53,279 nt of DNA, from NCBI GenBank assembly GCA_017435615.1, contig JAFSET010000061.1, forward strand, positions 1 to 53,279, given 5' to 3'. Origin of the DNA: Oscillospiraceae bacterium (GTDB lineage Bacteria > Bacillota > Clostridia > Oscillospirales > Oscillospiraceae). Positions 1 to 53,279 of this stretch are shown piece after piece; within the stretch, counting starts at the first letter, position 1, and the number at the start of each line of letters is the position of its first letter. The translations under genes and the position numbers were made by a program. The notes beneath the pieces were generated by a model. It searched no databases and was not told where the DNA came from. It worked only from the letters and a program-made list of their open reading frames with translations.

Positions 1-1405
1 CAACATTCAAAACAATGTACCAGTCCGCGTTGGCTTCCCGGTAGTTATAAGCTTTGATACCGGTGACGTTGATCACAGGAGCACTGGTGTTTACGGAACC
101 GTCTGCGTGGGTATAGAACACATAGTCGCTGGCCAGCTTGTAGTTACCCAGCTTCGTGCCGGCAGGAATTACGACTTTATGCTCAGCCTTGTCGGTTGCC
201 AAAGTGAACTCCAAAGTACCGGTGGTAGCCTGGAACCAGCCGGAGGTAACTGCACCGTCAACGGTAACACCTGCGTTTGCCAGAGATGCTACAGAGGTCA
301 GCGCAAAGTCGGGATCACTGGGTTCCAAAATGACATACCAGTCACTGCCACGGAAGTTGTAGCCTTTGATACCGGTAATGGTAAAAGGTGCAATATTGTC
401 CACATAGCCGGTATCATGGGTATAGAACACATAATCGGTTGCCAGGACATAATTGCCCAGTGTCATACCGGCAGGAAGCACAACCTTGTGCTCTGCCTTA
501 TCGGTTGCCAGAGAAAACGCCAAAGTGCCGGTGCCGGGCTGGAACCAACCGGAGGTGACTTCGCCGTCTACGGTGACACCGGCAGTTTTCAGGGAGGATG
601 CAGTGCTTAGATTGAATTTAGCATTATTGGTCTGCAAAATGATGTACCAGTCACTGCCGCGGAAGTTGTAAGCATTGATACCGGTGATCTCAAAGGATGC
701 CGGTCCCACGCTGCCGTCAGCATAGGTACAGAACGCATACTCCTCTGCCAGAGCGAAATTGCCCAGCACAGTACCTTCGGGAATCACCACCTTGTGATCT
801 GCCTTATCGGTTGCCAGAGAAAACGCCAAAGTGCCGGTGGTAGCCTGGAACCAGCCGGAGGTAACTGCACCGTCAACGGTGACACCGGCAGTTGCCAGGG
901 AAGCCACAGAGCTCAAAGCAAAATCTGCAGGGTCAGTTCCCAAAACGATGTACCAGTCAGCATTGGCTTCCCGGTAGTTATAGGCATTGATACCGGCGAC
1001 ACTGACGCCGGCCTTTGTACTGCCGTCAGCCTGGGTGAAGAATACATAGTCTTCCTTCAGGGTGAAACCGTTCAGCACCATACCGGCAGGAAGGACTACC
1101 TTGTGATTAGCCTTATCCGTTGCCAGCGTAAATGCCAAAGTGCCGGTGCCGGGCTGGAACCAGCCGGAGGTGACTTCACCGTCAACGGTGACACCGGCAG
1201 TTTTCAAAGATGACGCAGCACTCAAGGAGAAATCCGCGTTATCGGTATTCAGAATAATGTACCAGTCACTGCCACGGAAGTTAGATGCACTGATACCGGT
1301 GATGGAAAATTCGTTTGTTGCGGCAGATGCAGCAAAAACCGGTACCATAGAGAAAATCATGCAAAGGGACAGAAGGAACGCAAATACTCTTTTCACTTGT
1401 TTCAT
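1..1405 (-). CDS. Secreted repeat protein (DWY-type repeats), 3' end cut by window
   Basis: The ATG at 1403-1405 follows AAGGAGGAACAAAACA, a strong ribosome site. The frame stays open to base 1, giving about 468 residues without the C-terminus. The first ~25-29 residues are a signal peptide (MKQVKRVFAF, then a hydrophobic run ending near VFAASA). The rest is a tandem array of ~103-residue units. Each unit has NFRGSDWYIIL or NYREANADWYIVL near its start, then AGVTVDGEVTSGWFQ, GTLAFTLATDKAEHKV, an LPAGT-type turn and YVFYTHADGS. Four full units and the start of a fifth are visible. The same pattern fills the N-terminal half of the giant protein at the head of this operon (9180-16067), so the two are paralogues. 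It is probably an extracellular binding or structural protein. I recognise no named domain. Anchoring cannot be judged because the C-terminus is missing. Confidence 0.85.
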   Translation of the reverse strand, partial: MKQVKRVFAFLLSLCMIFSMVPVFAASAATNEFSITGISASNFRGSDWYIILNTDNADFSLSAASSLKTAGVTVDGEVTSGWFQPGTGTLAFTLATDKANHKVVLPAGMVLNGFTLKEDYVFFTQADGSTKAGVSVAGINAYNYREANADWYIVLGTDPADFALSSVASLATAGVTVDGAVTSGWFQATTGTLAFSLATDKADHKVVIPEGTVLGNFALAEEYAFCTYADGSVGPASFEITGINAYNFRGSDWYIILQTNNAKFNLSTASSLKTAGVTVDGEVTSGWFQPGTGTLAFSLATDKAEHKVVLPAGMTLGNYVLATDYVFYTHDTGYVDNIAPFTITGIKGYNFRGSDWYVILEPSDPDFALTSVASLANAGVTVDGAVTSGWFQATTGTLEFTLATDKAEHKVVIPAGTKLGNYKLASDYVFYTHADGSVNTSAPVINVTGIKAYNYREANADWYIVLNV

Positions 1406-1423
1406 TGTTTTGTTCCTCCTTTT

Positions 1424-2383
1424 TTATTGTGCGCTGACAAGGTTATCCTTGTCGTTGCCGTAGGGCTCTGACAAATAGTTCACTGCAGTCAGATGGTATC
1501 CATACAGATTGCCCAGCAAATCCTTCAAATTCTGACTGTCCGTCTTGCTGTTCATACGGCTGATATAGTGCATGGGGCTGTAGGTAACAGACAATTCGTC
1601 TGTGCCATCAGATACTGTCAGGGTGATCTCATCGGCATAATCCTGAGGATCGATCCCGGGGATCTCCACATAGTACATACCGTTTTTGGCAACAGGAGCC
1701 TCACCGATGCTGAAATTGTAGTCAGCAATATTTCCGCTTACAGTGAAGTAGAAACGGACAGCGATCTTGGATTCAAACACCAATGACGCGCCATAGTAGG
1801 CAATGCCGCTGACGGAACCGGATGCCCGACTGGAAGAATCCGCCTCAGGGATCGCCGCTTCGGCAGCCTTCTCATAGCCGGCATTGGCAAGAATTTCGGT
1901 ATTGTAGCCGAAATATGTCTGTGCCGCAGCACCGTAGTTCAAGGTGGCGACCATCATATCGGCGGCTGCCAGCTTGTCCCACTGCTTGCTGCCAAACAGC
2001 TTCTGCGCATAATCCCGAACAGAGGTGCTTGTCTGACAGGTGTTGCCGGAGTCATTCAAGGTTGCCTCGATGGTATCGGTCATCTGAGCAGCGGCAATGG
2101 CGCAGGGAAATGCATAGAGATTGCCCTCTATGTGCCGCGCCTGCGTTACAGGAACAGTTTTTGTATTCTCATTTACGCAGAATGTCATGGCTGCGCCTTC
2201 GGTATCCGTAACTTCCGCATAGAAGTTAACGACCAGCTCACTGCCAAGAGAAACGGTTGTTCCCTTCAGAGGGCTTGCAGTTTCTGCAGAAACCCCAACA
2301 CCGAGCATGCCTACCAACAGCAGCAACACCAGCGCCAGTGAAAGAATACGCAGGATGCTTTTGTTGCTTTTTGCTTGTTGCAT
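1424..2383 (-). CDS. Secreted protein with YGAAAQ-type domain
   Basis: This is a 319-residue secreted protein preceded by GAGGAGGAAACAAA-ATG. The signal peptide ends near residue 33 (GVSA/ET). No lipobox or C-terminal anchor is visible. The mature part carries NYGAAAQTYFGYN near residues 149-160, a central IAYYGASLVFESKIAVRFYF segment, and YSPMHYISRMN near residue 275. The same three landmarks occur in the same order inside the large fusion protein at 47306-53279 (HYGAAAQNYFNYN, VALYGSSLLLRENISLRHYL, YSPMSYIRRMN), so this is a reusable extracellular module. It lies between the small binding lipoprotein gene and the repeat-protein gene of operon A, 18 bp from the latter. Its function is unknown. 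A beta-sandwich accessory or binding domain is plausible but is inference. Confidence 0.85.
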   Translation of the reverse strand: MQQAKSNKSILRILSLALVLLLLVGMLGVGVSAETASPLKGTTVSLGSELVVNFYAEVTDTEGAAMTFCVNENTKTVPVTQARHIEGNLYAFPCAIAAAQMTDTIEATLNDSGNTCQTSTSVRDYAQKLFGSKQWDKLAAADMMVATLNYGAAAQTYFGYNTEILANAGYEKAAEAAIPEADSSSRASGSVSGIAYYGASLVFESKIAVRFYFTVSGNIADYNFSIGEAPVAKNGMYYVEIPGIDPQDYADEITLTVSDGTDELSVTYSPMHYISRMNSKTDSQNLKDLLGNLYGYHLTAVNYLSEPYGNDKDNLVSAQ

Positions 2384-2437
2384 TTTGTTTCCTCCTCATA
2401 TTTATTAACGGCACCTGCCGTATGGATTACAAGGAAA

Positions 2438-3187
2438 TTACTTTTGGATGTACGCACGAACATTATCCATATAAAACTCCTGAGGCTTTTCGTGCAATTC
2501 CGCACGGTCAAAGGTGATATGGAAACCGCCCACCGCCTCCAACGCCTCGGCGCCGTATTTCATATACCGGGCGCCGTTATCGTCGTAGGCCACCAGCTTA
2601 AATTCCTCTGCGGGAATTTTCAGGTTGTTCCACTGCTGCGGCTGTAAACGTACAGAATATACAATGTTGTAGGGATTATTGGGATGGGTTGCATACCGAT
2701 CCTCCATGGTGTTGTTGGGATCGATCTGGGAATTCATATAAAACCGGATCTCCACCTCATAATCCTGACAGTTGTATATATCCACACTCAGATAGTCCAT
2801 ATCCGAAAAATCCGTTGTGTAGTTAAAATAGCCGGTGGTGGTGGAAATGCGCAGATTGGGGCGGCGTTTCATCCAGGAGCTTTCGTTTCCGGAGATGGTG
2901 ATATGGCCGCTTCCTTCGCCGTTTGTCACCATTTCCGGCTCATCCCCACGGCTGACCAGCTCGATCTTGCCAAAGTCTGCATACAATCCCAACTGAGAGG
3001 CTTCAAAATAGTTTTCAAAGTCTGCCAGCAGATAATAGGTCTGTCCGTTCTCGTCTGTTTCCACCACATTGCTGCGCTGTTCCGCTTCCGGCTCCGTGGC
3101 AGCCGGAGCTTCCGGCTGCTCACCGTTGCAGGCAGAGAGTGTGAAAAGGCACAGCACCGCAAAGATAAGGCAAAGTATTTTCTTCAT
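2438..3187 (-). CDS. Small lipoprotein with jelly-roll carbohydrate-binding-type module
   Basis: This 249-residue lipoprotein starts at an ATG behind AAAGGAGGCACCGTGAT. Its lipobox is LSAC with the acylated Cys at residue 20. A Pro/Glu-rich spacer follows, then one beta-rich domain beginning YYLLADFENYFE, with DFSDMDYLSVDIYN in the middle and ending FYMDNVRAYIQK. The terminal 'DNVRVY' strand is typical of galactose-binding or CBM-like jelly rolls. Operon B has a clear homologue at the equivalent place (27398-28129), and the C-terminus of the fusion protein (47306-53279) is a third copy. The start lies 1 bp after the GH123-like gene stop, so translational coupling is likely. The probable role is glycan binding at the outer face of the membrane beside the transporter. 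Ligand unknown. Confidence 0.85.
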   Translation of the reverse strand: MKKILCLIFAVLCLFTLSACNGEQPEAPAATEPEAEQRSNVVETDENGQTYYLLADFENYFEASQLGLYADFGKIELVSRGDEPEMVTNGEGSGHITISGNESSWMKRRPNLRISTTTGYFNYTTDFSDMDYLSVDIYNCQDYEVEIRFYMNSQIDPNNTMEDRYATHPNNPYNIVYSVRLQPQQWNNLKIPAEEFKLVAYDDNGARYMKYGAEALEAVGGFHITFDRAELHEKPQEFYMDNVRAYIQK

Positions 3188-3188
3188 A

Positions 3189-5648
3189 TCACGGTGCCTC
3201 CTTTACGGTTACAAGGCTATCCACATATACGGTAACCGCCGTACCTCTTTCAAAGTTGAAATCGATCTCCTCGATCGCGTCGATATCCTCCAGCTCACCT
3301 ACAGGCATTGTCAGCTCCACCAAGGTCCACTGACCGGGCAGCAATTCAAAGGAATTCATATTGACATCCTGATTGGTGTAATAGGTAACAGACAGATTTA
3401 CCGTTTCCGAAGCCGGGTTGTACAGATACATCTTGACGGTCTGAATACCTTGCCAGCTTCCGCCAATGAGCGCGGAGTCCTTTGTCAGCGCAAAGAACGG
3501 CAACGCATCTTCCGCATTGGGGTTCATCTCAATTTTCATGGAGCCAGTGCCCTCTTGGGCCATTTCGTTGCTATACTGACCGGAATTCTTTCCAAAGCAG
3601 CTAATCCAGTTTCCGCAATCCTCTGCCGGATCTTCAAAGCTCTGCACCTGTCCCAACTGACCGTCGATCAAGGTATGGGTCACGGTGCGGATGCTGTCAC
3701 CGTTTTGGATCTGATAGGTGAATTCCTTCTGTTGGGTCAGGTCAAAATGATAGGTATAAACCCCTTGCTCATCCGGGGTCTGCACCTGACCGTCTACCAA
3801 AATCCGGACATCCGGTGCCGTCTTAAAGGCGATCGTGGCTGTGGCAACACCGATATCCGTTGCCACACGGTAAACCTCGTTTCCGGCACACAAATTCAAG
3901 ATCATTTCAAACAACTGTGTACGCACCTGCTCAAAGGCATACACATCCCGGTTGGGGATCAGTCCGGGGGAGTAGATCTGCCGGAACAGGGGTTCCAGCA
4001 CGTTCATCGCGTCCAGGCCCTGCTTTTGATACAGGTCACGGACCACATTCAGAAGCTGATAATCCTCAGACATATCCCGATATGCCACCATACGCAGCGA
4101 CGGACAAGGTCCGTCAATGCCGTATTTCGCGCCGGGGTAGGTCAGCTTGCCGTCACCGGCGCTGGGTTCACCGGTATGCATATTGGTCCAGGCGTCCTCC
4201 ATAGGCTCGCCCCAGATCTGCCAGATATAGCAGGAGGTAGCCCACATCAGGTAAGTCGGCGTATCCAGCTCATAGCACATCCAGCCCAGTACACGGGTGG
4301 ACAGGGGCAGATCGTCGGTATGGGCATTGGGATAGGGATAGGTAGGACTCCAGCAGGTGTACATCCAAACGTCCACATTTTCCCGGCCCTCCCGAATAGC
4401 CTCAGCATAGCCCGGCGTTGCAAAGGTATGAAGCACCGGACAAACTGTCAGATTATCCAGCCCATAGGCCTTCACATCTTCAACATCGTAAGCGCCGGGA
4501 ATGACATCGGGGATGTTGGTCAGCACCGGGGAAACTGTATTGATGTAATAGTCATAATCCTGCGTTCCCGCATACTCCCCACGCAGCTCCGTGTCGCAGT
4601 CAAAGAGCATCTGAAAATACAGGTCAATGGTCTTTTTCGCGTCCAAGAACTGCTGCTCGGATGCAGGCTCGTCCACATCCGTATAGAAGTAGGAATAGGC
4701 CTTGTCCAAATAGTTGATCCGATCCTCCACCGATGCATGGGCCAGGGCCCGGATGTACTCCTTCATCAGCGGCAGGTTCACATTGGTGCTGGTGCCGTCA
4801 TAGCCGGAGCCGGTGGGCTCGTAGTAAAGAGCGTAGGCCGTAAAGCCGTCCTTGAAGTAATACTCCCGGATCAGCTCAATATACCGTTCAATACCGCCGT
4901 TTCCTTCAAAAGGCACCTTGCAGCTCATATTGTACTTGAGCATCAGGTCCACATATTGTTTCATGATCTCATCAGACGAATTCAGCTCGGACGAAGCCAG
5001 ATGATCCCGGTCAAACCAGGAAAAGGCTGTGCGCAGCTCCTCCACGCCGGTCAGGTCAATATCATGGACCGTAACCTCCAGAGGGATCTTGTACACGTTT
5101 TCATCTGCCGTTACCGTCACTGTGCCGGTATACACACCGGCAGCCGTTCCGGCTGTGGCCGTAATATCCAGCAGCACCGCCTGATTATGACCGGCCTCGA
5201 TCGCCGTTTCGCCGTATGCCACCGCTGTTTCCATAGGCAGCAGCGGATCCGGCACATAGCCGTTTGCGTAATTGGGGTTTCCGGGCCGGCTGGTATTTAC
5301 CGACTCCTGATAAAGCTGATCCCAGATCTCCACGCTTTCAGCCGGAATTACGGCATCACCGCAGATCAGGTCAGAAACCTCCACATTGTAGCAGCTTACC
5401 GCCTTGTTGGCATACATCATAAGCTGCACGGCTTCTGTTTCATTTTTGGCCATCTGAACCTGCAAAACAGACTTGTCGCCGGCTGTTTTTGCCGCTTCGC
5501 CCCCATCATTTTGCAGGTATTTGATCCCGGAAGGCTCTGACCACAGCACCAAATCGCCGGTTTGACCGGCACGGATATCCGCGCAGCCGCACAGGCCAAC
5601 GCACAGGCTGACTATTAGAAGCCACGCAAGGATCGTTTTTGCTTTCAT
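3189..5648 (-). CDS. GH123/DUF4091-like glycoside hydrolase lipoprotein (operon A)
   Basis: This 819-residue extracellular lipoprotein has lipobox LCGC with Cys22. ACGGAGGTGTTGAT precedes the ATG. An N-terminal beta-sandwich (about 30-190) starts LVLWSEPSGIKYL, and a barrel domain follows. DVDEP places an Asp-Glu pair at residues 326-327, matching the catalytic dyad of GH123, where the Asp assists the substrate acetamido group and the Glu is the acid/base. A DUF4091-type segment near 496-530 reads GDGKLTYPGAKYGIDGPCPS, then a conserved arginine- and aspartate-containing stretch. A C-terminal jelly roll (about 660-819) follows. GH123 enzymes act on beta-N-acetylgalactosaminides, but this subgroup is distant and the substrate is not certain. 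It sits between the solute-binding protein and the small binding lipoprotein, as its homologue does at 28133-30595. Confidence 0.8.
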   Translation of the reverse strand: MKAKTILAWLLIVSLCVGLCGCADIRAGQTGDLVLWSEPSGIKYLQNDGGEAAKTAGDKSVLQVQMAKNETEAVQLMMYANKAVSCYNVEVSDLICGDAVIPAESVEIWDQLYQESVNTSRPGNPNYANGYVPDPLLPMETAVAYGETAIEAGHNQAVLLDITATAGTAAGVYTGTVTVTADENVYKIPLEVTVHDIDLTGVEELRTAFSWFDRDHLASSELNSSDEIMKQYVDLMLKYNMSCKVPFEGNGGIERYIELIREYYFKDGFTAYALYYEPTGSGYDGTSTNVNLPLMKEYIRALAHASVEDRINYLDKAYSYFYTDVDEPASEQQFLDAKKTIDLYFQMLFDCDTELRGEYAGTQDYDYYINTVSPVLTNIPDVIPGAYDVEDVKAYGLDNLTVCPVLHTFATPGYAEAIREGRENVDVWMYTCWSPTYPYPNAHTDDLPLSTRVLGWMCYELDTPTYLMWATSCYIWQIWGEPMEDAWTNMHTGEPSAGDGKLTYPGAKYGIDGPCPSLRMVAYRDMSEDYQLLNVVRDLYQKQGLDAMNVLEPLFRQIYSPGLIPNRDVYAFEQVRTQLFEMILNLCAGNEVYRVATDIGVATATIAFKTAPDVRILVDGQVQTPDEQGVYTYHFDLTQQKEFTYQIQNGDSIRTVTHTLIDGQLGQVQSFEDPAEDCGNWISCFGKNSGQYSNEMAQEGTGSMKIEMNPNAEDALPFFALTKDSALIGGSWQGIQTVKMYLYNPASETVNLSVTYYTNQDVNMNSFELLPGQWTLVELTMPVGELEDIDAIEEIDFNFERGTAVTVYVDSLVTVKEAP

Positions 5649-5684
5649 ATCAACACCTCCGTTTTCTCATAGTTCGGTGTGACA

Positions 5685-7331
5685 TCAACTGATCTTGCTG
5701 ATAATGCTGTCCCACTTCGCGCCGCTGTTTTCTTTCAAGAATTCATCTGCCAGCTCCTGTGCCGTGGCAAACTGGGGAACCGGAGAGGTGATATAGCTGT
5801 CCAAAGTGCCTGCGGCGCTACTTAATGCAATACTCTTTGCGCCGGCAAAGAAGAACAGCTCGTGGAACTTGTAATCACCCACAAAGACGCCTTCCTTTGT
5901 GGCCTCATAGATCGATTGCTCCGTAACGCTCAGGTCCTTGTATTCATACTTGTAGGGCGCAAAGCCGCCGATACAGTTGTCCTTCAAAAGCTGGATACCC
6001 TCATCGGATGCCATATAGATCAAAAACTTGTTTGCCAGTGCTTTCGCATCGGAAAACTCCGGCGCATACACCATATGCATATCGGCCTGGGAGCTGATGG
6101 TGTTCCGGGCCTGCTTGACAAATACCGCTTCTGCTTCTGTAACGCCGGCAGGCAGCGCATCCGCTCTGCCATCCACATAATCGATGACGGCAGAAAGGGT
6201 GGCATCGTCAGAAATATTGGGAAGTCTGGCTTCCTGATCAGCGCTGTAGCCATTGGTGCTGTCAATGATCGAAGAGATCACGGGGGTCTTCATCATTTTG
6301 ACGGTGGATGCCGCGCCGGTCTCACCGCTGTTGTCCAGCAGCTCCTGCATCAGCCAGTCACCGCAGGGATACAGCGCCAGCTTGTTCTTCGGGTCTACAA
6401 AACGCTTCTGATAGTCGTTGAGGTTATTGGTACCGATCTCTGCGGAGTTCGGCAACACAAAGCCGTTTTCCAGGGAAAGCAGCTCATAGGCCACTTCCAA
6501 AGCCTCCATACGGCCCTGCTGCTGATAGATCAGGGAAGATAGCTGAGATTCTCTGCTGCGGTCTTTGTCATAGCCAACACCTTCGTAGAACTTCAGCCAG
6601 TTATCAAAGCCCTCATACTGGGCCCAGTTGGGAATGAACATGGTTCTGGCGTACTGATCCAGCTCGCCGGGCACCAGCATAAAGCAACCGGCCTCCTTCA
6701 GTGACTCACAAAGGGCGATCAGTTCATCGGTGGTATTGGGCACCTTCCAGTTGCCCTCACCCAGGGCTTCGTTGATCACGGTTTCGTTATAGTACATACC
6801 CATGGTGCCCTGCATATAGGGCAGGCCGTAATATACATCGTCTGCCGGATCTTCCGTATCACGGCCCTGAGACTGATAGGGTGCCAGCAGCGTGCTGTGC
6901 AGTTTTTCCGCTACAGTAATGCCCTCGCCGGGAATTTCTGCTGCCAGCACATCGTTCAGGGGTCTCATGGCCTGTTTGCCGCCGTAATAGCTGCTGTACT
7001 CCTGTACAAGACCGCCCATACCGGTGGCATAGATATCAAAATACAGGTCTGTTTCGCTCTTTTTGTAGTTTTTCATATCACCACGGATAATATCGCTTTT
7101 GCTGATGGTGGTGATCTTTACTTCCACACCGGGGTTGGCTTTTTCAAAGCCTTCCTTCAAAGCAGTCAGCCACTGGAAGCCATAGCCCTTGTGCAGGCAC
7201 ATAATGTCCAGTGTGGTGGTATCCTCCACAATGTTTTCAGGATCAAAGGTTTCCTGTTGGCCGCAGGCTGCCGCAGAGAGCATCAGCAGCATTGCCAAAA
7301 GCGCGCATATCAGCTTTTTCATCGTTTTCAT
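5685..7331 (-). CDS. ABC transporter solute-binding lipoprotein (operon A)
   Basis: This is an extracellular solute-binding protein, family 1 type, of about 548 residues. I chose the ATG at 7329-7331 because GGAGG lies eight bases upstream; a longer in-frame ATG at 7346 would put that ribosome site inside the gene. The signal peptide ends in a lipobox-like AAAC with Cys23. The mature part begins with TTTLDIMCLHKGYGFQWL, then an EKANPGVEVKI strand, the usual start of sugar-binding proteins of CUT1 systems. Later features include a GLPYMQGTMGMYYN segment and CGDWLMQEL. The two permease genes lie directly upstream. It delivers an oligosaccharide to those permeases. The ligand cannot be read from the sequence. 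The paralogue at 30606-32246 has similar length and the same landmarks. Confidence 0.9.
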   Translation of the reverse strand: MKTMKKLICALLAMLLMLSAAACGQQETFDPENIVEDTTTLDIMCLHKGYGFQWLTALKEGFEKANPGVEVKITTISKSDIIRGDMKNYKKSETDLYFDIYATGMGGLVQEYSSYYGGKQAMRPLNDVLAAEIPGEGITVAEKLHSTLLAPYQSQGRDTEDPADDVYYGLPYMQGTMGMYYNETVINEALGEGNWKVPNTTDELIALCESLKEAGCFMLVPGELDQYARTMFIPNWAQYEGFDNWLKFYEGVGYDKDRSRESQLSSLIYQQQGRMEALEVAYELLSLENGFVLPNSAEIGTNNLNDYQKRFVDPKNKLALYPCGDWLMQELLDNSGETGAASTVKMMKTPVISSIIDSTNGYSADQEARLPNISDDATLSAVIDYVDGRADALPAGVTEAEAVFVKQARNTISSQADMHMVYAPEFSDAKALANKFLIYMASDEGIQLLKDNCIGGFAPYKYEYKDLSVTEQSIYEATKEGVFVGDYKFHELFFFAGAKSIALSSAAGTLDSYITSPVPQFATAQELADEFLKENSGAKWDSIISKIS

Positions 7332-7347
7332 AACATAAACCTCCATA

Positions 7348-8271
7348 TTAACCCTTCATACCGCCAATGGATATATTGTTCATGATCTGCTTGTTGAAGA
7401 TCAAAAACAGCACGGCTACAGGGATGATCGATATGAGCATACCGGCAAAATAGGTCGGCGTGCTTAATCCCAACTGGAACATATTATCCTTATACAGATA
7501 AAGGGCTGTGGACAGTGTGGGATAGGACGGCAGATACAGCAGCGGTACATCGTAGCTGTTCCACGCGGAAATAAACTGCATGACCGAAAGCGATACAATG
7601 ATCGGTCTTGCCTGGGGCAGCATCACCCGGAAAAATACGGTAAAGGGTCCGGCACCGTCGATCTGCGCCGCTTCCGCATAACCTGTAGGTAAATTCCGGA
7701 AAAACGCGTAGACGATCAAAAAGTACATACCGTGACCGGCACCCTGTCCGATCAAAAACAGCGGGGAATCCAGCAACCCTAAGTTGTCCAGTAATTGATA
7801 GTTTGCAGCGGTCTGTCCGTAAACCGGGATCATCATCTGCAAAACTACAAACGCATACAAAAACTTTCGTCCCGGAAATTCAAGCCGCGCTACCGCATAA
7901 GCGAAAAATACGGTAGAGACCATCTTGGTGGCAGTCATACCCAGACTGAACCACAGAGAATTGAGAATTAAGGAAAAATAGTTGGTGGTTACCAGTTCGC
8001 CGTCCACATAGGATTCGAATACAAACTTTTCCATTGCTTTTTGATAGTTGGAAAAGTCGATTTTCAGCGGGATAAAGCTGTTGGAATGATCCAGATACCA
8101 GCCCTCCTCCGCCAGGGAAACGCCAACGCCCCACAAGATCATCAGCACGAACAGGCCGCCCCAGATCAGAGGTATGAGGCCTAAAACATTGAATAATGTG
8201 CCGTTTTTCTTGATTTCCGACAGCCGGTTATAGGCCTTGGAATCTTTTCGGAACAAGTGTCTTTTTGCCAT
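7348..8271 (-). CDS. Carbohydrate ABC permease, MalG type (operon A)
   Basis: This 307-residue membrane protein has six likely membrane segments. The cytoplasmic EAA loop reads EAAQIDGAGPF from Glu200, the contact site for the ATPase. The C-terminus ends SIGGMKG, the usual ending of MalG-like CUT1 permeases. The ATG lies one base after the TAA of the upstream permease, inside a GAGGAGGTCGAGTACTAAT context, so the two are probably translated together. With the partner at 8273-9193 it forms the membrane channel for the sugar delivered by the lipoprotein at 5685-7331. There is no ATPase gene in this operon within the window. Confidence 0.93.
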   Translation of the reverse strand: MAKRHLFRKDSKAYNRLSEIKKNGTLFNVLGLIPLIWGGLFVLMILWGVGVSLAEEGWYLDHSNSFIPLKIDFSNYQKAMEKFVFESYVDGELVTTNYFSLILNSLWFSLGMTATKMVSTVFFAYAVARLEFPGRKFLYAFVVLQMMIPVYGQTAANYQLLDNLGLLDSPLFLIGQGAGHGMYFLIVYAFFRNLPTGYAEAAQIDGAGPFTVFFRVMLPQARPIIVSLSVMQFISAWNSYDVPLLYLPSYPTLSTALYLYKDNMFQLGLSTPTYFAGMLISIIPVAVLFLIFNKQIMNNISIGGMKG

Positions 8272-8272
8272 A

Positions 8273-9193
8273 TTAGTACTCGACCTCCTCTCCGAACCGG
8301 TTCATCAGCCAGCGGCCGACCACCACAAGGGGAATGGTGATTACCGTAAAGATCAGACCCACCGCTGCCACATTGCCATATTCCGAGGTCAGCCCCTGCA
8401 GGACCATATTGTACATCCAGAACGCGATGGTATTGGTGCCGTTGGCACCGCCGGTCAAGGCAAGTACCGAACCGGTAGCACCGAAGATGCCAATAACCTG
8501 TAAGGTGATCATCGTCACAAAGGTTGGCCAGATCAGCGGCATGACCACCTTCCGGAATTCTGTGAACGGTCCGATGCCCTCCAGCTTTCCAACCTCGATC
8601 AATTCCTTGGGGATCCGGGCCATTGAGCCCAGCCAGATCATCAGATTTCCGCCAATGCCCACAAAGATATCAAACATCATAATGTAGAGCATACCGTCTG
8701 TAAATCGCAGGGAAACCAGCTCCTCTTTGCCGGTCAGGGAATGGACCACTCCCATCACCGGGCCGGTGGAGGACATCAGATTGGCGTACAGCAACGCCAG
8801 CATAATGCCGCCCACCGCACCGGGCAAATACAGGGTAACCCGGGAAAAGCTGTAGCCAATGCTTTTGCGGTAAATGAGATAGGCGAAAAACATCGTCAAA
8901 GGCACCAGGGTCATTCCCATCAGGAAAAACGTCAGGGTGTTGCGAAAGGCCAGGCCCATATTGTCATTGCCTACATCGGAAAAAAGCTTTTCCCAGGCCC
9001 AAACGAAGTTATCCCAGCCTGTTTCCTGGGTAAATTGATTGGTAAAGGCCAGCTCAAAGGTTTCGATCTGCACACCCAGCCAAAAAACCAGCAGATGTAA
9101 AACCGCGGGGGCGCACAGCACAATGATGCATAGCCAATCCCAAAATCCGTTTTTGTATTTTCTTTTCTTCAGGGAATTCTTATTCTGCTTCAT
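8273..9193 (-). CDS. Carbohydrate ABC permease, MalF type (operon A)
   Basis: This is the second permease of the CUT1 transporter, about 306 residues from the ATG at 9191-9193 (MKQNKNSLKKRK). An earlier in-frame ATG at 9271 would add 26 residues overlapping the surface-protein gene. I prefer the later start because it matches the paralogue at 33175-34080, which starts MRKLSGRKSRN, and because GAGAAAGGCAGAG precedes it. It has six likely membrane segments and a degenerate EAA loop (EVGKLEGIGPF). Both permeases of this type end in EEVEY or TEVEY. The chosen start lies 14 bp inside the end of the giant surface-protein gene, so translation of the two is probably coupled. Confidence 0.88.
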   Translation of the reverse strand: MKQNKNSLKKRKYKNGFWDWLCIIVLCAPAVLHLLVFWLGVQIETFELAFTNQFTQETGWDNFVWAWEKLFSDVGNDNMGLAFRNTLTFFLMGMTLVPLTMFFAYLIYRKSIGYSFSRVTLYLPGAVGGIMLALLYANLMSSTGPVMGVVHSLTGKEELVSLRFTDGMLYIMMFDIFVGIGGNLMIWLGSMARIPKELIEVGKLEGIGPFTEFRKVVMPLIWPTFVTMITLQVIGIFGATGSVLALTGGANGTNTIAFWMYNMVLQGLTSEYGNVAAVGLIFTVITIPLVVVGRWLMNRFGEEVEY

Positions 9194-12100
9194 GTTTCTC
9201 TGCCTTTCTCTTGGTTTTCCGGCCAAGCAGAATTCCACCAGCCACAACGGCCAATACGGCCACAGCACCAATGCCGATCCAGATCACAGTCATATTCTGA
9301 CTGTCTGCCTGCTTGTGGGGGCTGCTGCATTGGATCACAGGCTGAATTTGCAGCTCCTGCAGATCCATATACACCCGTTCCAAAATCAGCTTGCCATCGG
9401 CGTCCACCGACAGCTTCTGATCGCCAACCAAAATGTACTGCACATAATAGCCGTCTTTGAGCTGCGCCGTCAGCTCCAGTGTGCCGCCAAAGGGCAGCTT
9501 GCCGTCCACAACATCACCGCCCAGCACCAGGGTGCAATTTGCATCCTCCTGCACAGAAACGGTATAACTGCGCTGCTCGGCCTCTACCGCAATGACTGTA
9601 TCCTGCCGGATGCTTCTGAGGGTGCAGGACCAAATGCCGGTTTGCGGATCAAATTGCAGCAGTTGGGTGATCGGCGTTTTGTTTGCCGTGACTTGCGGCA
9701 CAAGGCCCTTTTGGGCCGTTACCATCAGCGTCACATCACCACCGGTCAAAACCTGTGTCTGATCCACGGCAGCTTCCAGCCCCTGTGCCGTTTCCACCGT
9801 CACCGTATGCGTGGAAGCATCCTCGGCAATTTCGTAAGCAAAGGTCAAATCGCTGTTCAGCGCAGCGATGGTGTAGCAATACGCGCCGTCCAAACCGATC
9901 TGCACATCCTTTGTCACATCCTGTCCGTTGACCAGGAATACAGAAAGGCTCGTGCCGGGTTTTGTAAAGAAGCTGATCACACCAGTTTTGGATGCGGAAG
10001 CCACATCACTGTAGCCTTCCAGCGCGTCGGGGTAGTACAGTTCCGGAATGTTTTCGCCCCAACGCTCATAGGTTCTGAGCTGCGCTTTGTCTGCCTCGGC
10101 AGAAACATCCTCCACCGTGTAGATATCCTTCAGGCTGTACAGGAAGTAGCTCTCCTCCAAATCGGTGCCGTTGCAGCAGAAATGTCCGCCGTAATGGCCA
10201 CGCTCCACGCTGTCATACCAAGCAACAAGCTCCATCGTTTCCGCGGTATCACCGGCTTTGATGTACCAGCGGTCATATCGGTACAGACCGTTTTCATAGC
10301 ACTTGACGATACCCAGCTCCACACAGACACTGCCGCCAGGTGCAAACCAGTCACTTGCAAAGGAGGCCAGTCTTGTCATAGATGCCGGGTGGCAGAAATG
10401 CACCTGACCGGGTGTGATCTGGAACAGTGCGCCGCTATTGCCCCACAGGGTACTGACGTCGCCCAAAATGCCGATGGGAACCTGGTTAAACTGATTGGGC
10501 AGCTTCAGACGGAACTGCACAGCCGAATTGACCGCTGCCTGTCCTTCCGGACCTACCATGGCACCCAGGCTCACACCGTACTGCTTGCCCTTCACCTCTA
10601 TCACAGCTTTGCCGGAGGTATCAAACAGGTCAAAGATCCATACCGGCTCGTCTACGGTCAATTCCTTTATTTCCAGCTCCACACGAAGCTGATCGGTTTC
10701 TTCGGGCTTCTCCAGGGAATAAACCTGCTTGCCCTCCTGGGTCTCAATGGGCTGCAACAGTTCTCCGTTCAGATACAGGCCCTTTAAGGTCACTTTATTG
10801 TTATAATCAGAATGGTAAAGCACGCTGATCTTCGAGGGCTGGCCGGAGACCACCTGGCTGATGACCTCCACGAAATCGCATTTCTCCACAATTTCACCGT
10901 TGACGACCGTCTCTACAGGAAGCGTTGCCGTCTTCTTCAGCGTGGAAAGACTTACCTGAGAATCCTGGGATGTCAGCAGCATCACATAATTGCCGATGGG
11001 CCGGCCAAAATCCATATCCTCCCAGGAGGCGATCTCTTCACCGTTGATCAGCAGATAAACGTAGCGGCAATAGTTGCCGATCTGTTTTCCGTCCTTCTCA
11101 ATGACCACATCCCTTACGCCCATCTCCACTGTATAGCTTCCGGAATAGGGGAACGGCTTGATCACTTCATGGTCATTGGTTCCGTGGGCAATATAGGCCG
11201 TATCCCACTTGGGTCTGAGCCATACCTGCCAGCCGGAGCCTGCTTCATCCCAGAAGTTGTCGCCCTGCTGCTTGGAAAGTGCCAATCGGACCTCCGTGGC
11301 GTTGCCATCCAAATTCATCCGCATACGGACCGCCACATTGGACGAAGAACCGGTCTGTCCCAGCGGAATGGTCTGACCGCCGGGAACGGTATCCGACGCA
11401 AAACCGGTCAGATCGTAGTAGTCGTAAACGGTAGGCTCCAACTGCCGCAGGGTAACGCCTTCACTGGTCAGAGAGATCAGCTTGTTATCCACAGCGTCCT
11501 GAGAATTTAGGGCATACAGTTTTTTGCCAACGGTTCTTTCCAGATCCGTATCCATATAGGAAAGCACTTCCACGCCGTCGATCTTTAAATAGATCTTGCG
11601 GCAGTACAGGCCTACATTCTTGCCGTCTATGTACTCATCCATATTGACGGTGCCGAATTCCACAACAAATTCTTCTTTTGTAAATTCATAGCGGTTGGTA
11701 ACCTGCCAGTCCACTTCTCCGTGGGCCAGGTAGACCTGATTGTACTTGGGCCGCAGCCACACCTGCCAACCGGCCTTATCCCACATGCCGTCCAGCTTGG
11801 AGAAGCCCAAGTTGAACTCTGACGCATCCAAATTGGTGGACACGATGGCACGGATGGCAATGTTGGTGCCGCTGGCTGCTTCACCGATCAGTTGCACACC
11901 GGGCTTTACTTCAAATTCAGAAAGACCCAGCTTCAATTCGGAGATATCCTGAATTTGATATTCCTGCTCCCGCAGATCCCGCAGGTAGTCGCCGATCTCC
12001 CAGTTGCCTTCGCCGTCATAGACGAAGCTCTGCTTTTCAAAGGTTACCGCATGGTCACCGTTGCCGAATACGCCGTCAATGGTCACCACATCACCCTTTT

Positions 12101-15100
12101 GCGGTTCGTAGCCAAACTCGCTCAAAGGTACATAATACAAATTGGAAAGCCACTTGCTGACGGTCACCTGTGTCAGTTCGCCGTTGACATAGATGCCGCC
12201 CTTTGCCGCGCTGTAGCGGATGCTGCCCTTTTGGTCGTCAAAGGGTAGCTGATCCGCAGGGTCAACGGCAAAATAGAAGCCGGTCTTACAGCCGCCATTT
12301 AAGTTTCTGCTGTCATTTATCAGGCTCACGGTTTCTGTCGGTGCGGCAATGGGCTTGGGAGCCTCGGTCGTGACCGTCAGTCCGTTTGTATAGAATGTCA
12401 CATTCTTTGCAACCTGATAATTTCCGATGTATGCGCCCTTGCGCAAAATAACGGTGTGCTTGCCGGGTGTTGTGATTCCGGCCGCTTGATCCAAAACCAA
12501 TGTCACCTTATCGCCGTCTGTAAAGGCATAGACGGAGCGATTTTCACCGTCAATGCTCACGCAATCGTAAGCCGCCCAGGGAATGGTTTTTTCGCCTTTT
12601 TGATCATCGTCCAGGGTGATCAGATAACGGGCCAGTCCATTTTCCGGAACATACTGCCACGCGCCGCTGACAAACCGGAAATTGATCGGATCGGGCAGCG
12701 GTTCGCTGCCGCCGGTGCCGTCGGGGTACACATAGAACACATATTCGGTTTCCAAAATGTACTTGCCCAGTACCGTTCCGGCAGGAATGGTCACCTTATG
12801 CTCAGATTTATCTGCCTTGAGAGTAAACGCCAGCTTGCCGGCCTCCAGTTTCATGGCCTCGTTGGACTGGAACCATGCCTGCGCAGTGGTATCATCCACC
12901 GGCAGATTGATACCTGCAACGGCAGACAGCGCAAATTCCTTTGCATCGGTGTCCAGAACGATATACCAGTCCTCAATACTTTCGCGGTAGGCCACCAAAG
13001 ATGTGCCGGTGATATTTAAGCTCTTTCCGGCTGCTTCCTGATCCACTGTGCCATCACCGTGGGTATAGAAGATATAATCCTCTTCCAAAACGTACTTGCC
13101 CAGCACCGTTCCGGCAGGAATTGTCACCTTATGCTCAGATTTGTCTGCCTTCAGGGTAAACGCCAGCTTGCCGGTCTCCAGGTTCATGGCCTCGTTGGAC
13201 TGGAACCATGCCTGCGCAGCGGTATCATCCACCGGCAGATTCACTCCGGCAACCGCAGACAGCGCAAATTCCTTTGCATCGGTGTCCAGGACGATATACC
13301 AGTCTTCCAGATTTTCACGGTAGACTGCCAAAGATACGCCGGTGGCCTTTAAGCGCTTTCCGGCCGCTTCCTGATCAACTGTGCCGTCAACGTGGGTATA
13401 GAAGATATAATCCTCTTCCAAAACATAATTGCCCAGCACCGTTCCGGCCGGAATGGTCACCTTGTGCTCAGCCTGATCCGCTTTTAATGTAAATGCCAAT
13501 TGTCCGTTTCCGAGATTCATCGCTGCGTTGGCCTGGAACCAAACCTCGGCTGTCGTTTCATCGACAGGTGCCTGCAAACCAACCACATTTTCCAGCGCAA
13601 ACCGGTTATTACTGATATTCAAGACAATATACCAGTCACTGTTATCCGGGCGATATACACCGATGGATTTTCCGGTTACTTTGATCTTACCGTCATCCGG
13701 CTCTTCACCGGGCGCAGTGGTGGGTTCGGTGGGTTCTTCACCGGCTTCCACGGTGGCTGTGCCGTCTGCGTGGGTGTAGAACACAAAATCGGTTTTCAGG
13801 GTATACTCGCCCAGGACTGTTCCGGCAGGAAGGGTCACCTTGTGCTCAGCCTTATTGGTTGCCAGCGTAAAGGCAACGCTGCCAGCAGGTATGCCAAGCT
13901 GGCTGTTGACCTGGAACCACACCTGGGCAGTGGTGCTGTCCACAGGTGCTTGCAGTCCTGCCACAGCAGGCAAAGCAAAGGCCGGTTCATCCATATTCAG
14001 AACCAAATACCAGTCGCCAATATTGGGACGGTATGTTCCCAATGCAATATCGGTGACAGAAACAGTCTTGTCCGCCGGTTCTGTTACCGGCTCTGTGGTA
14101 GGCTCGGTAGTAGGCTCAGCGGGTTCTTCGCCGGTTGTCACAGTTGCTGTGCCATTTGCATGGGTGTAGAACACAAAATCGGTTTTCAGGGTATACTCGC
14201 CCAGGACTGTCCCGGCAGGAATGGTCACCTTGTGCTCGGCGCAGTTGGCTGCAAAGGTCAGCGCAAGCTGTCCGTCGGTAACGCCGGCCATATTTTTGTT
14301 GGCCTGAAACCATACCTGTGCGGTGGTGCTGTCCACAGGTGCTTGCAGCCCTGCCACAGCTGTCAAAGCAAAGGCCGGTTCATCCGTATTCAGAACCAAA
14401 TACCAGTCGCCAATATTGGGACGGTATGTTCCCAATGCAATATCGGTGACAGAAACAGTCTTATCCTCCGGTTCTGTTGTCGGCTCCGTGGTAGGCTCAG
14501 TAGTAGGCTCGGTGGGTTCTTCGCCGGTTGTCACATTTGCTGTGCCATTTGCGTGAGTGTAGAACACAAAATCGGTTTTCAAGGTATACTCGCCCAGGAC
14601 TGTCCCGGCAGGAAGGGTCACCTTGTGCTCGGCGCAGTCGGCTGCCAAGGTCAGCGCAAGCTGTCCGTCGGTAACGCCGGCCATATTTTGGTTGGCCTGA
14701 AACCACACCTGTGCGGTGGTGCTGTCCACAGGTGCTTGCAGTCCTGCCACAGCAGGCAAAGCAAAGGCCGGTTCATCCATATTCAAAATCAGATACCAGT
14801 CACCGCTGTTGGGACGATATACGCCCAATGCAATATCGGTGACAGAAACGGTCTTATCCTCCGGTTCTGTTGTCGGCTTCGTAATAGGCTCAGTGATAGG
14901 CTCGGTAGTAGGCTCGGTGGGCTCTTCACCGGTTTCCACAGTCAAAGTGCCGTCTGCGTGGGTGTAGAATACGAAATCGGTTTTCAGGGTATACTCGCCC
15001 AGTGCGGTTCCGGCGGGAATGGTGACCATATGCTCTGCCTTATTGGCTGCCAGCGTGAAAGCAAAGCTGCCGGCAGGTACGCTGAGCTGGCTGTTGATCT

Positions 15101-16067
15101 GGAACCAAACCTGCGCGGTGGTATCATCCATCGGTGCTTTCAGTCCGCTGATGGAGGTCAGCGCGAAATCCGCAATATCCGTATCTAAGATGATATACCA
15201 GTCGTTGTTGCCGGAACGGTAAAGCCACTGCCGAATTCCGGTGATGCTGACAGTCTTTCCTGTCGGCTCAGTAGTCTCCGGTTCGGTGTCCTCCGGCTCA
15301 AGATTTTCTGCGGTTAATGTGCCATCCGCGTGGGTACGGAACACAAAATCCTCTTTTAAAGCTTGTTCGCCCAAAACCGTTCCGGCAGGAATGGTGACCG
15401 TGTGCTCAGCCTTGTCGGCGGCCAGCGTAAAAGCAAAGCTGCCGGCAGGTACGCTGAGCTGGCTGTTGATCTGGAACCAAACCTGCGCGGTGGTATCATC
15501 CAGCGGCGCTTTCAACCCACTGATAGCGGTCAGTGCAAAATCCGCAATGTTGGTATCTGCAATAATGTACCAGTCATTACTATTGGGGCGGTACAAACCC
15601 TGCCGAATTCCGGTGATGCGCAAGCCCTGCGGCACGGCTTCCAAAGTACCGTCGGCATGGGTCTTTAGCACAAAGTCCTCTTTCAAGGCATATCCGCCCA
15701 GCTCTGTGCCGGCAGGAATGGTGAATGTATGCTCCCCTTTATCTGCTGCCAGAGTCAAGGCAAAGCTGCCTTTGGAAACACTCAGTTGACTGTTGATCTG
15801 GAACCAAACCTGCGCAGTGGTATCGTCCAGCGGTGCTTTCAACCCACTGATAGAGGTCAGCGCAAAGTCCGGAATATTGGTATCCAATATCATATACCAA
15901 TCGTTGTTACTCGGGCGGTAGACACCCAACTGAATACCGGTAATGCTGAACTCCCCGGATTGAGAGGCGGTAACCCCCACCGGGAATTGCCCCAGCAAAA
16001 TGCAAAAAACCAGTATCAGACACAGCCATCTATGTATATTCCGCTCTTTCTGATTGATGATCCTCAT
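9180..16067 (-). CDS. Giant membrane-anchored repeat surface protein (operon A)
   Basis: This surface protein is about 2,295 residues long. The start is the ATG at 16065-16067 (MRIINQKER), with GAGGAGG nine bases upstream; a TTG six codons earlier overlaps that site and is less likely. The signal peptide ends near residue 34 (GVTA/SQ). Nine DWY-type units follow (about 35-1120), each with a YRPxNxDWYxIL start, TTAQVWFQ, LAAxKAEHKVTIPAGTVLG and YTHADGT. (TEP)n linkers separate several of them, and a divergent tenth unit follows. The C-terminal half holds lectin-like domains, including one with KCYENGLYRYDRWYIKAG, then Ig-like strands, a membrane segment (TVIWIGIGAVAVLAVVAGG) and a basic tail. 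There is no LPXTG motif. It probably binds glycans or a surface partner and presents them to the transporter encoded directly downstream. Function is inferred from context. Confidence 0.88.
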   Translation of the reverse strand: MRIINQKERNIHRWLCLILVFCILLGQFPVGVTASQSGEFSITGIQLGVYRPSNNDWYMILDTNIPDFALTSISGLKAPLDDTTAQVWFQINSQLSVSKGSFALTLAADKGEHTFTIPAGTELGGYALKEDFVLKTHADGTLEAVPQGLRITGIRQGLYRPNSNDWYIIADTNIADFALTAISGLKAPLDDTTAQVWFQINSQLSVPAGSFAFTLAADKAEHTVTIPAGTVLGEQALKEDFVFRTHADGTLTAENLEPEDTEPETTEPTGKTVSITGIRQWLYRSGNNDWYIILDTDIADFALTSISGLKAPMDDTTAQVWFQINSQLSVPAGSFAFTLAANKAEHMVTIPAGTALGEYTLKTDFVFYTHADGTLTVETGEEPTEPTTEPITEPITKPTTEPEDKTVSVTDIALGVYRPNSGDWYLILNMDEPAFALPAVAGLQAPVDSTTAQVWFQANQNMAGVTDGQLALTLAADCAEHKVTLPAGTVLGEYTLKTDFVFYTHANGTANVTTGEEPTEPTTEPTTEPTTEPEDKTVSVTDIALGTYRPNIGDWYLVLNTDEPAFALTAVAGLQAPVDSTTAQVWFQANKNMAGVTDGQLALTFAANCAEHKVTIPAGTVLGEYTLKTDFVFYTHANGTATVTTGEEPAEPTTEPTTEPVTEPADKTVSVTDIALGTYRPNIGDWYLVLNMDEPAFALPAVAGLQAPVDSTTAQVWFQVNSQLGIPAGSVAFTLATNKAEHKVTLPAGTVLGEYTLKTDFVFYTHADGTATVEAGEEPTEPTTAPGEEPDDGKIKVTGKSIGVYRPDNSDWYIVLNISNNRFALENVVGLQAPVDETTAEVWFQANAAMNLGNGQLAFTLKADQAEHKVTIPAGTVLGNYVLEEDYIFYTHVDGTVDQEAAGKRLKATGVSLAVYRENLEDWYIVLDTDAKEFALSAVAGVNLPVDDTAAQAWFQSNEAMNLETGKLAFTLKADKSEHKVTIPAGTVLGKYVLEEDYIFYTHGDGTVDQEAAGKSLNITGTSLVAYRESIEDWYIVLDTDAKEFALSAVAGINLPVDDTTAQAWFQSNEAMKLEAGKLAFTLKADKSEHKVTIPAGTVLGKYILETEYVFYVYPDGTGGSEPLPDPINFRFVSGAWQYVPENGLARYLITLDDDQKGEKTIPWAAYDCVSIDGENRSVYAFTDGDKVTLVLDQAAGITTPGKHTVILRKGAYIGNYQVAKNVTFYTNGLTVTTEAPKPIAAPTETVSLINDSRNLNGGCKTGFYFAVDPADQLPFDDQKGSIRYSAAKGGIYVNGELTQVTVSKWLSNLYYVPLSEFGYEPQKGDVVTIDGVFGNGDHAVTFEKQSFVYDGEGNWEIGDYLRDLREQEYQIQDISELKLGLSEFEVKPGVQLIGEAASGTNIAIRAIVSTNLDASEFNLGFSKLDGMWDKAGWQVWLRPKYNQVYLAHGEVDWQVTNRYEFTKEEFVVEFGTVNMDEYIDGKNVGLYCRKIYLKIDGVEVLSYMDTDLERTVGKKLYALNSQDAVDNKLISLTSEGVTLRQLEPTVYDYYDLTGFASDTVPGGQTIPLGQTGSSSNVAVRMRMNLDGNATEVRLALSKQQGDNFWDEAGSGWQVWLRPKWDTAYIAHGTNDHEVIKPFPYSGSYTVEMGVRDVVIEKDGKQIGNYCRYVYLLINGEEIASWEDMDFGRPIGNYVMLLTSQDSQVSLSTLKKTATLPVETVVNGEIVEKCDFVEVISQVVSGQPSKISVLYHSDYNNKVTLKGLYLNGELLQPIETQEGKQVYSLEKPEETDQLRVELEIKELTVDEPVWIFDLFDTSGKAVIEVKGKQYGVSLGAMVGPEGQAAVNSAVQFRLKLPNQFNQVPIGILGDVSTLWGNSGALFQITPGQVHFCHPASMTRLASFASDWFAPGGSVCVELGIVKCYENGLYRYDRWYIKAGDTAETMELVAWYDSVERGHYGGHFCCNGTDLEESYFLYSLKDIYTVEDVSAEADKAQLRTYERWGENIPELYYPDALEGYSDVASASKTGVISFFTKPGTSLSVFLVNGQDVTKDVQIGLDGAYCYTIAALNSDLTFAYEIAEDASTHTVTVETAQGLEAAVDQTQVLTGGDVTLMVTAQKGLVPQVTANKTPITQLLQFDPQTGIWSCTLRSIRQDTVIAVEAEQRSYTVSVQEDANCTLVLGGDVVDGKLPFGGTLELTAQLKDGYYVQYILVGDQKLSVDADGKLILERVYMDLQELQIQPVIQCSSPHKQADSQNMTVIWIGIGAVAVLAVVAGGILLGRKTKRKAEKHEAE
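12700..15985 (-). repeat. Nine tandem DWY-type coding repeats
   Basis: This part of the giant gene is an array of units of about 105-131 codons. Units in 14000-14900 are nearly identical in DNA: the landmark TGTGCCATTTGC recurs at 14149 and 14542 with a 393-bp (131-codon) shift. Outer units are more divergent. Runs of (TEP)n linker codons lie between units at about 13700-15300. The array keeps frame throughout. Such DNA similarity favours copy-number change by recombination and could cause assembly collapse. Confidence 0.8.
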
Positions 16068-16525
16068 AAAACCGTTCCTCCTCAAAGATCTAAAAGCACA
16101 TTCTATCGACTACGATTGCATTTTATCTACTTTACAATATACCAATCCGCTCCTGTTCTGGCTTGCTTTTATTTTTGTAATTGTCGATTTTTTATATACT
16201 TTTGTTGGTAATTTTTGCCGTTTTGTAGATATTGAACAAAACGTAATTTCAATTTTATAGCATTGCGCACAAAAATCCGCCCACCGAAGCATATAAACGA
16301 AATAACTGTTTATTTACGATTGCGAATAAATAATCACAACTGCCGAAACCCGCATTTATATAGTTAAAAGTTCCGTTTTCATTAAAATTTATTTTATTTT
16401 TTCGTATTTTTTATCATATTTATGGGTGTTTTTTCTTGTTTGTTTTTTACATATTGGAATTTTTCGACACCCCATTGACAAAGTCTTCCTTTTCCATTTA
16501 TAATATTCAGAAGGAGGGATGCTTT
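16068..16525. other. AT-rich divergent intergenic regulatory region
   Basis: These 458 bp separate operon A (leftward) from the AraC-type regulator (rightward). The base composition is much richer in A+T than the flanking genes. It contains two copies of TACGATTGC (16111-16119 and 16315-16323) and a TTTATT/AATAAA dyad around 16309-16330. These could be regulator sites but could also arise by chance. I could not identify a convincing leftward promoter. No coding frame is supported here. Confidence 0.5.
16475..16504 (+). promoter_or_regulatory. Consensus sigma-A promoter of the AraC-type gene
   Basis: TTGACA at 16475-16480 and TATAAT at 16499-16504 are both perfect matches, separated by 18 bp. 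Transcription would begin near 16511, right at the AAGGAGG ribosome site, leaving a leader of only about 15 bases before the ATG at 16526. Confidence 0.75.
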
Positions 16526-17413
16526 ATGGAGAACTATAACGAAAAAATACGACAAAACTATTTTCACTATCAACGAAGTATCCCCGGCACAGACTGCGCC
16601 TATCTGTACTCCTCTATTTCCGCGCCGATGCATCGGCATATGGATTTTTACGAGTTTTCTCTGGTAACCTACGGCAGCTTTGTCAACCATCACAACGGAC
16701 ACGCCCATACCATCCGCAAAAACTGCCTGTTATATTTCCGCTGTCAGGAAGCCCACAGTATTCAAGCCAGCAATGAGCAGAGCACCCATTTCTCTTTTAT
16801 TGTAAAAAAAGAACGGTTTGAGGCGCTCTGCCAGCAGTTTTTTCCCAATTCCGACTTTTTCTCCCGGTTCAACTGTGTGGAAAAGCAGCTTACAGAGCTA
16901 CAGGGCGAATACCTTGCAAATCTTTTTAAATCCCTGTATATCTGCGCCCCCGGCGATGACCTGCAGGTTCGTCTGGAAATGTTTTTATACAATGCCATGG
17001 CGCTTGTACAGTCCGGTATCGAAAGTCCCCATAGCGAACGCTCCACAGACCGGTACATCGACAAATTGCTTACCAATCTGAACAATTTCGCCTATGTTCC
17101 TCTGAAGGTCAGCCAAATTTATAAGGAATACCCCCTGGCGCAATCCACCCTGATCAACAGCTTCCGCAAGCGTACCGGCTATACCATTGTGCAATATCTC
17201 GGCATTAAGAAAATGGAATACGCCGCGCAAATGCTGCGCGACTCCGAAAGCAATGTTACCGAGGTTGCCGCTGTCGTGGGCATTTCCTCGCTGAGTCACT
17301 TTATCCATAAATTCAAGGAGCACTTTGGCATTACACCAAAGGAATACCAGCTTCTTCACGCAGTGGATTCTGCCGCAGATGACCGCCAGGAAGAAAACAA
17401 CGCTGAAACCTGA
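16526..17413 (+). CDS. AraC-family transcriptional regulator
   Basis: This 295-residue regulator starts at the ATG behind AAGGAGGGATGCTTT. The N-terminal part (about 15-100) has HRHMDFYEFSLVTYGSF and later strands typical of a cupin-like ligand-sensing domain. The C-terminal ~100 residues form the paired helix-turn-helix of AraC/XylS proteins, including LKVSQIYKEYPLAQSTLINS and the signature GISSLSHFIHKFKEHFGITP. Proteins of this type usually sense a sugar or sugar derivative and activate adjacent catabolic operons. It is transcribed divergently from operon A, so control of operon A is the natural inference. A hairpin terminator follows the stop codon. Confidence 0.92.
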   Translation: MENYNEKIRQNYFHYQRSIPGTDCAYLYSSISAPMHRHMDFYEFSLVTYGSFVNHHNGHAHTIRKNCLLYFRCQEAHSIQASNEQSTHFSFIVKKERFEALCQQFFPNSDFFSRFNCVEKQLTELQGEYLANLFKSLYICAPGDDLQVRLEMFLYNAMALVQSGIESPHSERSTDRYIDKLLTNLNNFAYVPLKVSQIYKEYPLAQSTLINSFRKRTGYTIVQYLGIKKMEYAAQMLRDSESNVTEVAAVVGISSLSHFIHKFKEHFGITPKEYQLLHAVDSAADDRQEENNAET

Positions 17414-17418
17414 TACAA

Positions 17419-17455
17419 AAAGCAGCCGCCGACCATCCGGTCAGCGGCTGCTTTT
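17419..17455. terminator. Bidirectional intrinsic terminator
   Basis: AAAGCAGCCGCCGACC pairs with GGTCAGCGGCTGCTTT around an ATCC loop with a single mismatch (arms 17419-17434 and 17439-17454). A T-run flanks it on each strand. It lies between the convergent AraC-type and XRE genes and can serve both. Confidence 0.85.
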
Positions 17456-17460
17456 ATAAA

Positions 17461-18213
17461 TTATCCGTTCTCCTTATTGTCCAAAAGTATGCTGCGAATT
17501 TGAGAAATCTTCTCGTTGTAGGCAGGATTGTTTTCCGTTTCGGATAGTGTTCTTAAGTGCAGCGCTAATGAACTCATCAATGGCACAAGCGCTGCTTTTG
17601 CTACAGCATTTTTTTGTGCCTTGTCTGCCAAAATCAAAACCAGTGCATTTTCCCTCGATTTATATGCGTTGGGAAGCTTCTCCGCATAAGCAAGCGCCTT
17701 GTCGCAATCGCCATACCGATAATATGAATGGGCAATGTTAAACAGCACAGAGCCACGCACTTCTGAATCGTCGCAGTAAGAGATGATTTGCTCTTGTACT
17801 TCAATCGACTGACGTAGATACTCCCGTTTTTCGGTTTCTGTTCCCTCAAGGCGCTCCAACGATGCGGAAAGCTGTACCAACAAAAGGGCATTGTTAGGAT
17901 AGAGCTTCAGCGCATTACGCATCAGTTGCACATTGGCTGAATGTTTATTGTTTTTGCGGTTTTCCTCCCACTGCTTGTTAATCTCCTCAAGAGCCTGGGC
18001 AGATTCAATCTCACTCATTCCGATGAGTTCATCAATCGTGACACCATAATAATGGGCAAGTACAGGGAGCATTGTAATATCGGGGTATCCATCATTCCGT
18101 TCCCACTTACTAATCGACTGAAAAGATATGCCTAAATGCTTGGCAACTTCCTCTTGTGTTAAGTTCCTGGCTTTACGAAAGTTTTTAAGATTTTGCCCAA
18201 TGTAAAGTTCCAT
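17461..18213 (-). CDS. XRE-family regulator with helical repeat C-terminus
   Basis: This 250-residue protein is preceded by AGGAGGTAAAC-ATG. Residues 5-60 form a lambda-repressor-type helix-turn-helix (NLTQEEVAKHLGISFQSISKWE). The remainder (about 75-230) is helical and resembles tetratricopeptide repeats: NALKLYPNNALLLVQLSASL and NIAHSYYRYGDCDKALAYAE. This architecture is common in Firmicutes regulators, some of which respond to peptides. There is no evidence linking it to either glycan operon. It is convergent with the AraC-type gene and shares its terminator. Confidence 0.9.
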   Translation of the reverse strand: MELYIGQNLKNFRKARNLTQEEVAKHLGISFQSISKWERNDGYPDITMLPVLAHYYGVTIDELIGMSEIESAQALEEINKQWEENRKNNKHSANVQLMRNALKLYPNNALLLVQLSASLERLEGTETEKREYLRQSIEVQEQIISYCDDSEVRGSVLFNIAHSYYRYGDCDKALAYAEKLPNAYKSRENALVLILADKAQKNAVAKAALVPLMSSLALHLRTLSETENNPAYNEKISQIRSILLDNKENG

Positions 18214-18481
18214 GTTTACCTCCTAATCTCAGTTATTAGATGCCTCTGTAAGCATTATAGCTGATTTTATATGTATGGGCAATAACTGTGTCATTGACTG
18301 AACTCTACAACCCGTAGAAAAATTCTATCATCGCACCGCTACCCGCCCTTATCTGCAAATGCAGCTACAATGGAGGTAGTGGGATTTTTTATGCCCATTC
18401 TGTGGGTGTTTGTTCCGCTGCTCAAAAGCCGTTTTTCGGCTTCTATGTTAATGGCGTAAAACTTGCCGACAAAAAATGCTG

Positions 18482-18602
18482 GCGGCGGGACCAAGGCCCC
18501 GCCCTACGGTTATTGATCGTGTGTTGCCGTAGGGCGGGGGTTTACTCCCGCCGCAGAATGTGCTAAAATATCCTTGAATGTAGGGGACGGATTTCTCGTC
18601 CC
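18482..18602. repeat. Nested palindromic intergenic repeat element
   Basis: GCGGCGGGA (18482-18490) pairs with TCCCGCCGC (18546-18554). Inside it, CCCCGCCCTACGG (18497-18509) pairs with CCGTAGGGCGGGG (18527-18539). Both arm pairs are perfect, with matching 6-base internal gaps. A second dyad, GGGACG/CGTCCC (18584-18589 and 18597-18602), follows. From general experience of gut Clostridia, such GC-rich palindromes occur as dispersed intergenic repeats. The copy number in this genome cannot be judged from one window. Confidence 0.65.
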
Positions 18603-18620
18603 GAAAAGTGAGGATAAATT

Positions 18621-18659
18621 ATGACAAGAATTCTATTTGTCTGCCACGGGACTACCTGA
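18621..18659 (+). pseudogene. 5' fragment resembling low-molecular-weight protein tyrosine phosphatase
   Basis: An ATG behind AGGATAAATT begins MTRILFVCHGTT and then stops. Low-molecular-weight tyrosine phosphatases typically begin with such a strand and continue CHGNICRSP, the catalytic P-loop. The match covers the first ten residues and breaks exactly inside the P-loop, as if the gene had been interrupted or deleted there. The resemblance is short, so the call is tentative. Confidence 0.45.
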
Positions 18660-18774
18660 ATCAGCCCCAAAAAGCCTTGATATTCCACGATAATCCACGC
18701 TACAAATTAGATTTACTACCAATTTACTACTTTTTAGAGATAACCTTTATAAAACAACAGCGCTCCGATATGAT

Positions 18775-18823
18775 AATACCCCCTGTTCTTTTGCGGGTAA
18801 CCGAAAAAGAACAGGGGGGTATT
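18775..18823. repeat. Long hairpin of unknown role
   Basis: AATACCCCCTGTTCTTTT and AAAAAGAACAGGGGGGTATT are near-perfect inverted arms around the 11-base loop GCGGGTAACCG. There is no adjacent T-run, so it is not a standard terminator, though it lies downstream of operon B in the direction of transcription. It could be a terminator-like structure or the remnant of a mobile element. Confidence 0.55.
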
Positions 18824-19001
18824 TCGTTTCTGTTGCTGCAGCTCAATGGACATGGCAGCCGGACAAAAAGGGTGTATTTTCTTCTCTTAAAGCACCATTT
18901 TCCAACAAAGCGGGCAATCGCATCAAATCAGCAAATCACAAGAGAGGTATATCTTTTTACGTAAGCGATCTTTCAGCAAAAATACCGCACCTATTTCTTT
19001 A

Positions 19002-19943
19002 TCATCTCAACCGGCTGCCGATATACCGCAATGCTTCAATCTGTTCGTTATCAAAGGATCCGTCACGGTTTAATTTGCAGTCAAATGTCACAATTCCACC
19101 TGCGGAAATAACCTTTTGTGTGTAAGCAAAAAGTTCTTCTTTTGTGTAATTCAGGCCGCCTCCGGCCCATGTTGCACCGATCCCTCTGCCTTCAGCACCA
19201 ATTGGTAATAGAATATGTGTCTGCGCACCGTTATGAAACCGTGATTGTGGGGTCACTGAAAGATCAACCTGTTCGCCGGAGGTGAATTCTTCTTCAGGAT
19301 AGTGTCTGTAGACATATGGCTTAACACCGTTATTGAATGCGACGATCGCATCAGGATTTCCCTCCTTAATGGCACGGTAATACGGCTGCATCAATTCTGC
19401 GGTGTAGCCGAATTCCTGCTGATACATTCCATCCAGCCACCAGCCTTTCACCTTGTTGCCGTATCGAAGTGCATAATCCCTCAAAACATCTGACCATTTT
19501 TTTGCGAAATTCATGCTGACATTTTGCCGTGGCTCAGTAAATCCGAACAGTTTTCCAATCGGTCCATCCTTATACGGTCCGTCGCCTGTGAAATAAAGAT
19601 ATAGATCAATATCATATTGGCTTAATTCCCGGTATAGGTCCTCGATCAGATCTCGCCGGCTCAAACATTCGTCAGCAGTTTTGTCACCCACGATATTGCG
19701 ATATGTACGGTTTTCCGCGATCATATATTTTTCGCCCTGCATAACGGTAATAAAGTAATATCCGGCACCAATTTCATGCAGAGTCTTTGCAAGATGCTTT
19801 ACATTGAATTCTTCGGTACAGGTATGCCAATCTGTTTCTCCGGAATTTTGGTTGTTCGTAAAAAGAGGATTATTTTGAATATTATACAAATAGTGATGGA
19901 ATATGCCCCATTTTCTACTATTTATTCTGTCTGTAATATGCAC
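19002..19943 (-). CDS. GH29-like (alpha-L-fucosidase-type) glycoside hydrolase
   Basis: The protein has about 313 residues if it starts at the GTG at 19941-19943, seven bases after GAAGGAGG; longer frames would place that ribosome site inside the gene. There is no signal peptide, so it is cytoplasmic. AGYYFITVMQGEKY and KVKGWWLDGMYQQ match the (beta/alpha)8-barrel pattern of GH29 fucosidases, in which the Asp of W-x-D-G is the nucleophile (here Asp171). It is shorter than usual GH29 enzymes and lacks the C-terminal beta domain. It is the last gene of operon B. Activity on fucosides is an inference from motif and context. A related barrel family is possible. Confidence 0.65.
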   Translation of the reverse strand: MHITDRINSRKWGIFHHYLYNIQNNPLFTNNQNSGETDWHTCTEEFNVKHLAKTLHEIGAGYYFITVMQGEKYMIAENRTYRNIVGDKTADECLSRRDLIEDLYRELSQYDIDLYLYFTGDGPYKDGPIGKLFGFTEPRQNVSMNFAKKWSDVLRDYALRYGNKVKGWWLDGMYQQEFGYTAELMQPYYRAIKEGNPDAIVAFNNGVKPYVYRHYPEEEFTSGEQVDLSVTPQSRFHNGAQTHILLPIGAEGRGIGATWAGGGLNYTKEELFAYTQKVISAGGIVTFDCKLNRDGSFDNEQIEALRYIGSRLR

Positions 19944-20010
19944 CGGTACACCTCCTTCTGTATGACACCATAACATTCTGGTTTTTGGTACCTATTATGA
20001 ATACTTACGC

Positions 20011-22461
20011 TTACGCAATTGTGTAGCCTGCGCAGGTGATCTCCGCTTTTTCCCCCTGTGTGGGGGCAAAGGATACGCTGCGGCGCTGTCCTGGCAGCAA
20101 GGAGAAATAGCTGTCGCCAAAGACGCCATTGCCCTCCAGAGCCACTGCGTGTACATATTCTGTTGCCTCTACCGTAACAGAAGTCTCTGTTTTTTTGACA
20201 ACACGCAGACCCTCTGTTTTGACCAGCTCCAAGCCGCCCTCTTTGTAGAAGCAGCGGTCCTGAAGTGCATCATTTTGCAGATCACAAATGATGATTTCAT
20301 TGTTCTGCAACTCACAATCCAGAGCCACCCGGGCAACACTTTGCGCCTTTACGAAAATGATCTGCTCCGTGCAGGGGGTGAACGTTCCGGTTTTGTAGTT
20401 CAGCTTCTTTATGCTGACCTGCAGGGTCTGTTCCGTCAGGCCGTCATTGGTAATGTATGCGGTATAGCAGCCATTTTCCCGATCGATGCTGCCCACAACC
20501 GCCTTGGCACACCGCCGGAAGCTGTAGTAGGCTGCCTTGGGCAGGCCGTAGTAATCGATCAACGCCCAGCCGGAGGCCGCCGGCCAGCAATCAGAGAGCA
20601 TCCAGTACAAAATACCGCTGTTAAACCACAGATTTCGGCGGGCCAGCTCAAAGGATATCCGCACCCATTCGTACTGGATATACTGCAGCTTGAACAGCCG
20701 ATCCTCTCCGTTTTTGAACGCTCCCAGCACCTTTTCCGTAAAGAGCTTTTCGTAATCATACAGCTCTTTCAGCAGACCGGGGTTGCCCTTGGTATGATAC
20801 AGCAGCATATCCTCTGTTTCAAAAATATCGCGGTCATCCATCATACGGCGAAGAGATCCGGTGCTGACCGCACCCATAGACGGCTCTTCCGCAATAAACC
20901 GCGCCAGATACTGCTTGTACTCGTCCTTGTAATCTGACAGATCCTCTCTCTCCAGAAAGGCAAAAAAGCTGCCCAGGAACTGGGTATTATGGGTGGTTCC
21001 CACAGTCTTGGAAGCGTACCGGTCACCGCCATAGGGGCTGGAGGGCAGGAAGATCCGGTTGGGATCCAATTGCTTCAGCACCGGTCCAATGGCCTTCAGT
21101 GCCGCAGTTCTTCCCCAGTATTCCTCCATTTGCTCGTTGCCGCCTACCGCATTTTCATTATCGCCGTTCCACCACACAAGGCTGGGGTGGTTCCGCAAAG
21201 AAAGGGCTGCGAATTCCGCTTCCTTTCGGAGTGCCTGAAGAAACCATTCTTCCTCCTCCGGGTAATCGCCGCATGCCATCAAAAAGTCCTGGCTGACTAG
21301 GATGCCCAGCCGGTCACACTCGGAATAGAAATGCTCCGTTTCAAACATACCGCCGCCCCAAACCCGGATCATATTCAGGCCCATCCGGACAGACAGCTCC
21401 AAAATACTTGTGATCTTCTGCGCCTTGACTTCGGATACAAACGGCTCACAGGGTGCCCAATCCGCGCCCTTGCAGAAGATCCGCTTGCCGTTGATCACCG
21501 GGATAAAACAGGAATAGTGCTCATTAAAATCCCACTCCTTACCGGAGTCCGTGGCCTGCAGCTTGCGGCACAGCTCATAGCTTTCGGTGCCGGGCTTGTC
21601 CGCGATCTGCAGGATCTTCACGGTACGGATACCGACAGTATGCTGTAAAACCTCGTTTCCGCAGGTGATTTTCAATGTATAAAGGGGCTGCTCGCCATAC
21701 CCTGCAGGATACCAAAGCTGCGGCGCTTCCACCGTAATATATTCCCGATGCCAGCGTTCCTCACAATAGCGGGTATTGGCATACACCACACTACCCTGAG
21801 GATCGGTCAGGGTGATCGTATAGGTCAGGCCCTGTTCGTAATGGACAAACTGGGTATCGCATACCAGTTGCGCCCCCAATCCGTCGATCTGCTCAGTGTA
21901 TATGTAGGCATCGGAGGCTCTGGGGGTGTTGTCAAACTCCAAATAGCAGCTCTTCTCAATGCCGCAGGTGACAAAACGCATGGTCCAGTCCCAGCCATAG
22001 GTGCATTGCATCCGGCGGGTATACAGCCGGCCCTGGGAAAATGCCGCCGCTCTTTCCGGCGCACCTTCTACCTGCTTGACCGGGGAGTGAAACACCACAC
22101 GCAGCGTATTCTCACCCTGACGCAATATGCCGTCCACCGGGAAGCGGTGAGTGATAAACATATTCTCCGCCGTGCCAACAGGACAGTCATTCAGATAGAC
22201 ATCCGCATAGGTATCCAGGCAAGCAAACACCAGCGTTGCCCCTTCCTCCGGGGTATCCACTGCAAACTGCTTGGTATAGACCCATTCTTCCTGTTCGATC
22301 CATTGTGCCTGTTCCGCATGATCACGCCAATACAGATCGCCGGGAAGCTGACCTGCCTTTATAAGGTCTGTATGGACACAGCCGGGTACGGTGGCAGGAA
22401 ACGTGCTGCCAGTGCTGCTCCGCAGCCCCTCCCATGCACCATCTAATAGAATTTTTTTCAT
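20011..22461 (-). CDS. Beta-mannosidase, GH2 family
   Basis: This 816-residue cytoplasmic enzyme has the GH2 domain order: a jelly roll from about 1-180 (VPGCVHTDLIKAG near the start), an Ig-like domain, then the barrel. MIRVWGGGMFE and the acid/base motif WWNGDNE (Glu436) are typical of GH2 beta-mannosidases. The expected nucleophile motif, usually SEFG, is replaced by AEEP with Glu525 in the aligned position. It would remove terminal beta-mannose, for example from Man-beta-1,4-GlcNAc of N-glycan cores or from mannan oligosaccharides. The start lies two bases after the stop of the serine hydrolase gene, with AGGAGAGAGG overlapping that stop. Confidence 0.88.
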   Translation of the reverse strand: MKKILLDGAWEGLRSSTGSTFPATVPGCVHTDLIKAGQLPGDLYWRDHAEQAQWIEQEEWVYTKQFAVDTPEEGATLVFACLDTYADVYLNDCPVGTAENMFITHRFPVDGILRQGENTLRVVFHSPVKQVEGAPERAAAFSQGRLYTRRMQCTYGWDWTMRFVTCGIEKSCYLEFDNTPRASDAYIYTEQIDGLGAQLVCDTQFVHYEQGLTYTITLTDPQGSVVYANTRYCEERWHREYITVEAPQLWYPAGYGEQPLYTLKITCGNEVLQHTVGIRTVKILQIADKPGTESYELCRKLQATDSGKEWDFNEHYSCFIPVINGKRIFCKGADWAPCEPFVSEVKAQKITSILELSVRMGLNMIRVWGGGMFETEHFYSECDRLGILVSQDFLMACGDYPEEEEWFLQALRKEAEFAALSLRNHPSLVWWNGDNENAVGGNEQMEEYWGRTAALKAIGPVLKQLDPNRIFLPSSPYGGDRYASKTVGTTHNTQFLGSFFAFLEREDLSDYKDEYKQYLARFIAEEPSMGAVSTGSLRRMMDDRDIFETEDMLLYHTKGNPGLLKELYDYEKLFTEKVLGAFKNGEDRLFKLQYIQYEWVRISFELARRNLWFNSGILYWMLSDCWPAASGWALIDYYGLPKAAYYSFRRCAKAVVGSIDRENGCYTAYITNDGLTEQTLQVSIKKLNYKTGTFTPCTEQIIFVKAQSVARVALDCELQNNEIIICDLQNDALQDRCFYKEGGLELVKTEGLRVVKKTETSVTVEATEYVHAVALEGNGVFGDSYFSLLPGQRRSVSFAPTQGEKAEITCAGYTIA

Positions 22462-22463
22462 TT

Positions 22464-23645
22464 TTATCCTCTCTCCTGAAGGTCTTGGTATACGGCATTA
22501 CGCAGTCTTCTCTGGAAGGCATAGCCGGTTTCGTGGACATGTTGAAAATAGGACACACTAAGCTTATTTTCCCGGTCTACCAGCGAAAACGCGCCGGCAG
22601 CACCGTCCCAGCCAAATTCTCCAATTGGGCTAAGGGAACCGCTTTCGGTGCTGTTCATATGGGTACGCACACCAAATCCATAGCCGTAGCCTTCATGTAA
22701 CGCGTGAAAATCCTCTAAGGCTTGGCCCTTTAAGTGATTTTGGGACATCAGTGCCACGGTGGCCGGCTGCAACAGCCGATACCCATTTTTGCTCATCCCA
22801 TCACAAGCCAGTGCATCCAAAAAAACGGCATAGTCTGCGGTGGTGGAGGTGAGTCCCGCACCGCCGCTTTCGTAGGCCTTTGTTAACTGATAGGGGTTTT
22901 CCGTTTTGGCCGGCACCACCCGTCTGGCATCGTCAAAGCAATACAGCTTTGCCAGCCGATCTTTGTCCTTTGGAACACCAAAAAAGCTGTCCTTCATCCC
23001 CAAAGGGTAAAAAATGTGCTTGTGCATATAAGAGCCTAAGGACATTCCGGACCATTTTTCGATCAGCGCCCCCAGTACATCATGGCAAAGACTGTACCGG
23101 AAGCGTGTTCCCGGCTCAAACCCCAAAACAGTCTGCGCCATAGCCTCCACCAGCTCCTGCGTGGTGTTTTTTCCTGCCTCCATAGCCGACCGGATGCCCG
23201 GAGCATAGAGATTGTAGTCCAGGCCCGCGGTCATGGTAAGCAAATGCTTTACGGTAATGGGATGCTTCGCCGTTTCGTCGCGGGTAACAAACGTATGCTC
23301 CCCCATACTGCTTCCGGTTGCCACCTTGGCACCGGCTTCTACATCCATTGCCTGACGGGTCAGTTGCATTTGGGAAAAGGCAGGCAAATATAGGGAAATC
23401 GGATCATCCAACTGAAACTTGCCTTGCTCATAAAGCTGCAATGCACAAGTACACGTCAGCATTTTGGTCATGGAAAAGATCAGATACAGCTCGCTGCCGT
23501 CCATTTTCCTGCCGGTTTCCCGGTCAGCATAGCCTGTAAAGTACCGGAATACTTCTTTATGGTCTACAGTAATAATGCAGTCTACACCGGGGATTCCCTC
23601 CTGCTGAAAACTGTCCAAAATCTGCCGGACTTTCTCAAATGTCAT
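22464..23645 (-). CDS. Serine hydrolase of the class C beta-lactamase/esterase superfamily
   Basis: This 393-residue protein has no signal peptide and starts behind TAGGAGAAGATT. SMTK at residues 58-61 is the catalytic S-x-x-K. A YSLCHD segment supplies the usual second tyrosine motif (Y-S-L). A C-terminal GEFGWDGAAG region matches the strand next to the active site. Most proteins of this kind are not antibiotic-resistance enzymes but cytoplasmic esterases or peptidases. In this operon, removal of acyl decorations from imported sugars is a reasonable but unproven role. It lies between a fucosidase-like gene and the beta-mannosidase gene with tight spacing. Confidence 0.85.
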   Translation of the reverse strand: MTFEKVRQILDSFQQEGIPGVDCIITVDHKEVFRYFTGYADRETGRKMDGSELYLIFSMTKMLTCTCALQLYEQGKFQLDDPISLYLPAFSQMQLTRQAMDVEAGAKVATGSSMGEHTFVTRDETAKHPITVKHLLTMTAGLDYNLYAPGIRSAMEAGKNTTQELVEAMAQTVLGFEPGTRFRYSLCHDVLGALIEKWSGMSLGSYMHKHIFYPLGMKDSFFGVPKDKDRLAKLYCFDDARRVVPAKTENPYQLTKAYESGGAGLTSTTADYAVFLDALACDGMSKNGYRLLQPATVALMSQNHLKGQALEDFHALHEGYGYGFGVRTHMNSTESGSLSPIGEFGWDGAAGAFSLVDRENKLSVSYFQHVHETGYAFQRRLRNAVYQDLQERG

Positions 23646-23654
23646 AATCTTCTC

Positions 23655-25592
23655 CTAAGTGATCTCCACGATCGTGTATAGCTCCACCTTCGGCAGCGAT
23701 ATGCGGATGCCATCCGGTGTTTTCTGATAAGAAATTTCCCTGTTTTCCGGCTGAAGCTTTACCGATTTAGGGGTATGGGCCAAAGTAAGCTCCACCTGGA
23801 TGTCGGTTGCCGCCGGAATACTGTCAAAGGTCTTTACGGTTTGGGACCTGTGCTCTCCCAAAAGATTGACAAGATGCACATAGGTTTTCCCGTTCTTTTC
23901 CGTCACCAAAAGCTCTACGGTACCGGCCTTGTTGACCTTTGCGCGGCCTATGTCCATGTTTTCCACGCAATCCATAACAAATTTTTTCAGCGCCCAGGTC
24001 CGTTCCTGCAAATAGCTGCTGCCAAAGCTTACCGGGATCACGCCTACTGTACCCTGTCCAAAGCGGTATGCTGCAAAGGACGGAATCTGTCCTGCCACGA
24101 AAATGGTAGGCGGCGGATTGTGGCAATTCAAGTCACCTTCTACCTGGCACTCATTCATTTGGAAGGTACCGGGTGTATCCAGCAGCCGCATATAGGGGCA
24201 GCGCAATTCTGTCTTGGCGGCCTGGCCCAAAATTTCCACAACCGGCTGATCTGTGCCCTTTTCCATAGAAATTTCGAAAACCTTGCTGAGATTTTCTGCC
24301 GCTTGCGCACCGACGATCAGCAGCTTGCCGCCGTTTTGCACATAGCAGAGCAGCCGCTCCGGAACACCCTCTTCCATTTGGGTAAAATCCGTGACGATCA
24401 GGGTTTGATAGGCAGACAGGTTTTCCGGCTTTTGGGTATGCAGGACGCTTACACTGCGGCCTGTATCGCACAGTGCCATTAAAACACCGTTTAACTCCGT
24501 ATTGTATGGATTATTACGCCAAAAAAGACTTTGAGGCATACAGCCATAGTAGGCCTTGGGAGAATACAGCACACCCACATCCGGAACCGCCACAGCGTGA
24601 TGGCAAAAGTCCTTGCGGCTGCGGACAAACCCAGAAAGCTCCGCCCAAATGGGAATGGCCCACTCATCCTTCACCGTATTTTGTGGATCCTGCATATTAT
24701 ACACCTGAAATCCGCCGCCCAGCGCCATGATTACCGACGCCTCCTGCATAAGCTGCACAGCGCTTTTTACATGGTGCACAGGAAAGCTGATGCCCCAGGA
24801 CATAATATCCCAGTCGCGGCCGTAGGACTGCATCAGCCGCCCGTCAAAACGGGCACTGTCCACGCTGTTGGTAGGTTCCAGATCACCGGATATAAAATCC
24901 GTGATCTGCAGATCATCCGGCACCCAGGAGGAATTGAGCCAGTTACTGGTGATCTCAAAATCAGGAAATTCCGCCTTTACCTGACGGATATAGTCTTCCA
25001 CATAGCGGAAAAATGCCTGCCGCTGAAAATCCACCCACAAGGCTTTCTCATTCTCTGCAAGCCCGTCCGGATCCTTGCCGGTTTCGGCGGCGAATAAAGC
25101 CTTTACCTCAGGGCTGTAGTCCAGCTCCTGCGCCCAACATTCTCCGTCCACCCAGGCGCCGTCCATTTCATATTCCCGGGCCAATTCCTTTAATTGCGGG
25201 ATTAAAAGTTCCCGGGCATAGGGTCCAAACACAGACATTTTTTCCGATGCCTCTGCATTGGGTCCCCTGGAAGCCCAGGCAGGATGCTGCCGGGCTGCGC
25301 AGCGCTCCCAAATACCGGAGTAGTGGCTATACAGCAGCACACCGTGTTTTTTTGTGATCTCACGCCACTTTGCCAGCAGATCCAGCATCAAATGGGGAGC
25401 CGGTGTGCCCACCTTTGTGGGGTAGGAGCAATAGCCCGGGTGTCCCTTGGTGTCGCATTGGATAAAATCCGGCTGAACCTGGGCAACAATGCGCTCCAAC
25501 ACCTCCGGGGAAAAGCCCTTGCCGATATCCTTGGTATCCTCATTGGCGTGATAGTCAAAATGCAAGCCAAAAAAGCAATCTCTTCTTTTCAT
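23655..25592 (-). CDS. Fucosidase-like barrel hydrolase with a GH42-type accessory domain
   Basis: This 645-residue protein lacks a signal peptide. The N-terminal barrel starts CFFGLHFDYHANE and continues DFIQCDTKGHPGY and YSHYSGIWER, which resemble GH29-type proteins. GAWVDGECW places a candidate catalytic Asp at residue 149. After about residue 370 the chain changes to an alpha/beta domain (YQTLIVTDFTQM, LLIVGAQAAENL) like the trimerisation domain of GH42 beta-galactosidases. A C-terminal beta region ends the protein. The combination suggests a fucosidase or related hydrolase. I cannot assign a family with certainty. It stands between the GH20 gene and the serine hydrolase gene. Confidence 0.65.
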   Translation of the reverse strand: MKRRDCFFGLHFDYHANEDTKDIGKGFSPEVLERIVAQVQPDFIQCDTKGHPGYCSYPTKVGTPAPHLMLDLLAKWREITKKHGVLLYSHYSGIWERCAARQHPAWASRGPNAEASEKMSVFGPYARELLIPQLKELAREYEMDGAWVDGECWAQELDYSPEVKALFAAETGKDPDGLAENEKALWVDFQRQAFFRYVEDYIRQVKAEFPDFEITSNWLNSSWVPDDLQITDFISGDLEPTNSVDSARFDGRLMQSYGRDWDIMSWGISFPVHHVKSAVQLMQEASVIMALGGGFQVYNMQDPQNTVKDEWAIPIWAELSGFVRSRKDFCHHAVAVPDVGVLYSPKAYYGCMPQSLFWRNNPYNTELNGVLMALCDTGRSVSVLHTQKPENLSAYQTLIVTDFTQMEEGVPERLLCYVQNGGKLLIVGAQAAENLSKVFEISMEKGTDQPVVEILGQAAKTELRCPYMRLLDTPGTFQMNECQVEGDLNCHNPPPTIFVAGQIPSFAAYRFGQGTVGVIPVSFGSSYLQERTWALKKFVMDCVENMDIGRAKVNKAGTVELLVTEKNGKTYVHLVNLLGEHRSQTVKTFDSIPAATDIQVELTLAHTPKSVKLQPENREISYQKTPDGIRISLPKVELYTIVEIT

Positions 25593-25615
25593 TCTTTTTC
25601 GTTCCCTTTCCGGGG

Positions 25616-27394
25616 TTATAGAATATCATTTTCCGTCAGGCTCTTGGACCAGTGGAAAAACCAGGGCGCATAGGTATGCTCCTGCTCCAAAGCATCTGCC
25701 CAGTAGGGCAGGCGCTCCTCCTCCAGCTCATAGATCCGCTCAAGCTTCCCTGTCAAATAATCCTCCAGCACCGCCGCAGCGGTGTCGCATCTGGCTGCCA
25801 TACCGCCAAAGCGAACATCCATCACTTCAAAGCCAAAGCCCTTGTTTTCCTTCATCCAAAGCTCCCGGAAAATGCGGCGGAAGTCTTCTATTTTTTCGGC
25901 AAGCTCAGGCAGTTCCTGTTTCATTGCCTCCATGGTCTGCCTGTCCCCGTCTATATAAGCTCGGTGCAGGCGTTTGCTGAAGGTGGCTTTTCTCGCCATC
26001 ACATCGCAAAGGGCTGCATAAAAACGGAAAATGTAGGCAAACTGGCTGCTGTGTTCACACAGCGGCGCAAGCGCGCTGTGAAGCTTTCGGTAGTGTTCAT
26101 CGGCATCGTCGGAAATATGACAGTCCATCATGCCGATCAGCAGATCGTTATGCAGCGCCCAAACGCTTGCATTGCAAATTTTTTCATCAATGCGGACGAT
26201 ATAGTTAATCTCGTCGGCGATCTGCCATTGGGCGCAGGTGTAGCCGGTATATGCCGAAACCATTGCATCTAAGTCCGCATCACAGGGGTAAAGCTTGTGG
26301 GCGGCATACCAAAACGCAGACATAACAGCATAAAAAGGACATTCATTTCCGTGATCACCCCAGGTGGTCATCAGAATATCCGTGACGCCGAATTCCTTCG
26401 CCACCGGAAAAGCGGCATCTATCACAGACTGGGAAAGTCCGTTATCCGGGGCAATTCCCATATGCTTATGCAGGCATCCGGCAAAGCTTGCCTTTCCTGC
26501 CGCCTTTATCAGCCGGGAAACTACGCTGCGGTAGACTTCCGGATCCGTTTGATAGTACTCCCAATACACAGGCGTCTGGGAGCCGTCAAACAGTTCCTCC
26601 GGAACGGCATCCGTCTGTCCTTCCAAATAGAAAGCATCAGCCCAAAAGTCCGGCTGGATACCCTCCTGTCTGCAAATTTCGAAAACCTTGATAAAATGCT
26701 GCAAGTACCGATCCTTGCCCACCGGCGCTTCATCCATACCAATGTGGATCCGGCTGGTGCCAAACACCTGCTTGCAATGGCGCAGACACTTGCGTATAAA
26801 TTCATAAACAGCTTCATCACCGATCCGCAAGGTGCAGCCATCCTGCATTTTGGCCTTATAGGGCTCCCAGGAGGACAGATGGGGCAGGTGGGACAGGGTC
26901 TGAATACAAGGCACAACAACAATGCCGAATATTGCCGCGAAATCGATGATCCTTTTGATTTCTTCTACTGTATAACGCCCCCGTTTGTAGCCAAAATAGG
27001 GCTCACCGGGAAGCTCGTAGGTGTCTTCCGTATATAATTCCAGGTATGTATAGCCGGCCAACGCCATCATACAGATCAGTCCCTCGATCCGCTGAGGCAG
27101 CATCACCGCATTGCGAGAGCAGTCCAGCATCAGGCCAAGCTGCTGCACCTCTGGGTTGATGGTATATTTACCCGGCTGCATAACCAGGCTTCTTGCCAGC
27201 GCCATATAAAAACGGGGCAGTGTATCATAAAAAATACGGATGCTTTCCCCGGTCTTTTCGATAGAAAGGGAGGCCGCAGGGGTTGCTGTAAGGGCAACCC
27301 CTGTCTTGCTTTGCTCCAAAAGACCGTAAGTTGCCAGCAGCCGGATCCCCTCTTGCAGGTTTTGTGAAAGCTGATCGCAATTTACTGTCATCAT
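25616..27394 (-). CDS. Beta-N-acetylhexosaminidase, GH20 family
   Basis: This 592-residue cytoplasmic enzyme carries the GH20 active-site motif HIGMDEA, with Asp221 and Glu222 as the substrate-assisting and acid/base residues. Upstream, VPCIQTLSHLPHL and YLELYTEDTYELPGEPYFGY fit the barrel of this family. An N-terminal alpha/beta domain precedes it. GH20 enzymes release terminal beta-linked GlcNAc or GalNAc. The gene begins a few bases after the small binding-lipoprotein gene of operon B, behind GAGGAGTAAATT; two ATG codons in a row make either usable. It acts on imported oligosaccharides, judging from the lack of a signal peptide. Confidence 0.88.
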   Translation of the reverse strand: MMTVNCDQLSQNLQEGIRLLATYGLLEQSKTGVALTATPAASLSIEKTGESIRIFYDTLPRFYMALARSLVMQPGKYTINPEVQQLGLMLDCSRNAVMLPQRIEGLICMMALAGYTYLELYTEDTYELPGEPYFGYKRGRYTVEEIKRIIDFAAIFGIVVVPCIQTLSHLPHLSSWEPYKAKMQDGCTLRIGDEAVYEFIRKCLRHCKQVFGTSRIHIGMDEAPVGKDRYLQHFIKVFEICRQEGIQPDFWADAFYLEGQTDAVPEELFDGSQTPVYWEYYQTDPEVYRSVVSRLIKAAGKASFAGCLHKHMGIAPDNGLSQSVIDAAFPVAKEFGVTDILMTTWGDHGNECPFYAVMSAFWYAAHKLYPCDADLDAMVSAYTGYTCAQWQIADEINYIVRIDEKICNASVWALHNDLLIGMMDCHISDDADEHYRKLHSALAPLCEHSSQFAYIFRFYAALCDVMARKATFSKRLHRAYIDGDRQTMEAMKQELPELAEKIEDFRRIFRELWMKENKGFGFEVMDVRFGGMAARCDTAAAVLEDYLTGKLERIYELEEERLPYWADALEQEHTYAPWFFHWSKSLTENDIL

Positions 27395-27397
27395 AAT

Positions 27398-28129
27398 TTA
27401 CTCCTCACCAATGTAAACACGGACATTGTCCAAATAATAGGTTTGGTCGGTATCATACAATCGACCGTCTTCAAATTCCACATAAAAACCGTCCACCTGA
27501 GAAAGATCAGGCTGATTTTTATTGGCAAATTCCTGGGCCGTGATCTCAATATGGGTCCAGCCGTTGGGGTTTAAGTCAAAGCGGAAGGAGGTGCTGTACT
27601 GATTATCGTCGTGCCAGATATCCTCCCAGGCATAGTTCCAGGTGCCGTCACTGGTAGCAGTACGCATAAACCGGTTGATATAAAACCGTACGCTGCGGCT
27701 CTCCGCCTGGGCGTTGTACACGTCAAAGGAAACCTTGGTCAAATTGGAAAAATCCGTGGTTTCGTTGAAAAAAGCGGTATCGGTGGCCATACGCAATGAA
27801 ACATCCGTTTCCCCGGCAGGCACTGTGATCTGCAGGCTTTGGTCACCGTTGGTCACCAGATCAGCAGACTCAGACTTTTGGATCTGCGCCATTCTGCCGC
27901 CGCTGTACTTGACCTGAGAACATTCAAAATAGCTTTCAAAGTCACCAAGCAGGTAGTAGTATTCCCCTATCTCCTCGTCATACTCCATCACATTGCTTCG
28001 CTGTGCCTGCCCGGACACCGCCGGCTGCTCTGCCTGGGGTTCGGTAGGCTGGCTCTGCCGGTTATTACAACCGGCAAAGCACAGCGCAAGGCTTACGCAC
28101 AGAAGCGCTGCAAGTATTCTGTTTTTCAT
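27398..28129 (-). CDS. Small lipoprotein with jelly-roll carbohydrate-binding-type module (operon B)
   Basis: This 243-residue lipoprotein has lipobox FAGC with Cys21, and AGGAGGGTTAAAGT precedes the ATG. The mature domain begins YYLLGDFESYFE, has FSNLTKVSFDVYNAQAESRS and DIWHDDNQ in the middle, and ends YYLDNVRVYIGEE. It is the homologue of the operon A protein at 2438-3187 and of the C-terminal domain of the fusion protein, with which it also shares the W-H-D-D segment. It likely binds sugar at the membrane outer face. The start is 3 bp after the GH123-like gene. Confidence 0.85.
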   Translation of the reverse strand: MKNRILAALLCVSLALCFAGCNNRQSQPTEPQAEQPAVSGQAQRSNVMEYDEEIGEYYYLLGDFESYFECSQVKYSGGRMAQIQKSESADLVTNGDQSLQITVPAGETDVSLRMATDTAFFNETTDFSNLTKVSFDVYNAQAESRSVRFYINRFMRTATSDGTWNYAWEDIWHDDNQYSTSFRFDLNPNGWTHIEITAQEFANKNQPDLSQVDGFYVEFEDGRLYDTDQTYYLDNVRVYIGEE

Positions 28130-28132
28130 ACT

Positions 28133-30595
28133 TTAACCCTCCTGTACCGTAAAGCCGTCAATGTAAACTTCCACAGCTTTTCCTGCTTCAAACACCAGAT
28201 CCAGCTCTGCCAGCATATCCAGATTGGTAATGTTACCGGGAATGGGCGCATCCACCTTGGTCCATTGGCCGGGCAGCAGCTTGACTGTGCCCACTGTATG
28301 CACCTGATTGTCATAGAAGGAAACCGTTGCTTTCAATTCTTCCGCGCCGGGGTTATACACATAGAAGCTGATATTTTTCACGGGAGCAAAGCTGCCGCCT
28401 ACAATGGCAGATTCTTTCAGCACTGCCACATAGGGCGTAACCTCTGTCTTGCCCTGATTGAGTACCGCGTGGACAGATTTTTCCCCATCCAGGGCATAAT
28501 CCGTGCTGATTTCCAGGGTGTCGCCACTCATACATACCAGCTGATCCGCTGTAGTACCGGTCTCAAAGCTTTCTGCCTTCAACTCTCCGGTGACCAGCGT
28601 GCAGACATAGTCCTTTGTCGCGCCCTCGCTGGATACGCAGAAGCTGCAGCTCTTTTCCTTGGTCAAATCCAATTCGATGGTGTACACGCCGTTCTCATCC
28701 GGGATCAAAGCCGTTCCGTCACGGGACACCGCCGCGTTTTCATTCAGGCACACAAACTCCACAGTGCCCTTGTTCATAAACACATCCTGTGTCTTGTACA
28801 AAACGGCAGTGGGCTGCTTCAGGTCTGTGATCATCCGGAACAGCTCGTTACGGGCAGCACTGAACACATCCGCATCCGTGGTGGGAATGGTGCCGGTGAA
28901 CATCCGGTCATAGAGCTTCTGCAGAACCGTTTCCGGGTTCAGGCCGTTCATATAGTAGATATCCTTGAATGCCTCGATCAGGTCATAGTCCTGCACGCCG
29001 TCACGCCACGCCATAGCACGCAGACCGGGACAAGGACCCTTTAATCCGTAGGTGGCACCGGGGTAGAACAGATTGCCGTCACCGGGGGTAATGCCGCCGG
29101 GGCCGGGAGAGGAGGTCTCCCACCGGTTGGGGGTCACATCTCCGCTGGGGCCATAATTGTAGTTGACGCTTTTCCAGGCCATCAGCAGGGAAATGCCGTA
29201 GCTGTTACACATCCAGCCTAATGTACGGGTTCCCACCGCCGGGCTGTCAAAGGCATAGTTGGCATGGGGATAGAAGGGGGTACAGCACACATAGGTCCAA
29301 AGCTGCATATCCTCTCTGCCCTCTTTTAGCTGCGCAAGATCGGAAGCATTGTTGAAAAAGTCGTTGACAATGCAGATCGTTGCTTCCTTCAGGCCGTGAC
29401 TTGCCAGGGTGTTGCCGGAAATGTTGCAGGTCAGCATATAGGGCATATTTAATAAGGTATGGGATACCACGCTGTCATAGTAGGCATACTCCTCAGTGCC
29501 TGCATACTGCGCCCGCAGAATATCATCCGCATCCCGGAGCATCTTCAGGTAAACAGTCAGAGATTTCCGCGCCGTTTCAAATTGCGCCTCTGTCTGCGGC
29601 TCATCCACATGGTCATAGGGATAGTAGAAGGCCTTGGACAGATAATTCACTTTGTCCGCTACAGACATCTGGGCAATGGCCACCACATACTCACGCAGCA
29701 GGCCTACATTAAACTGCACTTCCTCCCCGTCATACCAACCGGGACTGGTATCAAACTCAATGCGGTAGGCATTAAAGCCGGGATAGTCATAGTATGCTTT
29801 CAGCCGCTCCAAATAAGTGGGCAGATCCATCACTTCGTCCGTACCGGGCACGATGGAGCTCATATTGTAGTCCATCAGCACTTCCGTGTAGAGGATCGCC
29901 ATCTCGTCAGAGCCATCCAGCTCCGCAGATTCAAAGGCCTCTCTGCCAAAGTAGGGCGCATAGGTTTTTAAACCGGAGGTATCCGGCAGGGTCACGTCGT
30001 AAACGGTGACCTCCATAGGAACCCGGTAGGTCTGCGCATCCGTCTTTAAGGTGACGGTGCCCTTATACACACCGGCAGGTGTTTCTTTTGTGGTGGAAAC
30101 ATCCAAATAAATTGCCTGATTGTTTCCTTCTTTCACTGTATTTTCGCCGTACTCCACAGCCTTTTCAAAAGGCAGCATAGGATCCGGCAATTGATGGCCG
30201 TAGTAATCGGGGTAGGTTTTGCCGGTGCTGTCATCAATGGACTGATATTTCAGCATATACACATCAATATCGCCGGACAGGATCTTCTCGCCGCCACACA
30301 CCAGATCCGATACGGATACGGTGTAAGCGGGAATGTCCTGCTTGGCAAACAGCATTAGCTGGGCGCCTTCTTCCTCGTTTCTTGCCATACTGACGGAAAT
30401 AACATTTTTGCCAGCCGCTGCTTCCGCAGCCTTGCCGTCATCGTCCAAAACGATTTTTGCGGTGGCAGATTCGCCCCATACTACAGCATCTTCGCCCTCA
30501 ATCTTTTCCTGACTGCCGCCGGCATTGCCGCAGCCTGCCGCCGGCAAAAGCAGCACAAGGATCAGGGAAAGCGCAAGTAGTCTTTTCCGGATCAT
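28133..30595 (-). CDS. GH123/DUF4091-like glycoside hydrolase lipoprotein (operon B)
   Basis: This 820-residue protein has an AAGC lipobox with Cys22, and AAGGAGAACGAT precedes its ATG. The N-terminal beta domain begins AVVWGESATAKIVLDDDG. DHVDEP places the Asp-Glu dyad at residues 331-332, as in GH123. A DUF4091-type segment reads GDGNLFYPGATYGLKGPCPG and is followed by MAWRDGVQDYDLI. The C-terminus is a jelly roll ending VEVYIDGFTVQEG. Domain order, length and gene position match the operon A protein at 3189-5648. It likely trims HexNAc-type residues from extracellular glycans before import; the exact substrate is unknown. Confidence 0.82.
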   Translation of the reverse strand: MIRKRLLALSLILVLLLPAAGCGNAGGSQEKIEGEDAVVWGESATAKIVLDDDGKAAEAAAGKNVISVSMARNEEEGAQLMLFAKQDIPAYTVSVSDLVCGGEKILSGDIDVYMLKYQSIDDSTGKTYPDYYGHQLPDPMLPFEKAVEYGENTVKEGNNQAIYLDVSTTKETPAGVYKGTVTLKTDAQTYRVPMEVTVYDVTLPDTSGLKTYAPYFGREAFESAELDGSDEMAILYTEVLMDYNMSSIVPGTDEVMDLPTYLERLKAYYDYPGFNAYRIEFDTSPGWYDGEEVQFNVGLLREYVVAIAQMSVADKVNYLSKAFYYPYDHVDEPQTEAQFETARKSLTVYLKMLRDADDILRAQYAGTEEYAYYDSVVSHTLLNMPYMLTCNISGNTLASHGLKEATICIVNDFFNNASDLAQLKEGREDMQLWTYVCCTPFYPHANYAFDSPAVGTRTLGWMCNSYGISLLMAWKSVNYNYGPSGDVTPNRWETSSPGPGGITPGDGNLFYPGATYGLKGPCPGLRAMAWRDGVQDYDLIEAFKDIYYMNGLNPETVLQKLYDRMFTGTIPTTDADVFSAARNELFRMITDLKQPTAVLYKTQDVFMNKGTVEFVCLNENAAVSRDGTALIPDENGVYTIELDLTKEKSCSFCVSSEGATKDYVCTLVTGELKAESFETGTTADQLVCMSGDTLEISTDYALDGEKSVHAVLNQGKTEVTPYVAVLKESAIVGGSFAPVKNISFYVYNPGAEELKATVSFYDNQVHTVGTVKLLPGQWTKVDAPIPGNITNLDMLAELDLVFEAGKAVEVYIDGFTVQEG

Positions 30596-30605
30596 ATCGT
30601 TCTCC

Positions 30606-32246
30606 TTACTCGAAAAGTCTGTTCAGATAGGTGCTCCAGCGGTCATCGGCATACTCTGTCAGGAAGATATTGTTGTATTCCTCCGGAGTCTGTCCGTTCT
30701 TGGCGGTCATCATATCCACAAAGTATGTATTCAGATTATAGGGCTGAACATTGGCCTTGCTGAAAATGTCACCCGCGCGGTAGAAGCCTACATAAACGGC
30801 GTCCTTGGTGCAGTCATAGATGGATTGCTCTGTTTCGTGCAGCTTCTCGTAGTCATAGGCATACTGGAAGGGGGAGAAGCCGCCGGCGCAGTTGTCCTTG
30901 AAGATCTGAATACCTTCATCGGACGCCATAAACAGCAGGAACTGGTCGGCTAAAGCCTTGGCATTGCTGTAAACAGGGGCAAACACCGTATGGGTCGGTG
31001 CCAGTGTGGCAACCATATTCCGGGCAGAACGGATGTACGCCACCTCTTCCTCGGTCACGCCTGCAGGCAGCTCACCCTCTCCGTCCACATAGGCAACCAC
31101 CTGAGACAGCATCTCGTCGGAGGTGATGTTGGGCAAACGCTTTTCGCCACCGGCAGAATAGCTGTTGGTAGCTTCCAGGATGTTGCTGGTCACAGGGACC
31201 TTCATCATCTTGACGGTGGAGTCCAGCTCCACGGTGGTGTTATTCTGCACCTCCTGCATCAGCCAGTCGCCGGATACATAGAACGCATACTTGTTTTCCT
31301 GGATCATGAAGTTTGTCTGATAGTCATTCAAACGGTCCACGCCGATCTCAGCAGCATTCTGGTTTACATAGCCGGCATCATAGTTCAAAATATCATAGCA
31401 GGTCTGTGCGGATGCCAGACGACCGGGCTGATTAAAGATCTTGTTGGAGTTCTTCTCCTCCCGGTTCATACTGCTGTTGTAGCCGATGCCCTCATAGAAC
31501 TTGGTGTAGTTTTCAAAGCCTTCGTACTGCGCCCACCAGATCTGATACAAAGAGGTGGACCAGTAGTCGATCATACCGGGTACGAAGAACACACAGCCTT
31601 CTGCCTTCAGCCGCTCACACAGAGCGATCAGCTCATCGGTAGTTCTGGGTAACTCCCAGTTGCCCTCGCCCAGGGCATTATTGATCACGTCCTCGTTGTA
31701 GAACAGGCAGTGGTTACCGGCCACATAGGGCATCCAGTAATAGGTATCATCCGCGGTATCTTCCGTATCGCGGCCATTAACCTGACACATTTTACGCAGA
31801 CCGGGGAACAGCTTGTCTGCAATGGTCTGATCCTCACCGGGAATGGTGGTGTTATAAAGGGCAGTCAGATCACGCACTGCCTGACCGTCATTGTACATCT
31901 TCGCAAAGGATGCCAATGTGCCGTAGCCTTCAGACTTACTGAAGTACAGGTCGATATCATTGGTATTGGGGTTACGCAGGCTGTTTTCAACCTGGCCGGC
32001 TGTTCTGACGATCTGCAGATTGACATTGACACCGGGGTTCTTGTCCTGGAACGCCTTTACCAGGGCTTCCATCCACTTGGTACCGTAGCCCATGGCGTAG
32101 TACATAATGTTCAGATTGGTGGTATCCTCCACAGAGTTGTCAACCGTCTGATTTTGAGAACCGCCACCACCGCCGCAGCCGGCGAGCACAAGGCTCAGCG
32201 CAATGGTAACACTGAGCAGCAGCGCGATCATTCTTTTCGTTTTCAT
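30606..32246 (-). CDS. ABC transporter solute-binding lipoprotein (operon B)
   Basis: This 546-residue lipoprotein has lipobox LAGC with Cys24, followed by a Gly-rich spacer. The start follows GGAGATAGCTT. TTNLNIMYYAMGYGTKWM opens the mature domain, then QDKNPGVNVNLQI, SKSEGYGTLASF and, later, FYVSGDWLMQE. These match the paralogue at 5685-7331, so the two transporters arose by duplication, although enough differences exist to allow distinct ligands. The two permease genes lie immediately upstream. Confidence 0.9.
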   Translation of the reverse strand: MKTKRMIALLLSVTIALSLVLAGCGGGGGSQNQTVDNSVEDTTNLNIMYYAMGYGTKWMEALVKAFQDKNPGVNVNLQIVRTAGQVENSLRNPNTNDIDLYFSKSEGYGTLASFAKMYNDGQAVRDLTALYNTTIPGEDQTIADKLFPGLRKMCQVNGRDTEDTADDTYYWMPYVAGNHCLFYNEDVINNALGEGNWELPRTTDELIALCERLKAEGCVFFVPGMIDYWSTSLYQIWWAQYEGFENYTKFYEGIGYNSSMNREEKNSNKIFNQPGRLASAQTCYDILNYDAGYVNQNAAEIGVDRLNDYQTNFMIQENKYAFYVSGDWLMQEVQNNTTVELDSTVKMMKVPVTSNILEATNSYSAGGEKRLPNITSDEMLSQVVAYVDGEGELPAGVTEEEVAYIRSARNMVATLAPTHTVFAPVYSNAKALADQFLLFMASDEGIQIFKDNCAGGFSPFQYAYDYEKLHETEQSIYDCTKDAVYVGFYRAGDIFSKANVQPYNLNTYFVDMMTAKNGQTPEEYNNIFLTEYADDRWSTYLNRLFE

Positions 32247-32269
32247 AAGCTATCTCCTTTTTTGTTGCC

Positions 32270-33175
32270 TTAGCCTTTAATGCCGCCGGCAGAAACATTT
32301 TTGTTGAGCTTTCCACTGAATATGGCGTAGAGCACCACGACCGGAATAATCGACAGGAAAATACCTGCAAAATAGGTAGGTGTCTGCAAGCCGATATAGA
32401 ACATATAGGTCTGCAACACATACAGCATACTCGAAAGAGTGGGATTTGTTTTCTGGTACACCATAACCGTTGCGTAATCATTCCAGTAGAAAATAAAATT
32501 CATAATGCCCTGAGCGGTAATGATCGGCACCGCGCAAGGAAGCATAATATTTTTGAATACGGCAAAGGGTCCTGCGCCGTCGATCTTCGCCGCCTCTGCA
32601 TAGGCGTTGGGAAGTCCCTGGAAGTAGGCATACATAATCAGGAACAAGCCACCGTGTCCGGCACCCTGGCTGATATAGTACAGCCAGTTGTCTACCATAT
32701 TCATTTCTGCCAGCATCTTATATTTTGCCGCATCCTGACCGTAGGTAGGAATCATCATCTGCACCATAATAAAGGCGTACAGGAATTTTCTTCCCTTAAA
32801 CTCATAACGGGCAGTCACATAGGAAAACAGGGTGGTCACCACCAGCCGGGGCAGTGTACAGCCTAAGCTGTATACCAGGGAGTTCAGAAGCATTTCCGGA
32901 TAGGTGACCATCCGCATAATGCCGTTGCTGCCGCCTACCTCGATCATAAACTTCTGGGAAACATCGATAAAGTTTTGGATGGTATACTTGCCTACAAACA
33001 AGCCGTGTTCCCGAACCATAGTCAAATAGGTCGTCGGGTCACCCAATGCGACATTCAGTCCCCAAATAACAAGAAACAGCAGCAGGCAGCCCCATACCAG
33101 AGGAATAATACCCAGAAAATTGACCCAAAAGCCGTTGGCACGCAGCTCCCGACGGCGGGCTTTTAAGCTCATCAT
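32270..33175 (-). CDS. Carbohydrate ABC permease, MalG type (operon B)
   Basis: This 301-residue membrane protein has six likely membrane segments and an EAA loop (EAAKIDGAGPF, from Glu194). The C-terminus is SAGGIKG, matching the operon A protein. The first ATG shares one base with the TGA of the upstream permease (TGATGATG), so translation is coupled. A second ATG directly follows the first. It forms the channel with the product of 33175-34080. Confidence 0.93.
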   Translation of the reverse strand: MMSLKARRRELRANGFWVNFLGIIPLVWGCLLLFLVIWGLNVALGDPTTYLTMVREHGLFVGKYTIQNFIDVSQKFMIEVGGSNGIMRMVTYPEMLLNSLVYSLGCTLPRLVVTTLFSYVTARYEFKGRKFLYAFIMVQMMIPTYGQDAAKYKMLAEMNMVDNWLYYISQGAGHGGLFLIMYAYFQGLPNAYAEAAKIDGAGPFAVFKNIMLPCAVPIITAQGIMNFIFYWNDYATVMVYQKTNPTLSSMLYVLQTYMFYIGLQTPTYFAGIFLSIIPVVVLYAIFSGKLNKNVSAGGIKG

Positions 33176-34080
33176 CAGTATTCCACCTCCGTACCAAAGC
33201 GCTTCATGACCCCGCGGAATATGACATACAGGGGGATGGTCAGCAAAGTAAAGATAATACCCAATGCTGCCGCGTGGTTGTATTCGTTCACATTGCCGTT
33301 GAGCACAACGCTGTACATCCAGTAGCTCAGGGTTTGGGTGCCGTACTTACCTTCTGTCAGCACCAGCACGGAGCCGGTTGCGCCGAACATGCCGATGATC
33401 TGAATGGAAAGCATATTCACAAAGTTGGGCCATACCAGGGGCAAGATTACGGTTGTAAATTCTCTTGCCGGGGTAATGCCCTCCAAATTGCCGTACTCGA
33501 TCAGATCCTGGGGAATACGTCCGATGATGCTGGTCCAGGTCAGCAGGTTTGCGCCCACACCGATCAAAATATCGTAGATCAGCACATACAGCAGACCACT
33601 TTCCGTCAGCATAGAAAAGGGGGTGTCTGCACCGGTCATCTGCTGAAGCTGATGGAACAGCCAACCGTCGGAGGCCATAAACTTCTTATACAGCAGCGCC
33701 ACCATAATGCCGCCGATGGCACCGGGCAGGTACAGAGCCATACGGATAAACTTGTGGCCCACGACCTTCCGGAACAGCAGGTATGCAATAAACATACAGG
33801 CAGGAATCAGCAGCGCGTTCATCAGGAAAAAGATCATGGTGTTTTTAAATGCCAAAGGCATATCCACGCCGGTGGCCATGGTGAGGGCTTCGATCGCCCA
33901 TTTAAAGTTATCGAAGCCGATTTCACCGGTCAGCACATTGGTAAACGTCATCACGATGCTGTTCCACTGTATACCTGCCCAAAAGACGACCAAATGCAGG
34001 ATTGCCGGGGCGCAGAACGCCACAATAAGCCACTTCTCGCGGGTGATATTTCGGGATTTTCTTCCGCTCAACTTTCTCAT
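33175..34080 (-). CDS. Carbohydrate ABC permease, MalF type (operon B)
   Basis: This 301-residue permease starts MRKLSGRKSRN and ends GTEVEY. Six membrane segments and the loop EYGNLEGITPAREF occupy the place of the EAA motif. The start codon overlaps the stop of the giant surface-protein gene by four bases (ATGA), so the ribosome that ends the 2,412-residue protein can start the permease. The same surface-protein-to-permease coupling exists in operon A. Confidence 0.93.
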   Translation of the reverse strand: MRKLSGRKSRNITREKWLIVAFCAPAILHLVVFWAGIQWNSIVMTFTNVLTGEIGFDNFKWAIEALTMATGVDMPLAFKNTMIFFLMNALLIPACMFIAYLLFRKVVGHKFIRMALYLPGAIGGIMVALLYKKFMASDGWLFHQLQQMTGADTPFSMLTESGLLYVLIYDILIGVGANLLTWTSIIGRIPQDLIEYGNLEGITPAREFTTVILPLVWPNFVNMLSIQIIGMFGATGSVLVLTEGKYGTQTLSYWMYSVVLNGNVNEYNHAAALGIIFTLLTIPLYVIFRGVMKRFGTEVEY

Positions 34081-37000
34081 TGCTTACGACCTTTCTTTTT
34101 TGCTCTTGTCGCAACTACAGCAACCGCACCGCCCAAAGCAGCCACGCAAAGAACCGCAACTGCAATGATCGTCGGCAGGTTTGTGTTTTCTTTTTCTTCT
34201 GTCGCTCCGTCAGCCACAAGACCGTCCTGCAAAATCTTTTCAGCCTGTGCCTGAATGTGCTTATCCTCCCGGATGCCGCTGAGGGTCAGGGTATAGGTCA
34301 GAGCAGTCTTGTCATAGCGCGCCATCGGCAGGAAGTCCGCGCCGTTGACCGTCAGGCTCTTTAAGACATAGCCGCCATCCATTTTGATCTGTACAGTTAC
34401 AGCTCCGCCGGCAGCAACAGATGTCTGATCCGGAATGATCTGCAAATGATCCGCGTTGTCTGCCGTAATGTTGTAAAGGCTCTCATCATCGGAAACCGTG
34501 TAGCTAAACGCCACGTCCTGCTGCGCGTTTTCCAATGTGTATACATAGCCGCCATCGGAGGTCAGCGCGGCTTTCACCGTTTCTGAGTTGACTGTGAGGC
34601 TTTCCAAAGTCTTTCCTTCCACGGGGAATACCACAAGCTTCACGCTTTCGCCCTTCAGGAACAGGGGCTTAAATGCAACCGCTGCATGTTCCTTGTCCTC
34701 TGTCTCGGAAATATCGGTCACGCTTCTGACCTCCAGGGTGGATGTGAGCTTGAAATCGTCGCCGGTGTCCGGTGTGCGGGCCATAATATTCAGGGTGCTG
34801 TCGTGACGCTGGGTGCTGTCAAAATAGGTGATCAGCTCCAGCTCCCCGGCTGTCTCACCGGCTTTTACATACCAGCGGTCATACTTGTAAACGCCGTCTT
34901 CGTAGCATTTTACAATACCCACTTCCACAACACTCCAGGAATCGGCCTTGAAGATATCGGTGTTGCCGGAACTCAAGGCACTGACATGGAAGCCGTGGGA
35001 AATGGTGGCAAAGCCGCACCAGATCTCAATATGGGTGCCTGTTCTGGACCAGATGTCACTGGTGTCGGAGCCGTAGCCCAAACGCAGGCCGCCGCCGGTC
35101 TTGGGAATGTAGTAAGCAAACCGGATGGCTCTGTTCAGAACGCCCTCCTGACCGTCGGCAAACAATGTGCCGATCTGATCGACGCTGTTTGCGGGAATGA
35201 CGATCTCCTTCTTGCCGGTTATTTCATACAGGTCATAGACCTGGGCTTCATCCACCGTCAGCGTATGAACCTCGATTTTCACAGTCAACGCGTCATCCTT
35301 GGAGGGATTCTTCAGCTCAAATACATACACATCCTGCTTGTCGCTGATGGGGGTAATGGGCTGACCGTTCAGCAGCACCTGCTTCATCAGCACGGAAGTA
35401 AACTCGTCTTGATTGCCCAGTGCCACATCAATAATGGATTTCTTGCCCGGGATCACATCGGTGTTGGATGTAATATATTCGCTGCTGTCTGCCTGCTCTC
35501 CGTTGACCACATAGGTAACCGGAACGGTAATATAGCCATACTTGGTGGTCATGGTAACCGGGGATGTGGTGTAGGCGCACAGCAGATTGCCCCGGACGCG
35601 GTTTATTTCCTTGTCCAAATAGGACAGCTCTTCTTTTCCGTCAATTTTCAGATAGAGCTTCTTGCCGATCCGCTCCATATTGCTGTCAAAGAAGTCTGTA
35701 ATACCAAATTCCAGTTCATATTTGCCGGGGTATACGCCGCTGGCGCTGGCCAAAACCTGATCGGTCGCGCTGTCACGCAGGACCAGGGAGGTGGTGCCAT
35801 CCGTGCCAAAATACAGGCTGAGGCGGTAGCCCATGCTGTCAAACAGGTCTGTATCCTTGCACAGGCCCAAAATCAGCTCCTGCAGGGAACTGCGATCCAC
35901 CTGACTGGTGTCCATATCCACACGCAGCGCATAGTTCAGATCATTGGTGGCCGTAACCTGGCCCAGCACATTGGTCCAGACAACAGCACCGCCTGCATCG
36001 GTCCGGTTCAGCCTTACGCTGGCTCTGCCCAACAGATCGTAAATATCGTAAACCATCACATTGGGGGTGGGAATTCCTGCAACGCAGGTTCCCAGGATGG
36101 CCGTTCCGCTGCTGACATATGCTGCCACCACAGTGCCCATATCCGCACCGGAGACGACATTCTTCGTATCGTCAAAATGCATCAGCTCCCGGCCGTCCAC
36201 CTTGACATAGATCCGCCTTGCCACGACCTTTTTGTCACTGTCCAGCAGATCCGTAACGCCGATCTCCAGCTCAAAGGTGCCGTTGAAGTCGAAGCCTTGC
36301 TCTGCGTTATAGCAGCCCACAGGCTCGCCGCCCTCGGGATTTGCATTTTTATAAATACGCAGGCTGTCGGTTTTGTTTTCCGGATCGGCAATCAGCTCGA
36401 TCTGATAGCCAAAGCCGCCGCTTACCGGCCAGTGACCCTTCAGTCCCAGGCCGATCAGCAGATTTTGCTGCTGATCCCGGCTCATGGTCACTTTCGTCTT
36501 CAGGGCCACATTGCCCTTATGTGCTTCGTCCACATTGCCGATCAGCACGCCCCAGTTGACGTTGCCGTTGTCATCGCTGTGGCTTACCTCCAGGGTCTGC
36601 CGGAAAGAAAGATCGTACAGATCATAAACAACCGCATTGCTGGCCTGATAGCCTCTTATGGATGTCATTTTCAGGCTTTTACCGCTGACATACACATCCA
36701 CCTTTGTGCCCAATGCATCATCGGACAGGGCATTGACGGTATCGTCATAATGCAGGACCTCCTCCCCGTTGACCTTGAGGTAGATCCGTTTGCCCACCAC
36801 GGCATTTTTGGCGTCCAGGTCATACAGGTCTACAACGCCGAATTCCAATTCGTATTCGCCGTTCAAGTCCACGGTTTGATCCTTGCAGTAGATCTGCTCA
36901 CCGGCTCTGTGAATCTTCACGGTGTCCACTTCGTTTTTGCCGGTCTTCATTACGATCTCCAGCACATAGCCGCTGTTTAACTGAACCGCCATGGAGTTGT

Positions 37001-40000
37001 CCGCAAGACCCAGGCCCAGCATCACCGTTTGGGCCTCCTCCATGGTCACGGTGGTCCGAAATGCCATATTTTCCTTATGCTCCGACAGGATATGGCCCAG
37101 GGTAGTACCCCAGTTGTCCGGGTCTGTCGCACGGCCCATGACCGTCAGCTGCTCCGCACCCTTCATATCGTACAGATCGTAAACGTTGGCCTGACCAGCA
37201 GCAAGATTGCGGGAAGATCCCAAAACCAAATCGTTGCCGCTGGCATAAATATCGATCTTGGTGCCAAGCTGCTTTGCCGTGAGGAACTCCGTTTTATCGT
37301 CATAATGGAATACCTCTGCGCCGTCCAGCTTGACATAGAGCCGCTTGCCGATCACCTTGTTATCGGACAAAAGGTCCACCATACCGAATTCCAGGGCGTG
37401 TTTCCCGTGGAAGTCCACATCAGTATTTTGGATGAAGATCTGTGCACCGGCTCTGTGAAGCTTTACGGTATCCGTTTCGCCCTCACCAGTCTTATTCACG
37501 ATCTCCAGCACATAACCGCTGTTTACCTGAACCGCCTGAGACAGATCCGTCAGACCCAGGCCCAGCATAATGGTCTGGGGTTCATCCACATCCATATCGG
37601 ACGCAAAGGCCACATTGGCCTTGTGGGCTTCGTTTACATGGCCCAGGGTTGTACCCCAAACGCCCTGTAGCTGACCGGCCACGGTCACCTCCGACACGCC
37701 CATCAGCGCATACAGATCGTACAGGGTAGCCTTAGCCACACTTTGGGTTCCGGTTTCCGGCTCGGTGGTTTCCGGCACAGTGGGTTCCGTGTGGGTCGTG
37801 CTGTCCATCTTAATGGCGGCACCGTAGTGGAAATCAATGATCTGTGTACCCAAGGCAGTTCCGGTGAGGTAACCGTCCATGTCATCATATTCACAGACCA
37901 CTGCGTCATTGATCTTTACATATATGTGCTTGCCGACTCTGTTTCCTTCCTGCAGAATATCCACGATACCTGCTTCGAAAACATAAGTTCCTGCAAGGCC
38001 CTGGACGGATGCTGCCTGCAAGGAAGCATTGTTCCGCCGGATCTCCACACAGTTATCCGCGCCGTACAGATAAATTGCATAACCGGGGGGATCGAAGATA
38101 TCCGCACCCTCCTTAGCGTTCAGAGAAAGGCGGACCTGCTGAGCGCCCATGGTCAGCTTGGTTTTGAAGGCCATATTCTCCTTATGCTTTGCCTTGACAT
38201 CCGCATAGAGCTGGCCTTCCCAGGTCTCATCCGTTCCCTTGACCGTATTGGAGGCCTTCCCGGTCAGATCGTAAATGTCATACACCGTAGGCTCCGCATA
38301 GGTCTTGAGGACAGGGGGCTTTGTGCTTTCCATGACCACCTTGTCCACATAGTGGAAGATGGCCAATTTTGTACCCAGGGCATCCCCGGTCAGGAAACCA
38401 TTGGTATCGTCACAGGTCTTCAGCACCCGGCCGTCCTTTTTCAGGGTCAGCCGCTTGCCCACCATTTTGTCTTCTTCCAAAATGCTTTGGATGGAAAATT
38501 CCAGCTCATACGTGCCGATGGCGATTTCCTCTTCCCAGTAGGCAAGATTTTCTCCATTGCGGTACAGACTGAAATAGGTCTTGCCGTCAGCAGGATCGAC
38601 GAGAATTCGGAGGCTGTAACCCTTCAGGTCCACTGCCGTGCCGTCTTCCGTCAGGCCCAGGGACAGCCGGAGGGTATCCGGGCCGTCGGTGCGGACCTTG
38701 TTCACCGTCAGTTTCGTCTTGAAGGTGATGTTTTCCTTGTCCTCGGCTTTAACGTTACCAATAACGCTGTCGGACCAGTTATCTGCCACGCCCGGGATGC
38801 CTAAGCTTTCCGCCTGCGCGCCGTAATAAGTATTTTCGTAATTGCCGGTCAGGTCATGAATGTCATAGACCTTTCCGTCCACCACTGTTTGAGGAACAGG
38901 CGGCTTTGTGCTTTCCATGACCACCTTGTCCACATAGTGGAAGATGGCCAATTTTGTACCCAGGGCATCCCCGGTCAGGAAGCCGTTTGTATCATCGCAG
39001 GTCTTCAGCACCTGGCCGGCCTTTTTCAGGGTCAGCCGCTTGCCCACCATTTTGTCTTCTTCCAAAATGCTTTGGATGGAAAATTCCAGCTCATAGGTGC
39101 CGATGACCGATTCTTCTTCCCAATAAGCAAGCTCTGCTCCGTTGCGGTACAGACCGAAATAGGTCTTGCCGTCTGCCGCATCCACAGTCACTCGGAGAGA
39201 ATAGCCGCCAAAATCCATTGCCGTGGCGTTTTCCGTCAGGCCCAGGGACAGCCGGAGGGTATCCGGGCCGTCGGTGCGGACCTTGTTCACTGTCAGCTTG
39301 GTCTTGAAGGTGATGTTTTCCTTGTCCTCGGCTTTAACGTTACCAATAACGCTGTCGGACCAGTTATCTGCCACGCCCGGGATGCCTAAGCTTTCCGCCT
39401 GCGCGCCGTAATAGGTATTTGCGTAATTACCGGTCAGGTCGTGAATGTCATAGACCTTCCCATCCGCCACCGTCTGCGGTACCGTTTCCGGCTCGGTGGT
39501 CTCCGGCTCGGTGGTCTCCGGCTCGGTGGTTTCCGGCTCGGTGGTCTCCGGTTCTGTTGTATCCGGTTCTGTTGGCTCGATCTGCTTTGTGGTATCCATT
39601 TGGATGGCCGCGCCGTAGTGGAAGTCGATGACCTGTGTTCCCAATTCATCACCGGTCAGGTAACCATCTATATCGTCGTATTCGCAGACGATAATGTCGT
39701 CCATCTTTACATACAGATGCTTACCGACTCTGTTTCCGTTCTCCAGAATGTCCACAATGCCCACTTCCAGGATGTATGTACCGGCAACACCCTGAACGCT
39801 TGCAACCTGCAAGGAAGTGTTATTTCGTCTGATGTCTACTGCGTTACCTTCCCCGTACAGGTAAACAGCATATCCGGGAGGATCCCAAACACTGGCGCCC
39901 TCCTTAGCGTTTAAGGAAAGACGAACCTCCTGGGCGCCCATGGTCAGCTCGGTCTTGAACGCAATATTTTCCTTGTGCGCTTCCTGGACCGCGCCCAGGA

Positions 40001-41315
40001 TCACGCCGGACCAGTTATCATTGCCTGTACCCGTCACGGTATTGGTTTCAAAACCGGTCAAGTCGTAAATATCATAAATATTTGCTGCGCCGTACTGCTT
40101 GCCACTTTCCGGCTCAGTAGTTTCCGGCTCGGTGGTTTCCGGTTCGGTGGTACCGGGCTCTTTTGTGGTGTCCATCTGAATGGCTGCGCCATAGTGGAAA
40201 TCTACCATATTTGTCCCCAGGTTATCCCCGGTCAGATAGCCAGCCGTGTCATTTACTTCGCAGACAGTCTCCCCGTCCATCTTTACATACAGATGCTTGC
40301 CGGTTCTGACGCCGCCCTGCAGAATATCCACAATGCCGATCTCCAGCTCGTAAGTGCCTGCCACAGCACAGACACTTCCCACCGCCAAGTCGCTGTTGTT
40401 GCGTCTGATGGCAACATAGGGCGCGCCGCCATTGTGGTTGATATATACCGCATAGCCGGGAGGATCCCAAACACTGGCCCCCTCCTTGGCATTTAAGGAA
40501 AGACGAACCTCCTGGGCTCCCATGGTCAGCTTGGTCCTGAACGCAATGTTTTCCTTGTGCGCTTCCTGGACCGCGCCCAGGACCACACCGGACCAGTTAT
40601 CATTGCCCGTACCCGTCACGGTATTGGTCTCGGAGCCGGTCAGATCATAAATGTCATAAACATTGGCTTCTGCGTATTCGTCTGTATAGGTGGTATCCAT
40701 CTGAATGGCCGCGCCATAGTGGAAGTCAATGATCTTGGTGCCTAACGCATCTCCGGTCAGATAGCCATTGGTGTCGTCTGCTTCGCAGATTACCTCGCCA
40801 TCCTTTTTCACATACACATGCTTACCGGTTCTGACGCCATCGGTCAGAATATCCACGATGCCGATCTCCAGCTCCCAGGTCCCTGCTACAGCGGAGACAC
40901 TTCCCACCACCAGGTCCTGCTGATTGCGCTTGATGGCGATATAGGGCGCGCCGCCATTGTGGTTGATATACACCGCATAGCCGGGGGGATCAAAAATGCT
41001 GGTTCCCTCCTTGGCATTCAGCGCCAATCGAACCTGCTGCTGTCCCATGGTCAGCTTTGTCTTGAACACAATGTTTTCCTTGTGTTCTTCCTTCACATCC
41101 GCAAAGAGCTGTCCGTCCCAGGTCTCGTCCGTTCCCTTGACGGTATTGGTCTTGGAGCCGGTCAGATCGTAAATGTCGTAGACATGTCCTTCCCCATACG
41201 TAACGGGCTGAGTGGTTTCGGCCTGAACCGCCGGCATTGCCCCCGTCAAATTGGGTAACAGCATAGCCAAAACCAGCGTAAGCGCCAACACTCGATTTCG
41301 TAAAGATGTTTTCAC
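34077..41315 (-). CDS. Giant membrane-anchored lectin-like repeat protein (operon B)
   Basis: This 2,412-residue protein begins at a GTG nine bases after GGGAGG. The signal peptide ends near residue 32 (AVQA/ET). About ten units of 175-200 residues follow (45-1925). Each starts VYDIYDLTG or a variant, has an EHKENIAFKTKLTM-type strand, LELEIGIVDIL, VGKHLYVKMDGEVICEYDD, GYLTGDALGTK and FHYGAAIQMDTT. This pattern resembles LamG/concanavalin-type beta sandwiches. A divergent unit with KCYEDGVYKYDRWYVKAG, Ig-like strands, a membrane segment (TIIAVAVLCVAALGGAVAVV) and a basic tail end it. TEP-rich linkers sit between units 2-4. It probably binds glycans at the cell surface and passes them to the transporter encoded downstream. 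This function is inferred. Confidence 0.88.
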   Translation of the reverse strand: MKTSLRNRVLALTLVLAMLLPNLTGAMPAVQAETTQPVTYGEGHVYDIYDLTGSKTNTVKGTDETWDGQLFADVKEEHKENIVFKTKLTMGQQQVRLALNAKEGTSIFDPPGYAVYINHNGGAPYIAIKRNQQDLVVGSVSAVAGTWELEIGIVDILTDGVRTGKHVYVKKDGEVICEADDTNGYLTGDALGTKIIDFHYGAAIQMDTTYTDEYAEANVYDIYDLTGSETNTVTGTGNDNWSGVVLGAVQEAHKENIAFRTKLTMGAQEVRLSLNAKEGASVWDPPGYAVYINHNGGAPYVAIRRNNSDLAVGSVCAVAGTYELEIGIVDILQGGVRTGKHLYVKMDGETVCEVNDTAGYLTGDNLGTNMVDFHYGAAIQMDTTKEPGTTEPETTEPETTEPESGKQYGAANIYDIYDLTGFETNTVTGTGNDNWSGVILGAVQEAHKENIAFKTELTMGAQEVRLSLNAKEGASVWDPPGYAVYLYGEGNAVDIRRNNTSLQVASVQGVAGTYILEVGIVDILENGNRVGKHLYVKMDDIIVCEYDDIDGYLTGDELGTQVIDFHYGAAIQMDTTKQIEPTEPDTTEPETTEPETTEPETTEPETTEPETVPQTVADGKVYDIHDLTGNYANTYYGAQAESLGIPGVADNWSDSVIGNVKAEDKENITFKTKLTVNKVRTDGPDTLRLSLGLTENATAMDFGGYSLRVTVDAADGKTYFGLYRNGAELAYWEEESVIGTYELEFSIQSILEEDKMVGKRLTLKKAGQVLKTCDDTNGFLTGDALGTKLAIFHYVDKVVMESTKPPVPQTVVDGKVYDIHDLTGNYENTYYGAQAESLGIPGVADNWSDSVIGNVKAEDKENITFKTKLTVNKVRTDGPDTLRLSLGLTEDGTAVDLKGYSLRILVDPADGKTYFSLYRNGENLAYWEEEIAIGTYELEFSIQSILEEDKMVGKRLTLKKDGRVLKTCDDTNGFLTGDALGTKLAIFHYVDKVVMESTKPPVLKTYAEPTVYDIYDLTGKASNTVKGTDETWEGQLYADVKAKHKENMAFKTKLTMGAQQVRLSLNAKEGADIFDPPGYAIYLYGADNCVEIRRNNASLQAASVQGLAGTYVFEAGIVDILQEGNRVGKHIYVKINDAVVCEYDDMDGYLTGTALGTQIIDFHYGAAIKMDSTTHTEPTVPETTEPETGTQSVAKATLYDLYALMGVSEVTVAGQLQGVWGTTLGHVNEAHKANVAFASDMDVDEPQTIMLGLGLTDLSQAVQVNSGYVLEIVNKTGEGETDTVKLHRAGAQIFIQNTDVDFHGKHALEFGMVDLLSDNKVIGKRLYVKLDGAEVFHYDDKTEFLTAKQLGTKIDIYASGNDLVLGSSRNLAAGQANVYDLYDMKGAEQLTVMGRATDPDNWGTTLGHILSEHKENMAFRTTVTMEEAQTVMLGLGLADNSMAVQLNSGYVLEIVMKTGKNEVDTVKIHRAGEQIYCKDQTVDLNGEYELEFGVVDLYDLDAKNAVVGKRIYLKVNGEEVLHYDDTVNALSDDALGTKVDVYVSGKSLKMTSIRGYQASNAVVYDLYDLSFRQTLEVSHSDDNGNVNWGVLIGNVDEAHKGNVALKTKVTMSRDQQQNLLIGLGLKGHWPVSGGFGYQIELIADPENKTDSLRIYKNANPEGGEPVGCYNAEQGFDFNGTFELEIGVTDLLDSDKKVVARRIYVKVDGRELMHFDDTKNVVSGADMGTVVAAYVSSGTAILGTCVAGIPTPNVMVYDIYDLLGRASVRLNRTDAGGAVVWTNVLGQVTATNDLNYALRVDMDTSQVDRSSLQELILGLCKDTDLFDSMGYRLSLYFGTDGTTSLVLRDSATDQVLASASGVYPGKYELEFGITDFFDSNMERIGKKLYLKIDGKEELSYLDKEINRVRGNLLCAYTTSPVTMTTKYGYITVPVTYVVNGEQADSSEYITSNTDVIPGKKSIIDVALGNQDEFTSVLMKQVLLNGQPITPISDKQDVYVFELKNPSKDDALTVKIEVHTLTVDEAQVYDLYEITGKKEIVIPANSVDQIGTLFADGQEGVLNRAIRFAYYIPKTGGGLRLGYGSDTSDIWSRTGTHIEIWCGFATISHGFHVSALSSGNTDIFKADSWSVVEVGIVKCYEDGVYKYDRWYVKAGETAGELELITYFDSTQRHDSTLNIMARTPDTGDDFKLTSTLEVRSVTDISETEDKEHAAVAFKPLFLKGESVKLVVFPVEGKTLESLTVNSETVKAALTSDGGYVYTLENAQQDVAFSYTVSDDESLYNITADNADHLQIIPDQTSVAAGGAVTVQIKMDGGYVLKSLTVNGADFLPMARYDKTALTYTLTLSGIREDKHIQAQAEKILQDGLVADGATEEKENTNLPTIIAVAVLCVAALGGAVAVVATRAKKKGRKQ
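35540..41190 (-). repeat. Ten tandem YDLTG-type coding repeats
   Basis: Unit starts fall near 41185, 40660, 40080, 39450, 38865, 38280, 37720, 37175, 36625 and 36050. Units 4 and 5 are close to identical in DNA: CTTTCCATGACCACC recurs at 38326 and 38911, a 585-bp (195-codon) shift. Units 1, 2, 3 and 6 form a second closely related group; 7 and 8 a third. The mixture points to repeated duplication followed by divergence. Confidence 0.8.
39490..39579 (-). repeat. 15-bp minisatellite encoding (TEPET) linker
   Basis: Six copies of a 15-bp unit (GGCTCGGTGGTCTCC and close variants) encode a TEPET linker between repeat units 3 and 4. The unit is a multiple of three, so copy changes would alter linker length without a frameshift. 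Confidence 0.8.
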
Positions 41316-41355
41316 GCGTATCTTCCTCCCATTTCCTGTCTGTCAGGCTAAGCTG

Positions 41356-42228
41356 TTATTGCAAGCCCTCGGCATCGAAAATGTATCTTGTTCCATAGGT
41401 ATAGGTCTGCACAGTGGTTCCATCCTTCAAAGATTGGGTCTTCTCCACCAGGCGGTCACCCTCATAGCGGTAATCCTCTGTCACATTGCCCTCCGGCATA
41501 ATATTGGTGACCTTCACCACGTTACCTGCATCGTCATAGATAAACTCATAGGAAATATCCTTGCCGTTTGTCTGCTGACCGGCCATGCGGATCACCCGGC
41601 CCTGTTCATCGTATTCATAGGTATACCGGATGGTATCACTGACAAGATCGCCCTCCGGCGTAAATTCCACCCGGGGACCGGTCAGGATCGTGCCGCCCTC
41701 ATCATAGGTGTACTTGAAGGTGGACACCTTGCCCTTTTCATCCTGATAACGGGTACAGTTGCCGTTTTTGTCGTACTTGTATGTACAGGCCCCTTCCGGC
41801 TCTGTCTGTCCCGCACGGAACAGACGCTGTTCCACCAAACGGCCCTGCTCATCATACTGGCAGGCGAAGAACGCCGACAGGTCTGTGCTGTGGTAAATTT
41901 TTTGCAGCACGCCCTGCTGATCGTAGTGGCAGTAGGTGGTCTCGATGCCGGTCGGTACAGTTTTTTCCATTTTCAGCAGCTTGTCCTCCACCTTGGTAAA
42001 CCGCTGCAGCATTTCACTGTTGCCCTCTGCCGTATACAGCTCAAACAGCTTTTGGGTGGCTTCATAGTCCACATACTGTTTTCCTTCCATCGTAAAGCTG
42101 TTTTCTGCCAAATAGCTGTTTAAATAATCCTCCGTGGATGCTGTCTGGCTTTGGTCACCGCCGCAGGCGCAAAGCATACATGCTGCGATTACTGCCAAAA
42201 TCAGGCATATGATTTTATTTCCTTTCAT
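41356..42228 (-). CDS. YD-repeat lipoprotein
   Basis: The 290-residue form starts at the ATG at 42226-42228, with AAAGGA seven bases upstream; a longer frame reaching 42291 overlaps the upstream gene and lacks support. The lipobox is LCAC with Cys22. After an N-terminal helical part, at least six short units of the Y-x-Y-D-x-x-G-x type follow: CHYDQQGVL, CQYDEQGRL, YKYDKNGNC, YTYDEGGTI, YEYDEQGRV, FIYDDAGNV. Such units occur in RHS/YD proteins, which form beta shells, but this one is far too short for a toxin shell. Its start overlaps the GH78 gene stop by four bases, and it precedes the giant surface-protein gene. A sugar-binding or surface structural role is a guess. Confidence 0.8.
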   Translation of the reverse strand: MKGNKIICLILAVIAACMLCACGGDQSQTASTEDYLNSYLAENSFTMEGKQYVDYEATQKLFELYTAEGNSEMLQRFTKVEDKLLKMEKTVPTGIETTYCHYDQQGVLQKIYHSTDLSAFFACQYDEQGRLVEQRLFRAGQTEPEGACTYKYDKNGNCTRYQDEKGKVSTFKYTYDEGGTILTGPRVEFTPEGDLVSDTIRYTYEYDEQGRVIRMAGQQTNGKDISYEFIYDDAGNVVKVTNIMPEGNVTEDYRYEGDRLVEKTQSLKDGTTVQTYTYGTRYIFDAEGLQ

Positions 42229-44444
42229 ATTCCAATCCTTTCTTCCTGCAACAAAACTGTCTGAAAAGGCTTTCCGGCCTGCAGGGTCCATTCTTTTGCG
42301 CCGTACCGGAAAACGCCTGCCGTTCCTTCGGGTATCTGTATATCCATATGGACGTTACCTTGCTCCTTGCGCCAGCTTACGGAAATTTTCCCGTTTGCGG
42401 TTTGGATGCTGCCTCTTGCGTATTGCATATTTTGAGGAATTTGGGGACAAATGATCAGGTTTTGGTATCCGGCGGTATCCTCTGCCTGACCAATGCCCAA
42501 AACACCGGTAAAAAGCTGCCGGACACAAGCACCAAACATGGGATGATCGTGGGATTCATTTCCGGTCCAGGTCTCCCATAGGGTGGTGGTGCCCCGGTCC
42601 TTCATGTAAAGGAAGCTGCCGGGCTCCCGGCTGCTCAGAAGCTTCACTGCCAGCTCCTTTTGTTCCTTTTGGAACAGCACATTCAGCAAAATGTCCGTTC
42701 CCAGAAAGCCTGTGTCAAAATGACCCAGCTTTTCATAATGGCTGACCAAATTGGAAAGGGTCCGTTCATCCCCCAGGCCGATATCCAGGCCGTAGGCGTT
42801 GGCCCCTTGCACATTATCAAAAAAGTTTCCGGTTTTTTCGTCGAAATAGGCTTGCGTCAACGCCAGCTTTAAGGCGTTCTCCTTTGCGGCAAAGGCACCG
42901 ATCTGTCCGGGCTTATCCAGTATTGCCGCGATTTTTTGCAGGATCTGCAAGCATTTGATGTAAAAATATGTATTGACAAAGGGTTCCGGCAGCACCGTCT
43001 TTTCCAGCGTGCACCAGTCACCTAAGCACCAACCGCCAGGCTCTTCCCGGCTTACCAACCGGTTTTCCAGTCGGCTGTCCAGGTAGCTGCACCATTTTTT
43101 CATCGGCTCATAGCACTGCTCCAGCATTTGCGCTTCACCGTAACGCCGGTAGTAGGCGTAGGGCACCAGCACAATGGCGCAGCCCCAGCCGCCGGGACCG
43201 CCGCCGCCACCCATAAAGGGTGCCGTATGCTGCACGTGACCGCCAAGCACATCCTGACAGTCCAAAATATCCCGGATCCATTTGCGGTAAAATTCCCGGC
43301 TTTGAAGGGTCAGCATGGCCGCCTCCGCACAAACCTGACCGTCACCGGTATAGCCCAGCCGTTCTCTGTGGGGGCAATCGGAGGGGACGCCGCCGTGCAT
43401 ATTGTTAAGCTGGGTCCTGACAAAGGCTTGATACAGCCAGTTCATACCTTCTGAATCGCTTTCAAAGGTGGATGTCACCGGTGTATCGCTGTGGATCACC
43501 AGTACTTCCACGCTGTCCACAGGCCCCACCACTTCAAAGTAGCGGAAGGCGTGCCATACAAACAGCGGCTCAAAGCTGCGCGCGTTCCCGTCGCAGATGA
43601 AGATATCCTCCATGATCTGCTTGCAGCCGCTGGTGCAGTCGTAATCAAAAGCACCGGTGGATTTGAGATCCAGCTCTCCGTCGGTGTAGTTCTCCGCAAA
43701 ACGAAGGCGGATCTTTGTGCCTGCCGGTGCGCCGGTGGTCACCCGGACGGTTCCGCTGATGTTTTCTCCTGCGTCATAGATTCGTCTGCAACCATCCTCC
43801 CGCAAAAGCACAGGGGTGAGCTTTCTGATGACCCGGTCCGCAGGACAGGTCTGCAGTGTCAGCTCTGCCTGGGGAGGTGCCACAGTCTGCACCGGCTTCC
43901 ATACCGGCTCCTGCGCCAAAATTCTTGCATCGTGTACTTCCCCTGTAAACAGGTTATTGGAAAGGATCTCGCTCTGTCTCCACAGCTCTGTTCCGTCGGA
44001 AAAGATCTCCCGGTGTCCGGTCTGATCCTCAAAGGCCAGGCAAAAGGCGGTCTTTAAATCCTGGCCGTATGCCATGGAGCCCTCGATGGTGCGCTCCGTC
44101 TGCCGGTAGAAGCCGTTACCCAAACGGATCTCAATGGTGTTTTCACCGGACTTCATCGCCCGGGAGCAGTCATAGCGAAGGTAGTATATTCTGTGGGTAA
44201 AGGTGTCGGAAATGGGATAGAGCAGGTCGCTCAAATCTCTTTTTTCATAATCGCTTTGAGCAGGAACAAACCGGTCCCCGGTGATCTTTCTGCCGTTGAC
44301 CGTTACAGCAAAGTAGCCCAATCCGGTGATTTCCAGATATGCACTTGACGGCTGTTCCGCCTGAAAGCTATGGCAAATGACCGGACTTTGGCAGCAATCG
44401 TCCGCCTTGATCCAACAGACACCCTTTTTCTTTATTTCATTCAT
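42225..44444 (-). CDS. Alpha-L-rhamnosidase-type enzyme, GH78 family
   Basis: This 739-residue protein has no signal peptide and starts seven bases after AGGAG. N-terminal beta domains (YLEITGLGYFAVTVNG near residue 36) precede an (alpha/alpha)6 barrel. DCPHRERLGYTGDGQ, with Glu361, is the classic GH78 motif, and TTLWETW (Glu624) is the second conserved acidic site. The C-terminal beta sheet ends the chain. GH78 enzymes remove terminal alpha-L-rhamnose, though the family is broad and the sugar is not certain here. The gene is first in operon B, if the cluster is one transcript, and divergent from the ABC ATPase operon. Confidence 0.88.
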   Translation of the reverse strand: MNEIKKKGVCWIKADDCCQSPVICHSFQAEQPSSAYLEITGLGYFAVTVNGRKITGDRFVPAQSDYEKRDLSDLLYPISDTFTHRIYYLRYDCSRAMKSGENTIEIRLGNGFYRQTERTIEGSMAYGQDLKTAFCLAFEDQTGHREIFSDGTELWRQSEILSNNLFTGEVHDARILAQEPVWKPVQTVAPPQAELTLQTCPADRVIRKLTPVLLREDGCRRIYDAGENISGTVRVTTGAPAGTKIRLRFAENYTDGELDLKSTGAFDYDCTSGCKQIMEDIFICDGNARSFEPLFVWHAFRYFEVVGPVDSVEVLVIHSDTPVTSTFESDSEGMNWLYQAFVRTQLNNMHGGVPSDCPHRERLGYTGDGQVCAEAAMLTLQSREFYRKWIRDILDCQDVLGGHVQHTAPFMGGGGGPGGWGCAIVLVPYAYYRRYGEAQMLEQCYEPMKKWCSYLDSRLENRLVSREEPGGWCLGDWCTLEKTVLPEPFVNTYFYIKCLQILQKIAAILDKPGQIGAFAAKENALKLALTQAYFDEKTGNFFDNVQGANAYGLDIGLGDERTLSNLVSHYEKLGHFDTGFLGTDILLNVLFQKEQKELAVKLLSSREPGSFLYMKDRGTTTLWETWTGNESHDHPMFGACVRQLFTGVLGIGQAEDTAGYQNLIICPQIPQNMQYARGSIQTANGKISVSWRKEQGNVHMDIQIPEGTAGVFRYGAKEWTLQAGKPFQTVLLQEERIGI

Positions 44445-44539
44445 GCTGATACTCCTGTATGCTGTAGGAAGCAGTCAAATTGTTGCGGATTTTTTGCGCA
44501 GGATATGCGATCTATCTTCAAGGGAACAAATTTCCCGAA

Positions 44540-44568
44540 TTGACAAAATCATTTTTCAGTGCTACTGT
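44540..44568 (+). promoter_or_regulatory. Candidate promoter of the ABC ATPase operon
   Basis: TTGACA (44540-44545) is a perfect -35 box; 17 bp later TACTGT (44563-44568) is a weak -10 box (3 of 6). A GGGAA/TTCCC dyad at 44522-44536 sits directly upstream and could be an operator. The ATG lies 45 bp further on. Confidence 0.5.
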
Positions 44569-44613
44569 ATTTTCAAAATAACAGGCTGTTATTGGAAGGA
44601 GCGGTGTCAAAAT

Positions 44614-45330
44614 ATGATAAAAGCGAAAGATTTCTCCGCATTTTATGTGAATAAGAAAGAACAAGTCACCGCGCTGGATCAGATCACCTTTTCCGTGGAA
44701 CGCGGTGAACTGTTTGTTGTGGTGGGTCAGTCCGGCAGTGGCAAAACCACGCTGCTGAAAAGCATTTTGCGGATGATCCCCTATGTGGACGGGGAATTGC
44801 TGGTGGACGGCATTTCCATCGACGATTTGGATATCAAAACCTGTAATTTTGCCTTTGTGGATCAGGAAGTGACCCTGTATCCCAATAAGACCGTCTATGA
44901 AAATATTGCCTTTCCTCTGCAAATGAGCCGCACGCCCTATGAAGAAATTGACCGGCGGGTCAAAGAAATTGCGGATATTATGGACCTTCGGTGGCTGCTG
45001 ACCCGCAAGCCCAAACAGCTTTCCGGCGGTCAGCAGCAAAGGGTAGGGCTTGCCCGGGCTCTGATTAAAAAGCCGGACCTGATATTGCTGGACGAGCCTT
45101 TTTCCAACCTGGATCCGGAGGTCCGCCGGCAGATGCGTATATTGTTACGCCGTGTGCATGAGCAGTACCACACCACGGTCCTGTTTGTCACCCACGATTT
45201 GGGAGAGGCCTTTTCGTTAGCTGACCGGATGATGGTATTAAACGGCGGTAAAATCGAAGTCATTGGGTATCCCAAAGAGCTGATCGATGATCCGCGCTCG
45301 GAATTGCTGGAGGTGTATTTAAAAGCATGA
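44614..45330 (+). CDS. ABC transporter ATP-binding protein
   Basis: This 238-residue cytoplasmic ATPase has Walker A GQSGSGKTT, Q-loop FVDQE, signature LSGGQQQR, Walker B LILLDEP and a switch histidine (FVTHDLGEA). The ATG lies about 12 bases after AAGGAG, a slightly long gap; no better in-frame start is visible. It lacks the ~130-residue C-terminal regulatory domain of MsmK/MalK, the usual CUT1 partner, so its partner is not certain. It is the only ABC ATPase in the window, while two permease pairs lack one. Its stop overlaps the start of the next gene by four bases. Confidence 0.92.
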   Translation: MIKAKDFSAFYVNKKEQVTALDQITFSVERGELFVVVGQSGSGKTTLLKSILRMIPYVDGELLVDGISIDDLDIKTCNFAFVDQEVTLYPNKTVYENIAFPLQMSRTPYEEIDRRVKEIADIMDLRWLLTRKPKQLSGGQQQRVGLARALIKKPDLILLDEPFSNLDPEVRRQMRILLRRVHEQYHTTVLFVTHDLGEAFSLADRMMVLNGGKIEVIGYPKELIDDPRSELLEVYLKA

Positions 45331-45785
45331 AACAAACCATTTTCGGCACAGACCGGGCTGCTTTTCAAAAGAATTTACGCAAAAATACCGTGTATTGCGT
45401 GCTGGTTTTCTGCGCCGTTGTTTTCATGCATGGCTTGTGCACCCTTGGGCGCACCGAGGATAATCATACTTTTATGCTGATCGCCAATATTGCAGCCGAT
45501 ATCGTCGGCGGCAGCTTTATTCTTGCCCGGCTGAATTTGTGTGTGCTTCCGCAGCAAAAGCTGCTGCGCCTGTATGATCAGGCCTCCCAGCAGGCCGCCG
45601 GACAGGTGCTGGAGATCGGCACTTCTATGATACACTATATCGGTGTAGATTGCTATGAGGTTTCTTTGCCGGATCGGCATTTATTTCTGCCGGCCGGCAC
45701 GATACAATTGCAGAAGGGTGATACTTACAGCTTCCGGCTGAAGGGAAATCTGATCGTGGAGGTGTGTGACGATGGGCAAGACTAA
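45327..45785 (+). CDS. Small two-helix membrane protein of unknown function
   Basis: This 152-residue protein begins in an ATGA overlap with the ATPase gene. Two membrane helices (about 20-40 and 48-73) precede a cytoplasmic or external beta-rich tail with LPAGTIQLQKGDTYSFRLKG. I do not recognise a family. The tight coupling with the ATPase and the next two membrane proteins suggests a subunit or assembly partner of an atypical transporter. Confidence 0.8.
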   Translation: MKQTIFGTDRAAFQKNLRKNTVYCVLVFCAVVFMHGLCTLGRTEDNHTFMLIANIAADIVGGSFILARLNLCVLPQQKLLRLYDQASQQAAGQVLEIGTSMIHYIGVDCYEVSLPDRHLFLPAGTIQLQKGDTYSFRLKGNLIVEVCDDGQD

Positions 45786-46413
45786 TACCGACGCACGCCT
45801 TTCTTCCCACCTGCACTACGGCTGGTGGCAATATGTGCTGCTTGCGGTGCTCTCCATTGCGATCTGGACCGCTGTGTTTGACACCCTGGCAAAGCCTGCC
45901 AAAAACGAAAAGGTCGGTATCGTATTCTTTGGGGACAGTTTGGATGTGGCGGCACTTCACGCCGATCTGTGGGCGGTAAAAGAGGATATCACAGAGCAAT
46001 CTATCACCCTGTTGGATATTTCCCAAACCTTTGCGGACAAGGAGCATTTGGGGCAGATCCTGATGGCACGCAGCTATGACTGCGATCTGCTGATCCTGCC
46101 GGCTGACTATGTAGATCCGCTGTCTGCCTACGGCTTTTTTGCGCCCCTTCCGGATCGATGGAAAGACATTCCCACATACACCCAGGAACAAGATGGTCAG
46201 GCCGTTGCTTACGGACTGGAAATCTACCGTCCCGGCAACCAAAACCGCTTTTCTGCCTACTGCTCCGGTGAGCAGACGTATTATGTTTTTCTGAGCAAGG
46301 AATCTGTAAATCTTGCAAGCTTAAACGGAAACGGCGCACCGACCGACGATGCAGCCTTGAAAATACTGGAGTATTTATTGGAGGAGCCTTATGTCCCGAC
46401 CGAGGAAAACTAA
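45772..46413 (+). CDS. Membrane-tethered extracellular protein of unknown function
   Basis: The 213-residue form starts at the ATG at 45772, nine bases after GGAGG; a GTG two codons earlier is possible. One membrane helix (YVLLAVLSIAIWTAVF, about 21-36) follows a short N-terminus with LHYGWW. The remaining ~170 residues lie outside and read VGIVFFGDSLDVAALHADLW, DCDLLILPADYVDP and FFAPLPDRW, resembling one lobe of a periplasmic-binding-type fold. It could be a tethered, reduced substrate-binding subunit; this is inference. It overlaps the previous gene by 14 bp and the next by 23 bp. Confidence 0.78.
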   Translation: MGKTNTDARLSSHLHYGWWQYVLLAVLSIAIWTAVFDTLAKPAKNEKVGIVFFGDSLDVAALHADLWAVKEDITEQSITLLDISQTFADKEHLGQILMARSYDCDLLILPADYVDPLSAYGFFAPLPDRWKDIPTYTQEQDGQAVAYGLEIYRPGNQNRFSAYCSGEQTYYVFLSKESVNLASLNGNGAPTDDAALKILEYLLEEPYVPTEEN

Positions 46414-47245
46414 AAAAGCATCGAGAGACTTTGAGCGGTCTATGCTTCCGCAGACGCGGCGTGCCGTGTTTTTCGACGTGGTGAAGCTGCAGTGGCGCAA
46501 GCTTCTGCTGCTTGCGGTTGTTTTGCTGATTTCTGCTCTTCCGCTGCTGCTGATCGCCATATATGAGGATACTTATATTCTCACCGCATACGAAGATGCC
46601 GGTATTTCTGAAAAATCCATTCCGATGCTCATTGCGCCGCTGCATATTCTCTGCGCGGTGCTGAGCGCGCCGTGCCTGATGCTGTTTTTCCTGGGACTTT
46701 CCGGAGTGATCCGGGTGGTGCGGCAGCTTGCCTGGGAAGAAAATGTTATGGTTTTTCCGGATTTCATGGTAGGCTTCCGGCAAAACTGGAAACAGTTTCT
46801 GCCACTGGGCTTGCTGTTTGGTTTATGCTATGCCCTGGCAAAGACCGGCTGGCACAGCGCGCTGGCAACCCAAGCCTCATCCGGTTGGATACCGGGTATC
46901 GGTCTGGGCCTTTTGATCTTTCTTGTTGCGCCGCTGATTGCCTGCTGTGCCGTGGTCATTGCTGTATATAACAATAGCTTTTGGGGCAATTTGAAGCTGG
47001 CAGCCTTTGTGTATCTGAAAAATCCTTTGAAAACCGTAGGCAGTATGCTCCTGGCCTTTGGACCGGGCGTTGCGGTTTGGGTGATCCCCCACCTGTATCT
47101 GCACCTGATCGGCTTTATTCCGGCCATGATGGTCTTTACTTTGGGGCTTTTGGGCTGGGTGCTGTTCCTGTTTGACCAGTTAGACAAGCACTATAACGCC
47201 CAGCAGTACCCCGAGCTTGTGGGTAAAGGCGTCAATGGAACTTGA
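46391..47245 (+). CDS. YesL/DUF624-like multi-spanning membrane protein
   Basis: This 284-residue protein has about six membrane segments (37-58, 79-107, 136-150, 166-193, 213-235, 238-262) and a basic N-terminus. GGAGGAGCCTT precedes the ATG. The segment FPDFMVGFRQNWKQ between helices 2 and 3 recalls the YesL (DUF624) family, which is commonly encoded next to CUT1 sugar transporters and has no defined activity. The protein is longer than usual YesL. It ends the plus-strand operon and is followed by a terminator. Confidence 0.7.
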   Translation: MSRPRKTKKASRDFERSMLPQTRRAVFFDVVKLQWRKLLLLAVVLLISALPLLLIAIYEDTYILTAYEDAGISEKSIPMLIAPLHILCAVLSAPCLMLFFLGLSGVIRVVRQLAWEENVMVFPDFMVGFRQNWKQFLPLGLLFGLCYALAKTGWHSALATQASSGWIPGIGLGLLIFLVAPLIACCAVVIAVYNNSFWGNLKLAAFVYLKNPLKTVGSMLLAFGPGVAVWVIPHLYLHLIGFIPAMMVFTLGLLGWVLFLFDQLDKHYNAQQYPELVGKGVNGT

Positions 47246-47269
47246 TTTTTACTTGAATAATTGCGCCGA

Positions 47270-47307
47270 GGGAGGAGCTGCAAAGCAGCTCCTCCTCGTT
47301 TTGTTTT
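47270..47307 (+). terminator. Intrinsic terminator of the ABC ATPase operon
   Basis: GGAGGAGCTGC (47271-47281) pairs perfectly with GCAGCTCCTCC (47285-47295) around a three-base loop. GTTTTGTTTT follows. It lies 25 bp after the last stop of the operon and abuts the stop of the convergent fusion gene. The T-run supports only plus-strand termination. Confidence 0.85.
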
Positions 47308-50300
47308 AGCCAACCTTGTTCATGTACACACGAACATCGTCCAAATAGAATACCTGTGCGTCATCACAGCCAACACCGCTGTCGAAAGTGATCACAAACG
47401 CGCCCACACAGGACAGGTTGCCCATATCCGCTGTGTCGATGGTGATCTCATTCCAGCCGGGTGCCAGGGTGAAACGCAAGGACGTGTTGTTGGGATGATC
47501 GTCATGCCAAACGTCATTGCTGCCCTTGTTGTAGGTGCCGGCATTATACACATCACCGGATCTGTCGTAGGTATTCAGATAGAACCGCACAGCACTGTCG
47601 CTGGCCTGTGCGTTGTACACCTTGAAGGTGATCTTGGATGCGCCGGAGAAGTTGGTGGTAGCAGAGAAATACTGGCTGGTGGTGGGAATCCATACGGTTT
47701 GCCCACTCTGTCCGGGCTGCACCGCCACCTTCAGGCTGTAGTTACCGTTCTTTGCTTCGCTGCTCAGGGAAAGCTGTGCGTTGCCGCTGAACTTGTTCTG
47801 AATAGTCTCAGCGTAGGATTCGAAATCAGCAAGCTGATAGTAGCCATCGGCATAGACGTTGCCGCTGATGGCTGCTGCGCTTTGTGCGGCAGGTGTTTCC
47901 AAAGCGGATACTGTGCCGGATGCGGCAGCAACGCCGTTCACCGCAGACTGAGCATTGCTGATAATGGCTGCATGCTCACTGGCGTCGGAAGCAGCCATCT
48001 GCAGCAGGGCGTTGCGCACGATGGTAAACTTGGCATCGTCGTCGATGGGCACTGTTGCGCTCACATTCTTGCTGAATATGGAACCCAACCAGCTTCCGGT
48101 TTCAGAGGAAGCCTTGATGGACTCTGTGTAGGTTTTTGTGATCAGACCATAAAGGCTGTTCAGACTGTCGGCAGAGCCGCCGTTTTCTGCCACAGCACTC
48201 ATCAGATTGTAGTCATCCACGCCATCTCTCCAGGCGATCGCACGCAGGCTGGGGCAGGGACCGTCAATGCCGTACTTGGCACCGGGGTAGAAGACGTTGC
48301 CGTCACCGGGGGTGATGGTGTTTGTACCGGCGGAGGAGGTGGTCCAGCGATCCAAGGACTGACCGTCTGTACCGTAGAGGTAGTTCACAGACTTCCAGGT
48401 CATCAGAGTGTCAATATTTTCCTGATAGCAGGTCCATCCCAAAGCACGCAGACCTACCACGGGGGTATCGAAGGCATAGTTAGAGTGGGGATAGTAGGGC
48501 TTCAGGCTCAGGTAGGTCCAAAGCTCGTCAGCGTAGGCACCGTTCATAGCCGAAGCAACGTCCTCGCCGTAGCCATCTCTTGCCAGTACCGAGTTGGTGG
48601 TACAAAGAACGACATTCTTTCTGTCAGCCGAGGTCAGGAACTCGGTCAGCAGCTGACCCACATCCAAAGCCTTGCCGTTGCTGTCATCCACGGGAATGGT
48701 CAGCAGGAACCGCAAATTCTTTACGGAGCTTGCGATGGTAGAGGTATACTTGGAAGTACCGGCATACTTAGCAGTCAGCTCTGCATCCGCATCATCCAGC
48801 ATCTGGCAGAAGGCCTGATAGGTTGCCTTTGCAAGGCTATACTGCTCCTCAGTTATGGATTCGTCCACATGGTCGGAAGGATAGAAGAAGGCCTTCTCCA
48901 AATAGTTCTTGCCGTCGGCAACGGACATATCGGCCAGGGCCACCACATACTCCTTCAGCAGTGCGTAGTTGCAGTAAACCAGCGTATTGACACCGTCTAC
49001 AGTGTAGTAGCAGTCGGCGTTATCCACAGGAAGCAGATAATTGGTCACGCTGTCATAGCTATTACGCAGATTGACCAGGAACTTTTCGATGCTCATCACA
49101 CCGTCGGAGGCAGGAATAATGGCGCTCATATTGAAATCCGTCATAATCTGGCTGTACAAAGCCGCCATCTCATCGGAACCGTTCAGTTCACCGGAGGTGA
49201 AACTGTCACGACCCAAATAGGGGGCGTAGGTGCCCAGCGCGGAGGTTTCGGGCATAACCACATCCTGAACCGTCACACTGATGGGCAAGGTGTAGACATG
49301 ACTTTCGGTCTTCACCACCACGGTGCCGGTGTAGGTACCGGCTGCATCGGTGCTCTTGGTGGAGACATCCACAAAGATTGCCTGGTTATTACCGGCAATG
49401 ATACTGTTTTCGCCATACTCCACAGCCTTGGCAAAGGGCAGCATGCCGTCGGGCAGCTTTTCCCCTGCGTAGGCGCTGGGTGTATCGTAGGTGTTGTCAG
49501 AATCAGCCTTGTCATCAACAGTCAGATACTTGAGCTGATACAGGCGGATATTGTCCGCACTGATCACATTGCTGCCGTTTACCAGGTCGGTTACAAATAT
49601 CTCATAGCCTTCCACGTTACGGTTGCCGAACAGCATAAGCTGTGCGCCCTCATCCTCGTTTTTGGCCATTTGGACAGACAGGGTATTTTTCTGTGCAGCC
49701 TGTGTTGCAGCCTTGCCGTCATCGTCCTGCACGATCTTGGCTGTGCCGGACTCTGCCCACAAAATCAGCTCATCACCACCGGTAGCCTGGGCATCACCGG
49801 TGGGATTAGCGGCTGTTGCTACGGACGCGGCAGTATTGGAAGTATTCTTCACCAGCTCCGGATACTTCGTTTCCAGGGCATCATAGCTGCTGGAGGTAGC
49901 GTTCTGGGCAACGGAATTGACTTTTTGGTTATATTGAGAAATCTGCGCGTCGGTCCAGGTGGTCTGCAGCAGGTCACCGCCGTTGTCCATTCTGCTGCGA
50001 ATGAGCACAAACAGACCGTTGTTGTCCTTCATGGTGGTATCGTAATAGATCGAGAAGGTGCCGTTTTGTGCCATAGTGTCCAGCTCTGCCAAAGAAGCGG
50101 CAGCTCTGACATAATAGCGGTCGTGGGTATACGCGCCGTCGGTATAGCGTCTTACGCAGCCCAGTTCAATATAAGATACCTGATCTCTTCCCAGGCACGG
50201 CTGCCAGGAGAACAGATCCTGACCGGCTGCATCCTGGCACCAGGTGCCGTTGTCGGAAATATTGGCAATACCAAAGGAATTGTTGTCCGGCACGGACATA

Positions 50301-53279
50301 AACAGTCCGCCGGCTTCGCCGCCCAGGTCAGGCGTATTTGCGCCAAGCTGGATACGCATACCCTCGCCACCGGTATACTTGAAGCGGATGGCAACATTGC
50401 CGGTCAGCTCTTTCTCCACGAAGCTGTCATCCGTACCTACCAGCACACCAAGCTGCATAACCTCATTGGCCGGAACGGTGACGGAGGTTGCTCCGGAAAG
50501 CTGGTACAGATCCAAAACTGTAGCAGCGTCTACTTCCTTGCTGCTGGCCAGTGCTTTGGCCGCAAGATGGTAGTCATAGAGCTGCTGCACCAAGTCCTTC
50601 ATATTGTCCTTGGTGTTCATTCTGCGGATATAGCTCATAGGACTATACTCGTAGATGATGGTATTATTGCCATCAGAAATGGTCAGAACGTAAGTTCCAT
50701 CCAGCTCGTTAGGCAGAATGTCGTCGAGCTGCACATAGTAGTTTGCTTCGGCAACCTTGGAGGTTGCAACCGGGGTCACTTCCTCACCGTTGAAGGCAAA
50801 GCTGTAGCTACCTACATCACCGCTGATATTCAGATAGTGGCGCAGAGAGATATTCTCACGCAGCAGCAAAGAGGAGCCGTAGAGTGCAACGCCGGGAACG
50901 CTGCCGGTCCACTCAGGAGAGAAGCTGCTGCCGATGGTATTGGTCACGCTGTCGGTGTAGCCTTCATTGGCAAGCTTTGCGGTGTTGTAGTTGAAATAGT
51001 TCTGTGCAGCCGCACCGTAGTGAAGCATTGCTTCCACCACAGCCTTCTGCTCTGCGGTATAGCTGCCTTCTGTGATCACCTTGGCGTAGCCCACAACCGT
51101 ATAGGTTCTGGTCAGGGCCTTTCCGTCAGTCAGGTTCACTGTCAGAACGATATCGTCCCGCATCTGAGCAGCGGCCAGGCCAACTCTGAATACATACAGA
51201 CCCTGTTCGTCAATGGACAGATCCTTCAGATTGCGCTCAACCGGCTTGCTGCTGCCCACCTGAACGGTAACGGTAGCCTCTGTATCATTGATGACAGTGG
51301 GATCCAGGCGCAAATTCATTACCGTGCTGCCACCCAAAGCTAGATTGTAGCTATGGACGAAGGAAGGTACTGTGCTGACCATTTCCACGCAATCGCCGTA
51401 GGTGAACAGGGCAACCTTGGTGCCCAGGGTATCCCCCGTGAGATAGCCGTCGGCATCATCATAAGTGCCAACAACAACATCATCCTTCTTCAGGGTAATG
51501 CGCTTAGCCAGCACCTGGCCGTTCAGCGTCACATCCTGAATACCGAATTCCAGCACGTAGGTGCCGGTCATATCGGCGTTTCCAACAAAAATATCCTTGT
51601 TGTTCCGATAGAATACGAAATCGCTGTCCTTGATCATCAGGGCATAGCCTGCGAAATCCACAGCGTTGGCGCTGTCCAATGCGCCCATGGAGAAACGGAC
51701 CTCCTGACCGGCAGGTACGGTCACCTGGGCCTTGAAGTTCACATTTTCCTTATGGTCGGCGCTGACATTGCCAATGGTATTGCCTACCCACTCGTCATGG
51801 CCGCCGATGGCGCTGCCGGTGGTTCCGTAGAACACATTGTTCTCCTTGCCGGTCAGGTCCCACACATCGTAGGTGGTCATTTCACTTGCGGACACGTCGT
51901 AAGTGGTATCCATCTGAATGGCCGCGCCATAGTGGAAGTCCACGATCTTCGTGCCCAATGCGTCACCTGTTAAATAACCGCTGATATCATCGTATTCGCA
52001 CACGACCACATCGTCCAGCTTCACATACAGATGCTTACCGACTCTGTTTCCGTCGAACAGGATATCCACAATACCTACTTCAAAAATATAGGTACCTGCC
52101 AGGCTTGCTACACTTGCGCTCTTCAGAGCGGCATTGTTCCGTCTGATCTCCACCACATTGTCCGCGCCGTACAAGTAGACAGCGTAGCCGGTGGGGTCAA
52201 AGATGCTGACACCGTCTAGGGCGTTCAGGGAAAGGCGGACATTCTGCGTGTCCATAGTCAACTTGGTCTTGAAGGCCATATTTTCCTTGTGCTCCGCGCT
52301 GACATTGGCGTGAATTTGCCCATCCCAGGTCTCATCGGTGCCCTTGATGGTATTGGCAGCCGCACCGGTCAGGTCGTAAATGTCATAAACCTCCGCCTCG
52401 CCAAAGCTGCTGTCGTAGGTGCTCTTGAGCTGAACGGCAGCGTCATCGATGTGATGCAAGGCCACCATTGTGCCAATAGTATCCCCGGTCAGGTAACCGG
52501 TACCGTCGTTATAGGTGTAAACTTCATTGCCGTCCACACGCAGGTAGACCTGCTTGCCTACGATCTGATCGTTCAGCAAAATGTTGCGATAGCCAAACTC
52601 AATGTCATGCTCGCCGATCAGGGCGGAAACATCGTTAAAGATGGCGATCTGGCTGCCGGAGCCACGGGTAAACTTTACATAGTTGTTGCCGTCAAACTGG
52701 ACCGCGATCTCCAGGCCGTAGCCGTGAGGATCGGTGCAATCCACGCCCTCTGCCGCGCCCACGGAGAAACGGTATCTGTGGCGTGCATCGGTGATGTTCA
52801 TGTTCATCTTGAGGGCAGCCTGCTCCTTGTGCTCTGCCGCAATGCTGCCGATCTTGGTAGAAGCCCAGGCATTGACACTGGTTGCCGTTGTGCCGGTCAG
52901 ATCGTACAGATCGTAAACAGCGGCTTCGCCATAAGAGGTCGTGTAGGTGCTGTCCATCTGGATGGCTGCGCCATAGTGGAAGTCAATGATCTTGGTGCCC
53001 AGGGCATCCCCGGTCAGGTAGCCGTTCATATCGTCGTACTCACAGACCACCACATCATTCATCTTCACATACAGGTGCTTGCCCACAACCTGTCCGCCGA
53101 ACAGGATATCCACAATACCTACTTCAAAAATATAGGTACCTGCCAGGCTTGCTACACTTGCGCTCTGCAGGCCGGAGTTGTTCCGTCTGATCTCCACCAC
53201 ATTGTCCGCGCCGTACAGGTAGACAGCGTAGCCCACAGGGTCATAGTGGCTGTCGCCGTCCTTGGCTGTCAGGGAAAGG
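47306..53279 (-). CDS. Giant fusion: lectin-like repeats, YGAAAQ domain, GH123-like and binding modules (5' partial)
   Basis: The frame is open to the right edge, so the N-terminus and any signal peptide are unseen; at least 1,990 residues are present. In order: four visible YDLTG-type units (53279-51350; the first partial); the YGAAAQ domain (about 51330-50540; HYGAAAQNYFNYN, YSPMSYIRRMN); a lectin-like unit with YTHDRYYVRA (about 50540-49860); a GH123/DUF4091-like module starting ELILWAESGTAKI (about 49780-47860) with HVDES, Asp at 48863-48865, Glu at 48860-48862; and a terminal jelly roll from YYQLADFESYAET to LDDVRVYMNKVG. Operons A and B encode these parts separately. There is no C-terminal anchor. 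It is probably an extracellular glycan-binding and hydrolysing protein. The proline after DE in the paralogues is Ser here. Confidence 0.88.
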   Translation of the reverse strand, partial: LSLTAKDGDSHYDPVGYAVYLYGADNVVEIRRNNSGLQSASVASLAGTYIFEVGIVDILFGGQVVGKHLYVKMNDVVVCEYDDMNGYLTGDALGTKIIDFHYGAAIQMDSTYTTSYGEAAVYDLYDLTGTTATSVNAWASTKIGSIAAEHKEQAALKMNMNITDARHRYRFSVGAAEGVDCTDPHGYGLEIAVQFDGNNYVKFTRGSGSQIAIFNDVSALIGEHDIEFGYRNILLNDQIVGKQVYLRVDGNEVYTYNDGTGYLTGDTIGTMVALHHIDDAAVQLKSTYDSSFGEAEVYDIYDLTGAAANTIKGTDETWDGQIHANVSAEHKENMAFKTKLTMDTQNVRLSLNALDGVSIFDPTGYAVYLYGADNVVEIRRNNAALKSASVASLAGTYIFEVGIVDILFDGNRVGKHLYVKLDDVVVCEYDDISGYLTGDALGTKIVDFHYGAAIQMDTTYDVSASEMTTYDVWDLTGKENNVFYGTTGSAIGGHDEWVGNTIGNVSADHKENVNFKAQVTVPAGQEVRFSMGALDSANAVDFAGYALMIKDSDFVFYRNNKDIFVGNADMTGTYVLEFGIQDVTLNGQVLAKRITLKKDDVVVGTYDDADGYLTGDTLGTKVALFTYGDCVEMVSTVPSFVHSYNLALGGSTVMNLRLDPTVINDTEATVTVQVGSSKPVERNLKDLSIDEQGLYVFRVGLAAAQMRDDIVLTVNLTDGKALTRTYTVVGYAKVITEGSYTAEQKAVVEAMLHYGAAAQNYFNYNTAKLANEGYTDSVTNTIGSSFSPEWTGSVPGVALYGSSLLLRENISLRHYLNISGDVGSYSFAFNGEEVTPVATSKVAEANYYVQLDDILPNELDGTYVLTISDGNNTIIYEYSPMSYIRRMNTKDNMKDLVQQLYDYHLAAKALASSKEVDAATVLDLYQLSGATSVTVPANEVMQLGVLVGTDDSFVEKELTGNVAIRFKYTGGEGMRIQLGANTPDLGGEAGGLFMSVPDNNSFGIANISDNGTWCQDAAGQDLFSWQPCLGRDQVSYIELGCVRRYTDGAYTHDRYYVRAAASLAELDTMAQNGTFSIYYDTTMKDNNGLFVLIRSRMDNGGDLLQTTWTDAQISQYNQKVNSVAQNATSSSYDALETKYPELVKNTSNTAASVATAANPTGDAQATGGDELILWAESGTAKIVQDDDGKAATQAAQKNTLSVQMAKNEDEGAQLMLFGNRNVEGYEIFVTDLVNGSNVISADNIRLYQLKYLTVDDKADSDNTYDTPSAYAGEKLPDGMLPFAKAVEYGENSIIAGNNQAIFVDVSTKSTDAAGTYTGTVVVKTESHVYTLPISVTVQDVVMPETSALGTYAPYLGRDSFTSGELNGSDEMAALYSQIMTDFNMSAIIPASDGVMSIEKFLVNLRNSYDSVTNYLLPVDNADCYYTVDGVNTLVYCNYALLKEYVVALADMSVADGKNYLEKAFFYPSDHVDESITEEQYSLAKATYQAFCQMLDDADAELTAKYAGTSKYTSTIASSVKNLRFLLTIPVDDSNGKALDVGQLLTEFLTSADRKNVVLCTTNSVLARDGYGEDVASAMNGAYADELWTYLSLKPYYPHSNYAFDTPVVGLRALGWTCYQENIDTLMTWKSVNYLYGTDGQSLDRWTTSSAGTNTITPGDGNVFYPGAKYGIDGPCPSLRAIAWRDGVDDYNLMSAVAENGGSADSLNSLYGLITKTYTESIKASSETGSWLGSIFSKNVSATVPIDDDAKFTIVRNALLQMAASDASEHAAIISNAQSAVNGVAAASGTVSALETPAAQSAAAISGNVYADGYYQLADFESYAETIQNKFSGNAQLSLSSEAKNGNYSLKVAVQPGQSGQTVWIPTTSQYFSATTNFSGASKITFKVYNAQASDSAVRFYLNTYDRSGDVYNAGTYNKGSNDVWHDDHPNNTSLRFTLAPGWNEITIDTADMGNLSCVGAFVITFDSGVGCDDAQVFYLDDVRVYMNKVG
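51350..53279 (-). repeat. YDLTG-type coding repeats of the fusion protein
   Basis: At least four units are visible, the first cut by the window edge. Units 1 and 3 share long identical DNA (ATACCTACTTCAAAAATA recurs at 52071 and 53115, a 1,044-bp, 348-codon shift). Unit sequences are also close to units 1, 3 and 6 of the giant protein at 34077-41315. Confidence 0.8.

Follow-up and report, generated by a model that had tools for sequence, protein, structure and literature searches.

A Gram-positive polysaccharide utilisation locus (gpPUL) has been defined by the presence of at least one polysaccharide-degrading enzyme, a carbohydrate transport system and a transcriptional regulator (PMC5320581). 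The available part of another source describes a gpPUL of Blautia producta without a surface glycan-binding protein (SGBP), for which the CBM of the endo-enzyme often substitutes (PMC10318527). The capture of a polymer before it is cut and imported is less clear in Gram-positive gut bacteria than in Bacteroidetes.

We analysed a window (the whole stretch of DNA under study, 53,279 nucleotides long) from a gut bacterium that has not been cultured and is related to deer-colon species. Its minus strand carries two sets of six genes, at 16067-2438 (locus A) and 41315-27398 (locus B), each in the order giant surface protein, MalF-type permease, MalG-type permease, solute-binding protein (SBP), GH123-like lipoprotein and jelly-roll lipoprotein. 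ORF analysis, Pfam and blastp confirmed these genes, their order and their places, as proposed in a first-pass annotation (Table 1). Among the elements of a gpPUL, the degrading enzyme is represented, by homology, by the GH123-like protein in both loci and by GH78, GH20C and GH2 in locus B, and transport by two permeases and an SBP in both. A MalF/MalG-type permease pair with an SBP_bac_1/8 protein, as found at A and B, is that of a CUT1 importer. As for a MalK/MsmX-type ATPase to serve it, the OB_MalK domain was strong in genomes G060 and G061 (E 9e-14 and 4e-13, in frames of 447 aa) and gave only E 9e-6 in the incomplete window genome.

Table 1. Features of the window, in order of position
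Feature	Position	Strand	Remarks
Second A-type repeat protein, cut by contig end	2-1405	-	1917 and 1812 aa in relatives
Secreted protein with 'YHYGAAAQ' module	1424-2383	-	40% over 248 aa to g3
Jelly-roll-like lipoprotein, locus A	2438-3187	-
GH123-like lipoprotein, locus A	3189-5648	-	PF13320 E 9.8e-13; LCGC lipobox by eye
DE motif of locus A enzyme, D326-E327	4668-4673	-
Solute-binding lipoprotein, locus A	5685-7346	-	PF13416/PF01547; lipobox AAAC
MalG-type permease, locus A	7348-8271	-	PF00528 E 2.7e-14
MalF-type permease, locus A	8273-9193	-	PF00528 E 6.6e-9; 50% to locus B
gA, giant surface protein	9180-16067	-	2295 aa from ATG; signal peptide, C-terminal membrane helix
Three B-type domains of gA	10152-11966	-	part common to gB
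A-type repeat array of gA	12678-15950	-	residues ~40-1130
AraC-type regulator, divergent, beside locus A	16436-17413	+	PF12833 E 1e-16; 87% in both relatives
Rest of operon B: GHL6/GH29-like, beta-lactamase-fold hydrolase, GH2-type, GH29-like	19002-25592	-	all without signal peptide
GH20C-type exo-hexosaminidase	25616-27394	-	PF18088 E 3e-50; HIGMDE motif; no signal peptide
Jelly-roll-like lipoprotein, locus B	27398-28129	-
GH123-like lipoprotein, locus B	28133-30595	-	PF13320 E 2.9e-12
DE motif of locus B enzyme, D331-E332	29600-29605	-
Solute-binding lipoprotein, locus B	30606-32246	-	PF01547 E 1e-13; lipobox LAGC
MalG-type permease, locus B	32270-33175	-
MalF-type permease, locus B	33175-34080	-
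gB, giant surface protein	34077-41315	-	2412 aa; signal peptide, 11 B-type repeats, C-terminal membrane helix
Lipoprotein with RHS/YD-like repeats	41356-42291	-	PF05593; lipobox
GH78 alpha-L-rhamnosidase-like, first gene of operon B	42225-44444	-	PF17389 E 1e-72; no signal peptide
g3, third giant, N-terminus off contig	47306-53278	-	DES at 48860-48865

Conservation and age of the two loci

Identity between the loci in the five small genes, in order, is 50, 47, 45, 36 and 34% (blastp). At 34 to 50% the duplication would be old, and we conclude that A and B are old paralogues. Gaps within the six genes range from -14 to 36 bp. No minus-strand terminator-like sites were seen in these gaps, in a scan that is not used as evidence: promoter-like sites occurred at the chance number (16 versus 16.6 and 19 versus 18.6), as did terminator-like sites in the A region (17 versus 18.4), those of the B region being above chance (31 versus 18.6).

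The gene order recurs outside this genome; confinement to it would have told against the first reading. Both loci were found in the same order in the deer-colon MAGs RGIG8730 and RGIG4196, that is, in 6/6 sets over three genomes (the trio), and the order can therefore not be ascribed to chance. The co-occurrence proposed as a check in Clostridia was found in three genomes. The divergent AraC-type gene at locus A is also kept in 3/3 genomes; its start may lie about 28 codons later, judging from orthologues of 297 aa. At locus B no regulator adjoins the operon head, and an HTH protein lies beyond the far end (17461-18213). The loci are under purifying selection, with dN/dS of 0.04 to 0.19 for 16 genes including the giants.

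The six-gene system looks rare. Searches of 36 same-genus genomes did not yield the GH123-like enzyme, and searches of 393 other sampled genomes of the order did not yield the SBP. These figures are no proof of absence, since for some genomes only part of the candidates was scored, and many of those from the genus are MAGs of incomplete coverage.

The giant proteins and their repeats

The giant of locus A, gA, carries nine A-type repeats (about 109 aa) and three B-type domains (about 171 aa). Its orthologues are of 1679 aa in RGIG8730 and 1813 aa in RGIG4196; those of gB, the giant of locus B, are of 1664 and 1824 aa in the two relatives. In the best alignment of gA with gB, the C-terminal 690 or so residues are 27.5% identical, and neither blastp nor repeat comparison gave a counterpart in gB for the N-terminal A-type repeats of gA. 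By these comparisons, the giants share a C-terminal module and a predicted membrane helix, and divide into two types in their main repeat arrays. The layout first described as the same in both loci is so in that each is headed by a giant, but the main arrays of these giants differ. In A-type repeats, the aromatic positions W18, Y19 and W49 are kept in 40/41, 41/41 and 41/41 copies; no aromatic position is kept in 90% of B-type copies.

A C-terminal hydrophobic helix is present in 6/6 gA and gB proteins, in 0/3 g3 proteins and in 0/2 full-length second A-type proteins. The final 120 residues of the six gA and gB proteins contained no LPXTG-like motif, in a scan of a total of 12 sequences that included one truncated by a contig end. 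The giants had been called anchored; by prediction this holds through the C-terminal helix with its basic tail, not through an LPXTG-like motif.

A Pfam scan revealed neither a complete enzyme domain nor a cohesin or dockerin in gA or gB. No repeat matches a known glycan-binding family, the best PDB matches being at E 0.44 (B-type) and 0.37 (A-type), and hhalign linked the B-type repeats neither to the jelly roll nor to the repeats of a giant encoded on contig C39. A likeness of A-type repeats to those of the giant on contig C56 was dropped (hhalign probability only 31%, over 25 columns). Of the Pfam matches of gA, AA9 exceeds its cut-off by the widest margin (61.3 bits against 27.8; orthologues 32.9 and 48.5). 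In an AA9 lytic polysaccharide monooxygenase the domain is complete and, past the signal peptide, begins with a histidine. We rejected gA as an AA9 oxidase: the match covers about 50 of 207 positions inside A-type repeats, summed over repeats, single repeats scored 12.5 to 16.8 bits in 3/6 tested, the two full-length second A-type proteins gave no match, and gA has no histidine in the first 20 or so residues after its predicted signal. We take the score to hint, weakly, at a beta-sandwich rather than at an enzyme. NPCBM_assoc (43.4 bits in gA) was likewise set aside, as it spans 21 residues and is below cut-off in both orthologues; 3keto-disac_hyd matched one of the four B-type domains tested, not significantly (E 0.043). 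Other weak Pfam matches occur in gA and gB.

The third giant, g3, adjoins locus B. Its parts are, in order, B-type repeats, a YHYGAAAQ module, a B-type domain, a GH123-like domain and a jelly roll, with no C-terminal membrane helix; orthologues in the two relatives are of 2430 and 2251 aa. Thus g3 fuses repeats, GH123-like enzyme and jelly roll, and would be secreted.

Enzymes and likely substrate

PF13320 is over cut-off in the GH123-like proteins of both loci and in g3, the match spanning the C-terminal half of the profile. Their DE motif aligns with that of two canonical GH123 proteins that the same genome encodes (the C95 row, in a wrong frame, was left out). Searched against solved sequences at E up to 1, a profile of the GH123-like proteins gave 11 matches. 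Of these, nine were GH123-type enzymes, six of them named GalNAc-cleaving, and the best, at E 9e-21, was of the oligosaccharide-releasing type; the other two were ZapA (E 0.025 and 0.94). All three proteins thus have the catalytic domain with Asp-Glu pair of the GH123 class, their activity being putative. We follow the grouping of beta-N-acetylgalactosaminidases given in the available part of PMC11087588. Like the Group 1/GH123 enzymes described there (8k2f), the proteins of loci A and B combine GH123 N-terminal and catalytic domains with a DE motif; unlike 8k2f-type enzymes, as presented in that part, they are lipoproteins of about 820 aa with an extra C-terminal region, and the profile-level match is distant.

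Locus B is part of a longer gene run, from GH78 (44444) to 19002. Signal or lipobox sequences mark the giant, SBP, GH123-like and jelly-roll proteins; the exo-enzymes encoded in operon B have none and, lacking a signal peptide, would be cytoplasmic.

Host glycans had been suggested as the substrate. This is not supported, since a rhamnosidase-like gene heads operon B. To our knowledge, mammalian mucin contains no rhamnose. GH78 in locus B and GH106 in the sister locus on contig C74 point to a rhamnose-containing heteroglycan. At C74, a jelly-roll relative of at least 847 aa adjoins an SBP and a GH123-like protein. Both SBPs of the window come closest to TIGR03850 and TIGR03851, with scores under the cut-off. 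We discarded galacto-N-biose as the imported sugar, as 8/10 other SBPs from these genomes also match TIGR03850 and the GH112 phosphorylase (PF09508) was found in only 1/3 genomes of the trio.

Large proteins beside other importers

CUT1 importers were surveyed in ten genomes of our choice, the trio and seven others, the latter each of at least 98% completeness. The survey's 78 rows stand for 81 matches, with G000 match C91:25513 left out and the pairs C34 and G058 C17 merged; PF01547 misses some SBPs, for example at the C56 locus, and contig ends truncate some pieces. In the trio, 13/28 importer loci (12/28 by script, plus gB of RGIG4196 on the neighbouring piece L051) had a surface ORF of 1500 residues or more nearby, versus 0/25 in four same-genus genomes. 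Fisher values for the survey overstate this difference, because orthologous loci of the three genomes are not independent. The ORF L136 (1759 aa), counted for genome G058, is probably antisense and matched no families.

CBM_4_9 was present in 4/16 large proteins scanned at sister CUT1 loci. One of these, L149 (1160 aa), has four CBM_4_9 stretches, a C-terminal helix and no enzyme domain; the other 3/4 also have a GH42-like domain. With an enzyme domain in 8/16 of the large proteins, part of the genome-wide pattern is one of large enzymes. The C39 giant has a summed SGBP_B_XBD score of E 1e-23, with no single stretch passing alone, and its CBM-like repeats align with the jelly roll of the six-gene loci (hhalign E 4e-5, probability 70%, 47 columns).

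Proposed function and alternatives

We consider it fairly probable that A and B are each a gpPUL in which a giant protein is dedicated to glycan capture, together with cleavage outside the cell, CUT1 import and cytoplasmic trimming. The giant, instead of a CBM on an enzyme, would capture the glycan: secreted and held in the membrane by its C-terminal helix, it may extend its beta-rich array through the wall as a multivalent stalk. The GH123-like lipoprotein, by family, would cleave the captured amino-sugar-containing heteroglycan outside the cell, presumably by the substrate-assisted Asp-Glu mechanism of beta-N-acetylgalactosaminidases, perhaps releasing oligosaccharides, and the jelly-roll lipoprotein could be a second glycan-binding part. 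The SBP and two permeases would import the oligosaccharide with a shared ATPase encoded elsewhere, and in locus B the GH20C, GH78, GH2 and GH29-like enzymes may finish it in the cytoplasm. As the main arrays differ, A and B are probably for different glycans. The single capture-trim-import unit postulated at the outset thus stands as the best reading, the order being kept and signal or lipobox sequences being limited to the outer parts.

The giant could instead be an adhesin, or a coat on the surface, by which the cell attaches to food particles, mucus or other cells; it would pass nothing to the importer and would belong to the operon only through being of use at the same site. Adhesins typically have arrays whose copy number varies between species, as here (11/7/8 and 9/4/5). 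Of the 16 genes, those of gB and the RHS-like lipoprotein show the highest dN/dS, and no CBM match is over cut-off in gA or gB. However, the giant lies directly before the permeases in 6/6 cases, some CBM-bearing giants adjoin importers at sister loci, and g3 joins the same repeats to an enzyme, so that we hold this explanation to be unlikely. Less likely still is a giant that serves mainly as a scaffold or stalk arranging the lipoprotein enzyme, jelly roll and SBP by contacts with proteins rather than with glycans. The helix would place it in the membrane beside the lipoproteins, and the C-terminal module is just the part common to gA and gB; a scaffold would, however, need no change of array type between loci, and the cohesins or dockerins sought are missing from both giants.

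That all five small genes are paralogous would agree with the repeated order being a duplication relic in which the giant was carried along without a part in uptake, yet order and giants have been kept since an old duplication in every set and under purifying selection, and we regard a relic as very improbable. The most improbable of all is that the contig is foreign to its MAG and the rarity within the genus a binning artefact. The failure to find the enzyme in same-genus genomes would fit it, but both loci also occur, on separate contigs, in two further MAGs, whose rpoB-region DNA is 86.6 and 86.1% identical to that of the window genome, like that of same-genus G001 and G021 (85.7 and 84.7%; DNA rows only, protein rows with unreliable frames being left out). 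Moreover, tetranucleotide correlation of the window contig with other fetched stretches of the bin is 0.87 to 0.96, and pieces of repeat that match are present on two more contigs of this bin, C27 and C59.

Beyond the capture-and-import reading of the two loci, we advance only tentatively, as doubtful, a wider one: that a hindgut Clostridia lineage evolved a general counterpart, for Gram-positive cells, of the Bacteroidetes SGBP, a membrane-held stalk on which unrelated arrays are swapped, one type per importer locus, diversifying by duplication and by exchange between neighbouring giants (for example gB and g3). Two array types on a common C-terminal module, with paired importers, make capture and import specificity directly comparable.

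Comparison with known systems

One published locus type likewise unites an ABC importer, glycoside hydrolases and a regulator; binding is expected there in CBMs on the enzymes, whereas here a separate giant stands directly before the importer genes. The starch adherence system protein Sas20 of Ruminococcus bromii is not known to us as part of an importer operon. In the available part of its description, Sas20, a surface protein that binds starch, compares with the putatively glycan-binding giants in belonging to a Gram-positive gut anaerobe and, unlike them, is assembled in amylosomes (PMC9112005). The Blautia producta mixed-linkage glucan locus, so far as the same partial source reports it, is alike in its cell-anchored endo-enzyme and ABC importer and unlike in that here the candidate capture part has its own gene (PMC10318527).

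The analogy with a Bacteroidetes polysaccharide utilisation locus drawn in the first-pass annotation is apt in its logic and not in its parts: no SusC/SusD domain was found in the window proteins scanned, and no outer membrane is expected here. Unlike Bacteroidetes SGBPs, to which no homology of gA or gB was found, the giants have much larger arrays. As with the SGBP-B type, a proposed surface capture protein is encoded with cutter and importer, and the SGBP_B_XBD domain scored in the C39 sister giant belongs to that type. Here dedicated giants lie directly before importers, twice in the same order, with other forms elsewhere in the same genomes; the comparison suggests that some Gram-positive bacteria build dedicated sugar-catching proteins of their own.

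Two gene sets of one order

The window is the complete contig C48 of a MAG of 2.27 Mb that is 76.6% complete. ORF calls and a domain search place two sets of identical gene order, loci A and B, on its minus strand: a giant surface protein (gA or gB), a MalF-type and a MalG-type permease, a solute-binding protein (SBP) of a CUT1 importer, a GH123-like lipoprotein and a jelly-roll lipoprotein. Pairwise identity between the loci was 50% for the MalF-type permeases, 47% for the MalG-type permeases, 45% for the SBPs, 36% for the GH123-like lipoproteins and 34% for the jelly-roll lipoproteins, and the giants aligned best in their C-terminal parts (694 positions, 27.5% identity). Judged by these alignments, loci A and B are old duplicates of a single operon, with main arrays that differ. 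Gaps within operon B, by ORF ends, were -67 to 40 bp.

Both sets occur in the same order in two further genomes, RGIG8730 and RGIG4196, which form a trio with the window genome. Against each relative, dN/dS was 0.04 to 0.19 for 16 genes. The lipoprotein with RHS/YD-like repeats, kept in all three genomes, was among the faster-changing genes (0.16 to 0.19). In both relatives a third giant, g3, also adjoins locus B, with a divergent four-gene set between. This set may form an exporter or sensor unit of its own; its ABC ATPase probably starts about 79 codons inside the ORF, given the lengths in the relatives. AraC probably starts later than its ORF, because a promoter-like site lies inside that ORF, in agreement with the shorter orthologues. 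A self-complementary stretch of 49 bases (88%) between both operons may form a hairpin upstream of the HTH gene.

Positions of the features discussed, in the window unless stated otherwise
Feature	Position	Strand	Remark
A-type protein cut by the contig end	1405-2		
Stand-alone 'YHYGAAAQ' copy	1424-2383		
gA	9180-16067	-	giant of locus A
A-type repeats of gA	12678-15950		
Promoter-like site	16475-16504	+	perfect TTGACA-18-TATAAT, within 5' part of AraC ORF
Probable AraC start	near 16520		
Self-complementary stretch	18775-18823		
Operon B	44444 to 19002	-	begins with GH78
gB	34077-41315	-	giant of locus B
RHS/YD-like-repeat lipoprotein	41356-42291	-	directly before gB
Divergent set	44377-47245	+	ABC ATPase, two uncharacterised proteins, DUF624 protein; between GH78 and g3 in 3/3 genomes
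g3	47306-53278	-	N-terminus off contig
Giant on L015 (position on that piece)	10801-18699		

Repeats and anchoring of the giants

Iterated profiles gave two repeat types. A-type repeats (about 109 residues) number nine in gA and four in the protein cut by the contig end, while B-type repeats (about 171 residues) number 11 in gB, three in gA and five in the on-contig part of g3. In the two relatives, gB has seven and eight repeats, and gA has four and five A-type repeats with three B-type repeats in each. In a repeat tree, the last gB repeat was closest to the last repeat of each relative, and two gB repeats formed a recent tandem copy. The first gB repeat was closest to a g3 repeat of RGIG4196, which suggests that neighbouring giants exchange repeats.

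All six gA and gB genes of the trio encode a C-terminal hydrophobic helix with a basic tail. Such a helix was absent from the three g3 proteins and from two full-length second A-type proteins, and no LPXTG-like motif was seen in the giants examined. The domain search found no complete enzyme domain in gA or gB. The AA9 Pfam match of gA, well above cut-off, covers a piece of about 50 positions and is summed across repeats, single A-type repeats being below cut-off; such a partial AA9-like signature of some 50 residues is a recurring element of A-type repeats in gA and its two orthologues. Conserved aromatics of the A-type are W18 (40 of 41 copies), Y19 and W49 (41 of 41 each); across 39 B-type copies, no aromatic position reached 90%.

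The GH123-like enzyme and a proposed working

In Pfam, the GH123-like proteins hit PF13320 and PF22680. Their catalytic DE pair lines up with that of two canonical GH123 proteins from the window genome. With E up to 1 allowed, the profile of the GH123-like proteins matched 11 solved sequences. Nine belong to GH123 and related groups, the best match being the oligosaccharide-releasing enzyme 8k2f (E = 9e-21). By its name in the PDB table, 8k2f would be NgaCa, a Group 1 enzyme for which the accessible part of PMC11087588 gives activity solely on Gal-beta1,3-GalNAc-beta-pNP. Enzyme, jelly roll and B-type repeats are tied together, because g3 holds all three in one chain. Giants of about 2000 to 2600 aa with a built-in GH123-like domain and a 'YHYGAAAQ' module are found in the window (g3) and on L015. 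The module is also present in several secreted proteins of the window genome; its stand-alone copy had no Pfam match above cut-off.

A signal or lipobox is present on the RHS-like lipoprotein and on the giant, SBP, GH123-like and jelly-roll proteins; none is seen on GH78, GH20C, the GHL6-like and beta-lactamase-fold proteins, GH2 or the GH29-like protein. The lipobox pattern missed the GH123-like protein of locus A, where LCGC is by eye a likely lipobox. A TVNC match in GH20C was discounted, because its position is residue 3 and no hydrophobic stretch accompanies it.

The giants may bind glycan, by analogy with like giants of some sister loci that carry recognised glycan-binding domains. The GH123-like enzyme would act outside the cell and release oligosaccharides, the importer would take these up, and the remaining enzymes would complete the breakdown inside. 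The first-pass annotation had proposed such a capture-trim-import unit for Gram-positive gut bacteria: the outline holds, but the distribution claimed was too broad. Host glycan as the substrate was not supported.

Occurrence in other genomes

A pattern-based scan of genome_contigs (one genome per species, 84,980 species) returned nine loci, of which five were matches of 22 to 24% and four were near full-length, two in RGIG8730 (water deer colon) and two in RGIG4196 (roe deer colon). The six-gene order exists outside the window genome. Both genomes are likely members of its genus, because their rpoB-region DNA shares 86.6 and 86.1% identity with that of the window genome, where two genomes of the same genus reach 85.7 and 84.7%. 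At E = 1e-10, the locus B GH123-like query matched none of 36 other same-genus genomes; among 23 other genomes of the order, the locus B enzyme query matched one, G045 (29% identity, E = 2.5e-33). The SBP profile matched none of 393 other genomes of the order at 1e-40; in its own genome, its third match was the SBP of contig C39. Neither A-type nor B-type repeats matched in 294 other genomes (0/294 each), nor did the enzyme profile in 397 other genomes of the phylum at 1e-30.

Large surface ORFs beside importers

We surveyed same-strand ORFs within 10 kb of an SBP whose start is signal-like or which run off a contig end. ORFs of at least 1500 aa accompanied 13 of 28 SBP loci in the trio (12 by script and one from a neighbouring piece). 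Four same-genus genomes gave 0 of 25, and three from other families gave 2 of 25; Fisher values for the survey are overstated, since the loci are orthologous and hence not independent counts. At 1000 aa the counts were 17/28, 1/25 and 5/25. With the A and B loci removed, the trio kept 7/22 against 0/25 for the same-genus genomes at 1500 aa.

Among 16 other large trio proteins scanned, eight had an enzyme domain above cut-off (GDSL, GH43, GH42 three times, GH123, GH106, metallophosphatase) and eight had none; CBM_4_9 was found in four, three of these also with GH42. The fourth, a 1160-aa protein on L149, has four CBM_4_9 stretches and a C-terminal helix, without an enzyme domain. A 2078-aa giant on C39, whose six similar repeats jointly score with SGBP_B_XBD, adjoins a diverged SBP, a permease pair and a GH123-like lipoprotein. 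On C74, a jelly-roll lipoprotein relative enlarged to at least 847 aa lies beside an SBP and a GH123-like gene, and no permease was recognised within the 18 kb examined. Two further lipoproteins with near-identical N-termini, on L113 (1741 aa, no domain above cut-off) and L111 (at least 1140 aa), lie beside SBP loci of RGIG4196 and RGIG8730. G058 lies outside the genus; of its four large importer-adjacent ORFs, three were multimodular enzymes (GH43, GH2, GH97), and the fourth, without a domain, is probably antisense.

Comparison with known systems

Among the papers listed in a literature search that mostly excluded subscription papers, no title or abstract opening describes an anchored giant with repeats at the head of a CUT1 operon. 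As far as their accessible parts go, PMC5320581 assigns polysaccharide binding to CBMs carried by enzymes, and PMC10318527 presents a Gram-positive polysaccharide utilisation locus (gpPUL) without a surface glycan-binding protein. By the gpPUL definition in that part of PMC5320581, locus B has two of three features, with no clear regulator as the third, and locus A would qualify as a gpPUL.
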